From Paenibacillus sp. UNC451MF (GTDB lineage: Bacteria; Bacillota; Bacilli; Paenibacillales; NBRC-103111), in the NCBI RefSeq assembly GCF_000686845.1, contig NZ_JMLS01000002.1:186001-250000 (forward strand): DNA of 64,000 nt, in the 5' to 3' direction. Of this stretch, positions 1-64,000 are shown in pieces. Below the pieces are notes generated by a model. That model was not told the origin of the DNA. It did no database searches and saw nothing but the letters and a program-made list of their open reading frames with translations. Position 1 is the first letter of the stretch. The number at the start of each line of letters is the position of its first letter. The translations under genes were made by a program, and so were the position numbers.

Positions 1-1
1 C

Positions 2-505
2 GCGGGAGCATGGAGCAACGCTTTAACCGAACCGCTAGGCTTCCGTCTTCCGATGTTTCCGTCAAAAGGGCAATGCATTTCCGTTAAAACAACCGCCCCC
101 ATCATCAAGAAGACGATATTCACCAAGGGCGGATACATTGTACCGAAGCAGGACGGAACGATGCTCATTGGCGCGACCCAGGAAGAAGCAGGATTCGATA
201 AGCGGTGTCATGTATCAGCGGTAAGCGCGCTGCATGCCAAAGCGGCAACACTGCTTCCAGCCTTGGAACAAGCGGAGCTCGTAAGCACCTGGGCCGGTCT
301 GCGTCCGGGAACCCGGGACGGTCTTCCTTACCTCGGCATTTCGTCCAAGCTCCCCGGCCTGATCTTCTCCACCGGTCATTATAGGAACGGGATCTTGCTT
401 GCTCCTGGTACCGGTAAGCTGGTTCGTCAGCTAGTATTGGGACAACAGCCAGATATGGATTTGACAGCATTCGCTCCGGATCGTATTTTTGCCACAGTAG
501 AGTAA
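2..505 (+). CDS. thiO: glycine oxidase ThiO-type FAD oxidoreductase, C-terminal part
   Basis: This is the 3' end of a gene that enters from the left edge; the reading frame is open from base 2. The family oxidises glycine to the imine used for the thiazole ring of thiamine. The visible part starts with the GAWS element typical of DAO-fold oxidases. It continues with a central strand carrying GGYIVPKQDG and IGATQEEAGFD, then WAGLRPGTRDGLPYLG, and ends with the FAD-contacting TGHYRNGILLAPGTG segment, which is the ThiO signature. No start codon is visible. The stop falls inside a 17-bp tandem duplication. The gene faces the TPR gene tail to tail. Thiamine genes would be expected upstream, outside the window. 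The family call is firm; the exact substrate rests on similarity to ThiO. Confidence 0.88.
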   Translation, partial: AGAWSNALTEPLGFRLPMFPSKGQCISVKTTAPIIKKTIFTKGGYIVPKQDGTMLIGATQEEAGFDKRCHVSAVSALHAKAATLLPALEQAELVSTWAGLRPGTRDGLPYLGISSKLPGLIFSTGHYRNGILLAPGTGKLVRQLVLGQQPDMDLTAFAPDRIFATVE

Positions 506-534
506 TCATTGAACTTCAGTAATCATTGAACTTC
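501..534. repeat. 17-bp perfect tandem duplication at the thiO stop codon
   Basis: The sequence AGTAATCATTGAACTTC occurs twice head to tail with no spacer. The thiO stop codon lies in the first copy. It looks like a recent slippage duplication and has no evident function. Confidence 0.9.
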
Positions 535-545
535 ATATATATTAT

Positions 546-1211
546 TCAGCCTTTTAATCTTGCCAGCATCGCCCATCGGCGTTCAAAACGCCGTCTATAT
601 TTCGGAAGTCCGCGGTACAGCTCAACCGTTTCACGGTACGCTCTGCGGGCTTCTTCTTTTTGCCCCAAACGGGTGTACAGCTGGCCTAACCGATAATAAG
701 CCTCACATGAGGAAGAATTGACTGAACCGAACGTCTCCAAATAGTGAATCGCTTTCCCCGGCTCTCTATCTGCCCAGGCCTCAGCCAGTCTTAAATACGG
801 CTCTCCGTATTTAACCCGAGGATTCATTTCTATTGCCTCTAACAGCAGTTTCTCTCCCTCCTCCAAGTGACCAAGCTTCAGCTTACACACGCCAAGCTCC
901 GCTCTCACATCGGCGGAATCCTCCATAACTGCCCTGATTTGCTCCAGCAGCTCGGCTGCTTCACGATATTGATTACGCTCTATTAAAAGTCGTGCTACAT
1001 CCAGCTTCGCGGAGGTCTGATGCGGATTCATTCTTAGCTCCTGACGCAGCTTGGACAGTCTTCTAGCCCTCTGAATTGGCTTAAAGATACTCGGTGTCAG
1101 TCCAATAAACCGGCGCTCCAATGCGTAAAAAATAATAAGCAGCACAATAAGTGCAATAATCGGACTTCCCGTCAGCCAGGTTAATGCTACAAATAATAAA
1201 AGCTTGCTCAT
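546..1211 (-). CDS. membrane-anchored TPR protein
   Basis: A 221-residue protein. The N-terminus (residues 5-30) is one long hydrophobic segment, followed by a basic stretch (RRARRLSKLRQELR) and about three tetratricopeptide-like helical pairs. These include ARLLIERNQYREAAELLEQI, AELGVCKLKLGHLEEGEKLL and YYRLGQLYTRLGQKEEARRAY. TPR arrays mediate protein contacts, so this is probably a membrane-tethered scaffold facing the cytoplasm. The start ATG follows a modest GGTGGA ribosome site. An extended -10 element (TGGTACAAT, reverse strand, about 1248-1256) lies just upstream. It appears monocistronic. The precise partner or process cannot be told from sequence. Confidence 0.75.
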   Translation of the reverse strand: MSKLLLFVALTWLTGSPIIALIVLLIIFYALERRFIGLTPSIFKPIQRARRLSKLRQELRMNPHQTSAKLDVARLLIERNQYREAAELLEQIRAVMEDSADVRAELGVCKLKLGHLEEGEKLLLEAIEMNPRVKYGEPYLRLAEAWADREPGKAIHYLETFGSVNSSSCEAYYRLGQLYTRLGQKEEARRAYRETVELYRGLPKYRRRFERRWAMLARLKG

Positions 1212-1445
1212 TCCACCGTACCCTTTCGTTGTCTATTTTTCCCATCTATTGTACCATATTTTGCGATCTGGCAGATATTCGATCCCTATCCAAGAATATT
1301 GAGCCAAAAATTGGTATACTTTACATATAAGATGTGAACAATTTGCGTACGGGAAGGACTTTACTTCATGCATCGCGAAAATCAATGAAGTTTATCATTA
1401 TGTTATCGGGCTACTATGTAGCACAATCCGGGGGGATCAGCTTAA

Positions 1446-1709
1446 ATGAATGAGACGCAAGCTAATAAATGGCGCAAAACAAGAACCATGGGGAAAGGCA
1501 AATATGTAATGTATTTTGGCATTTTGGCTTGGGGACTGTCTTTGGCCGCGTTATTTACACTCACAGAATGGCTAACTCAGCAGACGGTTACGACATCTTG
1601 GATTTATATCCGAATTGTTGTGATGGGCATTGTCGGCTTCTTTATCGCGAATTTTCGTTGGGAAGCCCGAGAGAAGAAGCTCCAGCTGTTCCTTCAGCCA
1701 AAAAAATAA
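1446..1709 (+). CDS. small two-TM membrane protein, unrecognised
   Basis: An 87-residue protein with a basic N-terminus and two hydrophobic segments (about residues 20-43 and 51-70) separated by a short TQQTVTTS loop, then a basic tail. This predicts a hairpin membrane protein with both ends inside. A GGGGGGATC ribosome site lies 8-9 bases before the ATG, and a strong intrinsic terminator follows the stop, so the gene is a complete single-gene unit. I do not recognise the family. A shorter overlapping frame starting at 1469 is a shadow without its own ribosome site. Confidence 0.65.
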   Translation: MNETQANKWRKTRTMGKGKYVMYFGILAWGLSLAALFTLTEWLTQQTVTTSWIYIRIVVMGIVGFFIANFRWEAREKKLQLFLQPKK

Positions 1710-1733
1710 ACGCAGTAAGTTAAGTTGGAGTGA

Positions 1734-1769
1734 AAGAGAGCGGAACTCGTGTTCCTGCTCTCTTTTTTT
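1734..1769 (+). terminator. intrinsic terminator after the 1446 gene
   Basis: The stem is GAGAGC plus GGAAC, a TCGT loop, then GTTCC and GCTCTC with one bulged T, followed by seven T residues. Confidence 0.88.
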
Positions 1770-1803
1770 GTTCAAACATATATAAACAATAATTACAAGT
1801 CAC

Positions 1804-1848
1804 TTGACAAAAGTAAGTACATAATTTATTATACTTACATAATGTAAG
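1804..1848 (+). promoter_or_regulatory. azoR promoter overlapped by two inverted repeats
   Basis: A consensus -35 TTGACA (1804-1809) and a -10 TATTAT (1827-1832) are separated by exactly 17 bp. Two inverted repeats overlap it. GTAAGTA (1813-1819) pairs with TACTTAC (1832-1838) across the spacer. A 15-bp palindrome, CTTACAT-A-ATGTAAG (1834-1848), covers the transcription start region. In Bacillus, azoreductase genes are repressed by redox- or quinone-sensing MarR/DUF24 regulators such as YodB and MhqR. These repeats are in the right place for such a repressor, though assignment to a given family is inference. Confidence 0.8.
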
Positions 1849-1915
1849 ATATTTATTAATTCATATCATACTTACTTATAACACTTTGCTTATTAACTTC
1901 AAGGAGGAATAATTC

Positions 1916-2542
1916 ATGTCTACTGTACTTTTTGTAAAAGCTAATGGTCGTCCTGCCGAGCAATCCGCTACGGTTAAACTGTACGATTCTTTTCTCTCCA
2001 CTTATAAAGAAACTCACCCGCAAGATTCCATCGTTGAGCTGGACTTGTTCGCAGAAGAGCTTCCTTATTACGATGTGGACACATTGACAGGCCTGTTCAA
2101 GCAAGGCAAAGGCTTCGAATTGACTGCAGTTGAGCAACAAAAAGCAACTAACGTTAACAAATACCTGGAGCAATTCCTTGCTGCAGACAAAGTGGTATTT
2201 GCCTTCCCATTGTGGAACTTCACCGTTCCTGCTCAATTGTTGACTTACTTCTTCTACATTCTTCAAGCTGGCAAAACTTTCGCCTATACAGCTAACGGCC
2301 CTCAAGGCTTGCAACCTAACAAAAAAGTTGCTCTCTTGAACGCTCGCGGCGGTGTATATTCCGAAGGTCCTATGGCAGCTCTCGAAATGTCCTTGAACTA
2401 TGCAAAAACAATGATGAACTTCATGGGCATTCAAGACGTGACTACTGTAGTAGTTGAAGGCCACAACCAATTCCCTGACAAAGCAGAAGCTATTATCAGC
2501 GAAGGCGTAAAAAATGCAGCTAACGCAGCAGCAGCATTCTAA
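1916..2542 (+). CDS. azoR: FMN-dependent NADH-azoreductase
   Basis: A 208-residue flavodoxin-fold quinone/azo reductase of the AzoR/AcpD family, which reduces quinones and azo compounds with NADH through bound FMN in the cytoplasm. The family hallmarks are visible: the N-terminal strand VLFVKANGRP, the FAFPLWNFTVPAQLLTYFFYIL segment that contacts FMN, and the NARGGVYSEGPM loop. Its length is normal for the family. An AAGGAGGAA ribosome site precedes the ATG. Codon choice is noticeably more biased than in neighbouring genes, suggesting high expression. The gene stands alone between its own promoter and a terminator. The likely role is detoxification of electrophilic quinones. Confidence 0.93.
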   Translation: MSTVLFVKANGRPAEQSATVKLYDSFLSTYKETHPQDSIVELDLFAEELPYYDVDTLTGLFKQGKGFELTAVEQQKATNVNKYLEQFLAADKVVFAFPLWNFTVPAQLLTYFFYILQAGKTFAYTANGPQGLQPNKKVALLNARGGVYSEGPMAALEMSLNYAKTMMNFMGIQDVTTVVVEGHNQFPDKAEAIISEGVKNAANAAAAF

Positions 2543-2560
2543 TTTAAGCATTCGGTAATA

Positions 2561-2606
2561 AAAATACCCTTCATCTCTCCTTTTGAGAGGTTAAGGGTAT
2601 TTTTTG
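2561..2606 (+). terminator. intrinsic terminator of azoR
   Basis: AAAATACCCTT pairs with AAGGGTATTTTT, with a nested CTCTC/GAGAG inner stem, and a T tract on the 3' side. Confidence 0.9.
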
Positions 2607-2631
2607 TCATTAGCAGATCTATGTTTAGACA

Positions 2632-2664
2632 GAAAAAGGTCCACAATCGCTTGGATTGCGGACC
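2632..2664 (-). terminator. intrinsic terminator of the 2751-3059 gene
   Basis: Read on the reverse strand, GGTCCGCAATC pairs with GATTGTGGACC and is followed by TTTTTC. Its position directly downstream of the reverse-strand gene supports that gene being real. Confidence 0.85.
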
Positions 2665-2750
2665 GTCAAGTGTTTTATATTAAAAAGGGGGTCGAGTTCT
2701 ATTATAACCGCCCAACATTAAAGCCAGATGAATAACCTGTTACAATTTGA

Positions 2751-3059
2751 TTACTGAACGGTTTCGGGATTTATTGTTTTCTTTCTCATTATAAACAGTG
2801 CGAAGAGCAGCAAAACCTCTGTATTGCCAAAAGTGACTCCGAAGCCGAACAATCCAAACATACGGGAGAAGCCTTCGAACAACGAGGCCCACCAAATGCA
2901 AGCCGGTACGGTTATCGCCAGATTAATGACAAGGGAAACTAGAAACGATACGAGCATCTTCTTCGTCTTTATCATAAACAAAATTCCTAGCAGAAGGGGA
3001 AAAACGAAGGCGGCACTCAAAATAAGCCAATATATATTATCGTAAGACAACTTGCTCAC
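2751..3059 (-). CDS. small three-TM membrane protein, unrecognised
   Basis: A 102-residue, very hydrophobic protein with three likely membrane segments (about residues 10-30, 33-58 and 66-92), separated by a KTKK basic loop and an aromatic WWASLFEGFSRMFG stretch. The called start is GTG with only a weak GGGA upstream, so the true start could differ. A good intrinsic terminator lies downstream on the same strand. No family is recognised. It sits between convergent azoR and a divergently transcribed basic protein. Confidence 0.55.
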   Translation of the reverse strand: MSKLSYDNIYWLILSAAFVFPLLLGILFMIKTKKMLVSFLVSLVINLAITVPACIWWASLFEGFSRMFGLFGFGVTFGNTEVLLLFALFIMRKKTINPETVQ

Positions 3060-3224
3060 TCCCGAATCCGAATAAATAAAACTTGAATCTTTACTAAGGT
3101 TAACAAATCACCGTGGGGAAAACAACCGATTCTGCATTTTGTTTCAAAACTGTCATAGTATCACAAACTCGATCTTATCGGTTATAATAATGGAGTAAGT
3201 ATATTTCTAGAAGGAGGTGCCTAT

Positions 3225-3443
3225 ATGGCACAGAGCAAAGCAAAGAAAAACCGATGCCGGATCGTACGCGAAGGCGGCTTGAATCCAGAGATGCAAAGAC
3301 TTCATTGGAACGGTATCGTACCGGTTGAACGAAAAACACCTACCTTAGCAGAGAAAAAAGATAAGCTTCAACGTAAGCACAAACATAAATGGAACCGCAC
3401 ACTGCAGAGCAGCGACGGTTCCATTTTACGTTCCGGAGCTTAA
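3225..3443 (+). CDS. small basic protein, unrecognised
   Basis: A 72-residue, strongly basic, soluble protein rich in Lys and Arg (AQSKAKKNRCRIVREGG, then KKDKLQRKHKHKWNR). A consensus AGAAGGAGGTG ribosome site ends 7-8 bases before the ATG, which strongly supports translation. A TATAAT box lies at 3183-3188, but no good -35 element goes with it. The charge suggests nucleic-acid binding, perhaps in the spore or at the ribosome; this is inference. It is tail to tail with the 3459 gene. Confidence 0.68.
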   Translation: MAQSKAKKNRCRIVREGGLNPEMQRLHWNGIVPVERKTPTLAEKKDKLQRKHKHKWNRTLQSSDGSILRSGA

Positions 3444-3458
3444 TAGCTTAAGACCTGG

Positions 3459-4067
3459 CTATGGTTGCCTCATTACCTCAGTGTTCTGCGAGGTCAGCTC
3501 ATACAGCTGTTTCCCGCTGCTATCATAAGCGTAAAGCTTACTATCCCAAGCATTCTCGCTTGCTGGATCTTTCACAGAGTAGGCTCGAGTTACCATATAT
3601 AAGTGGTCACGCGGCTCCGTCATCTGCTCCAACCCGTCCGGCCAAACGACACGCAAGCGGGTCACATTCGGATCACGCACCTGCCCCATAAAACAATAGT
3701 GACGGCGCTGTTTCAATGTGGACATCCCCATTTTGAAGCTGAGCAGCGTATCCGGCTTCAACTCGCTGCCAAAACCTCCGCCTCTATTTTCCCAGAAGAG
3801 TCCTAATGAGCGGGACATATACATTTGATGAAATAAACCATGTTCTTCATCATATAACAATACAGCGTAATTCCCGTCTCCACTTTCTATCATCGTATGA
3901 ATCTGCGCAGGCGGCATTTCCATACCAAGCAGCGCTTCCGACACGACTCCCTCAGGAGTCCAGGGATTAGCGGAATAATGGATTCGAAACAAGAAGAGTG
4001 CTGCCGCTAAAATAATAAACCAGCGAAGTAGGTGCCCTCTATACAGCTGTATGAATTGCCCCATCAT
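3459..4067 (-). CDS. membrane-anchored protein, unrecognised
   Basis: A 202-residue protein with an N-terminal hydrophobic segment (about residues 12-27, HLLRWFIILAAALFLFRI) that should act as a signal anchor, leaving most of the chain outside the cell. The external part is mixed beta/polar sequence with paired Arg and aromatic residues (YYxx and RLRVVWPDG type strands). No enzyme motif is seen. Its start lies one base after the stop of the upstream 158-residue gene, so the two are almost certainly co-translated. Both are membrane-anchored and may form a two-protein envelope unit. Function unknown. Confidence 0.7.
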   Translation of the reverse strand: MMGQFIQLYRGHLLRWFIILAAALFLFRIHYSANPWTPEGVVSEALLGMEMPPAQIHTMIESGDGNYAVLLYDEEHGLFHQMYMSRSLGLFWENRGGGFGSELKPDTLLSFKMGMSTLKQRRHYCFMGQVRDPNVTRLRVVWPDGLEQMTEPRDHLYMVTRAYSVKDPASENAWDSKLYAYDSSGKQLYELTSQNTEVMRQP

Positions 4068-4068
4068 C

Positions 4069-4545
4069 TCAACGCTCCCCCCTTGTCAGAGGGATCGTAA
4101 AGCTAAAGGATTCTCCATAGGCTTCGTTAAAAATTCGAACGCTGCGAATTCCTTGCGGCACATTACTGAACAAATAATCCCCATCAGATCGGAACGAATG
4201 ATTCGAACTGCTCGAACCGCGCTGATCCAACAAAAATCCGCTATCCGTTTGAACCTGCACCCGATTTGGCAGCTTGCTTGGCGTCTTCCCTGTACCGGTC
4301 ATATAAACGGATAATTCTCCGTCTCCGTCGTATAGCACCCCATTCAATCGTATCTTTTTGCCGAAATAGGTTTGAATCTCAGGGCTTCCTTCGAAAAAGC
4401 TCCCTTGCTTCTTCGCTTTCCGAACGTCATCGCTAAGTCGGTTCAGATTAGCAAGAGGAACCAGCGTTACCATAATAACCTGCACAATCAGAACAGAGAG
4501 CAGCATCCATTCGATAATTCGCATCATCCTTCTCAATAGTAGCAT
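4069..4545 (-). CDS. membrane-anchored beta-rich protein, unrecognised
   Basis: A 158-residue protein with one N-terminal membrane segment (about residues 12-32, IEWMLLSVLIVQVIMVTLVPLA), followed by an extracytoplasmic domain. That domain carries VYMTGTGKTPSKLPNRVQVQTD, then SDGDYLFSNVPQGIRSVRIF, which resembles a small beta-sandwich. A GAGGGG ribosome site precedes the start. It is first in a two-gene unit with the 3459-4067 gene; their start and stop nearly touch. No family recognised. Confidence 0.7.
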   Translation of the reverse strand: MLLLRRMMRIIEWMLLSVLIVQVIMVTLVPLANLNRLSDDVRKAKKQGSFFEGSPEIQTYFGKKIRLNGVLYDGDGELSVYMTGTGKTPSKLPNRVQVQTDSGFLLDQRGSSSSNHSFRSDGDYLFSNVPQGIRSVRIFNEAYGESFSFTIPLTRGER

Positions 4546-4639
4546 CCCCTCTGGCTGGAAATTGTGACTTACAGGATCAGACGACTTTTTCCAGTAAAAG
4601 GTTGCAAACGGAATGCACCTGTTTCACAGTGCGGAACTA

Positions 4640-6103
4640 CTATCCTTTGACAAAGACGGTTTTAATCGAGGTGAAAAATTCAATAGCTGCCTGCCCCTGC
4701 TCTCTAGAATGCGAGCTGGACTGCTTCATGCCGCCAAATGGCGCCTGCAATTCTACCCCCGCGGACTCCGCATTCACACGTACCAAACCCGCATCCATCT
4801 CCCGGATAAATGAAAGCATGCTGCCGATATCCCTGGTGAAAATGGAGGCACTTAAACCGAATTTCACATCGTTAGCCAGTTCAATCGCTTCCTCCAAGGA
4901 ATCCACTTTCATTAATGCAAGTACAGGCCCGAATATTTCCTCCTGCGCTATAGCCATTTGACGGGTAACCCCATCGAATACCGTCGGTTCCACATAGAAG
5001 CCATCCTGTAAATCTGCTGTTGAAGGCTTCTTGCCTCCGCAGAGCAGCACCGCGCCTTCCTGCTTCCCTTGCTCAATATAGCCTAATACCGTATCCAGCT
5101 GCGATTGGCTTGCGCAAGGTCCCATCCAAGTACTTCCGTCCAATCCGCTGCCTAATCGTATGGCATTGACCTTTTCCAACAGCTTCTGCTTAAAAGCTTC
5201 ATACACTTCGCTATGAACAATGACGCGGCTTGTGGCTGTACATTTTTGACCTGTAGAACGAAGCCCGCCGCTGATTGTAGCTTCCACCGCCAAATCCAGG
5301 TCGGCATCGGCTGCAACAATGACCGGATTTTTTCCGCCCATCTCCAGCTGGTATTTGGCGCCTCTCTTCAGAGCACCTAAGCCAACCTGCTTGCCAACCT
5401 GGTCGGAGCCCGTGAAGGTGATAGCCTGAATGTCCGGGTGATCGATGATCCCCTGCCCAATCACGGTCCCTCTACCTGTAACCATATTGATGACCCCCGC
5501 TGGCATACCTGCTTCATGAAAGCACTCCATGACTAGGGCAGCCGTTACAGCTGTTTCCTGAGCAGGCTTGAACACGACAGAATTGCCGTAGATTAGGGCA
5601 GGAGCCATCTTCCATACTGGAATCGCTACTGGGAAGTTCCATGGCGTAATGACACCTACGACGCCGAGAGGAGCGCGTGTGGTAAACATCAATCCCTCGC
5701 TATCCGTAGACGGAATAACGTCCCCCACCTTGCGCATACCTTCTCCCGCATAGTAACGGAGAATCGCTACTCCACGTGCAGTCTCCCCCTTGGCCTCCGG
5801 AAATGTCTTGCCCATCTCGCGAGTCATCATCTCGGCGACTTCATCCAATCGCCGTTCCAGTGCGTTTGCTACCTTATACAAGTATTCTCCTCTTGCCGCG
5901 CCTGACAGTCGCCCCCAGGAGCGGCTTGCCTGCTTGGCTGCTGCTGCAGCATGATCTAGGTCGGCCTGCACTGATTTTTGTATAAATCCTACCGTTTCGT
6001 GACGGTTAGCCGGATTGATGCTTCCTTCCGTCTCGCCTGATACCGAAGCTAGCCACTGCCCTCCGATATAATTAAGAAACGTGCGATTGTTGATTGTCAT
6101 CAT
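4640..6103 (-). CDS. aldehyde dehydrogenase, likely 2-oxoglutarate semialdehyde (2,5-dioxopentanoate) dehydrogenase
   Basis: A 487-residue NAD(P)-dependent aldehyde dehydrogenase. The catalytic set is complete: the oxyanion Asn in TPWNFP (about N156), the cofactor Lys in VVFKPA (K179), the general-base Glu in LEMGGKNP (E254) and the nucleophile Cys in GQKCTATSR (C288). It resembles Bacillus YcbD-type 2,5-dioxovalerate dehydrogenases. The gene overlaps the end of the upstream FAH-family gene by about 30 bases. Together they fit the last two steps of the oxidative pentose or sugar-acid route, where 2-keto-3-deoxy-pentonate becomes 2-oxoglutarate. Of the GTG-ATG-ATG start cluster the ATG at 6103 has the best spacing to AGGAAAGG. 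The family is certain; the substrate is inferred from the neighbour. Confidence 0.88.
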
Positions 6104-6989
6104 CACTCATCCTTTCCTGATTCTTCACATCATTGATCAGCATACCGATACCGCTAATTCCGATTTCAATACGATCTCCATCAAGCAAAGTAAACTCATT
6201 AGGAGGCACAATGCATGTGCCGGTCAGAAGCACGGTTCCATCGAAAATATCGTTGTCACGGGTCAGGAACGATACCAGCTCCTCCAGCTTCCGCTTCAGC
6301 TGTCCCGTGCTGGCTGTACCCTCCACGACCTTGTGCCCTGAGCGATAGATACGGCACACAATATCCAGAGCATAAGGATCGGCTACTGTGTCCGCAAGCC
6401 GGATAGCCGGGCCTATTGAGCAGGATTTGCGCCACATTTTGGCTTGAGGCAAATAGAGCGGGTTCTCCCCCTCGATATCTCGGCAGCTCATATCGTTGCC
6501 TATCGTATATCCAATAATCCGTCCCGACTTGTCGATCACAAGTCCAAGCTCCGGCTCTGGAATTTGCCAAGTCGAATCGCTGCGCAAGCATAAGACTCCG
6601 CCGGGTCCTACCGTTCGTGCCGCCGTCGATTTAAAGAACAGCTCGGGTCGTTCCGCATCATACACTTTATCGTAAAAAGTAGATGCATCCAGCTTGCCGC
6701 CGGTCGCTTCATAGTTCCGAGCTTGACGGCTTCTCTCATAGGTAACCCCCGCTGCCCACACCTCAGGTGCTACAATCGGCGCAAGAAGATGAAGCGTTTC
6801 CATATTGGCGCTGATTGCAACCAAATGAGGCAGCTCCCGCTCCAGCCAGCCTGAAGCGGTTATTCCTTCCTTGTCTGCAGTCTGTATAAGCTCGAATAAG
6901 TCATGAAACTCCAGCGGGTATACGCTTCCCTCCTCTGTTACGGCCGCCATTACTGCTTTTCCCTGATCCAGATAACGAATGATTCTCAA
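6072..6989 (-). CDS. fumarylacetoacetate hydrolase-fold protein, likely 2-keto-3-deoxy-pentonate dehydratase
   Basis: A 305-residue FAH-superfamily enzyme. The metal-binding core is visible: the Glu pair in [10 protein letters not shown], then [21 protein letters not shown], and the late [22 protein letters not shown] strand. I place the start at a TTG (6987-6989) because GGAGG lies 8 bases before it. The longer ATG-initiated frame runs backwards through the operator palindrome and is unlikely. In the Weimberg-type pathway an FAH-fold enzyme dehydrates 2-keto-3-deoxy-arabinonate or -xylonate to 2-oxoglutarate semialdehyde, and the next gene is the matching dehydrogenase. The pathway assignment is inference. 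It is preceded by a palindromic operator and an IclR gene. Confidence 0.83.
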
Positions 6990-7004
6990 GATGATCGCCT
7001 CCAA

Positions 7005-7025
7005 TTGTTTTATAATATAAAACAA
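7005..7025. promoter_or_regulatory. perfect 21-bp palindromic operator before the FAH/aldehyde dehydrogenase pair
   Basis: The half-site TTGTTTTATA, a central A, then the exact reverse complement of the half-site. It sits 2 bp upstream of the ribosome site of the FAH-type gene and next to the IclR gene. IclR proteins bind such A/T-rich palindromes of 15-21 bp. A weaker copy matching 14 of 21 positions lies at 7873-7893, before the iclR start, consistent with autoregulation. Confidence 0.8.
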
Positions 7026-7047
7026 GGTTCTCAAAAATATATTTAAA

Positions 7048-7071
7048 AAAGAGACTTCATGAGTTCTCTTT
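7048..7071 (-). terminator. intrinsic terminator of the first iclR gene
   Basis: On the reverse strand AAAGAGA and TCTCTTT form a stem around a 10-base loop, followed by a T run. It begins just past the iclR stop codon, so the downstream pair probably has its own promoter at the palindrome. Confidence 0.7.
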
Positions 7072-7072
7072 C

Positions 7073-7840
7073 TTAAACCTTGACCATCCCGAAGCCCATT
7101 TGGTTGGAAATGCGCTCACCGGAACTTTTCAGTACCGGAATGAAAGCTTGCAGCTCCGCGTCGTTTACATTGGATATAAGCGTGGATATGCTTACTGCAG
7201 CGATTACCTGCCCTGTGTGGTTGCGAATCGGTACCGCCACACAGCGAACGCCAGGCTCATTCTCCTGATCATCCATAGCGTAGCTGTCTCTTCTTACCTG
7301 CTCCAGTTCTTGGATAAATGAAGCTTTATCCGTTATTGTCCTAGAAGTATGTACCGTAAAATCATAACCTTGAAGCAGCCGCTCTAGTTCAGCTTGCGGC
7401 ATGAACGCTGCCAGCACTTTTCCTACGGAGCTGCAATGCAAAGGAATCCGTCTGCCAATACGCGAATAGCGGATGACCGCTCTAGGTCCCTCAACCTTAT
7501 CTATGTATACGCCTTCCCTGCCTTCTTGTATGACCAAGTGAGAGGTTTGACCCGTCGCGGAAGCCAACTCCAATAGCTCAGCACGTGCTACCGCACGGAT
7601 ATCGAGATGCTGGAGCAGCAGGTGCCCGCGTTCCAACAGCTTCATTCCGAGTCGATACTTCCCGGTTTCTGGATTCTGCTCGATGTACCGATGCTCCTGA
7701 AGCGTTTTCAATAAGGAATGAACGGTGCTTTTGTGCAGATCCATCTTGCGGCTAATTTCGGTAATTTTCAACTCGCTCTCCTGTTCATCGAATAAGTCGA
7801 GGATTCGCAGTGCTCTGTCTAATGACTGAATAATCGGCAT
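7073..7840 (-). CDS. IclR-family transcriptional regulator (sugar-acid pathway type)
   Basis: A 255-residue regulator. The N-terminal winged helix-turn-helix spans about residues 5-65 ([40 protein letters not shown]). The C-terminal effector domain follows, with [12 protein letters not shown] and the [23 protein letters not shown] signature. I chose the ATG at 7838-7840 because AAGGAGC lies 6 bases upstream; a start 10 codons earlier has no ribosome site. Members such as KdgR respond to keto-deoxy sugar acids. The 21-bp palindrome before the next operon is its likely target, with a weaker copy at its own promoter. Confidence 0.9.
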
Positions 7841-7872
7841 CGGTAAGCTCCTTCGCACGTTGTGGATCATTT

Positions 7873-7893
7873 TCGTTTTACATTATAGTACTT
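7873..7893. promoter_or_regulatory. degenerate copy of the IclR palindrome at the iclR promoter
   Basis: Matches 14 of 21 positions of the 7005-7025 palindrome, best in the left half (CGTTTTA). It lies 32-53 bp upstream of the iclR start, suiting autoregulation. The assignment is inference. A further inverted repeat, CAGTTGT-N9-ACAACTG, lies at 7930-7952. Confidence 0.4.
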
Positions 7894-7966
7894 TGTTTTC
7901 AAATACTGGATGTTACTTTCACTATAATGCAGTTGTCATGAATGTACAACTGTAAATTTATGAACA

Positions 7967-7998
7967 GATTAAAAAGAAATGAACGCCTTACGGCGTTC
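7967..7998 (-). terminator. intrinsic terminator after the HAD hydrolase operon
   Basis: A perfect GAACGCC/GGCGTTC hairpin with a four-base loop. Read on the reverse strand it is followed by ATTTCTTTTTAATC. It closes the long reverse-strand operon that ends with the HAD gene at 8111. Confidence 0.75.
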
Positions 7999-8110
7999 AA
8001 GTTTGTCGAGATCTATGAAAATGAGAGATCTGTATAATATCAAGTGGAGGAGCTAATTTCTGTCCGCTGTTGTTACCGGCGCACTACCCAACGGCCCTAT
8101 GATCCTTCTA

Positions 8111-9007
8111 CTATGCCCCAGATGTGCGACTAAGGCAGAAGTGCTCGATCGCATGAGCTACACCGCTCTCTTCATGGGAAAGCGTCGTGTGATGGCACAC
8201 GCTCTTAATGCTTTCATGCGCATTGCCCATTGCGATAGCCACACCCGCCATTTGCAGCATCTGCAGGTCATTATGATTATCTCCAATGGCTGCCGTCTCG
8301 CATAACTCAATACCCATATGCTGAGCCAACCGCTGCAAAGCATACCCTTTTTGCGCAGCTATATTCGTTATTTCCAGATTATTAGCTGCTGATGAGCTAA
8401 TGGCCAACGCCTTATTGCTTTGCAACGCCGTCTTACATCGCAGCAGCCTTTCTCTATCGTAGGAGCAGGTCAGCAGCTTGTAGGTTTCAACGCGGTCCGA
8501 CATGTCCGGCGTCCGCGAAGATTTATTCGTTACATCCGAATAGCTTCTTACCGGAATGATCGTGCTCCTAGCAAACCTCTCCTCTGCCTTAGCACGTATG
8601 GCAGCCTCCGATAAATGCGGCTCCGATGAACGAATATCGGTCATTCTTAGAGCAATGGCTCCATCCGGGTTCTCCGTAAAAATGCCCCGATTCGTGTACA
8701 CTTCATAATACAATTTCTCCTGCTCCAGCAGCTCCTGAAGGATTGCAAACTGCTCTCCTGATAGCGGATGCGTAGACAGCCTCTCTCCGCCCAGGCTGAA
8801 GAGCTCCGCCCCGTTAGACCCTATGATCGGGCACTGAAGGCCCGCCTCCGCAAGCTTCCTCTGGGCCCAAGCATATGGCCGCCCCGTAGCTATAACGACC
8901 GTGATATGCTGTTCCTGGGCTAGCTGAATCGCACGCAGGTTTGCGGGTGTAATCTCCAGCCTCTTGGTCAGCAGCGTCCCGTCCATATCGATTGCAATAA
9001 GCTTCAT
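8111..9007 (-). CDS. Cof-type HAD-IIB phosphatase
   Basis: A 298-residue HAD-superfamily phosphatase. The nucleophile motif DMDGTLL (D7, D9) is followed by the VVIATGRP motif II Thr and the C-terminal GDNHNDLQML metal motif; the IIB cap lies between. Such enzymes hydrolyse sugar phosphates or related small phosphomonoesters in the cytoplasm. Its start overlaps the stop of the upstream phosphodiesterase gene by 4 bases (ATGA), indicating translational coupling. A phosphodiesterase followed by a phosphomonoesterase suggests stepwise dephosphorylation of one imported or internal substrate. That coupling of functions is inference. Confidence 0.88.
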   Translation of the reverse strand: MKLIAIDMDGTLLTKRLEITPANLRAIQLAQEQHITVVIATGRPYAWAQRKLAEAGLQCPIIGSNGAELFSLGGERLSTHPLSGEQFAILQELLEQEKLYYEVYTNRGIFTENPDGAIALRMTDIRSSEPHLSEAAIRAKAEERFARSTIIPVRSYSDVTNKSSRTPDMSDRVETYKLLTCSYDRERLLRCKTALQSNKALAISSSAANNLEITNIAAQKGYALQRLAQHMGIELCETAAIGDNHNDLQMLQMAGVAIAMGNAHESIKSVCHHTTLSHEESGVAHAIEHFCLSRTSGA

Positions 9008-10680
9008 GGGTCCACGCCCTTATCGGCACTTGCAGCAATTTCCGACCATACAAAAGGATGTTGGTTCGCATCGTTCTGGCTACCCTGATGTTCAACTGTG
9101 CTTACATTTTGAAAGTAAAAGATTTTGCGGGTGATTCTACCACTAGCTTCCACCTCAACAACCCAACGATTTGAGTGGGTAAGAAGCTCACCCTTCAGGG
9201 TAAAGAGTCCTTTCTCGTCTGAGCTCCCTGCTTTCTGCCCATTTACTCGCAGCATGGCAAGAGGCACCGTAATTCCAGACACAACCCGTTCTCCCTCCGC
9301 AGACGGAGTAGACCATGCCACTACAGGTCCGCGCAGCTCCTCAGCCAAAAGATCATCCAGCACAGCTCCTACCGCATCCTTCGGCCCTTCGAATCCGAGT
9401 AGTCTTGCGATGGTTGGCGCAATATCTACCATCCAGACCTGCTCGTTATAGGTCATGCCCTTTTGAATGTTGGCACCTGACAGCATTGTGATAATATGAT
9501 GCACCTGCTTATGCAGTGAATCGTGGTTGGCACCGACTGCTTTCGGCACATCCATACCGTCCCAACTAAAATGAAACGGCGGCTGAGGTGAAATAACCAG
9601 ATCCGCAAAGCCTGTCATAGCTCCACGTCGAAGCAGTTCTTCCTTATGCAAATGGGTACCGTAATACGGTTTCCTCATCACCTGTGATACAATTTCTTCG
9701 AAAACCTCGTGTCCAGCAGGAAACCGGACATTGATTTGGGCCTGCAGAGTGACGACGGTAACAACAATGTCTGTATCCTCTTGGGCCTGCATTCCTTCCT
9801 GACAGAGTGCCTCCACCTTAAAGCGCTCTCCCTTGAACTTGCGGCCGCATTCGGCTATTGTATCGATCAAATCCGGCAAACAGCTGAATGCTTCCGGCGG
9901 TGGAGCGGCCTTCAGCGCTTTATTCTTCGCCCCGTAAGGGACCATGCCATGATCCGTGGTCAGAACTATCGTAGTCCGCTCGAACAAACCACGATCCTTC
10001 AACGCTTCCAGCAGTCTGCCCAAATCCTTATCCATTCTCAGAATGGTTTGGGCAATGTTGTCGTACCACTGTGGAAGCGTAGCAGCCACCGTCAAGCCCT
10101 CGTACGTTACCCGCCCGTTATGGGCAACTGTATCGATATCGTCCGCATACACGGACAAAAATCTCGGCATTTCACGGAACGTCAACGTTTCGCTTCCGGA
10201 AATAACAGGCTCTCCAAGAATGATCTTAATCATCTCGTCCACCCGCTGACCAAAGTTGCTGGGGAGCTCTTTGCGAATATACGGCTGTTCCCGATTCCCT
10301 TCGAATGTCCCTCGGTTCTCGAAATACCATGCGTTCACGGCAGCCAAGCTCACTCCGTTGCGCAATGCAGCTTCCGCAATATTTTCCAGCCGGTTCTGTC
10401 TGGCGAATTGGATAACCTTATTGCTAGGCACATCATAATATCGATGGCAATTGCCTGTATCTTCAGGCCATGCGCCTGAGGCGATGCATTGCTGCATCGC
10501 CCCGGTAATCGAAGGAATCCCCGTTCCTGCTTGGGTACAGAGTACCCCCTCCTTCACAAGCGCATCAAGGTTGGGCATTCCGCCGTAGCGTTCCTGCACA
10601 AGCTGATACCATGCATAAGCAAAGCCATCCCAATTGATATAAATGACATGATTGGGCAATTGCAAAGGGTTCATAGCCAT
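9004..10680 (-). CDS. cytoplasmic alkaline-phosphatase-superfamily phosphodiesterase
   Basis: A 558-residue protein of the type I phosphodiesterase / nucleotide pyrophosphatase group. Metal and catalytic residues are recognisable: D18 in INWDGF, the nucleophile Thr in AGTGIPS (T53), YADDIDTVAH (D181, D183, H187), TTDHGM (D243, H244) and the late ANHDSLH. Residues about 455-535 form an Ig-like beta domain. There is no signal peptide, so it should act inside the cell. It is closely similar along its whole length to residues 438-965 of the S-layer protein at 20220-25262. GGAGG lies 8 bases before its ATG. It is in the ABC-importer/Gfo/Idh operon. Substrate unknown. Confidence 0.87.
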   Translation of the reverse strand: MAMNPLQLPNHVIYINWDGFAYAWYQLVQERYGGMPNLDALVKEGVLCTQAGTGIPSITGAMQQCIASGAWPEDTGNCHRYYDVPSNKVIQFARQNRLENIAEAALRNGVSLAAVNAWYFENRGTFEGNREQPYIRKELPSNFGQRVDEMIKIILGEPVISGSETLTFREMPRFLSVYADDIDTVAHNGRVTYEGLTVAATLPQWYDNIAQTILRMDKDLGRLLEALKDRGLFERTTIVLTTDHGMVPYGAKNKALKAAPPPEAFSCLPDLIDTIAECGRKFKGERFKVEALCQEGMQAQEDTDIVVTVVTLQAQINVRFPAGHEVFEEIVSQVMRKPYYGTHLHKEELLRRGAMTGFADLVISPQPPFHFSWDGMDVPKAVGANHDSLHKQVHHIITMLSGANIQKGMTYNEQVWMVDIAPTIARLLGFEGPKDAVGAVLDDLLAEELRGPVVAWSTPSAEGERVVSGITVPLAMLRVNGQKAGSSDEKGLFTLKGELLTHSNRWVVEVEASGRITRKIFYFQNVSTVEHQGSQNDANQHPFVWSEIAASADKGVDP

Positions 10681-10737
10681 GATTGCATTCCTCCACTGCT
10701 TATATTCATCTCTATTTCACACTTATAGCGCTACGAC

Positions 10738-11730
10738 CTAATAATGCTTTACTTGCACGGGCTGTCCGGATTTAGCCGATTCATAAGCGGCCCAGGCTAC
10801 CTCTGCCGCCCGAAGCCCATCCTCTCCGCTAATGGTTGGCTTACGCCTTTCACCGATGCTGTGAATGAACTCGGCTGCCAGCGCCCCATTGGAGCTGTCC
10901 CCCCAACCAACAACTTTGTGTGTCGTCGGACTATCGCTCTCCCACAGACTGCCTGCTTGCGCGAAGGCGTCCAGGTGGATTACGCCCTTCGTGCCGACAA
11001 TGCGCATCGTCACATCTCCCCATGTGGAGAAGGTCGACGGCCGCGACCAGCTCGTATCAAGCGTTGCGATGACACCGTTATCGAACTTCATTGATAGCAA
11101 TCCGCAATCATCTACAGGGATGTCATGCAGCAGCGTGTCCACCTCAGCATATACTTCCTGCACCTCGCTCTTTAAGAGCCAGCGCATAATATCCGCTACG
11201 TGCACCGTATGATCAAGGACCGAACCACCGCCGGAAAGCTCGGGATCAACGAACCAACCACCGGGCATTTTACCGTGATTGGTCGCTGCAATGGCTACAA
11301 CTTCACCAATTTCTCCATCCTCAATCTGCTTCTTCACTTTCCTCACAGACGAGTTCAATCGGACCGGAAACGCCGTCTGCAGACTCACTTGCTTGCGTTC
11401 GCATAGGTCGATGAGCTCGCGAGCTTCGCTTCCCACCGTTGTAATCGGCTTTTCTACCAGTATATGCACCCCTGCTTCCGCTGCCGCTTTTGCATACGGA
11501 AAATGCTTGATGTTATCCGAGCAAATCAACACACCGTCTATTTTGCTCAGCAGCTGAGTGTAGTCGTTATAAAACGAAGTTTGAAACTGCTCCGCCGCTG
11601 CTTTACCGCGCTCTTCGCTCTCATCGTAGACGCCAACCAGCTCGGTTCCCGGCTGCTCAAGTAAAGCCCTAGTGTAACTGTATCCATGCATATGGGAGAA
11701 GCTGATAACCCCTAGACGTATGTTGTTCAT
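10738..11730 (-). CDS. Gfo/Idh/MocA-family oxidoreductase
   Basis: A 330-residue NAD(P)-dependent sugar or inositol dehydrogenase-like protein. The N-terminal Rossmann fold carries LGVISFSHMHGYSY in place of a classic GxGxxG. It is followed by the family motif VEKPI and the catalytic-domain LSGGGSVLDHTVHVAD strand with its His. It overlaps the upstream paralogue by 4 bases, so both are made together. Paired Gfo/Idh proteins next to sugar importers often oxidise and reduce the same sugar in sequence. The altered nucleotide-binding loop is typical of one branch of the family. Substrate unknown. Confidence 0.87.
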   Translation of the reverse strand: MNNIRLGVISFSHMHGYSYTRALLEQPGTELVGVYDESEERGKAAAEQFQTSFYNDYTQLLSKIDGVLICSDNIKHFPYAKAAAEAGVHILVEKPITTVGSEARELIDLCERKQVSLQTAFPVRLNSSVRKVKKQIEDGEIGEVVAIAATNHGKMPGGWFVDPELSGGGSVLDHTVHVADIMRWLLKSEVQEVYAEVDTLLHDIPVDDCGLLSMKFDNGVIATLDTSWSRPSTFSTWGDVTMRIVGTKGVIHLDAFAQAGSLWESDSPTTHKVVGWGDSSNGALAAEFIHSIGERRKPTISGEDGLRAAEVAWAAYESAKSGQPVQVKHY

Positions 11731-12710
11731 ATGCGCTCATTCTCCATTTCTATCGATTGTTGCGTGCGGACCGATTCCATGGCTGCCAGCCCGATTCTAA
11801 GCGAGGACAGCGCCTCTTCTCCAGAGGTCAGAGGCTCCGTTCTGTTTACGATACATTCCACAAAATGCTCCAGCTCCAGTGCATAGGGGCTTTTCTCCAA
11901 AGGGCTGTCCGGCACTGCGGTCTGTTCCTTGGTTCCGCCAAATTTAACAACCGAATAAGATTTCTCTTTATCGAACTGTACAAGCCCTTTCGTTCCCGCA
12001 ATTTCTATCGCGGTCTGGAACGGCGAGCCGGGCGGATAGGCCCAGCTAGCCTCTACATGCGCCATCACTCCGCTCTCAAAGCGCACTAGTGTCAGCGTAT
12101 GATCAAGACGCTCCGCCGTCGTTTGGCGGCTGAACACCCGCCGAACCGGCCCGAAGCACCAACGCAAAAAGTCAAAATCGTGAATAGCCAGATCCAGCAG
12201 TGGCCCTCCGCTGCGGCTGTAATCGGAATACCACGGCATCCAAACAGGGAATGCGCCAGAACGAATAGTACGCACAACCCCTGGCTTACCAAGCTTGCCC
12301 GATAACAGCTGCTGCCGTGCCGCACGATATTCCGGAAAAAACCGGACGACATGTCCCACCATCAGCGTTACACCGGCCTGACGACAAGCTTCGATCATTG
12401 CACGAGCATCATCTTCGGTCGTAGAGATAGGCTTTTCACAGAACACGTGCTTTCCATACGATGCAGCAAGCTCAACCGCCTGCCGGTGCAAATCGGTCGG
12501 CAAGCAAATATCGACGGCGTCAACCTTACCGCTAGCCAGCATCTCTTCGAGAGATGCATATACAGGCACATCCCAGCCTTGCGCAATGCGTCCCGCTTTT
12601 TCCTCATCTATATCGCAAACAGCCGTAATGCTTGCGCCGTTTACTTGCCGGTATGCCCGGTTATGGGTATTCCCCATTGTTCCGGCTCCCACCAAACCAA
12701 TCCGAATCAT
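11727..12710 (-). CDS. Gfo/Idh/MocA-family oxidoreductase
   Basis: A 327-residue dehydrogenase with a canonical dinucleotide-binding start (RIGLVGAGTMGNTH), the FCEKPI motif and the SGGPLLDLAIHDFDFLRW strand bearing the likely catalytic Asp/His. It is distinct from, but paralogous to, the downstream enzyme, which it overlaps by 4 bases. It lies 22 bases after the solute-binding protein gene of the same operon. It probably acts on the sugar or cyclitol brought in by this importer. The cofactor preference cannot be told with certainty. Confidence 0.89.
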   Translation of the reverse strand: MIRIGLVGAGTMGNTHNRAYRQVNGASITAVCDIDEEKAGRIAQGWDVPVYASLEEMLASGKVDAVDICLPTDLHRQAVELAASYGKHVFCEKPISTTEDDARAMIEACRQAGVTLMVGHVVRFFPEYRAARQQLLSGKLGKPGVVRTIRSGAFPVWMPWYSDYSRSGGPLLDLAIHDFDFLRWCFGPVRRVFSRQTTAERLDHTLTLVRFESGVMAHVEASWAYPPGSPFQTAIEIAGTKGLVQFDKEKSYSVVKFGGTKEQTAVPDSPLEKSPYALELEHFVECIVNRTEPLTSGEEALSSLRIGLAAMESVRTQQSIEMENERI

Positions 12711-12732
12711 GTCGTTTCCTCCTTAGCTCCAG

Positions 12733-14343
12733 CTATTTCTTCAGGCTCGCATACCATTCGTTTGCTTCTTTTTCCAGCTGCTCGCCGCCGGATTTTTTCC
12801 ATTTCGAGACGAATTCATCAAAGTACGCGATCGGCTTATCGCCAGTAATAATACTTATGTAGGCTTCCTGCTCGATTTTCTTCAATTCCTCTTTATATTT
12901 GCCGTCTGACGCCAGCGGAGAGAGCAATGCATTCGAGATGCCTCCGACGTTGTACTTATTTTTCTCAGCCCAATCGAACCTTGGCTGTGCACGCTTGATC
13001 GTATATTCCTTGAATTCGAAAGGATTCATCATAACGCCGGCTTTAGATAGAGTCTTGGCGTCTGCACCATTAATAAATCCCGGGAACCCATTCTCCTTGT
13101 TATAATCCCAATCCTTGCCTTTAATCCCGAAAATACTGTTTAAGTAATCTTCATACGTTTTGTTCATAGCTTCCAGGTTTTGCAGCGCTTTGGCCATTTT
13201 CTCAGGATCCTTTTCCAACTGCTTGCCAAAACCGATAAAGTTGCCGTTAACTTCATTCGGAGCGCTTACACCCATTTTTCCGGCAGGTCCTTTAGGCGGA
13301 ACCCCGTGTACGATCGCCTCAGTCGCTTGCGGATTGATTTTCTTCATTTCGATATAATTTTCTGACTTGGAGTCGCCCGGATATAAGATGGGCTTCCAAG
13401 TATAATATTCACCGATGCTCGTAAAGCCGATCCTTCCATTGAAGAACGCATGCGAGAAGGCATAATAGCCGCCCTGATTTTCTCCTGTAATAAATTCAGG
13501 ATCAAGTACCTTGTCCTTGTACCATTTGCTCAGCATCGTCAATGCCTGCTTCATCTCCGGCTGTACGGAAGCATAGACCAGCTTGCCGTCCTTCTCCTGC
13601 CAAAACTCAGGAATATAACCAAATGCACCATACACAGCCTGCATACCGGTCTGAGATAGACCATAAGTATCTTTTTTACCGTTCTTGTCCGGGTCCTCAT
13701 TGGCGAACTTGTACATCGCCTGCTCGAATTCCTCTAATGTCTCTGGCGCTTTGTCGATGCCGACATTTTTGAGCCAGTCGCCTCTCCATACGATCGGCTT
13801 ACGGTTGCGCACCGCATTCGAAATAGGAATGCCGTATAGCTTGCCGTCGATTTTCCCGTATTTCAGCCCTCCAGGCACTGTAGTTTCATTGACTTCTTTA
13901 TAAAGGGAAGGTGCATTTTTCTTAATCATGTCGACCGGAATCTCCGCGAGCAAATCCTGCTTCGTATACTTTTGCAAGCCTGTGAAGCCTTTAACGAACA
14001 GCTCGTCAGGAATTTCGCCGGAAGCGAATTTAAGATTCAAAATTTCATCCCACTTGTTCGATTCAATGTTCCACACATCGTAGTCGGTATTGAACTTTTC
14101 ACTGTACTGCTTCAGCATTTCCCCATCCTTATCGACTGGAACAACGGAAGACAGGGCAACGGAAATTTTAAACTTCTTGTTCGCGTCCGGTGTTACACTA
14201 CCTCCTTGAGCGCTGCCACTGCTTGACTGCTCGTTCCCCTTGGCTGTTCCTCCATCTGTCTTTCCGCTGCAGCCCGCCAACGCGGTTACCGCCATCATTG
14301 ACGCGATAAGAGCGTAAGTTACCGGTTTGTTCACTTGCTTCAT
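12733..14343 (-). CDS. extracellular solute-binding lipoprotein (LipO/YtcQ type) of a sugar ABC importer
   Basis: A 536-residue lipoprotein. The signal peptide ends at the lipobox LAGC (Cys25), followed by a Gly/Ser/Lys-rich linker and a large family-1 type binding domain. Its length (over 500 residues) and partners mark the LipO/YtcQ group found with LplB/YtcP permeases in Paenibacillus. I prefer the ATG at 14343, 9 bases after GGGAG, over the ATG 9 bases upstream, which abuts the ribosome site. No ATPase gene is present in the operon, as is normal for this class, which borrows a shared MsmX-type ATPase. The ligand is probably an oligosaccharide or glycoside. Confidence 0.9.
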   Translation of the reverse strand: MKQVNKPVTYALIASMMAVTALAGCSGKTDGGTAKGNEQSSSGSAQGGSVTPDANKKFKISVALSSVVPVDKDGEMLKQYSEKFNTDYDVWNIESNKWDEILNLKFASGEIPDELFVKGFTGLQKYTKQDLLAEIPVDMIKKNAPSLYKEVNETTVPGGLKYGKIDGKLYGIPISNAVRNRKPIVWRGDWLKNVGIDKAPETLEEFEQAMYKFANEDPDKNGKKDTYGLSQTGMQAVYGAFGYIPEFWQEKDGKLVYASVQPEMKQALTMLSKWYKDKVLDPEFITGENQGGYYAFSHAFFNGRIGFTSIGEYYTWKPILYPGDSKSENYIEMKKINPQATEAIVHGVPPKGPAGKMGVSAPNEVNGNFIGFGKQLEKDPEKMAKALQNLEAMNKTYEDYLNSIFGIKGKDWDYNKENGFPGFINGADAKTLSKAGVMMNPFEFKEYTIKRAQPRFDWAEKNKYNVGGISNALLSPLASDGKYKEELKKIEQEAYISIITGDKPIAYFDEFVSKWKKSGGEQLEKEANEWYASLKK

Positions 14344-14373
14344 CCTCATCATCTCCCTATAGATTTAGATTGG

Positions 14374-15261
14374 TTATCCTTTGAGTGAGCCTACCAAAAT
14401 CCCTTTGACAAAGTGCTTTTGCACAAACGGATATATCAAAATAATGGGAATCGTCGCCACCATAACTGTCGTCGCTTTGATCGTCTCGGGATTCGCTATC
14501 ATTTCCTTATCGTCAAAGCTGTTCAAATCCATCATATCCTTCGTTCCCTCCAGTACGATACGTCGAAGCACGACCTGAAGCACATGCTTATGTGAATCCG
14601 ATATGTAGATCATGCTGTCAAACCAAGCGTTCCAGTGGTGAACCGCCGTCCATAAGCTGAGCGTGGCGATGATTGGCATCGATAGCGGAATCACGATACT
14701 GAACATAATACGGATCTCGTTGGCTCCGTCGATTCGTGCCGATTCTTCCAGGCTTTCGGGCAGCGACATAAAGAAGTTGCGGGCTATGATCATTTGAAAC
14801 GTGTGAACCAATCCGGGAACAATGAGCGCCCATACGGAATTCATCATTCCTAAGGATTTGATCAATAAGTAGCTGGGGATGATCCCGCCTGAGAAAAACA
14901 TGGTGAACACGATAAAAGCAGTCCAAAATCCGCGGTTGGGGAAATATTTTTTAGATAACGGATAAGCGGTAAATACGGTTAACAATACGGTCAGCAAGGT
15001 GCCAATTACTGTTCTAATGAGCGTATTGACAAAGCCTGATGCGATGAATTCGTTGGTCAGCACTTTCTCATAGTTGCTCAGGGTGAATTTCGGAGGAATG
15101 AGATGAATCTGCGAGAACGAAATATCTCCTGGGCTAAATGACAGTGACAGCAAAAACAAGAACGGATATACGGTCGCCACGCATAGCAAAATCATGAACG
15201 TATAGTTCCCGGTATCAAACATTCTGCTTAGCATGAAGGTTTTTATTTTAGTTGATGCCAT
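14374..15261 (-). CDS. sugar ABC transporter permease (YtcP/MalG type)
   Basis: A 295-residue inner-membrane permease with about six membrane helices and the EAA loop seen as SLEESARIDGANEIRIMFSIVIPLSMP, which docks to the ATPase. The start is the ATG at 15261, preceded by AAAGGTGG; the upstream TTG lies inside that site. It is the second permease of the importer, between the first permease and the binding protein. It belongs to the CUT1 group handling oligosaccharides or sugar conjugates. Confidence 0.91.
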   Translation of the reverse strand: MASTKIKTFMLSRMFDTGNYTFMILLCVATVYPFLFLLSLSFSPGDISFSQIHLIPPKFTLSNYEKVLTNEFIASGFVNTLIRTVIGTLLTVLLTVFTAYPLSKKYFPNRGFWTAFIVFTMFFSGGIIPSYLLIKSLGMMNSVWALIVPGLVHTFQMIIARNFFMSLPESLEESARIDGANEIRIMFSIVIPLSMPIIATLSLWTAVHHWNAWFDSMIYISDSHKHVLQVVLRRIVLEGTKDMMDLNSFDDKEMIANPETIKATTVMVATIPIILIYPFVQKHFVKGILVGSLKG

Positions 15262-15307
15262 AGGCAACCCACCTTTGTTGAAAAATCCTGACGGCTAACT
15301 TGCAGTT

Positions 15308-16264
15308 TCACCATAACCCGTAATCGTTGATGCGCTTGGCAATGGCGTTAGTAATATAAATAAGCGTAAAGGCAACCACGTTTTTGAACAAGCCCACGGC
15401 TGTAGCAAAGCTGTATTCCATCCCGACCAGACCTTTACGGTACGTGTAGGTACTGAGCACATCGCCAACGCTATATACCGCCGAGTTGTACATATTGAAC
15501 ACCTGATCGAAATCGTCATTGACAAGGCGTCCTACGGCAAAGATGAACATGATCGTAATAATGGGTGCCATCGAAGGCAGTGTAATATAAAAAATGTTCT
15601 GAAACCGATTTGCCCCATCCACGGTCGACGCTTCATAAAGCTCTGGATTAATGGATGTGAGGGCAGCTAAATACACGATCGTTCCCCACCCGATGTCCTT
15701 CCATATATCGGTCGCTACAAGCACGGATCGAAACCAATTCGGGTCGGCCAAGAAATATATAGGCTTCATCCCTAATGATTGGAGCAAAATATTGATTGGC
15801 CCTATAGAAGGGGACAAAAACTGTACGAACAATCCCGACAGGACGACCCAGGACAAAAAATGTGGCAAATAACTGACGGTCTGCACGAACCTTTTGAACA
15901 TAATGACCCTTACTTCATTCAGCAGCAGGGCCAATAGAATGGGTGCAGGAAATCCAAAAACTAGCTTATACGTGCTAATAATGAAAGTATTACGGAACAC
16001 TTCCCAGAAGCTTCCAAGCTCAAATAAATCCTTGAAATGATCGAAGCCTACCCACTTGCTGCCCCAGATGCCTTGACTGAACTTGTAGTCCTTGAAAGCA
16101 ATCAATATGCCGTATATCGGTACATAGTGAAATAGGATGTAGTAGATCACGGCGGGAATAAACAGCAGCACTAAGTATTTATTTTTCCAATACGCTTGGA
16201 ACAGCTTTCCCCGTTTACGGATAGGCACGGAAGCTTTAGGCGGGTATACAGCCGTTTTATTCAT
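15308..16264 (-). CDS. sugar ABC transporter permease (LplB/MalF type)
   Basis: A 318-residue permease with six predicted helices, a basic N-terminal tail (IRKRGKLFQAYWKNK) and the EAA loop around NPELYEASTVDGANRFQNIFYITLPSM. I choose the ATG at 16262-16264, which has GGGGAGG 6 bases upstream; the longer frame adds 17 unlikely residues that read through the ribosome site. It is the first gene of the importer operon and is transcribed divergently from the AraC-type regulator. Confidence 0.91.
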   Translation of the reverse strand: MNKTAVYPPKASVPIRKRGKLFQAYWKNKYLVLLFIPAVIYYILFHYVPIYGILIAFKDYKFSQGIWGSKWVGFDHFKDLFELGSFWEVFRNTFIISTYKLVFGFPAPILLALLLNEVRVIMFKRFVQTVSYLPHFLSWVVLSGLFVQFLSPSIGPINILLQSLGMKPIYFLADPNWFRSVLVATDIWKDIGWGTIVYLAALTSINPELYEASTVDGANRFQNIFYITLPSMAPIITIMFIFAVGRLVNDDFDQVFNMYNSAVYSVGDVLSTYTYRKGLVGMEYSFATAVGLFKNVVAFTLIYITNAIAKRINDYGLW

Positions 16265-16634
16265 TGAACCTCCCCTTTCTTTTTTTGCAGCGCAGCATCT
16301 CCAACGCCCTGCCACCTACACTATAGCCAATCGATGAAGAAGGAAATAACAAACATTCATTATGGTATAAACGTTGTAACGACGGGCTTTTGGGAGGGAT
16401 ATAAACTTTTCACGATCGTATGAAATACCGAATAATTAAAGTGTTTTTGAAAGCGTTCTTATTTTAAGACCCCTTGGCGCATGGTATAATGATGGCGTAT
16501 TTGGAGTTGGTAACGGCCTCAGCCTTAATAAAACCTTTACACCTCACTTTACATGAATGCATTACAATGAACGAGTGGTTTGATAGAACTTTCTTCTAGA
16601 CAGCAAATGCTAAATAAAGGGGATCGACATAGGC
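16265..16634. other. divergent control region between the importer operon and the AraC regulator
   Basis: A 370-bp noncoding region with no RNA gene seen. On the plus strand it holds an extended -10 TGGTATAAT (16482-16490) for the regulator, with TTTTAA as a poor -35. At 16448-16461 the sequence TGAAAGCGTTCTTA matches the CcpA cre consensus (TGWAANCGNTNWCA) at 13 of 14 positions. The reverse-strand promoter for the importer must also lie here but could not be pinned down. Confidence 0.55.
16448..16461 (+). promoter_or_regulatory. putative cre (CcpA) site
   Basis: TGAAAGCGTTCTTA differs from the cre consensus at one position (T for C at position 13). It sits immediately upstream of the araC-type gene promoter. 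Carbon-catabolite control of a sugar-uptake regulator would make sense; this is a motif match only. Confidence 0.45.
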
Positions 16635-18980
16635 ATGAAACTATTTGGAAGGCTGCGGACTGTCTTTGTGAAGCTGATTTTGTCCTATATTGTGCTTATT
16701 TTGATAACGCTCATTTTCGTCGGGGTGACCTCCTATTTGTATTTCGCCTCCAGCTTCAACGAGCAGGTCGAGAAAGTGAACCAACGAATTCTGAGCCATC
16801 TTAGCCAAACGATAGAAAAAGACGTCATCAGCATCGTCGAAAGCAACTATTTATCCATCGCAGCAGGCGATGTGAACAAGACGAGCCCAGCCCTCTTTTT
16901 TTTCGATAACGGCATGGAAGGCCATCACAGTAAAGTGAAGGATATTCATACGCAGCTCAAAACCTTAGTCGCAGCTAACTCCGATCTTATAGCTTCCATT
17001 GCAGTGTATTACAAAAACAATAATATGCTTATTTCCTCTGATGCCGGGATTACCTATTTGGATCAAGCCGTATGGATCGATCTGGATTGGCTGCAGCGCG
17101 CCCAGTCGCCCGAGACTCGCAAGCAGTGGATCGAGACTCGCAAGGTCTCCTCGAACATTACTTCCGATTCGCACGCAACCGATCTGATGACATTCGTACG
17201 ACCGTACCCTTATACATCCAATGAGGCAAAAATAAAAGGGTACATCGCTATTCATATCAACGAAAGTGCGCTTAAAAACATCATTCATTTGAACGATCCG
17301 AGCGATTCCAATCAGATGGTCCTTCTGGATTCGGAGGGAAATACGCTTTCGCACAGCACAACGGCCGCATTATACAAGCCCATGTCGGGCTACACCTATA
17401 TTGCCGATATTTTGAACTCCAACCGCAAATCCAATCATTTTGTTGAAAAGCTCGGCACTGTCAAAACCATGATTTCCTATGTAACGATTCCAAACGCGGG
17501 CTGGAAGCTGGTCAGCATGACACCTGTTGACGAGTTTTACAAAAGCACGACCCCTATTCGCAACACACTCATCCTGATTTGCTTTATCGCTATTGTGATC
17601 GGCTTAATCGTCTCCAATATTTTCACGTTCAACATGTACAATCCGCTGAAAGCGATCATACATAAAGCAAGGCAGCGGTTAGGCACGAATCATTTGCAAA
17701 ATGAAAATGAGTTTATGTTCATCGACCATGTCATGAACAATCTCTCCGTCAAAGTAAGCGAGCTCGAAACAACGCTCAAAGCTAACATGCCGATTATTAA
17801 GCACAATCTCGTTCTTGGTCTGTTGACTTCAGGAATCCACAGCGAGCATGACTTGTCCGCTAGGCTGCAGCTGCTCCATATCCGGTGGCCTGGGGACGGG
17901 TTCATTTCTCTAAAGCTCCAGCTGGACTCCTATTCGATGCGCCTAGCCTCTCACGAAAACAATCAATATGTGAAATACAACTTAATTGAACATATCGAGC
18001 AGCAAAGCGATGAAACCCATTTGTTTCTGGCTATGGAGCAGTCGGAATATGAAATATCTGTGATAGCCTGCTGCAAGCAATACGACATGAATACGATGAT
18101 TCGCTTGGTTGAGGATATCGCAGCCTATGCTTATACCAGCTTCATGATCCAGATGACGGCGGCCATTGGAACGAAGGTCGATGCTCCCCTTGAATTGCAT
18201 GTATCGTTTGCTCAAACTCAGGCTTTATTGAAATATTATTTCATTATTCCGGATGCGGGAATTTATTACGGTCATTCACTTCTTCAGAGGGAGCAATGTT
18301 CCGAGGAAATACCTGAAGAGCCTATGAAGCGGTTTGCTATAAGCCTGCGTACGAACAACCGCGAAGCGATTCGTGAGGAAATTCACTCCTTTATCGAGCT
18401 GCTGCAAAATGGACCGTTCAGCGCAGAGCACTGCCGGCAAAAATGGTTTGAATATGTGGATCTGTTCCATGTGTATTGCAAAGAAATGAATTTGCGTACA
18501 AAGGACATCTGGAGCACGGAGCTTATGGAATCGTGGGGCCACCTCTCCCATCTCACGGATCATGAGCGATGGCTTCAGCAAGCCGTAGACGAAACTCTTG
18601 CTTATTGGGAGAAGCGAAACGGCAGCCGTACTAACGATATCATTCGGATGGTCAAGGAATACATCTTGTCCAATATCGCTGCTCCGTTATCGCTTGACAC
18701 TGCGGCAGACCAAGTTTCTTTAAGCCCCCGTTATTTAAGCAGAGTATTTAAAGATGAGGTCGGAATTAATTTCACCGATTTCGTGACCAAACAACGCATC
18801 GAGAAAGCCAAGGAGCTGATCATATCGACGGACTTGCAAGTGGAACAAATCGCGGAACAGGTCGGGTTTAACAGTTCGGCCTATTTTATTAAAAAGTTCA
18901 AAGAAATGTACGGCGTTACACCCAAAAATTACAAGCATCATCATAACCTGGACACGATTCAAATGAACAGTAAGATCTGA
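16635..18980 (+). CDS. membrane-bound AraC-family regulator with extracellular sensor domain
   Basis: A 781-residue YesN/YtdP-type regulator. Membrane helix 1 is at about residues 11-36. An extracytoplasmic Cache-like sensor covers about 37-310 and ends with the WKLVSMTPVDEFY motif typical of such domains. Helix 2 is at about 315-338, and a long cytoplasmic linker follows. The C-terminal AraC DNA-binding domain (about 680-775) has two helix-turn-helix units (LSLDTAADQVSLSPRYLSRVFKDE and IAEQVGFNSSAYFIKKFKEMYGVTP). In Paenibacillus these proteins sense extracellular sugars or binding-protein complexes and activate the adjacent importer, here the divergent operon at 16264. The facing S-layer phosphodiesterase operon may also be under its control, but that is inference. 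Confidence 0.9.
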   Translation: MKLFGRLRTVFVKLILSYIVLILITLIFVGVTSYLYFASSFNEQVEKVNQRILSHLSQTIEKDVISIVESNYLSIAAGDVNKTSPALFFFDNGMEGHHSKVKDIHTQLKTLVAANSDLIASIAVYYKNNNMLISSDAGITYLDQAVWIDLDWLQRAQSPETRKQWIETRKVSSNITSDSHATDLMTFVRPYPYTSNEAKIKGYIAIHINESALKNIIHLNDPSDSNQMVLLDSEGNTLSHSTTAALYKPMSGYTYIADILNSNRKSNHFVEKLGTVKTMISYVTIPNAGWKLVSMTPVDEFYKSTTPIRNTLILICFIAIVIGLIVSNIFTFNMYNPLKAIIHKARQRLGTNHLQNENEFMFIDHVMNNLSVKVSELETTLKANMPIIKHNLVLGLLTSGIHSEHDLSARLQLLHIRWPGDGFISLKLQLDSYSMRLASHENNQYVKYNLIEHIEQQSDETHLFLAMEQSEYEISVIACCKQYDMNTMIRLVEDIAAYAYTSFMIQMTAAIGTKVDAPLELHVSFAQTQALLKYYFIIPDAGIYYGHSLLQREQCSEEIPEEPMKRFAISLRTNNREAIREEIHSFIELLQNGPFSAEHCRQKWFEYVDLFHVYCKEMNLRTKDIWSTELMESWGHLSHLTDHERWLQQAVDETLAYWEKRNGSRTNDIIRMVKEYILSNIAAPLSLDTAADQVSLSPRYLSRVFKDEVGINFTDFVTKQRIEKAKELIISTDLQVEQIAEQVGFNSSAYFIKKFKEMYGVTPKNYKHHHNLDTIQMNSKI

Positions 18981-19002
18981 TCATCCAACATAACTGAAAT
19001 GT

Positions 19003-19032
19003 GAAAAGCCCGCAGGCAGCCTGCGGGTTTTC
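19003..19032. terminator. bidirectional intrinsic terminator
   Basis: GAAAA-CCCGCAGG pairs with CCTGCGGGTTTTC around a three-base loop, with A and T tracts on both sides. It separates the converging araC-type and acetyltransferase genes. Confidence 0.88.
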
Positions 19033-19047
19033 ATGATCGATAAAAGC

Positions 19048-20220
19048 TTACACGTAATTCAGACCTCTTGTATAGGGAAACGGCAGCGGGAACAACGTAT
19101 ATAATCGTTCCATTAGCTCCTGAGTGAGAGGAAGCAACGGATTAACATCAAAAAAGAGCTGTACAACCTCCGCTTCCGAAAGCTTCCCTTGCAAGTCTCC
19201 ATAGCGCACCATGATCTGTCCTTCGTCCACTGGGACGAGGTCCAAGCTATTGAACCAATTCTCGTGTTTGCTCCGTAAATACGGTGCGGCTTGGGTTAAC
19301 AGCAGCTTGGGATCGATAATACGAACTGTGCCCCCGTTACGCTCCACGCTATGCTCCGCTTCATGAATCATCTTTGCAAGCTCGTTATCTTGTTCTGCGT
19401 CGTAAATGTCTAGCTGCTCCAGCTCATTCTCCTTCATGGCGTGAGCAAGCAGCATAGCGATGGATGCCTCATCGCCTCCGTACTCGATAACATAAGGCTG
19501 TCGCTTTCCCGAGCCTGGAAGACCCACAGCAGCGAAAGCAACGATACTCCCCTCCTGCTCCGCGACATAGATTTGCTGCTTCATGTTCGTCACGGCTGCA
19601 AGCGGTTGTGCATGGGCTAGAAGCGATAAATCCCATAGGCTCTGCTCGAAACGTATGCGTCGCTGTCCGACTAGCTCACTCAGAGAGAACCAATCGGTCG
19701 CATTCATTTCCCGAAGGACTGTTCTCGCCAGCGAAGCATCCGACGATTCTATCATGGAGCTATGAATACCTGCGGCAGCTTGAGCATTCAGCCGATAATG
19801 GGAGATGGCTCCGAACCGGCAGCAGCCTTCTCTGGCGTACAACTCTCCCGCCCCCGACACCAACAGGATACAAGCTCCGGCTTGCTGCGCATGTCGGATA
19901 ACCTCCTTCAGGATAAGCCCTGCATAGCCCTTCCCTCGATGCTCCGGATGCGTGCATACGGCACCAATGGAGTAGATGTTCAACCTAGCCTTCCCAATCC
20001 GTATAACGGATGGAACCATCCCGATGAAGGAGACCAGCATCTCTTTCACAAACAGCCCGTAAGATTGCCGCAAGCTGTCGGAAAAAACATGGGGGAACGC
20101 ATCCCCCATAGAAGTTTCCCCTGCGCTTCGAAACACGTTGTCAGCGAGACGTATTGCGGTCTCGAACTCCTCCCCTTTCAGCAAGCGAATGTCCAGCATG
20201 CTGTCTAACTCCGTAAGCAT
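19048..20220 (-). CDS. Eis-like GNAT acetyltransferase
   Basis: A 390-residue acetyltransferase of the enhanced intracellular survival (Eis) type: an N-terminal GNAT domain, a second half-GNAT and a sterol-carrier-like C-terminus. The acetyl-CoA site is visible as IGAVCTHPEHRGKGYAGLILKE, followed by LVSGAGELYAREGCCRFG. Its ATG shares one base with the stop codon of the large phosphodiesterase gene upstream (TAATG), so translation is coupled. The substrate could be an aminoglycoside-like or amino-sugar amine. Its tie to a secreted phosphodiesterase hints that the released product may carry an amine; that is speculation. Confidence 0.85.
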   Translation of the reverse strand: MLTELDSMLDIRLLKGEEFETAIRLADNVFRSAGETSMGDAFPHVFSDSLRQSYGLFVKEMLVSFIGMVPSVIRIGKARLNIYSIGAVCTHPEHRGKGYAGLILKEVIRHAQQAGACILLVSGAGELYAREGCCRFGAISHYRLNAQAAAGIHSSMIESSDASLARTVLREMNATDWFSLSELVGQRRIRFEQSLWDLSLLAHAQPLAAVTNMKQQIYVAEQEGSIVAFAAVGLPGSGKRQPYVIEYGGDEASIAMLLAHAMKENELEQLDIYDAEQDNELAKMIHEAEHSVERNGGTVRIIDPKLLLTQAAPYLRSKHENWFNSLDLVPVDEGQIMVRYGDLQGKLSEAEVVQLFFDVNPLLPLTQELMERLYTLFPLPFPYTRGLNYV

Positions 20221-23200
20221 TAATTTATAAATTGCACATGCTGCAATAAACGCTTCAGCATCACAGCAGCCTGCGCACGGGTTGTATACTCAGAAGGCCC
20301 GAATGCATCATCATCCATTCCTGTTATTATGCCTGCTGAAGCAGATTGCTTTACCGCTTCCTGCGCCCACAAGCTGATCTGTGACTGATCCTTAAATTCA
20401 TGTATGGTCTGCTCCTGCTTCACCGCAGCCGCATCCAGATTGCCTGCTATCCTCAAAGCCTTTGAAATCATTACGGCTGACTCCTCACGGGTAATCGGCT
20501 CTTCAGGATGATAGGAGCCATCCTGAAAACCGGATACAAGACCGGCTTTCGCAGCTGCTTTTACGGAACCCGCAAACCACTCTCCCTCGCGTACATCCGT
20601 AAACTTGGAGCCCGAGCTCACTTCATTAAGGCCGAGTGCTCTGACAAGGAGTGCCGCAAATTGAGCCCTAGTAACACGACTGTCAGGATCAAACCGGCTA
20701 TCGCTTACTCCTTGAACTAGCTGCTTGGACGCAAGCAGCTCCACATCCGTCTTAGCCCAATGCTGGCTCAAATCCTTGAATGACTTTTGGGCTGATGCTA
20801 TCGTATACACGCTGTTTCCAGTACGTTTCATGACGACTTCCGTCTTACCGTTTTTCGGATAAAATACGGATGGCACGAACGCTATGCTGCCGGTGGCCGG
20901 ATCAAACCATACAGCGCTAGCCCGGGATGGATCGACGTATCCGTTGATCATCATCGTTCTGGCGACATAGGCACCATCGAAATTATCGATAAGCTCCTCT
21001 TTCCCATTGTCCGCTATTACAGAAAGATGGAACTCTACCCCATCGCTAAGCGGCACGGCTGACAGCTCCTTTAATTTCTGCCGCAGCTGCTCCGTTATCG
21101 GTTCCGCCACTAGTTCCACTGTAATCCGAACCTTGATATGCTCGGTATCGGTGCCCAGCCTTTGCGCCAGCTCCGGAAGCTGCAACAGCTTCACCGGGAA
21201 GTGAAAAGCTGCTGAACTGCTCTTCGCAACGACAACAGCATCCGGTGCTTTGGCTGCCGCCTTCAACAGCGTTCTACCGGCGATTTCCAATGCAGCCGCC
21301 CCATTGGTATCATTCAGTTGAACTTCGATCGTTCTATCACCGTTATCGATTGAAGGAATCAGCTGCTGCTCGTCGAGTGTCATAACTTCAGGCTGCTGCG
21401 ACGGTGTCGTAACAGAAGGCGTTTCAACGACCGGCGCGCTCACGCTAGAGCCCCCACCGCCGCCTCTAGAGCCCGAACTGATATACATGACATAAGGCGC
21501 AGCCTTGACCTCCGCAGTTTTGGCGGATTCCATCCCGGCCCTGTTTACAGCGCTTAGCTGAAACCGGTACGTTTGACCGTTCATAAGTCCTGTCACAGTA
21601 TGGCTTTGCTCAGTGGTCGTATAGCTGGCTGACGCCCCTCCGTCCATATAAATGCGGTATTCGGCAATATCCGGCTCCTTGTTTGCGTTCCATGATAAAG
21701 TTACTTTTCCGTTTTCCGCTGATGCGGAAAAACCGGAGGGAACCGCCGGAGCTGCTTCTTCCACTGCTCCGGCAAGAGTCGTATCAGAAATTCTTTGAAC
21801 ATAATATACTCCCCATGGAAGCTCTCCTCTTGTAGCTGAGCTGGTAATGACAGTGAAGGTACTTAGCATGGCTCCATTAGCAATCGTTATGTTATAGGTA
21901 CCTTGCGGTACATCGGCATAATATTGGACCTGGTGATCTAGCACCGTGCCGAACGAATCCTTGGAATCCGTCATCTCTACCTTGCCGACCTGCGTATTCC
22001 CTTGGGTTTGTCCATACCCCGTCTCGTATCGAACCGTTCGATCTACACTTTCCACCGTAATGGTCGTAGCCGCTTTATTTGTACCCTTAGGCAGAAGCAC
22101 TTCTCCGAATAAATGATAGCCTGCCGCAGGTGATCTTTCAGCAGCACGGAAATTGGCGTAGGCAGCTTCCAATTGGCTTAATCCCGTCTGAAGCTGGGAT
22201 GCCGTCGCTTCAATGTTTTCCGAGACAATGACAGCATCGCTCAAAGCCTGTTTAAACACTGCCTTGGAGCCGGGCTTATAATTCCCTACGTCCGCTCCTT
22301 CTACTGAAGTCTCATACAAAGCCCGTCCTTCCGCTATCTTTTGCAGCAGCAGCATTCTTGGTACTTTGTACGTCACATACACAACCTGCCGCGTTGTATA
22401 AGTGTCAACCGCAGCTTCCACGATCACACGATGGATCCCTGGCGTTAAGGACTGTGTGATCGAGAAGGTTCCTTGGACATCTGCCGCCCCCGCCCATTTA
22501 CCGTTCACCTTGATCGTCGCGAGAGGATCGGTAAGTCCGGTAATCGTAATGCTCTCCGTGTCGACAATCGTATCGTCGGAAGCAGGTGCTGTGAGCTTCA
22601 AGCCCGGTCCTCGATAGGCTTCATCCAGAGCCTCATCCAGCACGGCTCCTGTGGCGCCGGCAGGACCTTCAATCCCGAGCACTCTAGCGATCGTAGGCGC
22701 TATATCGATGTTGTACATTTTTTTCGTGTACTCCATCCCTTTTTCCACATGAGCCCCGGCCAAGAGCGTAAAGATATGCTGTGCATCTTCATCAAGAGAA
22801 TCATGCTGGCCTGCGACGGAGCGCTGCTTCGTGACGGAAGGGTCCCCAGTTTTGAAATGATAAGGGGGCTTCGGAGAGATAAGAAGATCGGCAAAGTGAG
22901 CCGTAGCTCCTCTTTTGATCAGATCTTCTTTAAGCATGTGGGCGCCATAATACACTTTGCCCTTCACTTGCTCCACGATTTCGTCCAGTACCGCCTTTTC
23001 CACCGGAATGCGGAACTTGATTTGCGCCTGCAAGCCGACCGTCGTTATAACGATTTCCGTATCCGGCTTGGCCGACGTATCCTTAGCAAACACTGTCTCC
23101 ACTTTGTAATTGGAGCCTCGGAACTTTTGACCGACTCCAGCTATCGTTTGCTCCAGGTCAGCCAAGCTCGTATAGGTTCCAGGCAGATACGGCGCCTGAA

Positions 23201-25262
23201 ACTCGGCGTTATCCGCTCCGAACTGCACCATGCCGTGATCAGTCGTCAGAGCAATGGTCGTCTTGTTATAGATGCCACGATCCTTTAAAGCCTGAATAAT
23301 ACGGCCCAGCTGTTCATCTACGCGAATGACCGTTTTGGCCACGTTATCCAGATAAGTCTGGACATCCGTCGCTACAGGTACGCCGTAAGCTCCTCCAGCC
23401 TCCGTATGATTGTTATGCCCAACAGCATCGATATCGTCCGCATAGAAAGCCAAAAAGTGCGGAACCTCCGTTAACGTGATCGTCTTGCCACCGGATTGAA
23501 AAGGCTCACCAAGAATGACTTTAACCATCTCATCCGCTCTTTCCTTGGAGCTGTTCAATCCAGAGGCTGTAACATAAGGCTGCGCAGCGTTCCCTGCGAC
23601 AGCACCTTTGTTCTCAAAATAAAATGCATTGACAGCCGCTAAGCCAATGTTATTTTTATATACGGCTTCTGCAATGTTTTCTAATGCATTTTCACGACTG
23701 TATTGAACAACGACATTAGCCGAACTATCGTAATGGCGATAATCGTTGCCGGTATCCACAGGCCATGCGCCGGACACAACAGCCTGCTGCATCGCATCTG
23801 TAATGGAAGGGATGCCCGTACTGGCATTTGTAAACAACACTCCATCCTGAATAAGCGCATTCAGATTCGGGGTACCCCTGTAAGGTGCACTGTTAGCGAG
23901 CTCGTACCATTTGTAAGCAAAACCGTCCAAATTAATATAGAGCACATGATTGTCCGTCGGCTTTTCCACTCGAACCTTCAATAGATTGATGCCTTCGGCA
24001 TTTGCCGGAGCAGGAATTCCAAGCAAGGCCGCAACGGTCGGCGACAGATCCGTGATGCTCGTAGGAACCCGAACGTCACCTTTGGCTGGAACTGCGCTGC
24101 CGGAGATAACACCAAACACATGGGTAGACGTAGAATCGAAAGAGTCCGGTCTATGCACCTTTTCCGATGCAGGTGAGAAGGTATACCCTTCCTTCGGTAT
24201 CACGAGAAGATCGGCGAATTTCGGATGAACCCCCAACGCATCAAGTTGGTTCCGATTCATAACCTCCAATACATAGTCCTGAGCCTGAATGGCGCGAATC
24301 AGTTGATCGATTCTTTCCTGAGTCATCGTCGTTTTATTGTAAATAAACAGCTGCAAATACGTTGCTTCATAGTTTTTAATCGTAACCATATCCGGCGTAC
24401 CGGCTACGGCTCCTGTACTTACTTCCTTGTAAGTGAAACCGTTAGGAGCGACACTTAAAGCATTAAGCAGAGCAGTCGCCTTTTTCCCTTTTGTTTGTGT
24501 AACCCCGCTGTGGGAGCTCAATATATAGGTTGTTTTTGCCGGGTTACCCTTGGTCTCGATCTTCTTCATCAAGGTGCCCAACTGAGCATCCAGCTCGGTA
24601 AGCTTGGTCAATAGATGGGCCTCATAATCCGCCTTCTCGCTGGTTATTTCCCGATCCTCCATATATAAATCGTTGGAATATAAATTTAAGTAGTCCGGTT
24701 GCCCATAGTTCTCGATTTGGTATACTGCTTTCGTCACTGTGCCAGCGAACGTTACCGTCTCCACCGATGATGTAGAATAATATTCAAAGGTAGGGGCTGA
24801 TTCGGCCTTCACCGCATACTCGTTAATAACAACGGCAGTGCGAGAATTTTGCATCGCCTTCGTAATCGTTTGCGCTTCGTTAAGCGCTGTACTAAAGTTG
24901 ATTACATTCGTTCCATCAAGATACTTGTAGGTGTTCCCTGTCGTTTTGGGAAACGCGCCTGTCATCGTAGCAAAATGTCCGGCAACAGCGGACGGCACCG
25001 TTGTCTTGTGATTGGTGAGTCTAATCCCGTTGGCAACTAATTTATCAAGATTAGGCGTGGCCTTTCCGCTTTTCTTGGCCAAATCATATAGCTCGCTGTA
25101 AAAGCCATCCCATGTAATATGCACGACCTTATTGCTCCCCATAGAGCTTGTTGACGCTGCAAAAGCCGAAGCTACTCCTCCTCCGATCCAGGAGCACCAA
25201 CTGCTTACGACCAATCCCCCCATTAATAGAAAGATAACGATTCGCCTTAGCATACTTCTCAT
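20220..25262 (-). CDS. S-layer exoprotein with two tandem phosphodiesterase domains
   Basis: A 1680-residue secreted protein. A signal peptide ends near residue 36 (AFAAS). Residues 44-430 form a first alkaline-phosphatase-fold domain, and 438-890 a second one. An Ig-like domain (895-965), a helical FIVAR-like segment (970-1042), a beta domain (1045-1145), a fibronectin type III domain (1172-1255) and a Gly/Ser/Pro linker (1262-1292) follow. After a further unrecognised domain come three SLH repeats (about 1494-1540, 1554-1602, 1622-1672) that bind cell-wall pyruvylated polymer. Domain 2 keeps the full metal set (LDGF, ASTGIPS, YADDIDAVGH, TTDHGM, GQHDSL). Domain 1 has SSHSGV in place of TTDHGM and no DDxD-H motif, so it is probably inactive. 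Substrate unknown. Confidence 0.88.
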   Translation of the reverse strand: MRSMLRRIVIFLLMGGLVVSSWCSWIGGGVASAFAASTSSMGSNKVVHITWDGFYSELYDLAKKSGKATPNLDKLVANGIRLTNHKTTVPSAVAGHFATMTGAFPKTTGNTYKYLDGTNVINFSTALNEAQTITKAMQNSRTAVVINEYAVKAESAPTFEYYSTSSVETVTFAGTVTKAVYQIENYGQPDYLNLYSNDLYMEDREITSEKADYEAHLLTKLTELDAQLGTLMKKIETKGNPAKTTYILSSHSGVTQTKGKKATALLNALSVAPNGFTYKEVSTGAVAGTPDMVTIKNYEATYLQLFIYNKTTMTQERIDQLIRAIQAQDYVLEVMNRNQLDALGVHPKFADLLVIPKEGYTFSPASEKVHRPDSFDSTSTHVFGVISGSAVPAKGDVRVPTSITDLSPTVAALLGIPAPANAEGINLLKVRVEKPTDNHVLYINLDGFAYKWYELANSAPYRGTPNLNALIQDGVLFTNASTGIPSITDAMQQAVVSGAWPVDTGNDYRHYDSSANVVVQYSRENALENIAEAVYKNNIGLAAVNAFYFENKGAVAGNAAQPYVTASGLNSSKERADEMVKVILGEPFQSGGKTITLTEVPHFLAFYADDIDAVGHNNHTEAGGAYGVPVATDVQTYLDNVAKTVIRVDEQLGRIIQALKDRGIYNKTTIALTTDHGMVQFGADNAEFQAPYLPGTYTSLADLEQTIAGVGQKFRGSNYKVETVFAKDTSAKPDTEIVITTVGLQAQIKFRIPVEKAVLDEIVEQVKGKVYYGAHMLKEDLIKRGATAHFADLLISPKPPYHFKTGDPSVTKQRSVAGQHDSLDEDAQHIFTLLAGAHVEKGMEYTKKMYNIDIAPTIARVLGIEGPAGATGAVLDEALDEAYRGPGLKLTAPASDDTIVDTESITITGLTDPLATIKVNGKWAGAADVQGTFSITQSLTPGIHRVIVEAAVDTYTTRQVVYVTYKVPRMLLLQKIAEGRALYETSVEGADVGNYKPGSKAVFKQALSDAVIVSENIEATASQLQTGLSQLEAAYANFRAAERSPAAGYHLFGEVLLPKGTNKAATTITVESVDRTVRYETGYGQTQGNTQVGKVEMTDSKDSFGTVLDHQVQYYADVPQGTYNITIANGAMLSTFTVITSSATRGELPWGVYYVQRISDTTLAGAVEEAAPAVPSGFSASAENGKVTLSWNANKEPDIAEYRIYMDGGASASYTTTEQSHTVTGLMNGQTYRFQLSAVNRAGMESAKTAEVKAAPYVMYISSGSRGGGGGSSVSAPVVETPSVTTPSQQPEVMTLDEQQLIPSIDNGDRTIEVQLNDTNGAAALEIAGRTLLKAAAKAPDAVVVAKSSSAAFHFPVKLLQLPELAQRLGTDTEHIKVRITVELVAEPITEQLRQKLKELSAVPLSDGVEFHLSVIADNGKEELIDNFDGAYVARTMMINGYVDPSRASAVWFDPATGSIAFVPSVFYPKNGKTEVVMKRTGNSVYTIASAQKSFKDLSQHWAKTDVELLASKQLVQGVSDSRFDPDSRVTRAQFAALLVRALGLNEVSSGSKFTDVREGEWFAGSVKAAAKAGLVSGFQDGSYHPEEPITREESAVMISKALRIAGNLDAAAVKQEQTIHEFKDQSQISLWAQEAVKQSASAGIITGMDDDAFGPSEYTTRAQAAVMLKRLLQHVQFIN

Positions 25263-25622
25263 TGCTTTACATCTCTCCTTTCATACCATCGTCATGTAGA
25301 AGAATCCGCATTACATTGCTTCGCCTACCGTTCAGGACCTCCACCTTTCAGCCATACTGACTCACCTGGCATAGGATCTAATCTACTCTCTCTCAAAATA
25401 TAACGAAACGCCTTATGCGCCTATGCTATTGTTTCAATAACATATAAAACAAAGCACCATGTCCTCATAGAACCGTTATCAAAATTTCACGAATATATAA
25501 ATAAGCGCACGTTCTCTTCTGCCGGCCGCTACCTTAACGAGGATGCATAAATAAAGAGAAAGCTTCCCATTCTAGGGTGGGGCCAGGTTCCCTAACCTAA
25601 GGTAAAAGGAGGTCGAAGATCG
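25263..25622. other. noncoding region upstream of the S-layer phosphodiesterase
   Basis: 360 bp between divergent genes. An AAAGGAG ribosome site for the large reverse-strand gene lies at the left end, and AAAGGAGG for the small forward gene at the right end. No open frame, RNA gene or clear promoter was recognised. The middle is A/T-rich. Confidence 0.5.
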
Positions 25623-25763
25623 ATGAGCAAATCGAAGGCACGACGCGAGAATGCAACGAAAATACGCAAGCAGACGCCTCATCCGCACGGGCATATTACT
25701 TCATTGGAAGAATATGCCGATGAATACGAAGCCGCAAAGCAATCCAAGAATGAGAAACAATAA
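25623..25763 (+). CDS. 46-residue basic small protein
   Basis: A short frame starting MSKSKARRENATK, basic at the N-terminus and acidic toward the end (SLEEYADEYEAAKQ). A consensus AAAGGAGG ends 9-10 bases before the ATG, which is the main support. The His/Pro stretch TPHPHGH is unusual. Such Lys/Arg-rich small proteins are common among spore-former-specific genes, but I recognise no family. The next small gene begins 77 bases after the stop. Confidence 0.6.
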   Translation: MSKSKARRENATKIRKQTPHPHGHITSLEEYADEYEAAKQSKNEKQ

Positions 25764-25840
25764 AGCCTGTCCTACTTGAAGCATCTTCCTCTCCTCTTCT
25801 TCATAAAATGGGTTAAGAACGTGAAGAAGGGGATGAGTGA

Positions 25841-26026
25841 ATGGCACCTGCGTTATGGGCTGAGCTTTTTTCCTGGATTGTCGTTTTGCTCGGTATTATC
25901 GGCGGCTTCTGCGCCTGTATGCACCGATTCATCAGCAACGATACGACTGAATACGATATGGAATTCGTGTGGGATAACAAATTCAAGCTGAAGGATTTGG
26001 AGCTGGATCGAAAAGATCGCAGGTAA
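25841..26026 (+). CDS. 61-residue single-TM small protein
   Basis: Begins MAPALWAELFSWIVVLLGIIGG, a single membrane helix (about residues 8-28), then a charged cytoplasmic tail (EYDMEFVWDNKFKLKDLELDRKDRR). A GAAGAAGGGG ribosome site precedes the ATG, and a GC-rich hairpin follows at 26059-26085. It probably forms a unit with the 46-residue gene upstream. Family not recognised. Confidence 0.58.
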   Translation: MAPALWAELFSWIVVLLGIIGGFCACMHRFISNDTTEYDMEFVWDNKFKLKDLELDRKDRR

Positions 26027-26058
26027 GCTTCCCGCACAAGCTCGTCTGTATGCGCAAA

Positions 26059-26085
26059 CAAGCCCCCGGCGGCGTCGGGGGCTTG
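26059..26085. terminator. GC-rich hairpin between converging genes
   Basis: CAAGCCCCCG pairs exactly with CGGGGGCTTG around a 7-base loop, followed by ACTTTGATT. The T tract is weak, but the position between two converging genes fits a terminator. Confidence 0.65.
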
Positions 26086-26114
26086 ACTTTGATTAACTAT
26101 ATATCCTGCAAATG

Positions 26115-26888
26115 CTAGGCGCCCCACTTCTTTCTCAGAAAGCTTAAGGCTGAAGGCAGCTCTCTAGCTCGATCATTTACGGTACATTCTACGGAAACTC
26201 CCCCCTGATACCCCGCCAATCGCAGCTGCTCCACGAACGCATCGTATGGATACTGCCCGGTTCCTGGCGATAATCGGCCCGTATCTGCCACATGAATATG
26301 GGCAAGCCAATCCTTGTGTTTGGTGATCGTTTCGAGTGCTTCGCGTTCTTCATCCATATGATAAAAGTCAGCTAGCACACGGATTGGTGCCCGGTTAATA
26401 GCACGGGCCAGGGCGACACCTTCGGCAACGCTGTTAATTATGTTGGATTCCTTCGTATTCAGCGGCTCGATAACCAGCGTTAATCCCGTTCCCTCGCATT
26501 CGTCCGCGATCCAGGACAATAATCTCAGCAGTTGATCCTCCGCTCTCTCCCGCCCCCAGCCTTCGGGTACATAACGGGAACGGCCGCTGCCTAGTACAGC
26601 AATCGATGAACCGGCCTGGTTCATTGTATCCACCGCCCGGACGACGTAGCTGCGAATTTTTTGCTCATCCGCTTCAGGACCAACAAGCTTCAGATCCCCC
26701 GGAAAAAAGATGTTCCAAGCTCTAACTGGAATAGAGCGATTCACAAACTTAGAAAGCGTTTTCTTTTGTGCTTCCGGCTCTTCCCTCATGAGAGGCGCCA
26801 GCGGACATTCAATGTAATCATATCCGTGTTCCTTCAGCTCATCCACATGCTCAATTCCAGTGCACCAACCAAAAACCGTCATATCCAT
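26115..26888 (-). CDS. sugar phosphate isomerase/epimerase-like TIM-barrel protein
   Basis: A 257-residue member of the AP-endonuclease-2 / xylose-isomerase-like TIM-barrel family. The metal-site strands are recognisable: the Glu in LVIEPLN, ADFYHM with Asp/His, AHIHVADTGR with two His and an Asp, and VSVEC with the last Glu. Such enzymes isomerise or epimerise keto sugars, or act on inositol-derived compounds. It stands alone on the reverse strand between a hairpin and the divergent germination operon. A second distant homologue lies at 41244. Substrate unknown. Confidence 0.84.
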   Translation of the reverse strand: MDMTVFGWCTGIEHVDELKEHGYDYIECPLAPLMREEPEAQKKTLSKFVNRSIPVRAWNIFFPGDLKLVGPEADEQKIRSYVVRAVDTMNQAGSSIAVLGSGRSRYVPEGWGRERAEDQLLRLLSWIADECEGTGLTLVIEPLNTKESNIINSVAEGVALARAINRAPIRVLADFYHMDEEREALETITKHKDWLAHIHVADTGRLSPGTGQYPYDAFVEQLRLAGYQGGVSVECTVNDRARELPSALSFLRKKWGA

Positions 26889-27126
26889 TCCTCCTCAGTG
26901 TGTCCAACGTGATTATCAGCTGCCAAGGTCAAAGAAGGATCTCTACTTCTTATTGTATAGGAAATGAATCGTCATTTCCGAACATTTCTTGTTGCACAAC
27001 ACTCATTTTCAACGTTTATTGCCTTCATTCCTATGAATACCCAGTTAAAATTTGGGAAGCCTATAGATCGAAAGAAACTGTCGTTAAACCATTTGCGCGA
27101 AGATCACGTACAAAGAGGGGATAGCC

Positions 27127-28743
27127 GTGAGGAGAAAGAACCTGAGCCAATTTTTCCGCTCTATGCTGTCTCATAGCAAGCCTGCAAAAATAAATTCCAT
27201 TGTCGGCCGCGCAGAGACAAATGGCACTACAGAGAATGTATTGAGCGGCATTTTATCCAAAGATCTGCCCTATATCCAAGATGTTCTTGCCAATTGCAGC
27301 GACGTCCTGTATAGAAAAATAACCGTCGGCTCCAATCAACAAATTCACGGCATGGTTATATGGATGGAAGGGCTGGTCAGCAGCTCCTCATTAAATGATC
27401 ATATTTTTAAATCTGTGCTTCAGGATTCCCGTCTTCTCCCTCCTAATGAGGATCTTGGTCCTCGTCAGGCCTTTTCTTTACTTCGTGATAGCTTATTAAG
27501 TACAGCTGAGGTGCAGGAGCAAACCAGTCTTGCGACTATCTTCGATTCTATATGCACAGGACGGACGGTTCTCCTGCTTGACGGAGTTGCCACCGCTTTA
27601 ATCGCTAACACCCAAGGCGGAGAAGTACGGGCTATATCAGAACCTGTAACAGAAGGAGTCGTACGAGGGCCACGACAAGGTTTCACCGAAAATATAGGAA
27701 CGAACATTTCTCTGATTCGAAGAATCATTAAAACACCAAAATTAAAAATGGAAATGTTTCAAGCAGGCTCTCTCACAAAAACGGATATCGTAGTGGCCTA
27801 CATTCAGGGAGTATCCGACGATCAGGTCGTAGCTGAAGTTCGCCATCGCATTAAGCAGATCAATATTGACTCCATATTGGAAAGCTCCTATGTTGAAGAG
27901 TTAATTGAGGACCAGCCCTTTTCTCCCTTTCCGCAAATCGCTCATACGGAGCGTCCTGATAAAGCAGCGGCCGACCTCCTCGAAGGACGGGTCGTTATTA
28001 TCATTGACGGTACTCCCTTCGTTCTTTTAGTGCCGACCGTATTTATACAGTTTCTGCACTCTAGTGAGGATTACTATGAGCGCTTTCCTATGGCATTTGC
28101 AATCCGATGCATTCGTTTTCTATTTTTCCTAGCTGCACTGCTGCTTCCGTCTGCTTATATCGCTGCCACGACCTACCATCAGGAAATGCTGCCTACCCCG
28201 CTCTTGATCAGTATTGCGGGGGCCCGCGAGGGAGTTCCTTTCCCTGCATTTATTGAAGCGCTGATTATGGAGATTGTGTTCGAAGCGCTCAGGGAAGCCG
28301 GTGTGCGCTTACCACGTCCGGTAGGTCAAGCGGTTAGTATCGTCGGGGCCTTGGTTATCGGTGAGGCAGCCGTTCAAGCAGGAATCGTTTCCCCGGCTAT
28401 GGTTATTGTCGTTGCGGTAACAGCCATTGCCTCCTTCACGATTCCGGCATTTAATGCAGCTATTACGATAAGGATGCTTCGATTTCCTATGATGGCCTTT
28501 GCTGCGGTACTAGGGTTCTATGGCATTATGCTTGGTATGCTGGCCATCCTTATCCATCTTTGTTCCCTTCGCTCTTTTGGCGTACCGTACTTTGCGCCGG
28601 TAGCACCATTTCATTGGCAGGGAATGAAGGATACGATCTGGAGAGCTCCCTGGTGGTCTATGAAAAAGAGACCTTCCTTTATTAGTGATCATAACGTTCA
28701 TCGTGAGGATTCTCCAAAGCCGGAACCCCCTAACTCATCCTGA
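27127..28743 (+). CDS. spore germinant receptor A subunit
   Basis: A 538-residue GerA-family protein, the A subunit of a nutrient receptor in the inner spore membrane. A soluble N-terminal half contains DPxx-type strands and the TGRTVLLLDGVATALIANTQGGEVRAISEPVTEGVVRGPR signature region. About five membrane helices follow (FLFFLAALLLPSAYIAATTY onward) with the conserved RPVGQAVSIVGALVIGEAAVQAG block. The start is GTG, 6 bases after GAGGGG. It is the first of six genes in one operon. A weak TGAATA at about 27033 could be part of a forespore promoter, but the -10 does not fit well. The nutrient cannot be predicted. Confidence 0.94.
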   Translation: MRRKNLSQFFRSMLSHSKPAKINSIVGRAETNGTTENVLSGILSKDLPYIQDVLANCSDVLYRKITVGSNQQIHGMVIWMEGLVSSSSLNDHIFKSVLQDSRLLPPNEDLGPRQAFSLLRDSLLSTAEVQEQTSLATIFDSICTGRTVLLLDGVATALIANTQGGEVRAISEPVTEGVVRGPRQGFTENIGTNISLIRRIIKTPKLKMEMFQAGSLTKTDIVVAYIQGVSDDQVVAEVRHRIKQINIDSILESSYVEELIEDQPFSPFPQIAHTERPDKAAADLLEGRVVIIIDGTPFVLLVPTVFIQFLHSSEDYYERFPMAFAIRCIRFLFFLAALLLPSAYIAATTYHQEMLPTPLLISIAGAREGVPFPAFIEALIMEIVFEALREAGVRLPRPVGQAVSIVGALVIGEAAVQAGIVSPAMVIVVAVTAIASFTIPAFNAAITIRMLRFPMMAFAAVLGFYGIMLGMLAILIHLCSLRSFGVPYFAPVAPFHWQGMKDTIWRAPWWSMKKRPSFISDHNVHREDSPKPEPPNSS

Positions 28744-28759
28744 CGAAAAAGGTGTCCTT

Positions 28760-29863
28760 ATGCTGGAAAAGAGATCTATAACCCAACTTCAATTGATGGT
28801 GATCATTGTCATTACCATCCTGCCTACGGCCATCTTGTTTTTGCCTGCTATTACGGCGGTCGATGCTCGGCAAAATACTTGGATAAGCGCTGTATTCGCC
28901 ACTTTATTCGGAGTCGTAATGGCTTGGTTCCTTCTGAAGCTCTGTTTTCGGTTTCCGGATAAGCCTCTCGATTTATTTTGCAGCGACATTGTAGGCAAAA
29001 CGGTTGGCAAATGCATCGCGTTTCTTTACGGCTGCTTTTTTTTGCATGCGGGTTCCATCTTACTTCGAGAATATGTCGAATACGTAACGACTGCCATGCT
29101 TCCTGCCACGCCGAATGAAGTAATTAGCATCTCGACTCTCTTTCTTGCCGCCTTTGCTGTACGCGGAGGTTTGGAGGTTATCGGACGTTTAAGTGAATTT
29201 GTTTTCATTATCTTAATTTTTACGATTGTATTCGTTCTGGTGTTCTCCATTAAAGATGTCCAGTGGGACTACTTACTGCCGATGATGGAAGACGGGATTC
29301 GTCCAATCATGAAAGGAGCCTACACTCCTGCGAGCTGGTTCGGAGAAGTCGTGACGGTCGCCTTTTTTCTGTATCAAGTCAACCATACAAACAAGAGCCG
29401 TCAAAGTGTTCATAAAGGAATCTTATTAATAGGCATTTTGCTTATAGCGGTTTCGATCATTACTATCGGTGTATTTCGTGCTATTGAGGTATCCAGGCTC
29501 AAATTCCCTACGTTTGAGCTTGCACGGGATATTGAAGTCGGGGAATTCCTCGGAAGGCTCGAATGGGTAGTAGACAGCTTATGGATACTCGGTGCTTTTA
29601 CGAAAATTACCGTATTTTATTATTTCGGTGTCGTCATTGCAGCAAGATTATTTCAACTTATGGATTACAAGCCCATTATTTTTCCCGTCGGACTCCTCCT
29701 CATTGCACTCTCCATATGGCTTTATGGGAGCGTAGTGGATCTTGTAGGTTTTCTTGCTCATACATGGCCGAGCTACAGCTTGATGTTCGAAGCCGTATTA
29801 CCGCTTTTTCTTTTACTGATCGCCGTACTTCGGGGCGTAGGAAAAGTGAGGAAGACCCTATGA
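28760..29863 (+). CDS. spore germinant receptor B subunit (first of three)
   Basis: A 367-residue GerB/GerXB-type integral membrane protein of the amino acid-polyamine transporter fold, with about ten helices. The start at ATG 28760 (MLEKRSITQLQ) follows AAAAAGGTG and comes 17 bases after the A-subunit stop. Upstream ATGs in the same frame overlap the A gene. Its stop overlaps the GerC start by 4 bases (ATGA). Within the receptor the B subunit forms the ligand-binding transporter-like core. It is more distant from the two downstream B copies than they are from each other. Confidence 0.93.
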   Translation: MLEKRSITQLQLMVIIVITILPTAILFLPAITAVDARQNTWISAVFATLFGVVMAWFLLKLCFRFPDKPLDLFCSDIVGKTVGKCIAFLYGCFFLHAGSILLREYVEYVTTAMLPATPNEVISISTLFLAAFAVRGGLEVIGRLSEFVFIILIFTIVFVLVFSIKDVQWDYLLPMMEDGIRPIMKGAYTPASWFGEVVTVAFFLYQVNHTNKSRQSVHKGILLIGILLIAVSIITIGVFRAIEVSRLKFPTFELARDIEVGEFLGRLEWVVDSLWILGAFTKITVFYYFGVVIAARLFQLMDYKPIIFPVGLLLIALSIWLYGSVVDLVGFLAHTWPSYSLMFEAVLPLFLLLIAVLRGVGKVRKTL

Positions 29864-31113
29864 TTAGAAAAATATCGCTGCTCCTCCTCCTCTGCACGCT
29901 TACTTTAGTTTCGAGCGCCTGCTGGGACCGCAAGGAAATAGATAAGCTCGCGATTGTTATCGGGTTCGGTGTTGATCTGATCCCCGGCCCCAAGCCGTAT
30001 TTATTAACGGCACAGATCGTAAATCCAACCGCTTTGCAAAAAGGCAAAGCTGGCGGAGGCAGTACAGAGACCAAGCCTTTTGTCGTAACCTTGGCTCAAG
30101 GCGAGAGCATTTACGATGCGATACGAAATTTTTCTATGGATTCACCTCGCCGTCTGTTTTTCTCCCATAACAGCATTCTCGTGATCGGAGAACGAATGGC
30201 TCGTTCCGGCGTCCAGCCGATTCTTGATTTCTTCGAGCGAGACCCTCAGTTCCGTCGGACCATGTGGGTTCTGGTCACACCGCGAACTGCAAAGGAAGTG
30301 CTGGAGTCCAAGCTGGACCTTAATTCCCTATCTGCCATGGGCGTGGAGATGATGATTCGGGAATTCCATCAATCCTCTGCTGTGAAAGTGGTCCAGCGTA
30401 AAGACTTCATGAGTAATTTGGCCAGCAAGTCTTCCTCCGCAGCCGCTTCTAGAATAGATCTGTACAAAGAAACCGCCATCGTGCAGCAAAAGCTGCAGGA
30501 AGCAGACGGTAACAAACCGCAAGACCAAAAGTCGGACCATTCCAGCGCCTACGAGGAACAACAAGAGCAGCTGCGCCTCAACGGAACCGCTTTATTCCAT
30601 AAGGACAAGCTGGCCGGTTATATGAATGAGCAGGAAAGCCGGGGGCTGCTATGGATTCTTGGTGAAATTAAAGGTGGTGCCGTTGTCGCGGGTTGCCCTA
30701 ATCAAGAAAAAGGGAAAACGGTATTCCGTGTCAACCATACCCATGCGAAGCTAACCCCTGCCTATGAAAAGGATGGCTTGAGCATGCATATTGAAATAGA
30801 AGAAGAAGGCGCCATAGCCGAGGTAAGCTGCAAAAAGCTTGATATTTCCAAGCCGGAAACGATTAAGGAGCTGGAGAAGACTCAAGCCGAAATCGTCGAG
30901 AAGCGGATTATGTCAACGGTGCAAAAAGCACAATCCTTGAAATCGGATGTTGTGAAATTCGGCGAGGCGTTTCACCGTAAGGATCCAAAGAAGTGGAAGC
31001 AAATGGAGGCGGACTGGGGTAAACATTTTGCCCAAGTGAAAGTTACCGTCCATGTCACTTCAAAAATAAGACGGGTCGGCATGACATCTAAACCGGTTAT
31101 CGTGGCCGAATAA
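29860..31113 (+). CDS. spore germinant receptor C subunit lipoprotein
   Basis: A 417-residue GerC lipoprotein. The signal peptide ends in a lipobox SSAC (VSSACWDRKEID, the near-universal GerC start), placing the chain on the outer face of the inner spore membrane. The usual IVIGFGVDLIPG, AQGESIYDAIRNFSMDSPRRLFFSHNSILVIGE and late EIVEKRI blocks are present. The start at 29860 overlaps the B-subunit stop (ATGA); a longer frame reading back to 29563 lies inside the B gene and is spurious. Confidence 0.94.
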   Translation: MIRKISLLLLLCTLTLVSSACWDRKEIDKLAIVIGFGVDLIPGPKPYLLTAQIVNPTALQKGKAGGGSTETKPFVVTLAQGESIYDAIRNFSMDSPRRLFFSHNSILVIGERMARSGVQPILDFFERDPQFRRTMWVLVTPRTAKEVLESKLDLNSLSAMGVEMMIREFHQSSAVKVVQRKDFMSNLASKSSSAAASRIDLYKETAIVQQKLQEADGNKPQDQKSDHSSAYEEQQEQLRLNGTALFHKDKLAGYMNEQESRGLLWILGEIKGGAVVAGCPNQEKGKTVFRVNHTHAKLTPAYEKDGLSMHIEIEEEGAIAEVSCKKLDISKPETIKELEKTQAEIVEKRIMSTVQKAQSLKSDVVKFGEAFHRKDPKKWKQMEADWGKHFAQVKVTVHVTSKIRRVGMTSKPVIVAE

Positions 31114-31135
31114 TACAAAGGAGGTTGTATAGCCT

Positions 31136-31360
31136 ATGTTTTGGTTCATCATCATAGCTGCGATTATCATTGCATGGATCGAAGCTCCCTCGCTGGTTAG
31201 AAACAAGCAATGGAAGGATCTGAGTGTATTCTCAGGCTTCTTGGCTCTTGGAATTGTCTTGGGGGCCGTCCTAGATTTCCAGCTTCCATTTCCGAATCCG
31301 ACCAAAGGCATTGAAGCGCTGTTTAAACCAGTTACGGAAGCCTTTTTTGGAAAAGGGTAG
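31136..31360 (+). CDS. small membrane protein of the ger operon
   Basis: A 74-residue protein with two hydrophobic segments (residues 2-14 and 31-47) and a C-terminal FPNPTKGIEALFKPVTEAFFGKG tail. AAAGGAGGTTG lies 11 bases before the ATG. It is embedded between the C subunit and the second B permease, 22 and 27 bases from them. Similar small membrane proteins occur in germinant-receptor operons (the so-called D subunits have two TM segments), so a receptor-accessory role is likely. Inference by context. Confidence 0.78.
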   Translation: MFWFIIIAAIIIAWIEAPSLVRNKQWKDLSVFSGFLALGIVLGAVLDFQLPFPNPTKGIEALFKPVTEAFFGKG

Positions 31361-31387
31361 CCGGGCATTTGAGTGGAAGGGGACAGC

Positions 31388-32494
31388 ATGATGGATAGAC
31401 CGCAAATGACTTTGAGGCAAGTATTCTGGCTCTTCGTTAACAGCCGGTTCATTATTACACTTGTGTTCATCCCTCAACTCAGAGAACTGCACTATACACA
31501 AGATATTATCCCAGCGCTCCTGCTAAGCTTTCCAATGGAGCTATTGATTGGCATCGTATTCGTCATACTGTGGTCCCGCTACCCTAACCATACATTGATT
31601 GAATACAGCCGATTGATCCTGGGCAGATGGATTGGCCCTATCATAGGCTTGCTTTATATAAGCTATTTTATTTTCAACACGGCTATAACGGTCCGGGTAT
31701 TCGATGAATTTTTGGCTACGCGATTTTTTATCAACACACCGTTAGAAGTCATTGAGCTAGGCATATTGCTCATTGCGGCATATGTCCTTTACTGCGGGCT
31801 CGAGGTGTTGGGCCGGTGTGCCGACCTATTGGTTCCGATCATATTTCTCGGCTTGCTCCTTGTTATCGCGCTGGCGCTTCCTCAAGCTAACTGGCGTCAA
31901 GTGGTTCCAACTTGGGAAACTTCTCTGCCTGAGATGCTTCTCTCCAATTTTCCCGGTGCAACCCGCTGGAATGAATATACCTGGATGGCGATGGTTATCC
32001 CTTTCATTAGCAACAAGAAGCATCTCCAGCGAGCAGTTTACATGGGGATTGGATTCAACAGATTGTTCTGGATTATTTTGATGGTGCCTATTGTAGCTAT
32101 TTTCGGTTCCGGGATTGTCGGTAATCTCCAATTTCCAACCTATGAATTAGTGGAAATCATTTCTGTAGGGCAGTTCCTAGAACGGATCGATGCGCTCGTA
32201 CTGGGACTTTGGGTTTTCGGGGCTTTTTTGAAAATTGCTATTTTTTATTACGCAGCGGTATTCGGAGCTTCCCAATGGTTTGGAATGAACCGTATTCGTC
32301 CCATTATTTTGCCAATGGGGATGATTATTTTTACTCTGTCATTATTGCTATTCTCCAATGTGGTAGAACTGAGGAATTTGGGCAAGTCCTTAACCTTTTT
32401 CGACTTCACCTTTGTTGTTGTTATCCCCCTCATTATGCTGCTGATTCATTACTCTAAGAAAAGGATCCGGGCGGCTGATAATGGAAACACCTAG
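31388..32494 (+). CDS. GerB-type permease, second copy
   Basis: A 368-residue GerB-family membrane protein with about ten helices. The start is ATG 31388 or the adjacent 31391, after AAGGGG; a GTG five codons earlier is less likely. It is strikingly similar to the next gene, sharing FWLFVNSRFIITLVFIPQLREL, FPTYELVEIISVGQF and ERIDALVLGLWVFGAFLKI blocks exactly or nearly so. The two are therefore a recent tandem duplication. It overlaps that gene by 14 bases. Confidence 0.9.
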   Translation: MMDRPQMTLRQVFWLFVNSRFIITLVFIPQLRELHYTQDIIPALLLSFPMELLIGIVFVILWSRYPNHTLIEYSRLILGRWIGPIIGLLYISYFIFNTAITVRVFDEFLATRFFINTPLEVIELGILLIAAYVLYCGLEVLGRCADLLVPIIFLGLLLVIALALPQANWRQVVPTWETSLPEMLLSNFPGATRWNEYTWMAMVIPFISNKKHLQRAVYMGIGFNRLFWIILMVPIVAIFGSGIVGNLQFPTYELVEIISVGQFLERIDALVLGLWVFGAFLKIAIFYYAAVFGASQWFGMNRIRPIILPMGMIIFTLSLLLFSNVVELRNLGKSLTFFDFTFVVVIPLIMLLIHYSKKRIRAADNGNT

Positions 32495-33575
32495 CATCTC
32501 GCTGCGCCAAGCCTTTTGGCTTTTTGTCAACAGCCGTTTTATTATTACGCTTGTGTTCATTCCTCAGCTCAGGGAGCTATCTAACGCTCAGGATATTATC
32601 CCGGCGCTTCTGTTTGAGCTTCCCATGGAACTTCTGTATGTGCTCGTTTTCGTTATCTTATGGCTTCAATATCCTAACCAAACTCTAATAGAATACAGCC
32701 GCAGCTTATTGGGACGTTATGTAGGAAGCCTTGTCGGCTTACTATTTATTTGGTATTTCATCCATAATGCTTCCATCACAGTCCGCGTTTTTATTGAATT
32801 CCTTGCTACCCGTTTTTTTGACCATACTCCCGTCGAAGTAATAGGAGCAAGCATCTTGATTATGTGCGCTTATTGCGTGAATATGGGATTGGAGGTTCTT
32901 GCCCGTAGTGCTGATTTCCTCGTCCCTTTGATTTTTGTAGGGCTGTTAGTCATCATTACATTGACGATTTCCTCTGCTGAATGGGGGCATGTTATTCCTT
33001 TGTGGGAACAGGGTGCAGCACATATTGCACTTCAAGATATCCCTTCCGTCTGTCGTTGGAACGAGCTTGCCTGGATGAGCATCATCATGCCGTTTATCGT
33101 TCGGAAGCAGCACATCTTACGTGTTGTATGGGGAGGCATTACGTTTGCGATAGTGTACTGGTTTCTTCTTATCGTTCCCCTAGTCGCGTTATTTGGGCCC
33201 GAGATCGTACAATCCCTTCAGTTTCCAACCTATGAACTAGTAGAAATCATTTCCGTCGGGCAGTTTTTTGAACGCATCGATGCGCTTGTTCTTGGATTAT
33301 GGGTTTTCGGCGCTTTCTTGAAAATCTCCATGTTCTATTACGCCGCTACTGCAGCCGCTTCACAATGGCTAGGACTTCAACGACGACAAACGATCGTGCT
33401 GCCTGTGGGGATGATCATCTTTTCCCTGTCACTCCTGCTGTATGCCAACGTAGTAGAGCTGAGAAATTTCGGTAAAGCCGGCACCTTCTACGACCTTACT
33501 TTCGTCCTGCTGATTCCTGCTATACTGTTGGCCGTTCATCTAGTAAAAAGAAAATTCCGGTTACATCATGCGTGA
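32481..33575 (+). CDS. GerB-type permease, third copy
   Basis: A 364-residue GerB-family permease, the last gene of the germination operon and a tandem paralogue of the preceding gene. Differences concentrate in the middle (around residues 160-230) and at helix edges, while the helix 1 and helix 8 regions are almost identical; that pattern fits divergence in ligand choice. Its 3' end overlaps the oppositely oriented EAL gene by 10 bases, leaving no room for a terminator. Confidence 0.9.
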   Translation: METPSISLRQAFWLFVNSRFIITLVFIPQLRELSNAQDIIPALLFELPMELLYVLVFVILWLQYPNQTLIEYSRSLLGRYVGSLVGLLFIWYFIHNASITVRVFIEFLATRFFDHTPVEVIGASILIMCAYCVNMGLEVLARSADFLVPLIFVGLLVIITLTISSAEWGHVIPLWEQGAAHIALQDIPSVCRWNELAWMSIIMPFIVRKQHILRVVWGGITFAIVYWFLLIVPLVALFGPEIVQSLQFPTYELVEIISVGQFFERIDALVLGLWVFGAFLKISMFYYAATAAASQWLGLQRRQTIVLPVGMIIFSLSLLLYANVVELRNFGKAGTFYDLTFVLLIPAILLAVHLVKRKFRLHHA

Positions 33576-35881
33576 GGATATTCCAATGCCCTAGTGAAGC
33601 CGCTCTGCCCCAGCTGCTCAGCTGCCAATTGGCGAATCTCCAGCTCAAACAGCGGCTTGCTGATCAAATAACCTTGAACGTACTCACACCCCCATTGACG
33701 CAAGCAATCAAGCTGCTCTTGCGTCTCTACTCCCTCAGCCACAATCTGAATCCCCATTCGTCGGACCAAAATAATAATAGATTCCACAAGAGAATCGTCT
33801 ACGGACTCTTTTGTTATATCCTTTACGAATGATTTATCGATCTTCAAAGTTCCGATAGGCAGTTGTTTCAAGTAGCTTAACGAAGAGTACCCTGTCCCGA
33901 AGTCGTCCAAGGCAATGCTCACCCCGTAATCTCTCAAGGTTTCCAAATTGCCGATAGCGGAATGAAACGATTCCATCATGATGCTCTCCGTAATTTCAAG
34001 CTCCAAGTACTCGGGAGCCATCTGGGTTTCGAGCAATATATCAATCACCATTTGGGCAAAATCCGGCCTTTGAAGCTGAATGGTAGAAATATTTACGGAA
34101 ATGATGGAATGCGGAAAATGACTTTTCTGTATCACTTTATTCCGTTCGCATGCTGTACGGATGACCCATTCGCCTATAGGAATAATCGCCCCGCTCTGCT
34201 CCGCTACTGGAATAAATTCTAAAGGGGACACCGTTCCCATCTGGGGATGAACCCAACGAATCAAGGCTTCAAAGCCTCGAATTTGGTTTGTTCGAAGATC
34301 CCTTTGCGGCTGAAATTGTAAGATCAATTCATTATGTATAAGTGCCTTGCGAAGCGCTTCCTCTAACCTGCCTCGCTTTAATAACGCTTCTCTCATCTCA
34401 TTATTATAAAATCGATAATGGTTTTTTCCCATTGCCTTCACGTTATACATCGCAGTATCAGCGTTCTTGATCAGCTCTTCCGCACTCGCACCATCTCCTG
34501 GGTATAACGCAATTCCGAGACTCATTTTCGAATAAATCTGCTCGTTGCGAATAAACTGCGGATACTGAAACTCATCTTGTATCGTTTGTATGCGTGTAAG
34601 CAGGTGATGCAGTTGATCAATGCCCTCCAATAAAAAAACAAATTCATCCTCGCTGATTCTTGCCAAGGTGTCCTTAGGGGACATAAGCCGTTGAAGCTGC
34701 TGCGCCACTCGATTTAACAGCTCATCGCCGAACGCATAGCCTCTCGTATCGTTAACCAGCTTGAAATTATCCAGATCCGCTACTACGACAGCCACTCGTG
34801 TACTCTGCTCATCGGAAACGGCAATCGCTTGATTCAATTTCTCCATCAGCAGCTTGCGATTCGGCAGCTCGGTTAAGGAATCATACAAGGACAGCTGCAT
34901 AATATGCCTCTCTGAATTTCTAATTCTCGTGATGTCATAGCACGTGCCCGTAATCGACTTCACCTGTTGATCCATACCCAACACCGGAGACAGTGTCGTA
35001 ACATATAAATGCGTGCTGCCGTTCTTATGAACGACTTCCTTTTCGAAGGTAATGGGTGTCTTCCCATAGACGGTTTCGGAAAGCAGCTCCTGCCATCGGG
35101 TCAAATCCTCTCTGAACCCGAGAACGTCAAATATCCAACGATCTCTTAGCTCCTTCGCTTCAATTCCGATATCATCCATGAATTTCTTGTTGGCTGACAG
35201 CAGATTGCCCCGTAAATCGCAGCGAAAAATTAAATCGTTGGAATGCTCCACCAAGGTTCGATATTGCTCCTCGCTTTCGAGCAGCTTGCCTTCTGTTTCT
35301 TTCTTGCGGATTTCATGAGTGATAAAGTAGCGAATGATGATAACGACCAGGGGATACGTAACGCACATGTAGATGGCAATATGTTGAAACAGATACTGAT
35401 TCAACTCTTTTGGTAAAACGAGAAACCACAATGCGCTTTCAATAGCTACAAGCAAACCGAACACAGCATAGGCTAGCGTCGGCTTTCTAAATCTGGCTTC
35501 ATATCGATTCATTAGCAACCCGAACAGCATGGCCGTCACAATACCGCCCAGTCCACTTACGACTCCCGTACCGCCAACGTAGGCTCTATAGCCGCCTACA
35601 ATCAGCATGGCAATAGTCCCCGAGATTCCGCCCCCGAATGTCCCGGCAAGCGCCACAAGCACCGTCCTGAAATCTACAAACACCCCATCGGTAACATACA
35701 GAGGATCAATCATGACCCCAAGCCCGGTAACACCAAACCAGATACCGAAGATTACGCTTACCCAACGTGAGGAGAACTTCGAAACAAGAGGGTACAGCCA
35801 ATGAAACAAAAAGATAAACGTTAGCAGTACTGAAGCATTAATAGCTATATCCTCTAATGTTTCGTATCTGATTGTCATCAT
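33566..35881 (-). CDS. LytS-like 5TM sensor with PAS, degenerate GGDEF and EAL domains
   Basis: A 771-residue c-di-GMP signalling protein. Residues 8-190 form a 5TMR-LYT membrane sensor (FRTVLVALAGTFGGGISG, GGYRAYVGGTG). A PAS domain covers about 203-322, GGDEF about 326-490 and EAL about 500-760. The GGDEF signature reads SEDEF (410-414), so cyclase activity is doubtful. The EAL domain is intact: EAL (538-540), LELEITES, DDFGTGYSSL, KIDKSFV and VAEGVETQEQ. Net phosphodiesterase activity is the simplest reading, perhaps with GTP sensed by the dead GGDEF domain. AGGGGG lies 5 bases before the start. Confidence 0.91.
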   Translation of the reverse strand: MMTIRYETLEDIAINASVLLTFIFLFHWLYPLVSKFSSRWVSVIFGIWFGVTGLGVMIDPLYVTDGVFVDFRTVLVALAGTFGGGISGTIAMLIVGGYRAYVGGTGVVSGLGGIVTAMLFGLLMNRYEARFRKPTLAYAVFGLLVAIESALWFLVLPKELNQYLFQHIAIYMCVTYPLVVIIIRYFITHEIRKKETEGKLLESEEQYRTLVEHSNDLIFRCDLRGNLLSANKKFMDDIGIEAKELRDRWIFDVLGFREDLTRWQELLSETVYGKTPITFEKEVVHKNGSTHLYVTTLSPVLGMDQQVKSITGTCYDITRIRNSERHIMQLSLYDSLTELPNRKLLMEKLNQAIAVSDEQSTRVAVVVADLDNFKLVNDTRGYAFGDELLNRVAQQLQRLMSPKDTLARISEDEFVFLLEGIDQLHHLLTRIQTIQDEFQYPQFIRNEQIYSKMSLGIALYPGDGASAEELIKNADTAMYNVKAMGKNHYRFYNNEMREALLKRGRLEEALRKALIHNELILQFQPQRDLRTNQIRGFEALIRWVHPQMGTVSPLEFIPVAEQSGAIIPIGEWVIRTACERNKVIQKSHFPHSIISVNISTIQLQRPDFAQMVIDILLETQMAPEYLELEITESIMMESFHSAIGNLETLRDYGVSIALDDFGTGYSSLSYLKQLPIGTLKIDKSFVKDITKESVDDSLVESIIILVRRMGIQIVAEGVETQEQLDCLRQWGCEYVQGYLISKPLFELEIRQLAAEQLGQSGFTRALEYPHA

Positions 35882-35919
35882 CGCATCCCCCTCTTACCTC
35901 ATACTGCAGCATAATATGT

Positions 35920-36249
35920 TTACCCGCTCATTCTTCCGTATCGCCTGGCGGACTCCGCCATCGTCATCCCGCTTTCATAGCAGAAGGCCTGCAGCAGCAG
36001 CGAGTACAGCTTTCTCGTTGAATGAATCCCGAGTTTTTTCATTATATTGTCCAGATGATTCTTAACTGTTTTAACGGAAATGGTACAATGATCCGCCAGT
36101 TCCTGATTCGAATATCCATAGAGCACCAATAAAATAGCTATTTCACTTTCCCGGCGCGTTAAGTGATTTCTTTCTGCAAATGAAAGCATGGATTGCCTGA
36201 CGTATTCCAAATACTTGACTTCATATTTTGCTGATACCATTTCCAACAT
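35920..36249 (-). CDS. small LuxR/GerE-type DNA-binding protein
   Basis: A 109-residue protein that is essentially one LuxR-type helix-turn-helix (about residues 27-92: HLTRRESEIAILLVLYGYSNQELADHC, ISVKTVKNHLDNIMKKLGI) with a short N-terminal helix and no receiver domain. GerE of Bacillus has this stand-alone layout, and an autonomous regulator is likely. The ribosome site is weak. It is 38 bases upstream of the EAL gene in the same orientation and may control it. Confidence 0.85.
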   Translation of the reverse strand: MLEMVSAKYEVKYLEYVRQSMLSFAERNHLTRRESEIAILLVLYGYSNQELADHCTISVKTVKNHLDNIMKKLGIHSTRKLYSLLLQAFCYESGMTMAESARRYGRMSG

Positions 36250-36399
36250 GAATTACTAGACCCCCATTTTTTATGACTCATCTTGTTGTTCGACAATAAA
36301 TGACAAAGAGTCACATTTTATGGCAATATCATCCACCATTATCCCTATTATGAGCGAAAATTGTAAAAAAAGTTTATGGATGAATGTTAGCTCATCATG

Positions 36400-37092
36400 T
36401 TACATATTCATAAATTTATATCCAACGCCCCAGACCGTTTTAATGTACATCGGCTGTTTCGAGTCCTGCTCAATTTTTTTGCGCAAATTCCCGATATGGA
36501 CGTCGATAGCGCGGTCATTTACGAATGAATCGAACCCCCGTACCGCATTAATCAGTTCCTCTCTGCTATATACTTTGCCCGGATTAGCTATGAACAGCTT
36601 CATGATCTCAAACTCGGAAAACGTCGTATCAACATGCTGTCCATTGACATACAGCGATCTTTTTTCGTAATTCAAAAAAATTTGGCTGGCCGGAACTCCT
36701 TCCGCTTCGACGGCTTTTGTTAGATGGTTATAGTAGGTTCTTCGGATCATTGCAGCTACCTTGGCCGACAGCTCACGCATACTAAACGGCTTGCACAAGT
36801 AATCGTCCGCTCCTGCATTCAACGCATTGACTCGGTCCATTACCTCGGTTTTCATGGATACGACAAGAATGGGAACCGTTGATCGCTTGCGGACTTCCCC
36901 GCATAATTGAATGCCGCTAACGTCAGGCAATACCATATCCAGTAAAATAATATCAGGATCGAAATCCTCCAAAAGCGTCAAAGCCTCTTTCCCCGTTTCC
37001 GTTCGATGAACCAAATACCCTTCTTCCGATAAATACATAGAGAGCATATCCCCGATTATAATATCATCTTCAACTATAAAAACTTTGTGCAT
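36400..37092 (-). CDS. OmpR/PhoB-family response regulator
   Basis: A 230-residue two-domain regulator. The receiver holds the acidic pair (EDD at 8-10), phospho-acceptor D52 in ILLDMVLPD and the conserved Lys in YLCKPF. The C-terminal winged helix includes FSEFEIMKLFIANPGKVYSREELI and RAIDVHIGNLRKKIE, ending with VWGVGYKF. AAGGTGAG precedes the ATG. It follows the hybrid kinase by 77 bases, so that kinase's Hpt domain is the likely phosphodonor. Confidence 0.93.
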   Translation of the reverse strand: MHKVFIVEDDIIIGDMLSMYLSEEGYLVHRTETGKEALTLLEDFDPDIILLDMVLPDVSGIQLCGEVRKRSTVPILVVSMKTEVMDRVNALNAGADDYLCKPFSMRELSAKVAAMIRRTYYNHLTKAVEAEGVPASQIFLNYEKRSLYVNGQHVDTTFSEFEIMKLFIANPGKVYSREELINAVRGFDSFVNDRAIDVHIGNLRKKIEQDSKQPMYIKTVWGVGYKFMNM

Positions 37093-37169
37093 GAACTCAC
37101 CTTCAGCAAGATATATGAAGTCAATTGGCCTTACGTTTACTTTTTTTGAATATTTTACTCAAACTTTCC

Positions 37170-40100
37170 TTACATTTCGGGTTTACTATCTCCCCCGTTC
37201 CAATAATCCAGGCCTTCAAGAATAGAAGCAAGCTCCCTCTCCAATGCAGCTAGCTCATGATCCCATTCAAAGCTCTCTCCTTCTCTTGTTAGTTTCTCCT
37301 CGATGCTGGATGCAAGCTCAAACAGTTGGTCTGCAGCCAAATTACCGGCAACCCCTTTCAAGGAATGAATGCTTCGGCGAACGTTATCGAATTGTCCAGC
37401 GTTAAGCTGCCCGTGCAGCGTCTCTGAATAATGGCGATATTCCAATTGAAATTGATTCAAAATATGAATCAAAATCGACATCCTCCCGTTCAACCTTTGC
37501 AGCACCCGCTCCAAATCTATGCCGGGAAGCTCCGGAAGCAGCTGTTCACGATCCCCTTCCTGATGCATTTCCTCAGGATTCGCTTGTTTGAGGGAACCTC
37601 TGAGCAAGGACTCTCTCTCTTTGCTTGTCCACTTGTCCAATATCCGTGTCAATTCATCGACATCGATGGGCTTGGTGAGGATATCATTCATTCCTAATTC
37701 AAAGCAAAGCTTACGTTCGTTAGGCATAGCATTTGCGGTTAATGCAATAATCGGAAGGTCGTCGAAGCGCCTGTCAGCTCTGAGCTGGCGAGTCGCTGCG
37801 TACCCATCCATCTCCGGCATATGAATATCCATAAACAGAAGATCCCAGTCCGATATCTCAGCGTATTGCAGCGCTTTCTTGCCATCACAGGCTATAGTTA
37901 CGGCAAACCCTTCGTTCCGCAGCAGCTCTACGGCTACCTGCTGATTGATTACATTATCTTCCGCAAGCAATATCCGCCCTCTGAGCTGCTTTGAGGATAC
38001 AACAGGCGGTTGGATCACCTCATGCTTCTCTTCGTTTAACGGGATCAGCTGTTCAAAGACGGATCGAATCGCTTGCGAGAGTCCCAGCCTGTTAAGAGGC
38101 TTCACCAGGATCCTGTCCGGCCGTTCACTCTCCTGCATGCCCAACATCTCTTCCCTGCCGTACACCGTAGTCATGGCAATCGTTCGTACATCGACCGATT
38201 CCGCCATACCTTTGAACTCAAGCCATGTCTCCGGCCCGTACATATCCTCAGCCTCCATATCAAGCAGCACCGCATGAATGGGGTTATGTCGATCTTGAGC
38301 TATCAACACTGAGGTTCCTTCTGCCCACGAACCCGCGCAAATGACCTCGAGGGATAAGGAGCTTAACAGCTCTAAAAGCTTGTTTCGAATAAATGGATTG
38401 TCTTCTACGACAAGAACCCGGTATACCGTACGACTGGCCGGCAGCTCCAGCTTCTCCGACTTTGCATTAAGAGCCCGTTCAAAATACAGTGTAAACGTGA
38501 AGCAGCTCCCAACCCCTTCTCGGCTTCTAACCGAAATGGAGCCCCCCATCATCTCGATGAGATTTTGGGAAATGACCAATCCAAGACCGGTTCCTCCATA
38601 TTTCCTGCTGGTTGATCCGTCCGCTTGTGAGAACGGCTCGAACAGCTTATGCAAATGTTCCTTAGGAATGCCTATCCCTGAATCCGCTACAGAAAATTCA
38701 ATCGACATCCCCTTACTGTCCGTACCCGAGATCGTCAATGAAATAATAACGATACCTTGCTTAGTGAACTTGACTGCATTGCTGCACAAATTAAGCAAGA
38801 CCTGCTCCAAACGGAGCGGATCGCCCATCAGAGCATCGGGAAGCTCCTCCGGAGTGTCGATGATAATATCAATAGGCTCTTTTCCAAGAAGTACGCTCAT
38901 CATATCGGATATATTGCGTATAATTTCATGAATGTTAAAACTAACCTTCTCCAATTCCAGCTTGCCGGCCTCTACTTTTGAGTAGTCCAAAATATCGTTC
39001 ACAATACGCAGCAACGTATGGGATGATGCGAGAATTTTACTGCTGTATTCTTTTTGGGCGGCACTCATTTCCGTTCTCAACATAAGCTGGGCGAAACCGA
39101 TGATTCCGTTCAGCGGAGTACGGATTTCATGACTCATCCTTGCCAAGAAAAGACTTTTGGCTTCGTTGGCATCATCCGCTTCTTCCTTAGCCGAGAGCAT
39201 CTCTGCCCAGATTCGGTTGTGCTCCGATATATCTCTTGCAATAACGGAGTAATACACTACTTTGGATGACTTATCACGATGAGCTACTACAATGAGGGAC
39301 ATCGGCACCTTTTGACCGGATGTCGTGACCAAGTGGGCTTCCGTTTCCCAATAGCCTTTGTCACGTACCCTATGCAATCCCTTAATATAGAACCGGAAGG
39401 TTCCACTATCCAGATACTGTTTAGCCTCTTTCGCACAATCATCCAGCTGTGTAATTCCAAGAAGCTCCATTCCAGCCGGATTCATATAAAATATATTGCC
39501 TTGCGTATCGATGGAAGCGATTAAGTCTTTGGCCGCGTCCAATATACTTAACAAGCGGTTGCGAGTTTCCTCGGTCTGCTTGTACAAGCGAATATCATGC
39601 GCGATGCCAACGTAACCGGTCACGCTGCCATGCTGGTCGCGCATAGGGCTTACGTTCAGGTTGACAGGAAAGCGGGTACCGTTTTTATGTATATAGGTCC
39701 ACTCATAATCTTTAGGCTCATGACGCAGCGATTTAGTCAAAAAGACGGCCATGTCCGGTTTAATTTGAACCCCGAGCTCCTGGGCCAACCGTTTTGCCCG
39801 TTCCGCGATCTCTTGTTTGTCGTGCCAACGAAACATAGTTTCTTTAAATATCATCTCATCCGCGCTATAACCAAGTATCTTTTCAGCCGTACGGTTAAAA
39901 TAGGTTACCTTAAATTCGGTATTAATAACGATTATAGCGTAATCATTCTGATTAATGATGGCATTCAACCGTTCAAACAGATTGTGAAGATTATCTACCA
40001 TTCCGTTCACCGACTGTGCGAGCGCACCGATCTCGTCTTTAGACCGGAATAAGATTGGACTCACCTTCAAGTTGCCTCCGGCTACACTTTCCGTTACATT

Positions 40101-41027
40101 CAATATTTGACGGATACGCGTGACCACTTTGTTCAAGATGTAGAACATCATAATGCCGAGAACAATTTCTGTCATGATAACCGTTAGGACCGTCCGCCAA
40201 AAAAGAGCTTGAAGCGACTTCTCGAAAGATTTCATCATTACACATACAGCCATATACCATTTAGTACCCGGCACCTCGGAATAGAAGATGAGGGCAGGAT
40301 CTCCCTTTACCTCCGTCTCTATGAAGCCGTGGCGATTTTGGACCAGCTCCGGGACAATCGGTTGAAACGGTGAATCCGAATTTAACACATTCGATTTCAA
40401 TATTTTGGAATGATCCGGATGATAAATGATTGTTCCATCTCTCTCGAATAAAATGGTTACGTCGGATGGTCCCACCATGTAATTCGTGAATCCGTTAAAT
40501 ACCTTGTCCGTAAGCAGGTCTGCATTCAATACTTCCTTAATCCTGTATTCGCTATCGAATATGGGAACCTGCATCGTAATAATTAGCTTCCCGTCCAGAC
40601 TTCGGATGAATGGATTGGATACGACGTCATTTCCTTTCAACACATCGTTAAATGTAGCCTCATCCGCAATTTGCAGCATTCCTCCGTCAATCATCCTTAA
40701 ATTGCCCGACGTATCGCTGATGCCGAATGAGGTAAAAATTCCCGACGACCGATCTCGTTCCCTAAGCAAATATTCCAAACGATCCTTATCCGATCCAAAA
40801 CGAATCAAATCGGTATGGCTAATTACCTTCACCTCAGCCAACCGGTTGGACATCCATGTGGAAAGGTCCTGTGCTTGCGTTTGCACCTTGGCTCGGGAAT
40901 TGTCTTTGAGCGATTCTAAAATGGACATTTTGGCAGCTCTATAGTTGCTCCAGCCTACCAAGGTCAGAGAAAAACTTGTAATCAGGAGAAACAGTATGCT
41001 AATCCGTACCTGCAGCGATGCCCTCAT
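37170..41027 (-). CDS. hybrid sensor histidine kinase (Cache-HAMP-PAS-PAS-HisKA-HATPase-REC-REC-Hpt)
   Basis: A 1285-residue phosphorelay kinase. A membrane helix at about 8-28 and another near 275-300 flank an extracellular double-Cache sensor. HAMP (about 300-352), two PAS domains (about 355-475 and 485-610), HisKA with the phospho-His in MSHEIRTPLNG, and HATPase (SNAVKF, DSGIGIP, GGTGLGL) follow. Two receivers come next: the first with VLLDMEAED and ILVKP, the second with MDIHMPEMDGY and LTKP. A C-terminal Hpt ends the chain (SIHSLKGVAGNL). The ATG at 41027 follows GGGAGGGG; the TTG five codons upstream lies in the ribosome site. All relay residues appear present. The signal is unknown. 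Confidence 0.92.
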   Translation of the reverse strand: MRASLQVRISILFLLITSFSLTLVGWSNYRAAKMSILESLKDNSRAKVQTQAQDLSTWMSNRLAEVKVISHTDLIRFGSDKDRLEYLLRERDRSSGIFTSFGISDTSGNLRMIDGGMLQIADEATFNDVLKGNDVVSNPFIRSLDGKLIITMQVPIFDSEYRIKEVLNADLLTDKVFNGFTNYMVGPSDVTILFERDGTIIYHPDHSKILKSNVLNSDSPFQPIVPELVQNRHGFIETEVKGDPALIFYSEVPGTKWYMAVCVMMKSFEKSLQALFWRTVLTVIMTEIVLGIMMFYILNKVVTRIRQILNVTESVAGGNLKVSPILFRSKDEIGALAQSVNGMVDNLHNLFERLNAIINQNDYAIIVINTEFKVTYFNRTAEKILGYSADEMIFKETMFRWHDKQEIAERAKRLAQELGVQIKPDMAVFLTKSLRHEPKDYEWTYIHKNGTRFPVNLNVSPMRDQHGSVTGYVGIAHDIRLYKQTEETRNRLLSILDAAKDLIASIDTQGNIFYMNPAGMELLGITQLDDCAKEAKQYLDSGTFRFYIKGLHRVRDKGYWETEAHLVTTSGQKVPMSLIVVAHRDKSSKVVYYSVIARDISEHNRIWAEMLSAKEEADDANEAKSLFLARMSHEIRTPLNGIIGFAQLMLRTEMSAAQKEYSSKILASSHTLLRIVNDILDYSKVEAGKLELEKVSFNIHEIIRNISDMMSVLLGKEPIDIIIDTPEELPDALMGDPLRLEQVLLNLCSNAVKFTKQGIVIISLTISGTDSKGMSIEFSVADSGIGIPKEHLHKLFEPFSQADGSTSRKYGGTGLGLVISQNLIEMMGGSISVRSREGVGSCFTFTLYFERALNAKSEKLELPASRTVYRVLVVEDNPFIRNKLLELLSSLSLEVICAGSWAEGTSVLIAQDRHNPIHAVLLDMEAEDMYGPETWLEFKGMAESVDVRTIAMTTVYGREEMLGMQESERPDRILVKPLNRLGLSQAIRSVFEQLIPLNEEKHEVIQPPVVSSKQLRGRILLAEDNVINQQVAVELLRNEGFAVTIACDGKKALQYAEISDWDLLFMDIHMPEMDGYAATRQLRADRRFDDLPIIALTANAMPNERKLCFELGMNDILTKPIDVDELTRILDKWTSKERESLLRGSLKQANPEEMHQEGDREQLLPELPGIDLERVLQRLNGRMSILIHILNQFQLEYRHYSETLHGQLNAGQFDNVRRSIHSLKGVAGNLAADQLFELASSIEEKLTREGESFEWDHELAALERELASILEGLDYWNGGDSKPEM

Positions 41028-41187
41028 AGTCCCCTCCCTCAATGGCAGTTAAATGATTGGATGTATGGTATGGATTCTATGGCATTCTCATTATAACCTT
41101 ACACGGTGTTTAATCCTACCGCTGTAAGCAAATTTCGACATTAAATTCGGGAACTTTTTCATTTGAAAGAACAAGGTAGGGCGCTTG

Positions 41188-41230
41188 GAAAAAAGAGGGA
41201 TCGGACCTCCTGCAATACCGGAGGTCCGAT
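41188..41230 (-). terminator. intrinsic terminator of the 41244 gene
   Basis: A perfect 11-bp stem (ATCGGACCTCC with GGAGGTCCGAT). Read on the reverse strand it is followed by CCCTCTTTTTTCC. Confidence 0.88.
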
Positions 41231-41243
41231 GCGTTAAAAGAGG

Positions 41244-42038
41244 TTACGGCATATTCGTGGATATCCAGCTTTTGAGCGTATTCAGATCGTCCAAGGCTGC
41301 TTCATACAGCTTCTCCCGCTCTTCTCCCTGACCTGTGCCTTCAACAAATTCCAAGGTGAAGGATCCGTTGAAGCTGGAATTTTTCATCAAATTCAGCACA
41401 GCTGTTACTTCATTCAAATTGGTGCTTAATCTCCGGAACGTTTGTCCTTCGTAACGGTATTGTACATGAGCATGAGTAATAGCCGAACCCAAATGCTTGA
41501 ACCAGTCCTCAACCGAACCCAAGGAGTGGAACGGATGTATGATCGCCTCACAGCCTGCCATAGCCTTCATCGCAGCTGCAGCCGCCTGCGGCTCCTCCAT
41601 TACCGTATTCGGATGGCACTCGCACAATAGACGACAATCCTCTGGAAGCAGCTTTACCCATTCATTCCAGTTGCGAATATACGTGTCCAATAAACTTTGC
41701 TCACGTCCAAAATTAAACTTGACCGCTTTAGCACCCAGTTTCTTAATGAGCTTAGCTGCTTGCTCACGGCCTTCTTCCGCCCCATCCTCGAACGTCACGT
41801 AGGAATTATATACCGACATAGGCAGCTCGGATGCAGACAGTCTTTCCAACTCTGGCCCGTCGCATAGAACTGCATGATTCTCCCACAGCTCTATTCCGTC
41901 GAAACCGTCCCGCTGTAGACGCGGAATCCATTCGCTTACAAGATAGGTTGGCTCCTTCCCCGCAGCCCAACGATTTCTCTCCAGTAGTATAGAACCGAAA
42001 TACACTTTTCCTCCGCTGCTGCTCATACTCAAGATCAT
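41244..42038 (-). CDS. sugar phosphate isomerase/epimerase-like TIM-barrel protein
   Basis: A 264-residue TIM-barrel protein of the xylose-isomerase-like family (FDGIELWENHAVL, LLCECHPNTVMEEP with the metal Glu and His, AITHAHVQYRYEG, SFTLEFVEGTG with the last Glu). The start region reads ATG-ATC-TTG-AGT-ATG just after GGGAG. The TTG or second ATG has better spacing than the first ATG, so the protein may lack its first 2-4 residues. It has its own terminator and is separated from the GH28 gene upstream by another terminator. A role in sugar-acid metabolism next to a pectinase-family enzyme is plausible. Confidence 0.83.
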   Translation of the reverse strand: MILSMSSSGGKVYFGSILLERNRWAAGKEPTYLVSEWIPRLQRDGFDGIELWENHAVLCDGPELERLSASELPMSVYNSYVTFEDGAEEGREQAAKLIKKLGAKAVKFNFGREQSLLDTYIRNWNEWVKLLPEDCRLLCECHPNTVMEEPQAAAAAMKAMAGCEAIIHPFHSLGSVEDWFKHLGSAITHAHVQYRYEGQTFRRLSTNLNEVTAVLNLMKNSSFNGSFTLEFVEGTGQGEEREKLYEAALDDLNTLKSWISTNMP

Positions 42039-42144
42039 CTCCCTTTGTTTGGTAGGTCTTGTACCGATACTTCTTCCTGGCCATGCCCTTTTCCTCCCCG
42101 TAAATAAGAAAACACTAATTGAATTTCGCTACGCTACGCTTAAA

Positions 42145-42183
42145 AGAAAAAAACCTCTAATTCCTGCTAAGGAATTAGAGGTT
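42145..42183 (-). terminator. intrinsic terminator of the GH28 gene
   Basis: AACCTCTAATTCC pairs with GGAATTAGAGGTT around a six-base loop. Read on the reverse strand a TTTTTTTCTTTT tract follows. Confidence 0.93.
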
Positions 42184-42188
42184 TGGTG

Positions 42189-43775
42189 TTATACCTGTAC
42201 TGCTCCTTCTTTCACTCCCGCTCCGTACACAATCGACTCTTTCGACAGTGCCGTTGACGTATTCGTGCAGCGAATTTGCTCAGAGCTATCGCCCGTTACG
42301 TGCATGAAAATCTCACTCTCTGTCTTGGCCACAATTTCTTCTAGCAAAATGTTTTTGCTGTTATGGACTCGAACGACCGGCCCTTGCTCAGGAACGACTG
42401 TAATTTCGCGCAACGAGATATTCTCGGCGTTCGTACATTCGATAGCCTGCTTCGCTTCGATGGAAACCCGGTTCAGATGGATGGAACGAATCGGCATCTC
42501 CGGCAATCCTTTCAATTGAATGCCGATATCCGCCCCCGCACATACAGTATCTTCAATGAAAATGTCGCGGAATTGCGGCGTACCCTCATTGATCTCAGCC
42601 AGCGCATCGGGGTCTCCCTTCACTTCATAATACATATTGAAGGTGATGGCTTCACGTGCAATGTCCTTCATCCGGATATTACGGATGTAAACATGCTCTA
42701 CGACTCCGCCACGGCCACGAGTGCTTTTGAACCTCAAGCCTACATCCGTACCGATGAACGAGCAGTTAGAAACCAGCAAATTGCGCACGCCTCCCGACAT
42801 CTCGCTGCCGATAACGAATCCTCCATGCCCGTGGTACACAGTGCAGTCACGTACAACAACATATTCACATGGCTTGCCTAGCTTGCGGCCTTGCTCGTTT
42901 TTGCCGGATTTAATGCAAATTGCATCGTCACCAACGTCAAATACCGAATCGCTAACTTCCGCATAACGGCATGATTCCAGATCAAGCCCATCGCCATTTT
43001 GCGAATACCATGGGTTGCGCACTGTAATATTGCGAATCGTGATGTGCTCGCTTACCCAAGGGTGCAGGCACCAGCCTGGGGAATTTTGAAACGTTGGACC
43101 GTCGAGCAAAATACGGCTGCAGTTGCGCAGGCTGAGCAGCACTGGGCGCAAATAAGATCTCACCGGCTCGTAATCCCGGGTAGCCGTCGAGCCCTGCTTA
43201 CGCAGCGCTTCGACCGTCACCGCCCCGTTCATCGCAGCTTCCGTAGGCCACCAGATCTCCCCGTCCGCATCCACCACTCCGCCGGAGTTGATTAACTTCT
43301 TCCATTGAAGCTCCGTCATCTTGAATCGTTTTACCGGGCGCCAAGCATCTCCGGACCCGTCAAAAATTCCATTGCCAGTAATCGCAACATCCTCCAGCTG
43401 CTCTCCGTACAAAGGAGACATACAGCGAATTGACGAGAGCCCCTCAAAATTCGACTCAATTAATGGATAGTCGGTATAGTTCGTGCTGAAACGAATAACA
43501 GCACCGTGCTCCGTATGTAAACGAATGTGGCTCTTCAATACAATCGGACCTGTCAGCCACACTCCCGATGGAATAATGACCGTTCCTCCGCCATCTGCGG
43601 CAACAGCTTCTATTGCTCGAGCAATCGCTTCCGTATTCATTGTAATTCCGTCGCCGCAGGCTCCGAAATCGGTGATGGCTACGCTTCGTTCAGGTATATT
43701 CGGAAGCGCAATCTCAGGCATGTCAAACGGCGCTTTAACCTCGCTGCCAACGGCTGAATTTGCAGACTTGTTCAA
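42189..43775 (-). CDS. glycoside hydrolase family 28 (polygalacturonase-like) enzyme
   Basis: A 528-residue right-handed beta-helix enzyme. The GH28 catalytic set is present: QNGDGLD (first Asp), VGDDAICIKSG (Asp pair), YHGHGGFVIGSE (catalytic His) and LRFKSTRGRGG (the RxK motif). It begins with the usual ITDFGACGDGITMNTEAIARAI strand. There is no signal peptide, so it probably works on imported oligogalacturonides or rhamnogalacturonan fragments in the cytoplasm, as many Paenibacillus GH28 enzymes do. Translation starts at a TTG, 8 bases after AGGAGG. It is transcribed alone. Confidence 0.91.
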   Translation of the reverse strand: MNKSANSAVGSEVKAPFDMPEIALPNIPERSVAITDFGACGDGITMNTEAIARAIEAVAADGGGTVIIPSGVWLTGPIVLKSHIRLHTEHGAVIRFSTNYTDYPLIESNFEGLSSIRCMSPLYGEQLEDVAITGNGIFDGSGDAWRPVKRFKMTELQWKKLINSGGVVDADGEIWWPTEAAMNGAVTVEALRKQGSTATRDYEPVRSYLRPVLLSLRNCSRILLDGPTFQNSPGWCLHPWVSEHITIRNITVRNPWYSQNGDGLDLESCRYAEVSDSVFDVGDDAICIKSGKNEQGRKLGKPCEYVVVRDCTVYHGHGGFVIGSEMSGGVRNLLVSNCSFIGTDVGLRFKSTRGRGGVVEHVYIRNIRMKDIAREAITFNMYYEVKGDPDALAEINEGTPQFRDIFIEDTVCAGADIGIQLKGLPEMPIRSIHLNRVSIEAKQAIECTNAENISLREITVVPEQGPVVRVHNSKNILLEEIVAKTESEIFMHVTGDSSEQIRCTNTSTALSKESIVYGAGVKEGAVQV

Positions 43776-43833
43776 TGCAGTATTCCTCCTAAAAAAATAA
43801 TCTTATCATCATGGCCTTGTTTCATTCCGGTCT

Positions 43834-43862
43834 ATCATAGCAACGGATATCGGGAACGACAA
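43834..43862 (-). promoter_or_regulatory. sigma-A promoter of the GH28 gene
   Basis: On the reverse strand -35 TTGTCG (43857-43862), a 17-bp spacer and extended -10 TGCTATGAT with the hexamer TATGAT (43834-43839). It lies about 60 bp upstream of the TTG start. Confidence 0.7.
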
Positions 43863-44013
43863 TAATCATTATCTCACTATTTAAGTTCAACTGAGCAAAG
43901 GAGCAGGCCGGTGATCGGCACACCAAACCATTTTTTTCTTGATATGTAAAGGAAACTATCCGTTGGATGTAGAAGCTTCTTACGCATCCAGCGAAAATTA
44001 GGAGGGGAATGTA

Positions 44014-44490
44014 TTGGAGCTTATACTGGTGTTACTGTTATCTATCTCTGTCGTCTATGGTGAGCATCACAAGCCCTACGTTACAACTGGCCCTTCCATG
44101 GAGCCCAACTATTATCAGGACCAAAGGATTACGGTCGACCTTGTTTACTACAACGACCATTCCTTTTATCGTGGTGATGTCATTGTTTTCCAAGCGACGA
44201 AAGACAAGACATATATTAAACGCGTGATCGCTCTGCCTGGAGAAACTGTTCGGATCGATGGCGATAACGTGTACATTAATGGCCAACTTCTATATGAGCC
44301 TTATCTTCAATCTGCTTTGGAGGAGGAGGCTGCCAGAACGAAAGTTCCTTATAATTATAGAAACATGAAAGAGATTACCGTTCCTGAGCATACCGTGTTC
44401 GTCCTCGGAGATAACCGCTCCAACAGTTTGGATAGCCGGGACCTCGGCCCTGTCTCCTTTGATACGATTCTGGGCAAGGTCAACGATTAG
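44014..44490 (+). CDS. signal peptidase I, minimal form
   Basis: A 158-residue type I signal peptidase that cleaves exported preproteins at the outer membrane face. The catalytic Ser is in GPSMEP (S28) and the Lys in KRVIALPGE (K69); the GDNRSNSLDSRDLG box closes the family signature. The N-terminus is unusually short: a single helix starts at residue 2 without the usual cytoplasmic extension. Translation starts at TTG 44014, 7 bases after AGGAGGGG; an ATG at 44009 is in another frame. Its 3' end overlaps the fdhD gene on the other strand by 11 bases. A dedicated peptidase for few substrates is possible. Confidence 0.9.
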   Translation: MELILVLLLSISVVYGEHHKPYVTTGPSMEPNYYQDQRITVDLVYYNDHSFYRGDVIVFQATKDKTYIKRVIALPGETVRIDGDNVYINGQLLYEPYLQSALEEEAARTKVPYNYRNMKEITVPEHTVFVLGDNRSNSLDSRDLGPVSFDTILGKVND

Positions 44491-45283
44491 CGCTTATCTC
44501 AACAAGCCTTTCGTGATGCGTGTATACATTGAACGAATCGCCGCGGATAAAACCGATCACCGTAATCCCCAAATCGTCGGCCAGCTGCAGGGCAAGCTGC
44601 GTCGGAGCTGACTTGGATAAAACGATCCCTACCCCTATTTTGGCTGTCTTAAGCAGCACCTCGGACGAGACGCGCCCGCTGAACACCAATACTTTTCCTT
44701 TTAATGGAATCCGGTGCTGCAAGCAGTGACCGTATATTTTGTCCAGAGCATTATGACGGCCGATATCGGAGCGAATGACCAACAGCTCCTCCGTGCTGGC
44801 TAGCGCTGCGTTATGAACGCCCCCGGTATTGCGGAAATCCGGGGAGCATTGCTGAAGCCCGCGCATCAGAGCCAGGCATTGCTCTGCTGTGATCGTCATC
44901 CGGGATGTAATGGTTTTGGCGGTTCTTGCATCATTATGGAAATAAAACTGGCGGCTTTTGCCGCAGCAGGAGCCGATAAACCGTTTGTTGTACCAGTCCT
45001 TGCCCGTATTTTGAGCCGCGGTCAGTTCCACATCGGCGTAGCCGCGTTCCGGGTCCAGAGACAGCTTGCGAATCTGCTCCATCGAGCGGATCATGCCTTC
45101 GGAAGCAAGGAATCCGACGACCATATCCTCCAAGCAGGACGGGGAGCAGACGATGGTCGCGAATTCCTCGCCGTCTACTTTGATTGTTAGCGGATACTCG
45201 GCCGCCACTTCGTCCTCCCGCTCCTGCAGCCGCCCTCCCTCGTATTTAACGATCCGCCATGCCGCTGTCACCGATTTGTCCAT
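44480..45283 (-). CDS. fdhD: formate dehydrogenase accessory sulfurtransferase FdhD
   Basis: A 267-residue FdhD protein, which carries sulfur from a cysteine desulfurase to the molybdenum (bis-MGD) cofactor of formate dehydrogenases. Family blocks: EFATIVCSPSCLEDMVVGFLASEGMI, the Cys-containing loop GSCCGKSRQ, GGVHNAALAS, DIGRHNALDKIYG and LVFSGRVSSEVLLKTAKIG. The Cys pair is adjacent here; the well-studied E. coli protein has a CxxC. It lies 6 bases after the FdhF-like oxidoreductase gene, its presumable client, in the same operon. Confidence 0.93.
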   Translation of the reverse strand: MDKSVTAAWRIVKYEGGRLQEREDEVAAEYPLTIKVDGEEFATIVCSPSCLEDMVVGFLASEGMIRSMEQIRKLSLDPERGYADVELTAAQNTGKDWYNKRFIGSCCGKSRQFYFHNDARTAKTITSRMTITAEQCLALMRGLQQCSPDFRNTGGVHNAALASTEELLVIRSDIGRHNALDKIYGHCLQHRIPLKGKVLVFSGRVSSEVLLKTAKIGVGIVLSKSAPTQLALQLADDLGITVIGFIRGDSFNVYTHHERLVEISANR

Positions 45284-45289
45284 GCTTCG

Positions 45290-47641
45290 TCACTCCATTT
45301 CCGTCTCAAGCTCGGCTATTCGTTTCTCCACATACCGTGTATCCTTGAAGGCATGGTACGTTTCAGCCTTCTCAACCACTGCCGCAATATTGTATTCCGG
45401 TATGCCGGCATGCGGCTCATATACTCCTTTAGGAATCAGGCTGTTCCCCTCAGGCCAGTGCACCTCGATATTGCCGGGTCGGATGGCAACCGGCTTGACT
45501 CGTCCGTGCAGAAGACCATACCGGTTGTAGACCACAATGGCATCGCCTGTCTTAAGACCGAGACTCGCCGCATCCTCACCGTGCATGAGCACATCATAAC
45601 GATCCGCGTCGTTGAACGGGTCCGTCTCGCTATAAATCATCGAATTAAACTGCTTGCCGCGTCGCGTTGTCACCATGAAATGCCCCTCGGGTTTGCGAAG
45701 CTCAGGCAGCTCAATCGGAATCAGCTGCCCACGGCCATCCGGGGTTGGACAGACGCCGTCCTCGCACAGCCATGCTCCTCCCCATTGAAACACGTCGCCG
45801 CGTCTCACCAAGTGCTGCACACCGTCATAATACGGTACCGCCCTGGCAATCTCGTCTCGGATTTGCTGTGCGCTGCCAAAGCCAACCCGCTGCTTATGGT
45901 CCGGGTCTACTCTGGCCGCAAGCTCGGCGTAGATCGCCCATTCTGCGCGTGCTTCCCCAATTCTCGGCCCGTCAATCTCTGGCGAATAATAAACCATCCG
46001 CTCCGTTGATGTGGAGGTGCCTCCGCCCGGCTGTTCGTATCGGGTCATCGCAGGAAGTACAATGACCGCTTCACGGGCTTCTGTCAGCGTAGACGTATTC
46101 AACACGATATCCTGATGGACACGGATATCAATTTGCTCAAGACACTGCCTTACAAAATCCGGATCCGGCATCGTCTCAAGGAAATTGCCGCCGGATGTAT
46201 AGAACGTCTTCAGCCTGCGCTCATGGTCGTCCGGCAAGAGCGCATTCTCTAACGAAACGCCGACAATGTCTCCTTGCCATTTCGGCAGCTCGAAGCCCCA
46301 CAGACGCTCAATTCGGTCAATATCTCCAGCTTTATAATCTCCCCCCGGCAAGCTGAATGGATCCGCCCCCATCTCACCTGAGCCTTGGACTCCGCTATGC
46401 CCGCGAATCGGCATCAACCCGCAGTGTTCGCGGCCGAGGAAGCCTCGAAGCAGAGCAAGGTTGGCGACCTGTGAAATATTGTCCGTTCCAAATCGGTGCT
46501 GGGTAAGGCCCATACTCCAGACGAACACCGCAGAGCGGGCACTGGACAAGAGCACCGCGAGATCAAGCATTCGCTCCCGTGTTAAACCCGACGACTTCTC
46601 CAGCAGCGCCCAATCCTGCTTCATGACATGCATTCTCAGCTCCTCATATCCCGCCGCATGGTTCTGCACAAAGGCATGGTCGATGGCGCTTCCCGGCTGT
46701 TTCTCCTCCATCTCGAACCAGTGCTTCATAACGCCGTTCATGAAGGCGATGTCCCCGCCGATGTTAACCTGATAAAAATCATCGGCCAGCTTCGTTCCGA
46801 ACAGTGCCGATTCCGGAATGGACGGAATCCAATATTGCTCCATGGACGGCTCGTAATAAGGATTGATCACGATAATTTTCGTTCCTTTGCGCTTGGCGGC
46901 ATACATATATTTGGTCGATACCGGCTGATTGTTAGCGGCTACGCTGCCCCAAAACAACAATACGTCGGTGCCGATCCAATCCTTGTAATTGCAGCTTGAG
47001 GCTCCGATACCAACGGAACGCTTCAAGGCGGTCTTGGATGGAGAATGGCATATACGAGAGGCATTGTCGATATTATTCGTTCCCAGCAGACGGGCTACCT
47101 TGGCTGCGGCGTAATAGCATTCGTTCGTAATCCCGCGTGCGGTCAAGTAAAACGCGAGCTGCTTAGGATCTATTGCTCTGATTTTATCCGCAATCGTATC
47201 CAGAGCCTCGTCCCAGGATAACCGTGAAAACCGGCTTTCCCCCTTACGGCGGATAAGCGGATAAGGAATGCGCCCGAGCTTGCGTAAAGCCGTGCTATCG
47301 AGCTTCTTCAGCTCGCTGATATCTTGATGCAGTACCTCCGGGCGAATCGGAGGCATTGTATTCAGCCGCAGCACGTTTAGTCTTGTTGTGCACAGGTGGG
47401 GTCCTTCCAGCGTCCGATCGTATAAGCCGGACACTCCCAATGCGCAGCCATCGCATACTCCTTGCGTTAAGATACGATAAGCGTACGGCAGCTGATCGCG
47501 GTTTTCCCATGCAATCTTCAAGGTTTCCTTAATATGATGCGGCTTTACCTGTCCGAGGCCGAATGGGGCCTTGCTAACCCACAGCTTCGGATTAGGCCGC
47601 TTCGGCAGCCGAATCGGACCATTATGTTTCGTTGTTCCCAT
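45290..47641 (-). CDS. FdhF/YdeP-family molybdopterin oxidoreductase
   Basis: A 783-residue bis-MGD molybdoenzyme. An N-terminal Cys cluster (GVCDGCALG and a later HLC) suggests one Fe-S centre. RICHSPSK carries the probable Mo-ligand Cys, and GHSGVQGSGEMGADPFSLPGG is typical of the YdeP/FdhF group. The C-terminal MGD-binding domain starts near RRGKQFNSMIYSETDPFN. I chose the ATG at 47641, 8 bases after AGGTGG; the GTG four codons upstream overlaps that site. Coupled to fdhD. Formate oxidation is possible, but the physiological reaction of this subfamily is uncertain. Confidence 0.9.
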   Translation of the reverse strand: MGTTKHNGPIRLPKRPNPKLWVSKAPFGLGQVKPHHIKETLKIAWENRDQLPYAYRILTQGVCDGCALGVSGLYDRTLEGPHLCTTRLNVLRLNTMPPIRPEVLHQDISELKKLDSTALRKLGRIPYPLIRRKGESRFSRLSWDEALDTIADKIRAIDPKQLAFYLTARGITNECYYAAAKVARLLGTNNIDNASRICHSPSKTALKRSVGIGASSCNYKDWIGTDVLLFWGSVAANNQPVSTKYMYAAKRKGTKIIVINPYYEPSMEQYWIPSIPESALFGTKLADDFYQVNIGGDIAFMNGVMKHWFEMEEKQPGSAIDHAFVQNHAAGYEELRMHVMKQDWALLEKSSGLTRERMLDLAVLLSSARSAVFVWSMGLTQHRFGTDNISQVANLALLRGFLGREHCGLMPIRGHSGVQGSGEMGADPFSLPGGDYKAGDIDRIERLWGFELPKWQGDIVGVSLENALLPDDHERRLKTFYTSGGNFLETMPDPDFVRQCLEQIDIRVHQDIVLNTSTLTEAREAVIVLPAMTRYEQPGGGTSTSTERMVYYSPEIDGPRIGEARAEWAIYAELAARVDPDHKQRVGFGSAQQIRDEIARAVPYYDGVQHLVRRGDVFQWGGAWLCEDGVCPTPDGRGQLIPIELPELRKPEGHFMVTTRRGKQFNSMIYSETDPFNDADRYDVLMHGEDAASLGLKTGDAIVVYNRYGLLHGRVKPVAIRPGNIEVHWPEGNSLIPKGVYEPHAGIPEYNIAAVVEKAETYHAFKDTRYVEKRIAELETEME

Positions 47642-47692
47642 ATGAATTCCCACCTAATATCATGTATTTTTTCGCTTAAGTAGCCGGCAATG

Positions 47693-47758
47693 AAAAAACC
47701 GCAGCAAACACCCCCTCTTTTTACGTTGAATAAAAAAAGGAAATGTCTACTGCGGCGG
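47693..47758 (-). terminator. long imperfect hairpin terminator after the DUF2294 gene
   Basis: CCGCAGCAAACA (47699-47710) pairs with TGTCTACTGCGG (47745-47756) with two wobble pairs, and an inner CCTCTTTTT/AAAAAAAGG stem extends it to over 20 bp. On the reverse strand CTGCGG is followed directly by TTTTTTC. It separates the DUF2294 gene from the fdhF-like gene. Confidence 0.75.
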
Positions 47759-47806
47759 TTAGTCTTAAGCAGGTACGCTGCCAAGTGCCAACGGCACATG
47801 ATGAAA

Positions 47807-48169
47807 TTATTTCACAGCAAATTTGCTTTGAATGTCCTGATCGAATACGAAAATGGACATCCCGAAATCTTTTTCCAGATCAATATCGACGAACAGCTCG
47901 AGAAATTTGGCTCCGAGCAGCTGCTCCATTTCAACCGGTGGATGGTTTTTATACATATCCTTCACCATCTCCGTTCGTGCGGTACGAAGAGCCTGCTTGC
48001 CGTCGGTTCCGGAAGCGATAAATTTCTCAACAGGCGAAAGGTTGCCGTCCATCTCGCAGATCGCCCAGTGCTTGCAAAAGGTCGTGCGGATTTCACGCGG
48101 TCCCTTGCCCATATGACGTTTTCGAAACGCTTTCACTAAATTGCTGAATTCCGCTTCAACTTTATTCAT
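47807..48169 (-). CDS. DUF2294-family protein
   Basis: A 120-residue soluble protein matching the DUF2294 pattern: an N-terminal helix (EAEFSNLVKAFRKRHMGKGPREI), then TTFCKHWAICEMDGNLSPVEKF, RTARTEMVKDMY and LLGAKFLELFVDIDLEKDFGMSIFVFD. No biochemical function is established for the family as far as I know. It lies upstream of, and on the same strand as, the fdhF-like/fdhD pair, but a strong terminator separates them. A functional link to the molybdoenzyme is only suggested by position. Confidence 0.8.
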   Translation of the reverse strand: MNKVEAEFSNLVKAFRKRHMGKGPREIRTTFCKHWAICEMDGNLSPVEKFIASGTDGKQALRTARTEMVKDMYKNHPPVEMEQLLGAKFLELFVDIDLEKDFGMSIFVFDQDIQSKFAVK

Positions 48170-48334
48170 GAATGGATACCCTCATTTACCGTATCTTTCT
48201 ACCAAATTTTATCATGGACCTTAGCATTGTTCAATCGTTACTGGGAAAAGAAACCTGCAACTTTTATCCGCTTAAAACGGTCTAATAAGTAAATCGAAAT
48301 GAACGAATTTAATTTGGGCTACGGGAGAGCAAAA

Positions 48335-49276
48335 ATGATGAGTCATTTAACGGCTATTGTTGCAGCAGTTTGGATTTTATTAGCAGGTACAGGAGTTGCT
48401 CCTGTCCAATCTTGGCATACAGAGCCTCAGTCTGCTGATCCTCCCATGCAAGCACCAAACGATATTCCATCGAAAGAGCAGTCGACTGGGTCAAAAGCTG
48501 AGGACCTATCCCCTCACTTCGCCAAGGATAGCGTATTTTCACCCGAAGATCTTTCTATAGAAGAAACTCGGTTTGTTCTTGATGCCAAGTATGCTGATAT
48601 GGACGGTGACGGAATTCGCGATGACATCGTACTTATCGGTCATAAGGAGAATGCAGACAGTATTTATGCCTCAGCCATTCAAATTGCAGTAAAGAGCGGT
48701 TCAACCGGGGTTTATACAATCCGCTCCGTAGGTTCCTTTAATGAGGGATATGGGTCCTGCTTATTTATCGGACGGTTCGACTCCGAGTCTCACAACGATA
48801 TTCTGGTTACTACGGCGACAATGGGAAGCGGCGGCACCTCTACATACCAGTTGGTATCATACCAAAATGCGGCGTTAGTAGATAAGCTAGACGAAGAAGT
48901 GCTTAACGCAGGACTTCCTCTGGATATCCGGTTCACAGACGAGTATAAGTTAACAGCTACGAATGCACTAACCGGTCAAACCGACATCATCGACGCAAGG
49001 TCTTCTAGAGAAGATTACATCCGGCTTCATATGTACGACTCGAACGGTAAGCTGTTGAACACCAAGGAACAAGGAATGATAGACGGATTCGTCAACCTTG
49101 CTCCTGAGGATACAGATCATGACGGTATTTATGAGCTGCGGGGTGTTCAGTACATCTCCGGTGCCTGGCACGCCAATGTGCTTGCTCAAGCTGAATCGGT
49201 ATGGGCTGTTCGCCATGGAAGCTTGGAGCTGCTGAGCGATAAATTGATCGCTTTGCCTCCCCTGGAGGAGCGATAG
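48335..49276 (+). CDS. secreted protein with calcium-loop-like repeats, unrecognised
   Basis: A 313-residue exported protein. The N-terminal helix (HLTAIVAAVWILLAGTGVAPVQS) is a signal peptide or anchor. The mature part carries DxDxDG-type loops (DMDGDGIRDDIVLIG, later DTDHDGIYELRG), like FG-GAP/dockerin-style calcium sites in beta-propeller blades. The start is ATG 48335 (or 48338), 7-10 bases after GGGAG; an in-frame ATG 12 codons earlier lacks a ribosome site. A perfect 15-bp inverted repeat begins 10 bases past the stop. Role unknown, perhaps wall-associated. Confidence 0.72.
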   Translation: MMSHLTAIVAAVWILLAGTGVAPVQSWHTEPQSADPPMQAPNDIPSKEQSTGSKAEDLSPHFAKDSVFSPEDLSIEETRFVLDAKYADMDGDGIRDDIVLIGHKENADSIYASAIQIAVKSGSTGVYTIRSVGSFNEGYGSCLFIGRFDSESHNDILVTTATMGSGGTSTYQLVSYQNAALVDKLDEEVLNAGLPLDIRFTDEYKLTATNALTGQTDIIDARSSREDYIRLHMYDSNGKLLNTKEQGMIDGFVNLAPEDTDHDGIYELRGVQYISGAWHANVLAQAESVWAVRHGSLELLSDKLIALPPLEER

Positions 49277-49285
49277 CGTCCAACT

Positions 49286-49342
49286 TTGTTATCGGGAAAT
49301 CCCCGCTGTAAAGCGATTAAATTACAAATTTCCCGATAACAA
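49286..49342. repeat. perfect 15-bp inverted repeat after the 48335 gene
   Basis: TTGTTATCGGGAAAT (49286-49300) and its exact reverse complement (49328-49342) flank a 27-base loop containing a small CGCT/AGCG hairpin. No T tract follows, so it is not a classic terminator; it could stabilise the mRNA end or be a protein site. Confidence 0.85.
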
Positions 49343-49412
49343 CAGTGGCCGGAAGGGGATACCCCACCGGAGTACCACGTACACATCTGAGGCTTCATAG
49401 TTTCACAGCCTG

Positions 49413-49448
49413 ACAGCTCCCCTTCTATAAGAAAGGGAGCTGTTTTGT
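49413..49448 (+). terminator. intrinsic terminator before the riboswitch
   Basis: ACAGCTCCC pairs with GGGAGCTGT, with an inner CTT/AAG pair, followed by TTTTGT. It ends transcription from the 48335 gene before the riboswitch promoter. Confidence 0.8.
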
Positions 49449-49501
49449 ATGCTCTCATCCAATGTTGGAAGACTTTGTGCCGTGAAATCTGTAGAAGCCC
49501 G

Positions 49502-49510
49502 TGCTACAAT
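49502..49510 (+). promoter_or_regulatory. extended -10 promoter of the riboswitch transcript
   Basis: TGCTACAAT matches the extended -10 pattern (TGn-TACAAT). No good -35 was found at 16-18 bp, which is common for extended -10 promoters. The predicted start is a few bases before the riboswitch leader. Confidence 0.5.
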
Positions 49511-49555
49511 GAAGTGGCTCAAGAGAGCCCGGCGGGATCCGATAACGAACTGGGC

Positions 49556-49690
49556 AAGAGCACAAAAAAAACTATAAAGGCCGAAGCTTTTTATAGAAGC
49601 ACGGGGGACCCATTCTTGGGGTGAAGCCGCGTCTTGCGGCAGGGTGATTGCTCTTTGACCCGAATCCGTCAGCTAACCTCGTAGGCCGCG
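49556..49690 (+). ncRNA. cyclic di-AMP riboswitch (ydaO/yuaA element)
   Basis: The leader carries the hallmark conserved blocks of the ydaO/yuaA c-di-AMP riboswitch in order: GGCCGAAGC, ACGGGGGACCCA, TTGGGGTGAA, AGGGTGATTG, and the long conserved 3' block beginning GACCCGAATCCGTCAGC and ending AACCTCGTAGGC. The closing stem forms between AAGAGCA (49556-49562) and TGCTCTT (49649-49655). In this class ligand binding switches expression off. The downstream GGAGAGG ribosome site and T run are next to the 3' block, where CCTC could pair with GAGG, but the switching mechanism is not clear from sequence. Confidence 0.96.
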
Positions 49691-49707
49691 AAAAGGAGAG
49701 GATTTTT

Positions 49708-50592
49708 TTGTTGAATCGTTTCAAGAAAGTTGTATTGACAGGTGTACTGGCTATTAGTCCAATCATCGGCGTTAGTGCCGTTTCCGCCGCTCCGGCGAAT
49801 AATGTGTCTGCTAATGATTTGTCTACTATCACTCAAAAATACGGAATTGATCTGAATTCCCTATTGAATGGTCAAGGTCAAAAAGGAAACATTGATTTGA
49901 ATTCCTTATTGAAAGGCCAAGAAGGCAAATGGCAAACGATTGGCTCTGATAACAACAACGTTTTTGCAGGAGTTATCTGGAAACACTTCCCTAACACGAA
50001 CTTTAACTGCGATCCAGGCCAAGGCCAAGGTACTGGCGATAACACGGGCAACACCGATAATGGCTCCGGCTCTGTAGACGATGGCTCCGATAACGGCAGC
50101 GGCACTACAGATAACGGTACCGATACTGGTGCTCCTGAAGATACTGGCAGCGGTACTACTAATAATAACAATGGCAGTGGAACTGAAAACAACGGTTCTC
50201 AGGAAACTGTAAGTGACTCTCAATCTGCTTATGCAAACCAAGTCGTTACTTTGGTGAACCAAGAACGTGCCAAAGCAGGTCTTCCTGCATTGACTTCCGA
50301 CAGCAAACTAGCGAATATGGCTATGGACAAAGCTAAAGACATGTATGACAAAAATTACTTTGATCATACTTCTCCTACCTACGGTTCTCCATTTGACATG
50401 ATGAAGCAGTATGGTATCAGCTACTCCTATGCAGGTGAAAACATCGCTAAAGGTCAACGCAATCCTGAAGAAGTTATGAATGCTTGGATGAACAGCGAAG
50501 GACATCGCCAAAACATCATGAGCCCTAACTTCACTAAAATCGGCGTTGCTTACTACAACGGCGAATGGGTACAAGAATTTATTGCGAACTAA
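49708..50592 (+). CDS. secreted CAP/SCP-domain protein
   Basis: A 294-residue secreted protein. A signal peptide (FKKVVLTGVLAISPIIGVSAVSAAPA) is followed by two related repeats (YGIDLNSLLNGQGQKG and IDLNSLLKGQEGKW). A long low-complexity linker rich in Gly, Asn, Asp and Thr follows (about residues 100-170). The C-terminal CAP domain of YkwD type spans about 178-294 (VVTLVNQERAKAGLPALT, FDHTSPTYGSPFDMM, AGENIAKGQRNPEEVMNAWMNSEGHRQNIM). Start is TTG 49708 or 49711, after AAAAGGAGAGG; the ATG-like frame from 49648 reads through the riboswitch and is false. Control by c-di-AMP points to cell-wall or osmotic homeostasis. Codon usage suggests strong expression. Confidence 0.9.
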   Translation: MLNRFKKVVLTGVLAISPIIGVSAVSAAPANNVSANDLSTITQKYGIDLNSLLNGQGQKGNIDLNSLLKGQEGKWQTIGSDNNNVFAGVIWKHFPNTNFNCDPGQGQGTGDNTGNTDNGSGSVDDGSDNGSGTTDNGTDTGAPEDTGSGTTNNNNGSGTENNGSQETVSDSQSAYANQVVTLVNQERAKAGLPALTSDSKLANMAMDKAKDMYDKNYFDHTSPTYGSPFDMMKQYGISYSYAGENIAKGQRNPEEVMNAWMNSEGHRQNIMSPNFTKIGVAYYNGEWVQEFIAN

Positions 50593-50618
50593 TTTACCCT
50601 TTATGATTATTATCTCAC

Positions 50619-50655
50619 GGCCCCCGCTGCTTCATGCACCGGGGGCTTTGATTTA
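50619..50655 (+). terminator. intrinsic terminator of the CAP-domain gene
   Basis: GCCCCCG and CGGGGGC form a stem around a 13-base loop, followed by TTTGATTT. Confidence 0.82.
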
Positions 50656-50692
50656 TGTACAGGAGCGCTTTTTTTGCCAAGCACCGAACTAT

Positions 50693-50722
50693 TTGTAATC
50701 GCTTGCATATACATAGTATAAA
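50693..50722 (+). promoter_or_regulatory. probable promoter of the SPW-type gene
   Basis: TTGTAA (50693-50698) and TATAAA (50717-50722) are spaced by 18 bp, about 50 bp upstream of the ATG at 50772. Confidence 0.55.
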
Positions 50723-50771
50723 CCCCTATTGAGGTGTTCATGGCTTTTCCCATTTTCCGGGAGGTGTAATC

Positions 50772-51092
50772 ATGGCGGTTAAAAATTTGTTGGCTGCGTT
50801 GATTGGTCTCTTGTTTGTCTTTGGCCCTCATTGGATTCATTTTACCCACGAAAGTGCCGTAATTACCAGTGTAGTCTTCGGTTCCATTCAGTTCATTGCT
50901 TCCATCCTGGCCTTTGTTCTTAAAAAATCAGGCTGGAATTCTTGGTTGAACTGGATTTCCATGCTGGCTGGCATTTGGTTCGTTATTTTTCCTTTTGCCT
51001 ATTTGTCCGGCCTGGGCGAATATGTCATCTATGTGGTTCTCGGCATCACAAGCGTCATGCTGAATTATTATACGATGAATGAGGATGAATAA
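50772..51092 (+). CDS. four-TM membrane protein, SPW-repeat type
   Basis: A 106-residue membrane protein with four helices arranged as two hairpins (about residues 4-20, 30-50, 58-78, 82-100). Trp/Pro-rich turns (FGPHW, WNSWLNWISMLAGIWFVIFPF) resemble the SPW repeat family. A GGGAGGTG ribosome site precedes the ATG. The gene stands alone with its own promoter. SPW proteins have no well-defined function. The family call is moderate; the membrane topology is clear. Confidence 0.72.
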   Translation: MAVKNLLAALIGLLFVFGPHWIHFTHESAVITSVVFGSIQFIASILAFVLKKSGWNSWLNWISMLAGIWFVIFPFAYLSGLGEYVIYVVLGITSVMLNYYTMNEDE

Positions 51093-51195
51093 AATTCGGT
51101 TATGCTCCCCATAAAAACATTCTGGTGTACAATCAGCGTTATTTCCTTTATCGTTGTTATTATGTGCAAATATTAGAATGTAGGAGATGAGGAGT

Positions 51196-51729
51196 ATGGT
51201 GCAACCGGAGCAAGCGGCTTCTGTAAGCGAGATATATCTTCAAGAAAGCATTCAAGCGTTCCAAAGCATGAAAAAACTGGCCGATAGAGCCATGGAGCAA
51301 GTCGACGATTCTCAGTTTCACCACGTCCTGGACCAAGAATCGAACTCTCTGGAAGTGATGATTCTTCACATGCATGGCAATATGCTTTCCCGTTGGACCG
51401 ATTTCTTAACTTCAGACGGGGAAAAGCCTACGAGAAATCGTGACGGTGAGTTCGAGGCCAAGGGACTGGATAGAAAAGCACTGATAGAGCTCTGGGAGCA
51501 GGGCTGGGCTGTATTGTTCGATACGCTCCTCAGTCTGCAACCTGAGGATTTGCTGCGCAATGTGACTATTCGTGGCGAGGCTCATACCGTGTTGAAGGCG
51601 ATCCAACGTCAAGTTTCCCACTATGGATACCATGTCGGTCAAATCGTATTCCTTGCGAAACATCTGGGCAATCCTCATTGGCAAACGCTCAGCATCGCCC
51701 GCGGGCAATCGAAGACGTTCAAACCTTAA
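51196..51729 (+). CDS. DinB-like four-helix protein (DUF1572 type)
   Basis: A 177-residue protein of the DinB/YfiT-like superfamily, DUF1572 branch. The three metal-binding His positions are visible in HHVLDQESNSLEVMILHMHGNM and in RQVSHYGYHVGQIVFLAKHL near the end. Members include thiol transferases (bacillithiol-dependent) and proteins of unknown role. I start at ATG 51196, 10 bases after AGGAG; the ATG at 51187 abuts that site. A good intrinsic terminator follows. Substrate unknown. Confidence 0.83.
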   Translation: MVQPEQAASVSEIYLQESIQAFQSMKKLADRAMEQVDDSQFHHVLDQESNSLEVMILHMHGNMLSRWTDFLTSDGEKPTRNRDGEFEAKGLDRKALIELWEQGWAVLFDTLLSLQPEDLLRNVTIRGEAHTVLKAIQRQVSHYGYHVGQIVFLAKHLGNPHWQTLSIARGQSKTFKP

Positions 51730-51752
51730 CTTGCTGTAATTAAATATTCTAG

Positions 51753-51784
51753 GCTGCAAATTTCTCGGAATTTGCGGCTTTTTT
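51753..51784 (+). terminator. intrinsic terminator of the DUF1572 gene
   Basis: GC-T-GCAAATT pairs with AATTTGC-G-GC (one internal mismatch), followed by TTTTTT. Confidence 0.85.
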
Positions 51785-51856
51785 CTATTATTCCGGCAAC
51801 CATGCAAAAAAACTGTCGTATGTAACATAATAAGAAAAAAGGAGAGCTGCTTAAAA

Positions 51857-53230
51857 ATGAAACTACTTACTGTTCAGCAGGCTATAGCAAAGGTTCGTGA
51901 GTGGGTTCATATTCCCGATTCGCACGAATTGATTTCAAGCGGCATTTACCGCAATGCTTCACCCGAACAAACTCCCTATTACAAGGTTGAATTAGAGTGG
52001 AACAAGCAAGGTGAACCGGTACTCGATGAGAATATGCTGGTCAATCCTCATACGATCCGCGCTGAGCTGGATGCCCTTACCGGCCAGCTTATTGCTTTTT
52101 ACCGCCATGATGATAGAGACCAGGATAAAGAACCGCAAGAAGAGCTCCGTGACGACCAATACGAGACTATCTTCCCTCAAGTTGTTCAATGGATAAACAA
52201 GCTGAGCTTGCCAATCGATCTGAAGGAGCTTGAGCTGCGCAAAAAAATAGTTATGGGCGAAAAACGCTACGATTTCGTTTATGGAAGAAAGCATAACGGG
52301 ATTCCTGTAAGCACCCCGCAAGCCTTGCACATTACGTTGAACCAACAATTCGATCTGTATCATTTATGGTGTGTTTGGGATGCATGTGATTTTGCGGACA
52401 GCACCCAACTGATCCCGGAAGCAACATTCAAAGAACAGCTCGATCAGAGCCAGCTTTCGCTCTGCTATTTGACCTTGTTCCATTCTTCGGATCACCCTTT
52501 TTATATATGCCGGGAAGATGTATATGATGCCTTGTCAGGTCAGTTGGTTTTTACGGATAAAAGCGACTTTATTGAAATCATTGATTTAGATTCTCCCCTG
52601 CCCCAGCGTAATCAAAATGTCCGCATCGTACGGAAGCCCGTATTTTCCGAAGCTCACTACGACGTTTTAAAGCTGGATGAGCATGTGACCGATATCAATT
52701 TGACAGCCCCTCATCCTTTCTATCCTGAGCTTACGGAAGAGGATATCGTCAAAGCTCAAGATATCGCGGCCTCCTATCTTAAGGAGACGGCTTTGGAAGA
52801 GCCTTGGCAGTTCGCCTTTATACATAATGCTGATGGCCAAACAGCAGAAGCCATGCAAGGGAATCAAATCAAGATAGAGATTCATCGTTATCTGCACGGC
52901 ATTCCTGTTATGGGAGGCAAGATCGGATTATTCATAGATCGCGACACCTGGAACGTCACTCATGTCATGGATGCACTCAAGCTGTTTCAGGAGCGCCGCG
53001 CCGAAGCGAAGAAAGAACCGGACAAAGCTCTGGGGTGCTGTGAGCCGCAAGTTACGGCAGAAACAGCCTGGAAGGAGCTGTATCCTCACATTCAATTAAC
53101 ACTGACCTACCGGTTTGAAGACCATTTCTCCGTAGGGGAACGAAGAAAAGCTCTTCTTGTGTACACTTTGCTCGATTGCGATTGGATCTGTGATGCTGTT
53201 ACAGGGGAATTGATTGAGCTGACTTACTGA
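51857..53230 (+). CDS. YcdB/YcdC-like repeat protein, tentative
   Basis: A 457-residue soluble protein without a signal peptide. It appears to contain repeated PepSY/YcdB-like modules: an N-terminal one (residues 1-90, TVQQAIAKVREWV, then TIRAELDALTGQLIAF) and a similar C-terminal one (about 290-455, EEDIVKAQDIAASYL, then CDAVTGELIEL). Each ends in a DALTGQL / DAVTGEL strand, and a third such strand (YDALSGQLVF) sits mid-protein. This repetition is visible directly; the family name is a tentative match. GGAGAGC lies about 10 bases before the ATG. A YjcZ-type spore gene follows, so a sporulation role is possible. Confidence 0.6.
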   Translation: MKLLTVQQAIAKVREWVHIPDSHELISSGIYRNASPEQTPYYKVELEWNKQGEPVLDENMLVNPHTIRAELDALTGQLIAFYRHDDRDQDKEPQEELRDDQYETIFPQVVQWINKLSLPIDLKELELRKKIVMGEKRYDFVYGRKHNGIPVSTPQALHITLNQQFDLYHLWCVWDACDFADSTQLIPEATFKEQLDQSQLSLCYLTLFHSSDHPFYICREDVYDALSGQLVFTDKSDFIEIIDLDSPLPQRNQNVRIVRKPVFSEAHYDVLKLDEHVTDINLTAPHPFYPELTEEDIVKAQDIAASYLKETALEEPWQFAFIHNADGQTAEAMQGNQIKIEIHRYLHGIPVMGGKIGLFIDRDTWNVTHVMDALKLFQERRAEAKKEPDKALGCCEPQVTAETAWKELYPHIQLTLTYRFEDHFSVGERRKALLVYTLLDCDWICDAVTGELIELTY

Positions 53231-53369
53231 CCCGTCATCAGTACTGACGCCCCATTTATCCATTAAGGTCAACTATCCAATCAGATGAACCTCCATGAAC
53301 ATATATTATTTTGGGATGGATGAAACATCCCCCTTCCTAATAAAAAGAACATGAGAGGTGAGTTATACA

Positions 53370-53462
53370 ATGAGCGGAATAGGTTTTGGTGGATTTACAA
53401 GCGTTGGTGTCATCTTGGTGCTCTTTATCCTCTTGGTTATTATTGGACGTTCTTTTATCTAA
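53370..53462 (+). CDS. YjcZ-family small spore protein
   Basis: A 30-residue peptide (MSGIGFGGFTSVGVI, then a hydrophobic LVLFILLVIIGRSFI) with the Gly/Phe-rich start and single C-terminal membrane helix of the YjcZ family, found in Bacillus and Paenibacillus. GAGAGGTGA precedes the ATG by 7 bases, and a strong terminator follows. Upstream, CATATATTA (53300-53308) resembles a mother-cell sigma-factor -10 element, but no matching -35 was found. Function is unknown, likely in the spore envelope. Confidence 0.85.
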   Translation: MSGIGFGGFTSVGVILVLFILLVIIGRSFI

Positions 53463-53474
53463 TCTTATAAGGTA

Positions 53475-53511
53475 CAAAAAACCGGCCCCTCAATCGAGGG
53501 ACCGGTTTTTT
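53475..53511. terminator. bidirectional intrinsic terminator
   Basis: AAAAACCGG-CCCTC pairs with GAGGG-CCGGTTTTTT around AATC. It separates the YjcZ gene from the convergent amidohydrolase operon. Confidence 0.92.
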
Positions 53512-53561
53512 GTTGGCCTTATCCGCCTTAATCTATCGAAACGCGCTTTGGTTCTGTAAGC

Positions 53562-54899
53562 TTAAATTCCTGCTTTCTTGGCAATCGCGTCCATAGTCAC
53601 TTTGCTTTCGTACATAATGCGTTCCTCGTCAAGTGTCAGGACCTCACGGTTTTTCATGACAATCTTGCCGTCGATAACGACATCCTCTACGTCACGACTC
53701 GTGACCGATTCCACAATCGTATTGACAAGAATACGTGTCGGAGTAAGATGTGGTTGATCCAAATCGATCAGAATCAAGTCAGCTTTCTTTCCAGTCTCGA
53801 TCGTCCCGATTTCGTGAGAAAGCTGTAGTGCTCGAGCTCCGCCTATCGTAATCATCTTGAGCAGCTCATCTACGGGAATGACAAGCGGATCGAACACAGG
53901 AAGTCCCCAGTAAGCGTGAAGCCCAGAGCGGAATACCCGCATTTCATCGAACAAGCTCAAGTTCGAGCCCGATGCTCCATCACTTCCCATACCAATCGAC
54001 ATGCCCATTTCGATCATGCGCGGTGTTTTTGGGAACCCATGGGAGTTAAAGTTGGCGCGCGGGCAGTGAACGATCTTGACGCCGCGCTCTTTCAATATTT
54101 CCAGTTCATGCTCGGAGTACACCACATTATGAGCCGTTAATAAATTAGGACCCAGAGCGCCTAGTGAATCGAGATATTCCACCGGGCGTTTCTTATACCG
54201 CTCCAAGCAATAGCGCACTTCATCCCGATGCTCGGCCAGATGCATATGCAATCCAGTATTGTATTCACGAGCCTTCTCCGCCGCTGCTTGAATCAGCTCC
54301 GGCGAGCAAGACATGACCTGACGGATACCAAACCAGATATGAACTCTTCCGTCACCGGCTCCATTGTACGTGCGGTGCAGCCATTCGTTATTATCGATAA
54401 TTGTTTCGAGCGGCTGCTTCATGGTATCTGGCAAAAAGTCGCCGATATCGATGCACGACCGTGTAATTGCTGCCCTCATGCCCGATTGAACCGCGGCTTC
54501 CGCAACCTTGTGCATGTGTACGCCACCTGCATCGGCGAAGGCGGTCGTTCCCGATTTAATCATCTCGAGACAGCTCATCTCTGCGCTGACCCGAACGTCC
54601 TCTTCGTTCATGTTACTCTCGAACGGAACGAGAATGCGCGACCAGATCATCGGAAGCTCATCCATCGTCCGGCCCTTCAACAACTGTTGGCATGTGTGCG
54701 TATGCGCGTCCACGAGCCCTGGCATACACAGCTTGCCTTTGCCTGACAAGGTTTCTATCGGTTGATACTTGGCTGTTATCTCATCGCTAGGTCCGATCTC
54801 CACGATACGTGTACCATCCACTGCTATGGCACGGTTCTCGACGATTTCGAATTCAGGCGTCATTACGCTGCAATCCTTGATTAACAGATCGCATTTCAT
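53562..54899 (-). CDS. amidohydrolase/deaminase (MtaD/TrzN-like)
   Basis: A 445-residue metal-dependent hydrolase of the amidohydrolase superfamily, cytosine/guanine/adenosine deaminase-like branch. The metal ligands are visible: DAHTHT (H66, H68), HMHLAEH, LTAHNV and MGSDGAS (Asp). It starts with ATG 54899, 6 bases after AAAAGGTGAT; a GTG three codons upstream lies inside that site. It is the last gene of an operon with a nucleoside hydrolase and an ABC importer, so deamination of a purine or related heterocycle is the likely reaction. The exact substrate is unknown. A terminator follows. Confidence 0.88.
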   Translation of the reverse strand: MKCDLLIKDCSVMTPEFEIVENRAIAVDGTRIVEIGPSDEITAKYQPIETLSGKGKLCMPGLVDAHTHTCQQLLKGRTMDELPMIWSRILVPFESNMNEEDVRVSAEMSCLEMIKSGTTAFADAGGVHMHKVAEAAVQSGMRAAITRSCIDIGDFLPDTMKQPLETIIDNNEWLHRTYNGAGDGRVHIWFGIRQVMSCSPELIQAAAEKAREYNTGLHMHLAEHRDEVRYCLERYKKRPVEYLDSLGALGPNLLTAHNVVYSEHELEILKERGVKIVHCPRANFNSHGFPKTPRMIEMGMSIGMGSDGASGSNLSLFDEMRVFRSGLHAYWGLPVFDPLVIPVDELLKMITIGGARALQLSHEIGTIETGKKADLILIDLDQPHLTPTRILVNTIVESVTSRDVEDVVIDGKIVMKNREVLTLDEERIMYESKVTMDAIAKKAGI

Positions 54900-54932
54900 G
54901 CTTATCACCTTTTTTCTATGCTTGTATCTGCA

Positions 54933-55757
54933 TCATTTTACGCCGCCGTCGGTCAGGCCTCTGACGATAAACTTCTGGAAGAATAGCACCAGAAGGAGCA
55001 CAGGCAGGCTGCCGACGATTCCGGCAGGGAACATGATTTCGTAAGCGACTCGATCTTCCCCTATAAACTCCGCCATCCGTACGGACAGCGTTTTAATATT
55101 CATATTAGTCATCGCACTGGCAAACAAGAATTCGTTCCATGCGCCCATAAAGACGAAAATTCCCGTCGTAACCAGCCCCCCCATAGAAAGCGGCAGTACG
55201 ATCTTTCGTATAATCTGCAACCGGGTGCAGCCGTCCAGCTTGGCTGCTTCTTCTATCTCATAAGGAATCGAAATAATAAAGGCGCGGAACATCCAGACAA
55301 CATAAGGAAGTGAAAAACTAATATAAGTCAAAATCAAGCCTTGGTGCGTATATAACAATCCCGTGATTCTCATAATCATAAACAAAGGAATCAACAACGC
55401 CATATGCGGAAGCATTTGCGATGCGAGCACCGTCAGAAAGAACGCATTTTTGCGAGGAAACTGAAATCTGGCAAACGCGTAGGCGCCAAGTGACCCGATA
55501 GACAAGGATATCGCCGTCGTAAAGCCCGAAACGATAAAGCTGTTCAGCATGGCCGCCGTAAACGATTTTTCCTTCAGAAGCTGAATATAATATTTGATGG
55601 TCCATTCACTGGGCCATATTTTCGGAGGATTACTGAACAAATCAAGCGGCAGCTTAACGCTCGACAGCAGCAGCCATAGGACGGGAAACAAGATAAAGAT
55701 CATTAAAATAATCGAGATCAATACCTGGACCGCTTTTTTCGCGTACTTCACACTCAA
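54933..55757 (-). CDS. ABC importer permease (MalG type) of the nucleoside operon
   Basis: About 274 residues with six membrane helices and an EAA loop (IPYEIEEAAKLDGCTRLQIIRKIVLPLSMGG). The start region reads ATG-TAT-TTG right after GAGAGG; the TTG has normal spacing, though the ATG two codons earlier cannot be excluded. It lies downstream of the binding-protein gene, beyond a stem-loop. It is sugar-type (CUT1) in sequence, although the neighbours suggest a nucleoside or base ligand. Confidence 0.9.
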   Translation of the reverse strand: MSVKYAKKAVQVLISIILMIFILFPVLWLLLSSVKLPLDLFSNPPKIWPSEWTIKYYIQLLKEKSFTAAMLNSFIVSGFTTAISLSIGSLGAYAFARFQFPRKNAFFLTVLASQMLPHMALLIPLFMIMRITGLLYTHQGLILTYISFSLPYVVWMFRAFIISIPYEIEEAAKLDGCTRLQIIRKIVLPLSMGGLVTTGIFVFMGAWNEFLFASAMTNMNIKTLSVRMAEFIGEDRVAYEIMFPAGIVGSLPVLLLVLFFQKFIVRGLTDGGVK

Positions 55758-55804
55758 ATACATCCTCTCGTTAGAGAATTGTTGACCAGTTGGCCGCAGA
55801 ATTC

Positions 55805-55839
55805 GGGAATCCCTAAGAGCTCAGTCTTAAGAAATTCCC
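55805..55839 (-). repeat. intra-operon stem-loop between binding-protein and permease genes
   Basis: GGGAAT pairs with ATTCCC, with an inner CTAAGA/TCTTAAG stem (one bulge). There is no T tract on the reverse strand. Such loops after binding-protein genes often protect the 5' mRNA and raise binding protein over permease levels. Confidence 0.6.
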
Positions 55840-55880
55840 ATCTGCAACTAACGGCTAGACCTCAAAAACCTAAAGGAAAG

Positions 55881-57152
55881 TTATTTTTTTCCTATCATTG
55901 CTAATATTTTTTGCTCCGCATCTTTAAGCGCCTGCTCCGGAGTTACCTTGCCCATCACGGCCGCGAGAATGTTACGGGAGAGCTCGTCTGTAATTTTCGT
56001 TGCTTGTTCATGACGGAACAGTCCGAACGGATATTGCATTTGCTCAGGAAGTAAGCTGTACTGCGGATACTTGGCTTGCAGCTCAGCATCCTTCACCACT
56101 TCGCTATCGCTTGGAATTTTACCGTTGGCAAGAGACATTTTCTTTTGCTGATCCGCGTTTGTAACGAATTTGATGTACTCCATCGCCCACTCTTTTTTCT
56201 TAGAGGAAGCCGGGATTGCTAGACCGCCGGTTTCGCCATAGGAAGCGGTTTTCAGCTTGGAGCCTGGAATCAGCGCGACACCCAGTTGGCCTACGACCTT
56301 CGATTTCTCCTTGTCGTTAGACATCGGCAGCGTTTGCGGCGTATTCATGTTCATAGCGATTGTACCTTGAGTCAACACTTCCGCCATAGCACCGGAGCTG
56401 CTGAACTCTTTGGATTGCGGGCTCATGATGTTATATTTCAAATTCATATCTGTCATCAATTGCAGAGCGGCTATACCCTCTGGAGTGTTGAACGTCGGAC
56501 GGTCGTTTTGGTAATCCCAGAACTCGCCTCCGTTGGAGCGCAAGTGAACAATGAAGCTGGAGTAGGAAATCGTTCCGCCCAATGATTCCGCATAAGGAGA
56601 AACCTTGTCTGCTTTAATTTTTTGAGCAGCAGTGATCAACTCATCCCATGTTTTCGGTGCTTCCGGGATCAATGTTTTGTTGTAATAGAACTGCCACAGC
56701 CATACATAACGAGGAATCGCATACTGCTTGCCTTTATAAGCCATGGCCTCCATCGTTTGTGGATTCAGGCGTTTTTTCATATCTTCCGTTACATAGGAAT
56801 CCAACGGCTCCAAGAAGCCTTTGGATGCAAATTCAGTTGCCCAGTCGTCGCGTACGTGCACAACATCATACTCGCTGCTGCCTGCCGTAAACGAAACGAA
56901 CACTTTGTCATGGAGCTGCATGAACGGAACCGTTTCATAATTCACTTTAATTCCCGTTGCTTTGGTGAATTCCTCATTTTGCTGCTTCCAGAACGGCTCG
57001 TCTAAATACAGTACGGTGATCTCCTTGTTGTCCTCACTTGCTCCGCCGGCTTTGCTTCCTTGATCAGCCGGTGCACCGCAGCCAGCCAGCAGCGATGCTG
57101 ATACTGCGCCGACAACTCCCATCTTCAACCATTTCAGATGCTTCTTCTCCAT
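55881..57152 (-). CDS. ABC importer solute-binding lipoprotein of the nucleoside operon
   Basis: A 423-residue lipoprotein with a lipobox LAGC (Cys25), then a short linker and a family-1 solute-binding fold (ITVLYLDEPFWKQQNEEFTKATGIKVNYE, PKTWDELITAAQKI, GGLAIPASSKKKEWAMEYIKFV). Family-1 proteins usually bind oligosaccharides, polyols or glycerol phosphodiesters. Here the operon also encodes a nucleoside hydrolase and a deaminase, so a nucleoside or ribosylated ligand is suggested by context. The ATG follows CAGGGGGAAAG. Confidence 0.9.
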   Translation of the reverse strand: MEKKHLKWLKMGVVGAVSASLLAGCGAPADQGSKAGGASEDNKEITVLYLDEPFWKQQNEEFTKATGIKVNYETVPFMQLHDKVFVSFTAGSSEYDVVHVRDDWATEFASKGFLEPLDSYVTEDMKKRLNPQTMEAMAYKGKQYAIPRYVWLWQFYYNKTLIPEAPKTWDELITAAQKIKADKVSPYAESLGGTISYSSFIVHLRSNGGEFWDYQNDRPTFNTPEGIAALQLMTDMNLKYNIMSPQSKEFSSSGAMAEVLTQGTIAMNMNTPQTLPMSNDKEKSKVVGQLGVALIPGSKLKTASYGETGGLAIPASSKKKEWAMEYIKFVTNADQQKKMSLANGKIPSDSEVVKDAELQAKYPQYSLLPEQMQYPFGLFRHEQATKITDELSRNILAAVMGKVTPEQALKDAEQKILAMIGKK

Positions 57153-57174
57153 GTTTCTTTCCCCCTGTTTTGTC

Positions 57175-58101
57175 CTAGTCGTTTTTGCCTATTGTTTTTA
57201 AGTAAACTGCAGTAAAAAGCAGTGTACAAAGCGTAATGAAGAATGCCAGTGCCGAACCGTAGCCCATGTCAAAATTACGGAAGGCTTGCTCGTAAGCATA
57301 AACATTGATGACCATCGTGGCATCCAGCGGACCGCCTTGCGTCAGCACCCAAATGATGTCGAACGCCCGAAGCGCCCACATGGTTTCCATAACGAATAGT
57401 ACCATCAGAACCGGCCGCAGCGATGGCAGCGTAATATGAAAGAAGCGCTGAACCGTTCCTGCGCCGTCCACTTGCCCGGCATCATAGAGCTCTTTGGAAA
57501 TTGTCTGCAGTCCGGCTAGCAAAATGAGTGCCGCGAACGGTACGCTTTTCCAAATATCCGCCACGATAACCGCGCCGAGCGCCGTTGTCCCTTCGGCCAA
57601 CCATGATTTATATTGATCAATAAGACCCAGCTTCACCATAATCTCATTGATAATCCCGTTATTGCCGTTGTACATCCACTTCCACATGAGACCGTTAACG
57701 ACATTGGATAACGCCCATGGGATCAGGAAAATCTTCTTAAAAAACTCGCCGCCCCATATACCGTGGAAAATCGTAAGCGCGATCCCGAAGGCAATGAGGA
57801 GCGTACCTATCACCTTGGCAGCTGTAAATAAAAAGGTTTGCAAAAGCACGTTAGGAATTCTTAAGTCGTGCAGCAGCTTCGCGTAATTATCAAGTCCCAC
57901 GAAGGTAAAATGGGCGCGCCCGGAGACGAAATCCATTTTGGTAAACGATAGGAACAACGCGTAAGCCATAGGGAACAAGATAGTCATAGCCAGCAAAATA
58001 TACGTCGGCGTCAAATATATGCCCGCTGCAGCCGAATCGGACAGCCGGTCAAATCGATACAATAGTCCCCGTCGTGCGGCGGTCTTACTAGGCTTGCTCA
58101 T
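57175..58101 (-). CDS. ABC importer permease (MalF/UgpA type) of the nucleoside operon
   Basis: A 308-residue permease with a basic N-terminus, six helices and the EAA loop (ISKELYDAGQVDGAGTVQRFFHITLPSLRP). GGAGGATTAG precedes the ATG. It lies 18 bases after the nucleoside hydrolase gene and 22 bases before the binding protein, so it is clearly co-transcribed. No ATPase gene is in the operon; a shared one elsewhere must serve it. Confidence 0.91.
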   Translation of the reverse strand: MSKPSKTAARRGLLYRFDRLSDSAAAGIYLTPTYILLAMTILFPMAYALFLSFTKMDFVSGRAHFTFVGLDNYAKLLHDLRIPNVLLQTFLFTAAKVIGTLLIAFGIALTIFHGIWGGEFFKKIFLIPWALSNVVNGLMWKWMYNGNNGIINEIMVKLGLIDQYKSWLAEGTTALGAVIVADIWKSVPFAALILLAGLQTISKELYDAGQVDGAGTVQRFFHITLPSLRPVLMVLFVMETMWALRAFDIIWVLTQGGPLDATMVINVYAYEQAFRNFDMGYGSALAFFITLCTLLFTAVYLKTIGKND

Positions 58102-58119
58102 TGTTGTCTAATCCTCCTA

Positions 58120-59055
58120 TTATCTACTAAAAGCTTGATCGACTCGGCTGAGAAACCGGGACACGAAGCGCTCGGCATCTACTTCCATGCAGACGTTCGT
58201 GTTGGGTCCGCCCGGGGATTTGCGGTGCAAATCTTCGGTCGTTCGGCCAAGCGCATCCGCTTCAAGATCGACCTGGATATACATCGGAATCGTATTCACC
58301 AGATCCGGATGGGCCGCGACACCAACGGCAAGCGGGTCATGCAGCGCACAGCCCTTCAGGTAAGGATGGTTTACTTTGTAAGCTTGTATATAATATTCCG
58401 TGAAATCAGCGAAAAATGTGCTGCAAGGGGTGTTCTTCTCCCTCCAGCGCTCCACCGCTTCCTGGCGCAGTACCGTTTTTCTCGTCACATCGAGTCCCAC
58501 GAGCGTAAGGGGCAGCTCCGAGGAGAATACGTTTTGCGCTGCATGGGGATCAATAATGATGTTCGCTTCCGCAAATTTCGTTACATTTCCCGGCGTGGCT
58601 ACCGCTCCGCCCATCGTCACGACACGGCCGATTCGGCCCACGATATCAGGAGCCTTTTGGATAGCAAGCGCAAGATTGGTTAACGGCGCCGTCGTAACAA
58701 GAGTCAAATCGCGCCCGTGCTTTCGGACCTGCTCAATAATGAAATCAACGGCATGCATGCCGGAGACGGTTCTCTTTGGCTCACTCTGCGCGACGTTACC
58801 TAGTCCATCCATGCCATGAAACGTCCCGCTGTATTGGCGTGTTCGGACAAGCGGCTGTTCAGCACCCCGGAATACCGGCACATCGCATTGGAGCTGTTCA
58901 AGCACAAGCAGCGTGTTGCGGGCCGAACAGTCCACTGGAGCCATACCATAAGTCGTTGTTACGCCAAGCAGTTCAATTTCGGGTGAAGCTGTAGCATAGG
59001 CGATAGCTAGTGCATCATCAATGCCAGTATCCACATCCAAAATGACTTTGCGCAC
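58120..59055 (-). CDS. inosine-uridine-preferring nucleoside hydrolase
   Basis: A 311-residue member of the IUNH family, which splits the N-glycosidic bond of ribonucleosides to base and ribose. The Ca-binding Asp cluster is at the N-terminus (LDVDTGIDDAL: D7, D9, D13, D14), a HGMDGLGN loop is present, and the catalytic His is in CALHDPLAVG. The start is GTG after AAAGGGGG. There is no signal peptide, so it acts on imported nucleosides. A motif shared with the iclR promoter lies 26-50 bases upstream of its start. Confidence 0.92.
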   Translation of the reverse strand: MRKVILDVDTGIDDALAIAYATASPEIELLGVTTTYGMAPVDCSARNTLLVLEQLQCDVPVFRGAEQPLVRTRQYSGTFHGMDGLGNVAQSEPKRTVSGMHAVDFIIEQVRKHGRDLTLVTTAPLTNLALAIQKAPDIVGRIGRVVTMGGAVATPGNVTKFAEANIIIDPHAAQNVFSSELPLTLVGLDVTRKTVLRQEAVERWREKNTPCSTFFADFTEYYIQAYKVNHPYLKGCALHDPLAVGVAAHPDLVNTIPMYIQVDLEADALGRTTEDLHRKSPGGPNTNVCMEVDAERFVSRFLSRVDQAFSR

Positions 59056-59080
59056 CCTGTTTCCCCCTTTGAATAGTAAT

Positions 59081-59105
59081 CGTTCTTATTTCAAGGACGC
59101 TGTTC
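59081..59105. promoter_or_regulatory. putative IclR operator before the nucleoside hydrolase
   Basis: CGTTC-N9-GGACG followed by C and TGTTC. The same CGTTC-N9-GGACG-N-YGTTC layout occurs at 59910-59934 before iclR. In opposite orientation the two match at 14 of 19 positions over the core. Confidence 0.65.
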
Positions 59106-59126
59106 TTCAATGTTTCCAAAAAAAAT

Positions 59127-59897
59127 TTATTTGCCTCCGAGTCTTTTGGAAATAAGGTCTGCTGCATTAAGGCATTGAAGCAATAGGTCGTCCGTAATTT
59201 TACTCATTCTAAATTCCAGTCCGGATAACGACAGGCCTGCAATAACCTCTCCCATATGATCTCGAATAGGAACGGCAATCCCCATTCCACCAAGCGAGAA
59301 ATCGTTCGAAGAGATACAGTAGCCTTGCTCTCTTATGGTTTGCAAATGATCCAACAATTCCGACGGATCGACGATCGTATGCTCTGTAAATTTTTGCAAG
59401 CCTCGGGATATAATTTGATTAATCTTGTCTGGGGACAAATTTGCTAGTAATATCTTTGTAGTAGCTCCCGCATGCAGAGAAACTCTTTTGCCTAGTGGAG
59501 AGGTGTACCGTACGCTTTGCGAGCTTTCGACTTTCTCTATACATAGGCATTCCAGCCCGTCGACAATCATAAGCATAACGGTTTCTCCCGTGCTTTCGCA
59601 CAGCTTCTCCATAATCGGCTTGGCTACCGTGCGCAGGTTCATTTGATTGGCTACGATAGTGCCCAGCTCAAAAAGCTTGATTCCCAGCACATATTTTTGG
59701 GTTACCGGATTTTTGCTTACAAATCCGCGATGCTCCAGAGTCACCAACATTCGATGAACGACACTCTTATATAGGCCCAGGTGCTCACCCAGCTCTGTAA
59801 CTCCCCACTCGGGTTTATCTACGGTGAAGCATTCGAGCATTCTTAAGATGCGATCCCCGGTTTCTAGTATAGCGGTCTTTTTAACATTGTCTGCCAT
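59127..59897 (-). CDS. IclR-family regulator of the nucleoside operon
   Basis: A 256-residue IclR regulator: an N-terminal winged helix (RILRMLECF, LGEHLGLYKSVVHRMLVTLEHRGFV, YVLGIKLFELG) and an effector domain with the GGMGIAVPIRDHMGEVIAGLSLSG signature. AAAGGTCG precedes the ATG. It is the first gene of the reverse-strand operon and is followed after 71 bases by the nucleoside hydrolase. A shared motif before both genes is its likely binding site, giving autoregulation plus control of the pathway. The ligand is probably a nucleoside or base. Confidence 0.91.
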   Translation of the reverse strand: MADNVKKTAILETGDRILRMLECFTVDKPEWGVTELGEHLGLYKSVVHRMLVTLEHRGFVSKNPVTQKYVLGIKLFELGTIVANQMNLRTVAKPIMEKLCESTGETVMLMIVDGLECLCIEKVESSQSVRYTSPLGKRVSLHAGATTKILLANLSPDKINQIISRGLQKFTEHTIVDPSELLDHLQTIREQGYCISSNDFSLGGMGIAVPIRDHMGEVIAGLSLSGLEFRMSKITDDLLLQCLNAADLISKRLGGK

Positions 59898-59909
59898 AGT
59901 ACGACCTTT

Positions 59910-59934
59910 CGTTCCGCAAATAAGGACGGCGTTC
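59910..59934. promoter_or_regulatory. putative IclR operator in the iclR leader
   Basis: CGTTC (59910-59914), nine bases, GGACG (59924-59928), one base, CGTTC (59930-59934). The last two half-sites form the palindrome GRACG-N-CGTYC. It lies just downstream of the iclR promoter, where binding would block transcription. Confidence 0.68.
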
Positions 59935-59957
59935 TGTTATGATAACTAACTTTTTTT

Positions 59958-59985
59958 ATTATATCTCATTTTATTTTGAACGCAA
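59958..59985 (-). promoter_or_regulatory. sigma-A promoter of the nucleoside-operon iclR gene
   Basis: On the reverse strand -35 TTGCGT (59980-59985), a 16-bp spacer and -10 TATAAT (59958-59963). Confidence 0.7.
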
Positions 59986-59995
59986 TCCTTTTATT

Positions 59996-60036
59996 TGAAA
60001 AAAAGCCTGCAATCCTCTTGAAGGATCACAGGCTTT
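59996..60036 (-). terminator. intrinsic terminator of the PAP2 gene
   Basis: AAAGCCTG-AATCCT pairs with AGGAT-CAGGCTTT with small mismatches. Read on the reverse strand it is followed by a run of T. Confidence 0.88.
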
Positions 60037-60052
60037 CTCTTTTTGCATTGCA

Positions 60053-60685
60053 TTATGACAAGTTCGCATCATTGGATTGAACTTTGGCTCTGTCCCCTGC
60101 CGGCAAAAACGAGATTCGGGACGTAAGCTTGTTGTAGATCCCGATACAAATTTTGGCCACGGGCTCGGCAAAGCCACGGTATTTAACGACTGCCATGCTG
60201 GATAACAGCGCAAGGATAATTCCTCCGGCAATGTCCGCAGGATAGTGAACCCCGACAAACACCCGTCCAATTCCGGTCAAGCAGGCCAACACTATCATGA
60301 CCGCTCCCATCCGTCGCTTCAGCAGCAGCCATACCGTAAAAGCAATCGCGAACGTGAAGGTCGTATGATCGCTAGGGAATGACGGGTCTGCGTCATGCGG
60401 AACCAATTGATGCACCGTGTGCTCGACAAAGGGTCTTGGATGTCCGACGATAGGCGAAATGATCCACCCCGCAACAAGAATGGCTATTGCCGCAGACAAG
60501 CATGCGTAGAATACTCCTTTTTGGTTCACGCTGCGACCGCTGATCCATAGTACAGCCAGAATCGCCAGCATGACATAGACCAAATCGCGAGCAAAAAACA
60601 CCATTACACTGTCAAGCCAGCCATATTGCCCTGCCCATTGATTAACAAACTGAAAAATCGCGTAATTCAAAGACTGATCCCCCAT
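60053..60685 (-). CDS. PAP2-family membrane phosphatase (BcrC-like undecaprenyl-diphosphatase)
   Basis: A 210-residue membrane protein with about five or six helices and the three acid-phosphatase motifs in order: GHPRPF, PSFPSDHTTF and GIGRVFVGVHYPADI with the nucleophile His. BcrC-type enzymes dephosphorylate undecaprenyl pyrophosphate on the outer face, recycling the cell-wall lipid carrier and giving bacitracin tolerance. The ribosome site is poor. It is transcribed alone with its own terminator. The bcrC function is likely but other lipid phosphatases share these motifs. Confidence 0.85.
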   Translation of the reverse strand: MGDQSLNYAIFQFVNQWAGQYGWLDSVMVFFARDLVYVMLAILAVLWISGRSVNQKGVFYACLSAAIAILVAGWIISPIVGHPRPFVEHTVHQLVPHDADPSFPSDHTTFTFAIAFTVWLLLKRRMGAVMIVLACLTGIGRVFVGVHYPADIAGGIILALLSSMAVVKYRGFAEPVAKICIGIYNKLTSRISFLPAGDRAKVQSNDANLS

Positions 60686-60775
60686 CCAAATCGATGATTG
60701 GACCAGTATAATATATAAACCTTAACAATTTCTTAATATTTTATGAAAAAACAGATCAAATGCTTCCAGCCTTGC

Positions 60776-61645
60776 CTAGTGGATGCTGCTCTTGTCAAAG
60801 TTGCCTCCCAGGACATCGGAAACCTGCTGGATCGATATAAAAGCTTTTTCGTCAATTTCCTGAACAAGGGTTTTCAGTTTGGTTAGCTCAAGCCGCGTAA
60901 CTACGCAATAAATCATCTGAGTATCCTCCTTGGAATATCCTCCCTTGGCATAAATATAGGTCGTGTTGCGTCCGAGCCGCTTCATGATGGCATGAGAAAT
61001 CTCTTCATAATCGCTCGAGATGATCGTAACCGATTTGGATTCATCCAGCCCCTGAACGACAATATCCATCACCTTGGATGCGATGTAGTAAGTAAAGATC
61101 GAGTACATCGCCGAGTCCCAACCGAACACGAAGCCCGCCAAAATAAAGATGAACACGTTGATGAACATAATGATTTGCCCAACAGGCAATCTGAATTTCT
61201 CCGACAATAAGATGGCGACAATCTCCGTTCCGTCAAGCGACCCTCCGAACCGCAGAACCATACCGACCCCTAAACCGAGAATCAGCCCCCCGAACAAAAC
61301 GGCCAATATTTTCTCATTCGTAAACGGCTCCACATGGTGTAAAAATGCCGTAACCACAGACATTAAAGCAATCGCGTACAGTGTAGAAAAAGCAAATGTC
61401 TTGCCGATCTGCTTATAGCCGACCACCAGGAAAGGAAGATTGATAAAGAAGATGAACAATCCTAACGGAAACGCCGTTATTTTCGATAATACGATAGAAA
61501 TCCCTGTGATACCTCCGTCGATAACATCGTTAGGCACCAGGAAAATTTCGAGAGCCACGGCCATCATAATCGCACCGATCGTAATAAAGATGAAGGCTTT
61601 CAAAAAGCCCAGCCATGTTTTCTTCTTATGTACCCGGTTGTTCAT
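60776..61645 (-). CDS. YitT-family membrane protein
   Basis: A 289-residue protein: five or six N-terminal membrane helices (about residues 14-190, with VPNDVIDGGITGISIVLS and GGSLDGTEIVAILLS repeats) and a C-terminal cytoplasmic DUF2179 domain (SVTIISSDYEEISHAIMKRLGRNTTYIYAKGGYS). The internal GGxxGxxxxLS repeats are typical of the YitT family, whose transport function is not settled. GGGGTAGGG precedes the ATG. Single-gene unit. Confidence 0.92.
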   Translation of the reverse strand: MNNRVHKKKTWLGFLKAFIFITIGAIMMAVALEIFLVPNDVIDGGITGISIVLSKITAFPLGLFIFFINLPFLVVGYKQIGKTFAFSTLYAIALMSVVTAFLHHVEPFTNEKILAVLFGGLILGLGVGMVLRFGGSLDGTEIVAILLSEKFRLPVGQIIMFINVFIFILAGFVFGWDSAMYSIFTYYIASKVMDIVVQGLDESKSVTIISSDYEEISHAIMKRLGRNTTYIYAKGGYSKEDTQMIYCVVTRLELTKLKTLVQEIDEKAFISIQQVSDVLGGNFDKSSIH

Positions 61646-61741
61646 TTACCCTACCCCATCCTCTTTTTTATCATAGCGTTCGCTTTTTTATTGCAAATAA
61701 ACCATTTTTTTAGGGGGACGAGGGAGTTTCCTTTCCATTGC

Positions 61742-61773
61742 AAAAAGACCGCACGTTAGTTAACGTACGGCCT
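61742..61773 (-). terminator. intrinsic terminator of the TIR-like gene pair
   Basis: GGCCGTACGTTA pairs with TAACGTGCGGTC (one wobble) around a short loop. Read on the reverse strand TTTTTG follows. It lies about 30 bases past the stop of the 70-residue gene. Confidence 0.85.
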
Positions 61774-61800
61774 TGTCTAAGCTGCCCTGCAGACAGCTGT

Positions 61801-62013
61801 TTATACGAACGACGGTTTGCGGTTCAATACTTTCCCGCTGATGACATGAATATATTCCTTGTCGCCGCCTTCAACCGAAGGACCGACGAAAATACCTGCT
61901 TTGGCATCACGTTCCTCATGAGCCGTACCTAAATCGGCAGAGCTTTGACTAGCCCACCGTCCCGCTGCGGATCCGTAAATCGATGCCCTTTTAAACCCTG
62001 TGCTTCTGTTCAT
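61801..62013 (-). CDS. 70-residue small protein overlapping the TIR-like gene
   Basis: A short soluble protein (MNRSTGFKRASIYGSAAGRW, middle AHEERDAKAGIFVGPSVEGG, end ISGKVLNRKPSFV). The start at ATG 62013 has a strong TTGGAGGGG site 7 bases upstream, which lies inside the end of the TIR-like gene. The two genes overlap by 23 bases and share one terminator, so they form a two-gene unit. No family recognised. It may be an accessory or antidote to the TIR-like protein, or unrelated; the sequence alone cannot say. Confidence 0.65.
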   Translation of the reverse strand: MNRSTGFKRASIYGSAAGRWASQSSADLGTAHEERDAKAGIFVGPSVEGGDKEYIHVISGKVLNRKPSFV

Positions 62014-63040
62014 CTGAATCCCCTCCAACTAAGTGACTAATGGTTGCGAGCAGCTCCTCGTTGTGATGGACGATCTCTGTAAGATCTTCCTTGGATAACA
62101 CTTTCAGTCCGGATATATGCACGGATAACACATGCTCTTTATCTAGAGGATAACATAGGACATACACCTCGGCAACCTCTTTCCGCCGCAAAAATTCCCA
62201 TGTACTGTTCAGAAATGCTTCCAGCACATATATTTTTTTATCGTCCTTCTTCTCAGCATAGGTTTGGAAGCGGTAAAACTTGCCTTTGCCTACATTCCCT
62301 CCTACCTGACGAACGCCATCATTGCCTTCCTTCTTCCAGATAGCCGCACCGGTAACCCGAAATCCTTCGGGAGTTAGTAACGAATTTCTAACGGCTTCAC
62401 TGAAGGAATGATACTTTTCTCCAGGGTCGGCAACCGTTACATTCCGATTATATTCCCAAAAGAAGTGAAGGATGCTTTGCTTCCGCTGAATCTCCGCTTC
62501 CTTCTCCGCAAGCAGCTGGTACGGATCGACAAAAGCTTGCTCGGCTCGAACGGCTTTGGCCACATAGCCGCAAGCGACATCGACGGCCGCAAGATAGTTC
62601 CCGCGTACCGCTTGATGGTAAGAAAGAAGGGTTAAACCCTGCAAATCGGACAAAATATGAAAATCTTTAATCGTCGTATCCTTGATGAGGTCCTCCCGCT
62701 CTTGAACCGACTGCGGAATCAAGGCGAACACGCGGCTGCGCCGAAGCTTACCCCAAAACAACCCCATTTCGAACAAAGTATTGTCCCGGGTAATGAATAC
62801 ATACTGACCGCGATACAGGGCAACATCGTCCGCGGCAAATACAAATATCCCGAAGTCGCTTAAATCGAGCTGCTGCTCCAATGCCTCCATCGTATAGGAA
62901 TTAGCCCCAAATGCCGTATACCATGGGGTAACCTGGGCTACTCGGCTTAAGCTTTCGTTAACGGCTCGCGCATAATCTATCGCTTCCCTCGAGGAGCCGA
63001 TGAATAGCTCCGGTTTTCGTTCTTGCCTCCACACCGACAC
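61991..63040 (-). CDS. TIR-like (CAP12/Pycsar-effector type) nucleotide-binding protein
   Basis: A 349-residue protein. Residues 10-150 match the predicted nucleotide-binding TIR-like domain of CBASS/Pycsar effectors: ELFIGSSREAIDYARAVNESL, SYTMEALEQQLDLSDFGIFVFAADD, then RDNTLFEMGLFWGKLRRSRVFAL, with the putative catalytic Glu (E91). After a charged helix (about 175-190), residues 195-340 form a second alpha/beta domain (GFRVTGAAIWKK, YVLEAFLNSTWEFLRR, VLSVHISGLKVLS), perhaps a GAF-like sensor. The start is GTG after AAAAGGGG. TIR domains of this type degrade NAD+ when triggered. No nucleotide cyclase lies next to it in the window, so its trigger is unclear. Confidence 0.8.
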   Translation of the reverse strand: MSVWRQERKPELFIGSSREAIDYARAVNESLSRVAQVTPWYTAFGANSYTMEALEQQLDLSDFGIFVFAADDVALYRGQYVFITRDNTLFEMGLFWGKLRRSRVFALIPQSVQEREDLIKDTTIKDFHILSDLQGLTLLSYHQAVRGNYLAAVDVACGYVAKAVRAEQAFVDPYQLLAEKEAEIQRKQSILHFFWEYNRNVTVADPGEKYHSFSEAVRNSLLTPEGFRVTGAAIWKKEGNDGVRQVGGNVGKGKFYRFQTYAEKKDDKKIYVLEAFLNSTWEFLRRKEVAEVYVLCYPLDKEHVLSVHISGLKVLSKEDLTEIVHHNEELLATISHLVGGDSDEQKHRV

Positions 63041-63199
63041 GGACAGTTCCCCTTTTCATGATCGATTCACAGGTTCCGGTAAGCCGCTCACCATGCTTGT
63101 ACTCCCTTTCAGTGTAGCAAAATTTCCCTATTCTGTTGATAGTCCCTTTGGAGTTTTTTTATGAACAACAAAATGAATGCTATTTCCATAAAATTCATC

Positions 63200-63255
63200 T
63201 TGCATAAAGAACATATGTTCGGTATATAATAAGAATAAGTACGAATACACGTTCG
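63200..63255 (+). promoter_or_regulatory. SOS promoter with two LexA boxes
   Basis: -10 TATAAT (63225-63230) with TTGCAT upstream (63200-63205, spacing 19). Box 1, AGAAC-ATAT-GTTCG (63208-63221), lies in the spacer; box 2, CGAAT-ACAC-GTTCG (63242-63255), lies at the transcription start. Each differs at one position from the Gram-positive LexA consensus CGAAC-N4-GTTCG. Confidence 0.85.
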
Positions 63256-63273
63256 CATTATGGTGGTGTCATT

Positions 63274-63645
63274 ATGAGTGTGAATTCAAGAGTAGAAACC
63301 GAAGAAGATATTCAAATCATCAAGGAATACACCCTTCTGCCTATTTTGCTCGATATGCTGGCAAGAGATATTGAAGAGCTGAACCTGTACAAGGACAAAG
63401 TCGTGTACAATCATGTTATTTTCTACCTCAAGGAAGTGGAGAGCTCCATTTATCCCGAGCTGCAAGCCATTAAGAGCAAGATGAGAGAACGGAGCATCAA
63501 AGTGCTGCATACGGACATGAACACGCTTGGCATCGATGTGGAATATAAGGTTCGCGGCTACATCCATCATTTTAAAATGTTAAGAAGCTTGGTAAAGGCA
63601 GAGCTCATGACTACGCTAATGAATTTGCGGAGGCGGTTAAAATGA
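63274..63645 (+). CDS. small helical protein of the SOS polymerase operon
   Basis: A 123-residue, largely alpha-helical protein (TLLPILLDMLARDIEELNLYKDKVVYNHVIFYLKEVESSIYPELQAIKSKM, then MLRSLVKAELMTTLMNLRRRLK at the end). A GGTGGTG site precedes the ATG. Its stop overlaps the polymerase start by 4 bases (ATGA), so both are coupled and SOS-induced. In Bacillus, Y-family polymerase genes are often paired with a small YolD-type gene; this one occupies that slot but does not look like YolD. Function unknown, probably polymerase-linked. Confidence 0.78.
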   Translation: MSVNSRVETEEDIQIIKEYTLLPILLDMLARDIEELNLYKDKVVYNHVIFYLKEVESSIYPELQAIKSKMRERSIKVLHTDMNTLGIDVEYKVRGYIHHFKMLRSLVKAELMTTLMNLRRRLK

Positions 63646-64000
63646 TCACGAAGGGCGAGAGAACCATTTTTCTGGCGGATTGCCAGAGCTTTTATGCCAG
63701 CGTAGAGAAAGCGGATCACCCCGGATGCAGGGATAAGCCCGTAGCTGTAGCCGGTGATCCGGCGCGGCGCTCAGGCATTATATTGGCCGCCTGTCCCATT
63801 GCCAAAAGCTATGGAGTCACTACAGCGGAGAGGCTTGGTGAAGCGTTGAACAAGTGCCCTGAGCTTGTCGTCATGCGTCCGCGAATGCAGCATTATATCG
63901 ATGTATCTCTCATGATCACCGACATTTATAAGGAATATAGCGACCTTGTTGAAATTTTTTCGATCGACGAGCAGTTTTTGGATGTTTCCGGCAGCTTGGG
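63642..64000 (+). CDS. Y-family DNA polymerase (UvrX/YqjW type), N-terminal part
   Basis: The gene runs off the right edge; 119 codons are visible. The start matches the Y-family pattern: FLADCQSFYASVEKADHP with the first catalytic Asp, PVAVAGDPARRSGIILAACPIAKSYGV with nucleotide-binding residues, MRPRMQHYIDVS and IFSIDEQFLDVSG with the Asp-Glu catalytic pair. The Gln after the Glu and the opening DCQSFYASVE are typical of the UvrX/YqjW branch rather than DinB. Translesion synthesis under SOS control is expected from the two LexA boxes upstream. GGAGG precedes the ATG, which overlaps the previous stop. Confidence 0.92.
   Translation, partial: MITKGERTIFLADCQSFYASVEKADHPGCRDKPVAVAGDPARRSGIILAACPIAKSYGVTTAERLGEALNKCPELVVMRPRMQHYIDVSLMITDIYKEYSDLVEIFSIDEQFLDVSGSL

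Follow-up and report, generated by a model that had tools for sequence, protein, structure and literature searches.

A surface phosphodiesterase, its intracellular paralogue and an importer of Paenibacillus appear to be under the control of a single membrane sensor

In Paenibacillus sp. UNC451MF, one membrane sensor appears to control a surface phosphodiesterase, a related intracellular enzyme and an importer, a system probably used for a phosphate-linked sugar or sugar alcohol. The genes (Table 1) lie in a 64,000-nt stretch of contig NZ_JMLS01000002.1, which was analyzed as a whole and is hereafter called the window. At the sequence level, the base of this reading is a pair of operator-like sites in each of two promoters, a predicted surface protein with an intact NPP domain and a degenerate one, an intact and putatively cytoplasmic NPP enzyme, and an operon for importer, Gfo/Idh enzymes and phosphatase.

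Table 1. Features of the locus, in window coordinates
Feature	Position	Strand	Basis
HAD-IIB (Cof-type) phosphatase	8111..9007	-	Pfam Hydrolase_3, 204 bits; NCBIfam Cof subfamily above cut-off
P0002, predicted cytoplasmic NPP-family phosphodiesterase with Ig-like tail	9004..10680	-	
Gfo/Idh oxidoreductase B (P0004)	10738..11730	-	Pfam; linkage to phosphoesterase genes
Gfo/Idh oxidoreductase A (P0005)	11727..12710	-	Pfam; top NCBIfam model inositol 2-dehydrogenase, below cut-off
Importer solute-binding protein	12733..14352	-	Related to solved ABC binding proteins, including AlgQ1
YtcP-like permease	14374..15267	-	BPD_transp_1; YtcP name from first-pass annotation
LplB-like permease	15308..16264	-	BPD_transp_1
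Operator-like site 1, upstream of lplB	16344..16370	-	Rank 1 (4-site matrix), 2 (2-site); exact pattern match
Operator-like site 2, upstream of lplB	16397..16423	-	Rank 4, either matrix; 2 mismatches to derived pattern
Membrane AraC-type regulator with Cache-like sensor region, between both operons	16635..18980	+	HTH_18
GNAT acetyltransferase	19048..20220	-	Pfam Acetyltransf_9; abuts SLH gene stop
SLH surface protein P0001	20220..25262	-	Signal-like segment, degenerate NPP, intact NPP, Ig-like, fn3, three SLH stretches
Intact NPP domain and Ig-like tail (residues 438-966), P0002 paralogue	22365..23951	-	Alignment
Degenerate N-terminal NPP domain (residues about 45-437)	23952..25130	-	6/8 residues lost
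Operator-like site 2, upstream of SLH gene	25421..25447	-	Rank 5, either matrix
Operator-like site 1, upstream of SLH gene	25474..25500	-	Rank 2 (4-site matrix), 1 (2-site); exact pattern match

The first-pass annotation described two facing operons, a layout that we reject because the coordinates put both on the minus strand (8111-16315 and 19048-25262), the AraC gene alone being on the plus strand. The genes themselves are as it had listed them. Both phosphodiesterase reading frames exist, encoding 558 and 1680 residues, and a domain search recovers two Gfo/Idh enzymes, a Cof-type HAD phosphatase, two permeases, a GNAT protein and the AraC protein. The latter, encoded between the operons, has two hydrophobic segments and matches dCache_1 with 41.5 bits, just under the Pfam cut-off of 45. 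For lplB, the start context makes an ATG at 16264, behind GGGGAGG, likelier than the GTG at 16315. The solute-binding protein has a Cys-bearing N-terminal signal, judged by eye, and no match in Pfam or NCBIfam. The HAD phosphatase gene, which overlaps the P0002 gene by 4 bp, is the last of the importer operon. The terminator-like hairpin downstream of it (7980-7999) carries little weight, with the terminator scan near its shuffle mean (18 vs 16.3, sd 4.6), as is the sigma-70 scan (30 vs 23.8, sd 4.5).

The similarity previously noted between the two phosphodiesterases is borne out by alignment: residues 10-522 of P0002 match residues 438-962 of the SLH protein P0001 over 525 aligned residues, Ig-like tail included, with 49% identity (E 7e-176). 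The SLH gene is also the best match to P0002 elsewhere in its own genome (E 6.3e-166), the only others being two matches over 62-69 codons (E 3.9e-4 and 4.1e-4). The opposite locations proposed for the two proteins are upheld as predictions. P0002, with no hydrophobic N-terminal segment, is probably cytoplasmic, while P0001 has such a segment at residues 3-23, a secretion signal by hydropathy only, and three SLH stretches (E 4.9e-37), as expected of an SLH-anchored surface protein.

P0002 has an NPP fold, with a bacterial nucleotide NPP as its closest match and NPP-type entries throughout the best 50 fold matches listed. The AlphaFold model, built from 25 rows, is good; a 7-row model was poor (pLDDT 52.0) and was set aside. 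Eight residues (D18, T59, N77, D183, H187, D243, H244, and H386) are identical in 25 of 25 sequences and, by analogy with XacNPP motifs, we take them to be the Thr nucleophile, the Asn and six zinc ligands (three Asp and three His). P0001 contains two NPP-fold domains, of which the N-terminal one, 22% identical to P0002, keeps only the equivalents of D18 and N77 (two of eight) in all three orthologues. The others are changed (T59 to V/E, D183 to Y, H187 to R, D243 to H/Y, H244 to S, and H386 to a gap). The SLH-domain clade is weakly supported (80/67). Two other assignments were rejected. Residues 56-64 of P0002 (PSITGAMQQ) do not fit C/S-x-P-x-R, the nucleophile motif of formylglycine sulfatases, and the model for the alkaline phosphatase PafA (NF042991) gives 39.1 bits for P0002 and 51.6 bits for P0001 against a cut-off of 650.

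Two further Paenibacillus genomes, cl123 and J5C2022, also have both NPP forms, the sensor and the importer, so that the neighborhood is conserved, as the idea of a common pathway had implied. Permeases in these genomes are 77-86% identical to those of the window, and solute-binding proteins 66-76%. In J5C2022, the whole cassette forms one gene run, with the SLH repeats in a separate ORF. Each cassette has a phosphatase gene, HAD in the window and His_Phos_1 in cl123 and J5C2022 (56% identical to each other). The acetyltransferase, which had been proposed as a partner, does not adjoin the SLH gene in cl123 or J5C2022 and was dropped as a pathway member, not being conserved with that gene. Occurrence across the order is very patchy (3 of 392 genomes, the window's included). 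The importer alone does not predict the NPP enzymes: some genomes of the order encode binding proteins 47-58% identical yet give no NPP match at 1e-60. At such NPP-less loci, sulfatase genes adjoin the binding protein in L105 and L106, and a GH2-type gene is found in L105. Carriage by phages or plasmids was likewise rejected, none of 41 pattern-matching viral stretches encoding a relative and the plasmid collection yielding two records (27-30% identical across 74-77% of the query).

The promoters of lplB and of the SLH gene have twin operator-like sites in common, with 53 bp from site 1 to site 2 in both. When about 128,000 positions are scored with a matrix from cl123, made from four or only two sites, the window sites rank 1, 2, 4, and 5; an unrelated position, 63112, ranks third. 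The sites were first picked with the window in view. At 50-56 bp spacing, the two promoters give the two highest-scoring pairs (39.8 and 30.9); the maximum was 21.9 in a control set of 12 random first-order Markov sequences of 64 kb each, and 18.6 across 526,021 bases from other loci. In the reverse test, with the window matrix, the top two ranks in each of the two cl123 loci go to the cl123 sites, the weakest barely ahead of its locus's next match (10.0 vs 9.7). Beyond the two promoters, which match by construction, 7.49 Mb of sequence contain no exact match to the derived pattern, and site 2 of the SLH gene is absent from the matches with up to two mismatches. The same search in J5C2022 gave no clear pair, the best scores being 3.1 at spacings of 50-56 and 13.4 at 70-80. 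The latter pair, on the minus strand in the gap between sensor and lplB, is not convincing.

Together, the twin sites in both promoters, cross-tested in a second species, and the recurrence in two genomes argue for one co-regulated system, and the "one pathway" reading of the first-pass annotation holds up well. We consider it likely that the locus forms a single regulon by which a soluble, anionic saccharide or polyol containing a phosphodiester is used. In such a system, the Cache-AraC sensor would detect the substrate or a fragment of it and bind the paired sites. The surface enzyme would cut the parent molecule, the dead N-terminal domain of the SLH protein perhaps being a binding or spacing module, and LplB, YtcP, and the solute-binding protein would import fragments still holding a diester. 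Inside the cell, the cytoplasmic NPP would cut the imported diester bond, the HAD phosphatase would remove the phosphate, and the two dehydrogenases would oxidize the released ring.

The dehydrogenases offer a second handle on the substrate since the pair recurs with phosphoesterases of three folds. The pair is missing from the cassettes of cl123 and J5C2022; judging from gene neighborhoods, it is nevertheless linked to the NPP family elsewhere. In one distant family, a P0004 orthologue is present in 7 of 10 genomes with NPP and in none of three without, and lies within 5 kb of the NPP gene in six genomes. These adjacent cases all come from one family and are therefore not independent. In five of seven Paenibacillaceae loci, the pair is accompanied by importer genes and by a phosphoesterase of the EEP or calcineurin-like type; in L075 and L077, no phosphoesterase was recognized (four ORFs scanned, the remainder by eye).

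Weak hints favor an inositol or polyol phosphodiester as candidate substrate. In a specific form of the regulon explanation, the substrate would be an inositol phosphodiester (glycerophosphoinositol, di-myo-inositol phosphate, or a glycosyl-inositol-phosphate head group), from which the phosphatase would free inositol, to be oxidized twice by the Gfo/Idh pair. This identification is tentative and on balance doubtful. The NPP gene of L069 is near a homologue (E 7.1e-48) of TM0415, reported as a PPi-dependent myo-inositol kinase (PMC5931981), and a kinase piece in L057 is 83% identical to the L069 kinase. For the adjacent TIM barrels, IolO is the best-scoring model (283.6 and 285.9 bits), both values being under its cut-off of 300. 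IolG is the top model for P0005 and five orthologues (182-209 bits), P0005 being far under the cut-off (TIGR04380, 201.3 bits vs 355). Of five EEP proteins tested from other Paenibacillaceae loci, four match a nuclease-like model of PGAP2IP, a GPI-related protein (57-103 bits). However, the kinase is near NPP in only 2 of the 10 NPP genomes of the distant family, in a third, G617, it is on another contig, two further genomes have a 38% relative elsewhere, and a search of the window's genome at E 1e-20 found no TM0415-like kinase. Other neighbors, GalT and GalK genes in L058 and genes for a nucleoside-type (BMP) importer, point elsewhere. A galactose diester like xanthosan (see below) was also rejected: GalT/GalK are near NPP in L058 and, by eye, in L059, and nothing similar was recognized in the window genes scanned.

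If the enzymes instead served wall-polymer turnover, the surface NPP would cut diesters of the cell's own or its neighbors' teichoic or secondary cell-wall polymers, or the GlcNAc-P-MurNAc linkage, and the fragments would be recycled. The SLH anchor would place the enzyme on the wall, and the J5C2022 cassette is flanked by genes for MurQ (above cut-off), a GH4 enzyme, a MurR/RpiR-type regulator and a BadF-type kinase. No such genes were recognized when the window and cl123 flanks were read (the latter largely by eye), so the J5C2022 site may be a mere insertion point, and the teichoic acids put forward in the first-pass annotation are left with the flank of one genome in their favor. Since a Gfo/Idh pair and Cache-AraC control better suit a nutrient, and the distribution is too patchy for wall housekeeping, we find this role improbable. 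There is similarly a small chance that these are general NPPs cutting nucleotides or nucleotide sugars to scavenge phosphate or nucleotides, carbon being secondary. This would fit the nucleotide NPP found as best fold match, the BMP-type importer genes near distant NPP relatives (L058 and L080), similar permease genes in L062 (BPD_transp_2) and L069 (by eye), and alkaline phosphatase genes near NPP in L065 and L070. That two paralogues and an importer serving separate purposes are neighbors by chance is very improbable: the Gfo/Idh pair and the GNAT gene are not constant members, but the operator-like sites are common to two species and the set of sensor, importer and two enzymes to three genomes.

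In its fullest version, the phosphodiester regulon would be an undescribed route to phosphodiester-linked polyols as nutrients. One Cache-AraC sensor would govern two successive cuts in an inositol- or polyol-linked phosphodiester, the first by a surface NPP whose dead twin holds the substrate and the second by a cytoplasmic NPP, and the oxidizing Gfo/Idh pair would be a portable module that, across the phylum, has been joined to phosphoesterases of the NPP, EEP, and calcineurin-like types. As a whole, this version is unlikely. Organic phosphodiesters are a large, poorly charted nutrient pool, and the locus, if the regulon reading is true, offers an importer, a sensor and two enzymes for finding such a nutrient by binding and growth assays. 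It would also provide examples of an NPP enzyme in the cytoplasm and of an NPP pseudo-domain that is conserved; to our knowledge, neither has been described in bacteria. No title or abstract found in searches of open-license papers describes a surface and cytoplasmic NPP pair with this importer.

In fold and catalytic residues, the window NPPs resemble XacNPP (2gsn, 7n1s) and ENPP6. The NPP members known to us are secreted or membrane-bound, whereas one here is predicted to be cytoplasmic with an Ig-like tail, and the other SLH-anchored with a degenerate twin domain. Phosphodiesterases outside and inside, with an ABC importer, are also seen in the Ugp/GlpQ/UgpQ system, in which glycerophosphodiester hydrolysis by GlpQ (outside) and UgpQ (inside) is tied to import. 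Those enzymes are of the GDPD family, with another fold, not SLH-anchored, and under phosphate control. The acc operon of the Ti plasmid, for agrocinopine catabolism, similarly relies on an ABC importer for a sugar phosphodiester; we know of no NPP enzyme, SLH protein or Gfo/Idh pair in it. The genes near distant NPP relatives, for a TM0415-like kinase, an IolO-like epimerase and IolG-like dehydrogenases, recall the Thermotoga myo-inositol cluster. We take this cluster to be TM0412-TM0416 and know of no phosphodiesterase in it; unlike Thermotoga, the window's genome is without the kinase. In Xanthomonas, the sugar phosphodiester xanthosan is imported by XanT and cut inside by the phosphodiesterase XanP for nutrition, from a cluster that includes a ROK-type regulator gene, and agrocinopine catabolism is named in the same paper (PMC12807533). 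XanP is a 2H phosphoesterase, XanT a TonB-dependent transporter and the host Gram-negative, and the excerpted text mentions no surface phosphodiesterase, whereas one is predicted in the window. What the xanthosan system has in common with the scheme proposed here is dedicated import followed by internal phosphodiesterase cleavage.

The two operons under study were described in the first-pass annotation as facing each other, with a cytoplasmic phosphodiesterase of the NPP family (pde) in one and an SLH-anchored surface protein with a paralogous NPP domain (slh) in the other, and were read as parts of a single pathway. The observation is real, apart from the orientation. Since the importer unit and the slh-gnat unit both run on the minus strand, flanking the gene of the membrane Cache-AraC regulator on the plus strand, the operons do not face each other. 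The window, of 64 kb, lies in an assembly of 7.49 Mb, and its features are listed with those of related loci in the table. In the importer unit, 4-bp overlaps between had (a HAD phosphatase) and pde, and between the Gfo/Idh oxidoreductase genes gfoB and gfoA, suggest translational coupling, and the ATG at 16264, preceded by GGGGAGG, is a more likely start for lplB than the listed GTG. A terminator-like hairpin separates the end of had from a distinct group of IclR, FAA-hydrolase and aldehyde-dehydrogenase genes.

Table. Positions of features in the window and in loci of related genomes
Feature	Position	Strand	Content
Importer transcription unit	window 16264 down to 8111	minus	lplB-ytcP-sbp-gfoA-gfoB-pde-had
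Surface-protein transcription unit	window 25262 down to 19048	minus	slh-gnat
Hairpin	window 7980-7999		terminator-like
Next group downstream	window 4640-7870		GucD (alpha-ketoglutaric semialdehyde dehydrogenase, above cut-off), FAA-hydrolase protein, IclR regulator; looks like a sugar-acid pathway
TIM barrel	window 26115-26888	minus	xylose-isomerase-like; upstream of slh
Hybrid sensor kinase	window 37170-41042		1290 aa; Cache, PAS, receiver and Hpt domains
J5C2022 cassette, one flank	L028:198-3636		GH4, MurR/RpiR-type and BadF-type genes
J5C2022 cassette, other flank	L028:18970-21399		MurQ gene and (by eye) second binding protein
J5C2022, downstream of cassette	L028:17613-18917		long repetitive overlapping ORFs
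Sister importer module	L105:7503-19225		AraC-LplB-YtcP-SBP, GH2-type protein with 3-keto-disaccharide hydrolase domain, sulfatase
Distant cluster	L083:42-10492		gfoB orthologue, importer genes, long ORF with alkaline-phosphatase-like part, unidentified large protein, PHP-like protein
TM0415-type kinase	L069:5383-6270		near enzyme gene
Kinase piece	L057:826-1425		near enzyme gene

Close relatives of the cassette are rare (three of 104 genomes of the family and three of 392 of the order, window included in both); 12 other genomes of the genus gave short, weak matches only (nine genomes, best 2.8e-6) or none (three). A contig scan led to two loci, in the Paenibacillus genomes cl123 and J5C2022, whose permeases are 77-86%, binding proteins 66-76% and AraC proteins 38-54% identical to those of the window. 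The layout of cl123 (also G094) is that of the window: importer and cytoplasmic enzyme, then a divergent AraC gene, then an SLH gene (1617 codons, SLH by Pfam) that shares the importer's strand. In J5C2022, AraC diverges from lplB-ytcP-sbp-pde-slh, and a further ORF downstream encodes the SLH repeats. Neither sister cassette has the Gfo/Idh pair or GNAT; in place of the window's HAD enzyme, each carries a histidine phosphatase. A further genome, G087, has the cytoplasmic form only, with a LacI-type gene and the gene of a different binding protein beside it. The three cytoplasmic enzymes group together in the tree (100/99), as do, with weak support (80/67), the SLH domains and G087; the duplication into the two forms therefore seems to be older than these species. 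Judging from its flanks, the J5C2022 cassette may have been inserted into a MurNAc-use cluster. At L105, where a second sulfatase-like ORF was seen by eye after the first, the importer family seems to be paired with differing enzymes of the alkaline-phosphatase superfamily.

We then compared the upstream regions of both window units with those of cl123. In each of the four regions an operator-like site (consensus TNATAYNNTNNTGAANNTTTGNTA) occurs twice, reading on the same strand as the gene that follows; the spacing is 53 bp in both window regions, and 52 (SLH gene) and 76 bp (lplB) in cl123. When both strands of the window were scored with a matrix of the four cl123 sites, its own four came out at ranks 1, 2, 4 and 5, and its two promoters are the two best site pairs, scoring 39.8 and 30.9; the controls reached at most 21.9 (12 random sequences of 64 kb) and 18.6 (other loci, 526,021 bases). 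Because the sites had first been picked with the window in view, the ranking was repeated with a matrix of just the two primary sites of cl123 (in agreement at 16 of 18 positions), and the ranks were again 1, 2, 4 and 5. Conversely, with a matrix from the window sites, those of cl123 take the top two ranks in each locus, the weaker SLH site by a narrow margin (10.0 versus 9.7 for the next match). Across the whole genome, the pattern that these sites yield is matched exactly at two places, both at this locus; allowing up to two mismatches, it has 18 matches versus 13 for the reversed control, the fourth site (25421) not being among them. Two points count against shared control: the unrelated window position 63112 ranks third, and J5C2022, whose cassette is one run of genes, has no convincing site pair. 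The two units probably form one regulon via these sites; with the two conserved relatives, the sites give the one-pathway reading firmer ground than the first-pass annotation could have known.

Further afield, the phylum sample searched at 1e-30 gave matches in 21 of 398 genomes (window included); we read 16 distant neighbourhoods, plus further ones. In distant family f65, 10 of the 13 genomes searched have the phosphodiesterase, and a gfoB orthologue (49-55%) occurs in seven of these ten and in none of the other three. In six of the seven, no more than 5 kb lies between it and the enzyme gene, these six not being independent cases, and in the seventh (G752) the two are split by contig ends; G593 has three copies, two on contigs bearing a piece of the enzyme gene. 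In two genomes of family f78, gfoB (50%) adjoins a gene for a binding protein (72% identity to its counterpart at locus L060), and the enzyme is encoded on other contigs; a further two lack any gfoB match, and importer and alkaline-phosphatase genes lie by the enzyme. Within Paenibacillaceae, gfoB orthologues (67-73%) accompany importer genes in seven loci (L073-L078, L082), six with gfoA (L082 was not resolved) and six with a regulator resembling the L060 ROK protein. A phosphoesterase gene is close by in five, of EEP (L074, L076, L078, L082) or calcineurin-like (L073) type; none was recognised in L075 and L077 (four ORFs scanned, the rest by eye). Through these linkages, the Gfo/Idh pair often accompanies phosphoesterases, of three folds in all. 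The row of genes at L083 is a further putative phosphoester-use cluster, in a distant genome.

As for the substrate, weak hints favour inositol. TM0415 is described as a PPi-dependent myo-inositol kinase (PMC5931981). The L069 kinase is of this type (E 7.1e-48) and is 83% identical to the L057 piece; in its alignment, the arginines of the GRxGRGDTC stretch and the Met of the TM0415 PPi site seem to be conserved. A search at E 1e-20 gave no TM0415-type kinase in the window's genome. TIM barrels neighbouring distant enzyme genes score 283.6 and 285.9 bits with the IolO model (cut-off 300). IolO is also the best NCBIfam model for the window's TIM barrel, at 107 bits, far under cut-off; no such barrel was seen upstream of the cl123 SLH gene. 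The best model for GfoA is IolG, far below cut-off (201 versus 355), and its nearest solved protein is 3ezy, the Thermotoga TM0414 protein. Other neighbours (GalT and GalK, a BMP-type importer, alkaline phosphatase, a PHP protein) show the enzyme family at work in several contexts. AlgQ1, which binds alginate fragments, is among the solved binding proteins to which that of the window is related, in line with an anionic saccharide as a possible importer ligand.

Our searches of open-licence papers turned up no published system arranged in this way. Among known ways of life, sugar-phosphodiester nutrition comes closest, with xanthosan, in Xanthomonas (PMC12807533), and agrocinopine, named in the same paper, as examples; compared with those systems, the window's enzymes, transporters and anchoring differ.
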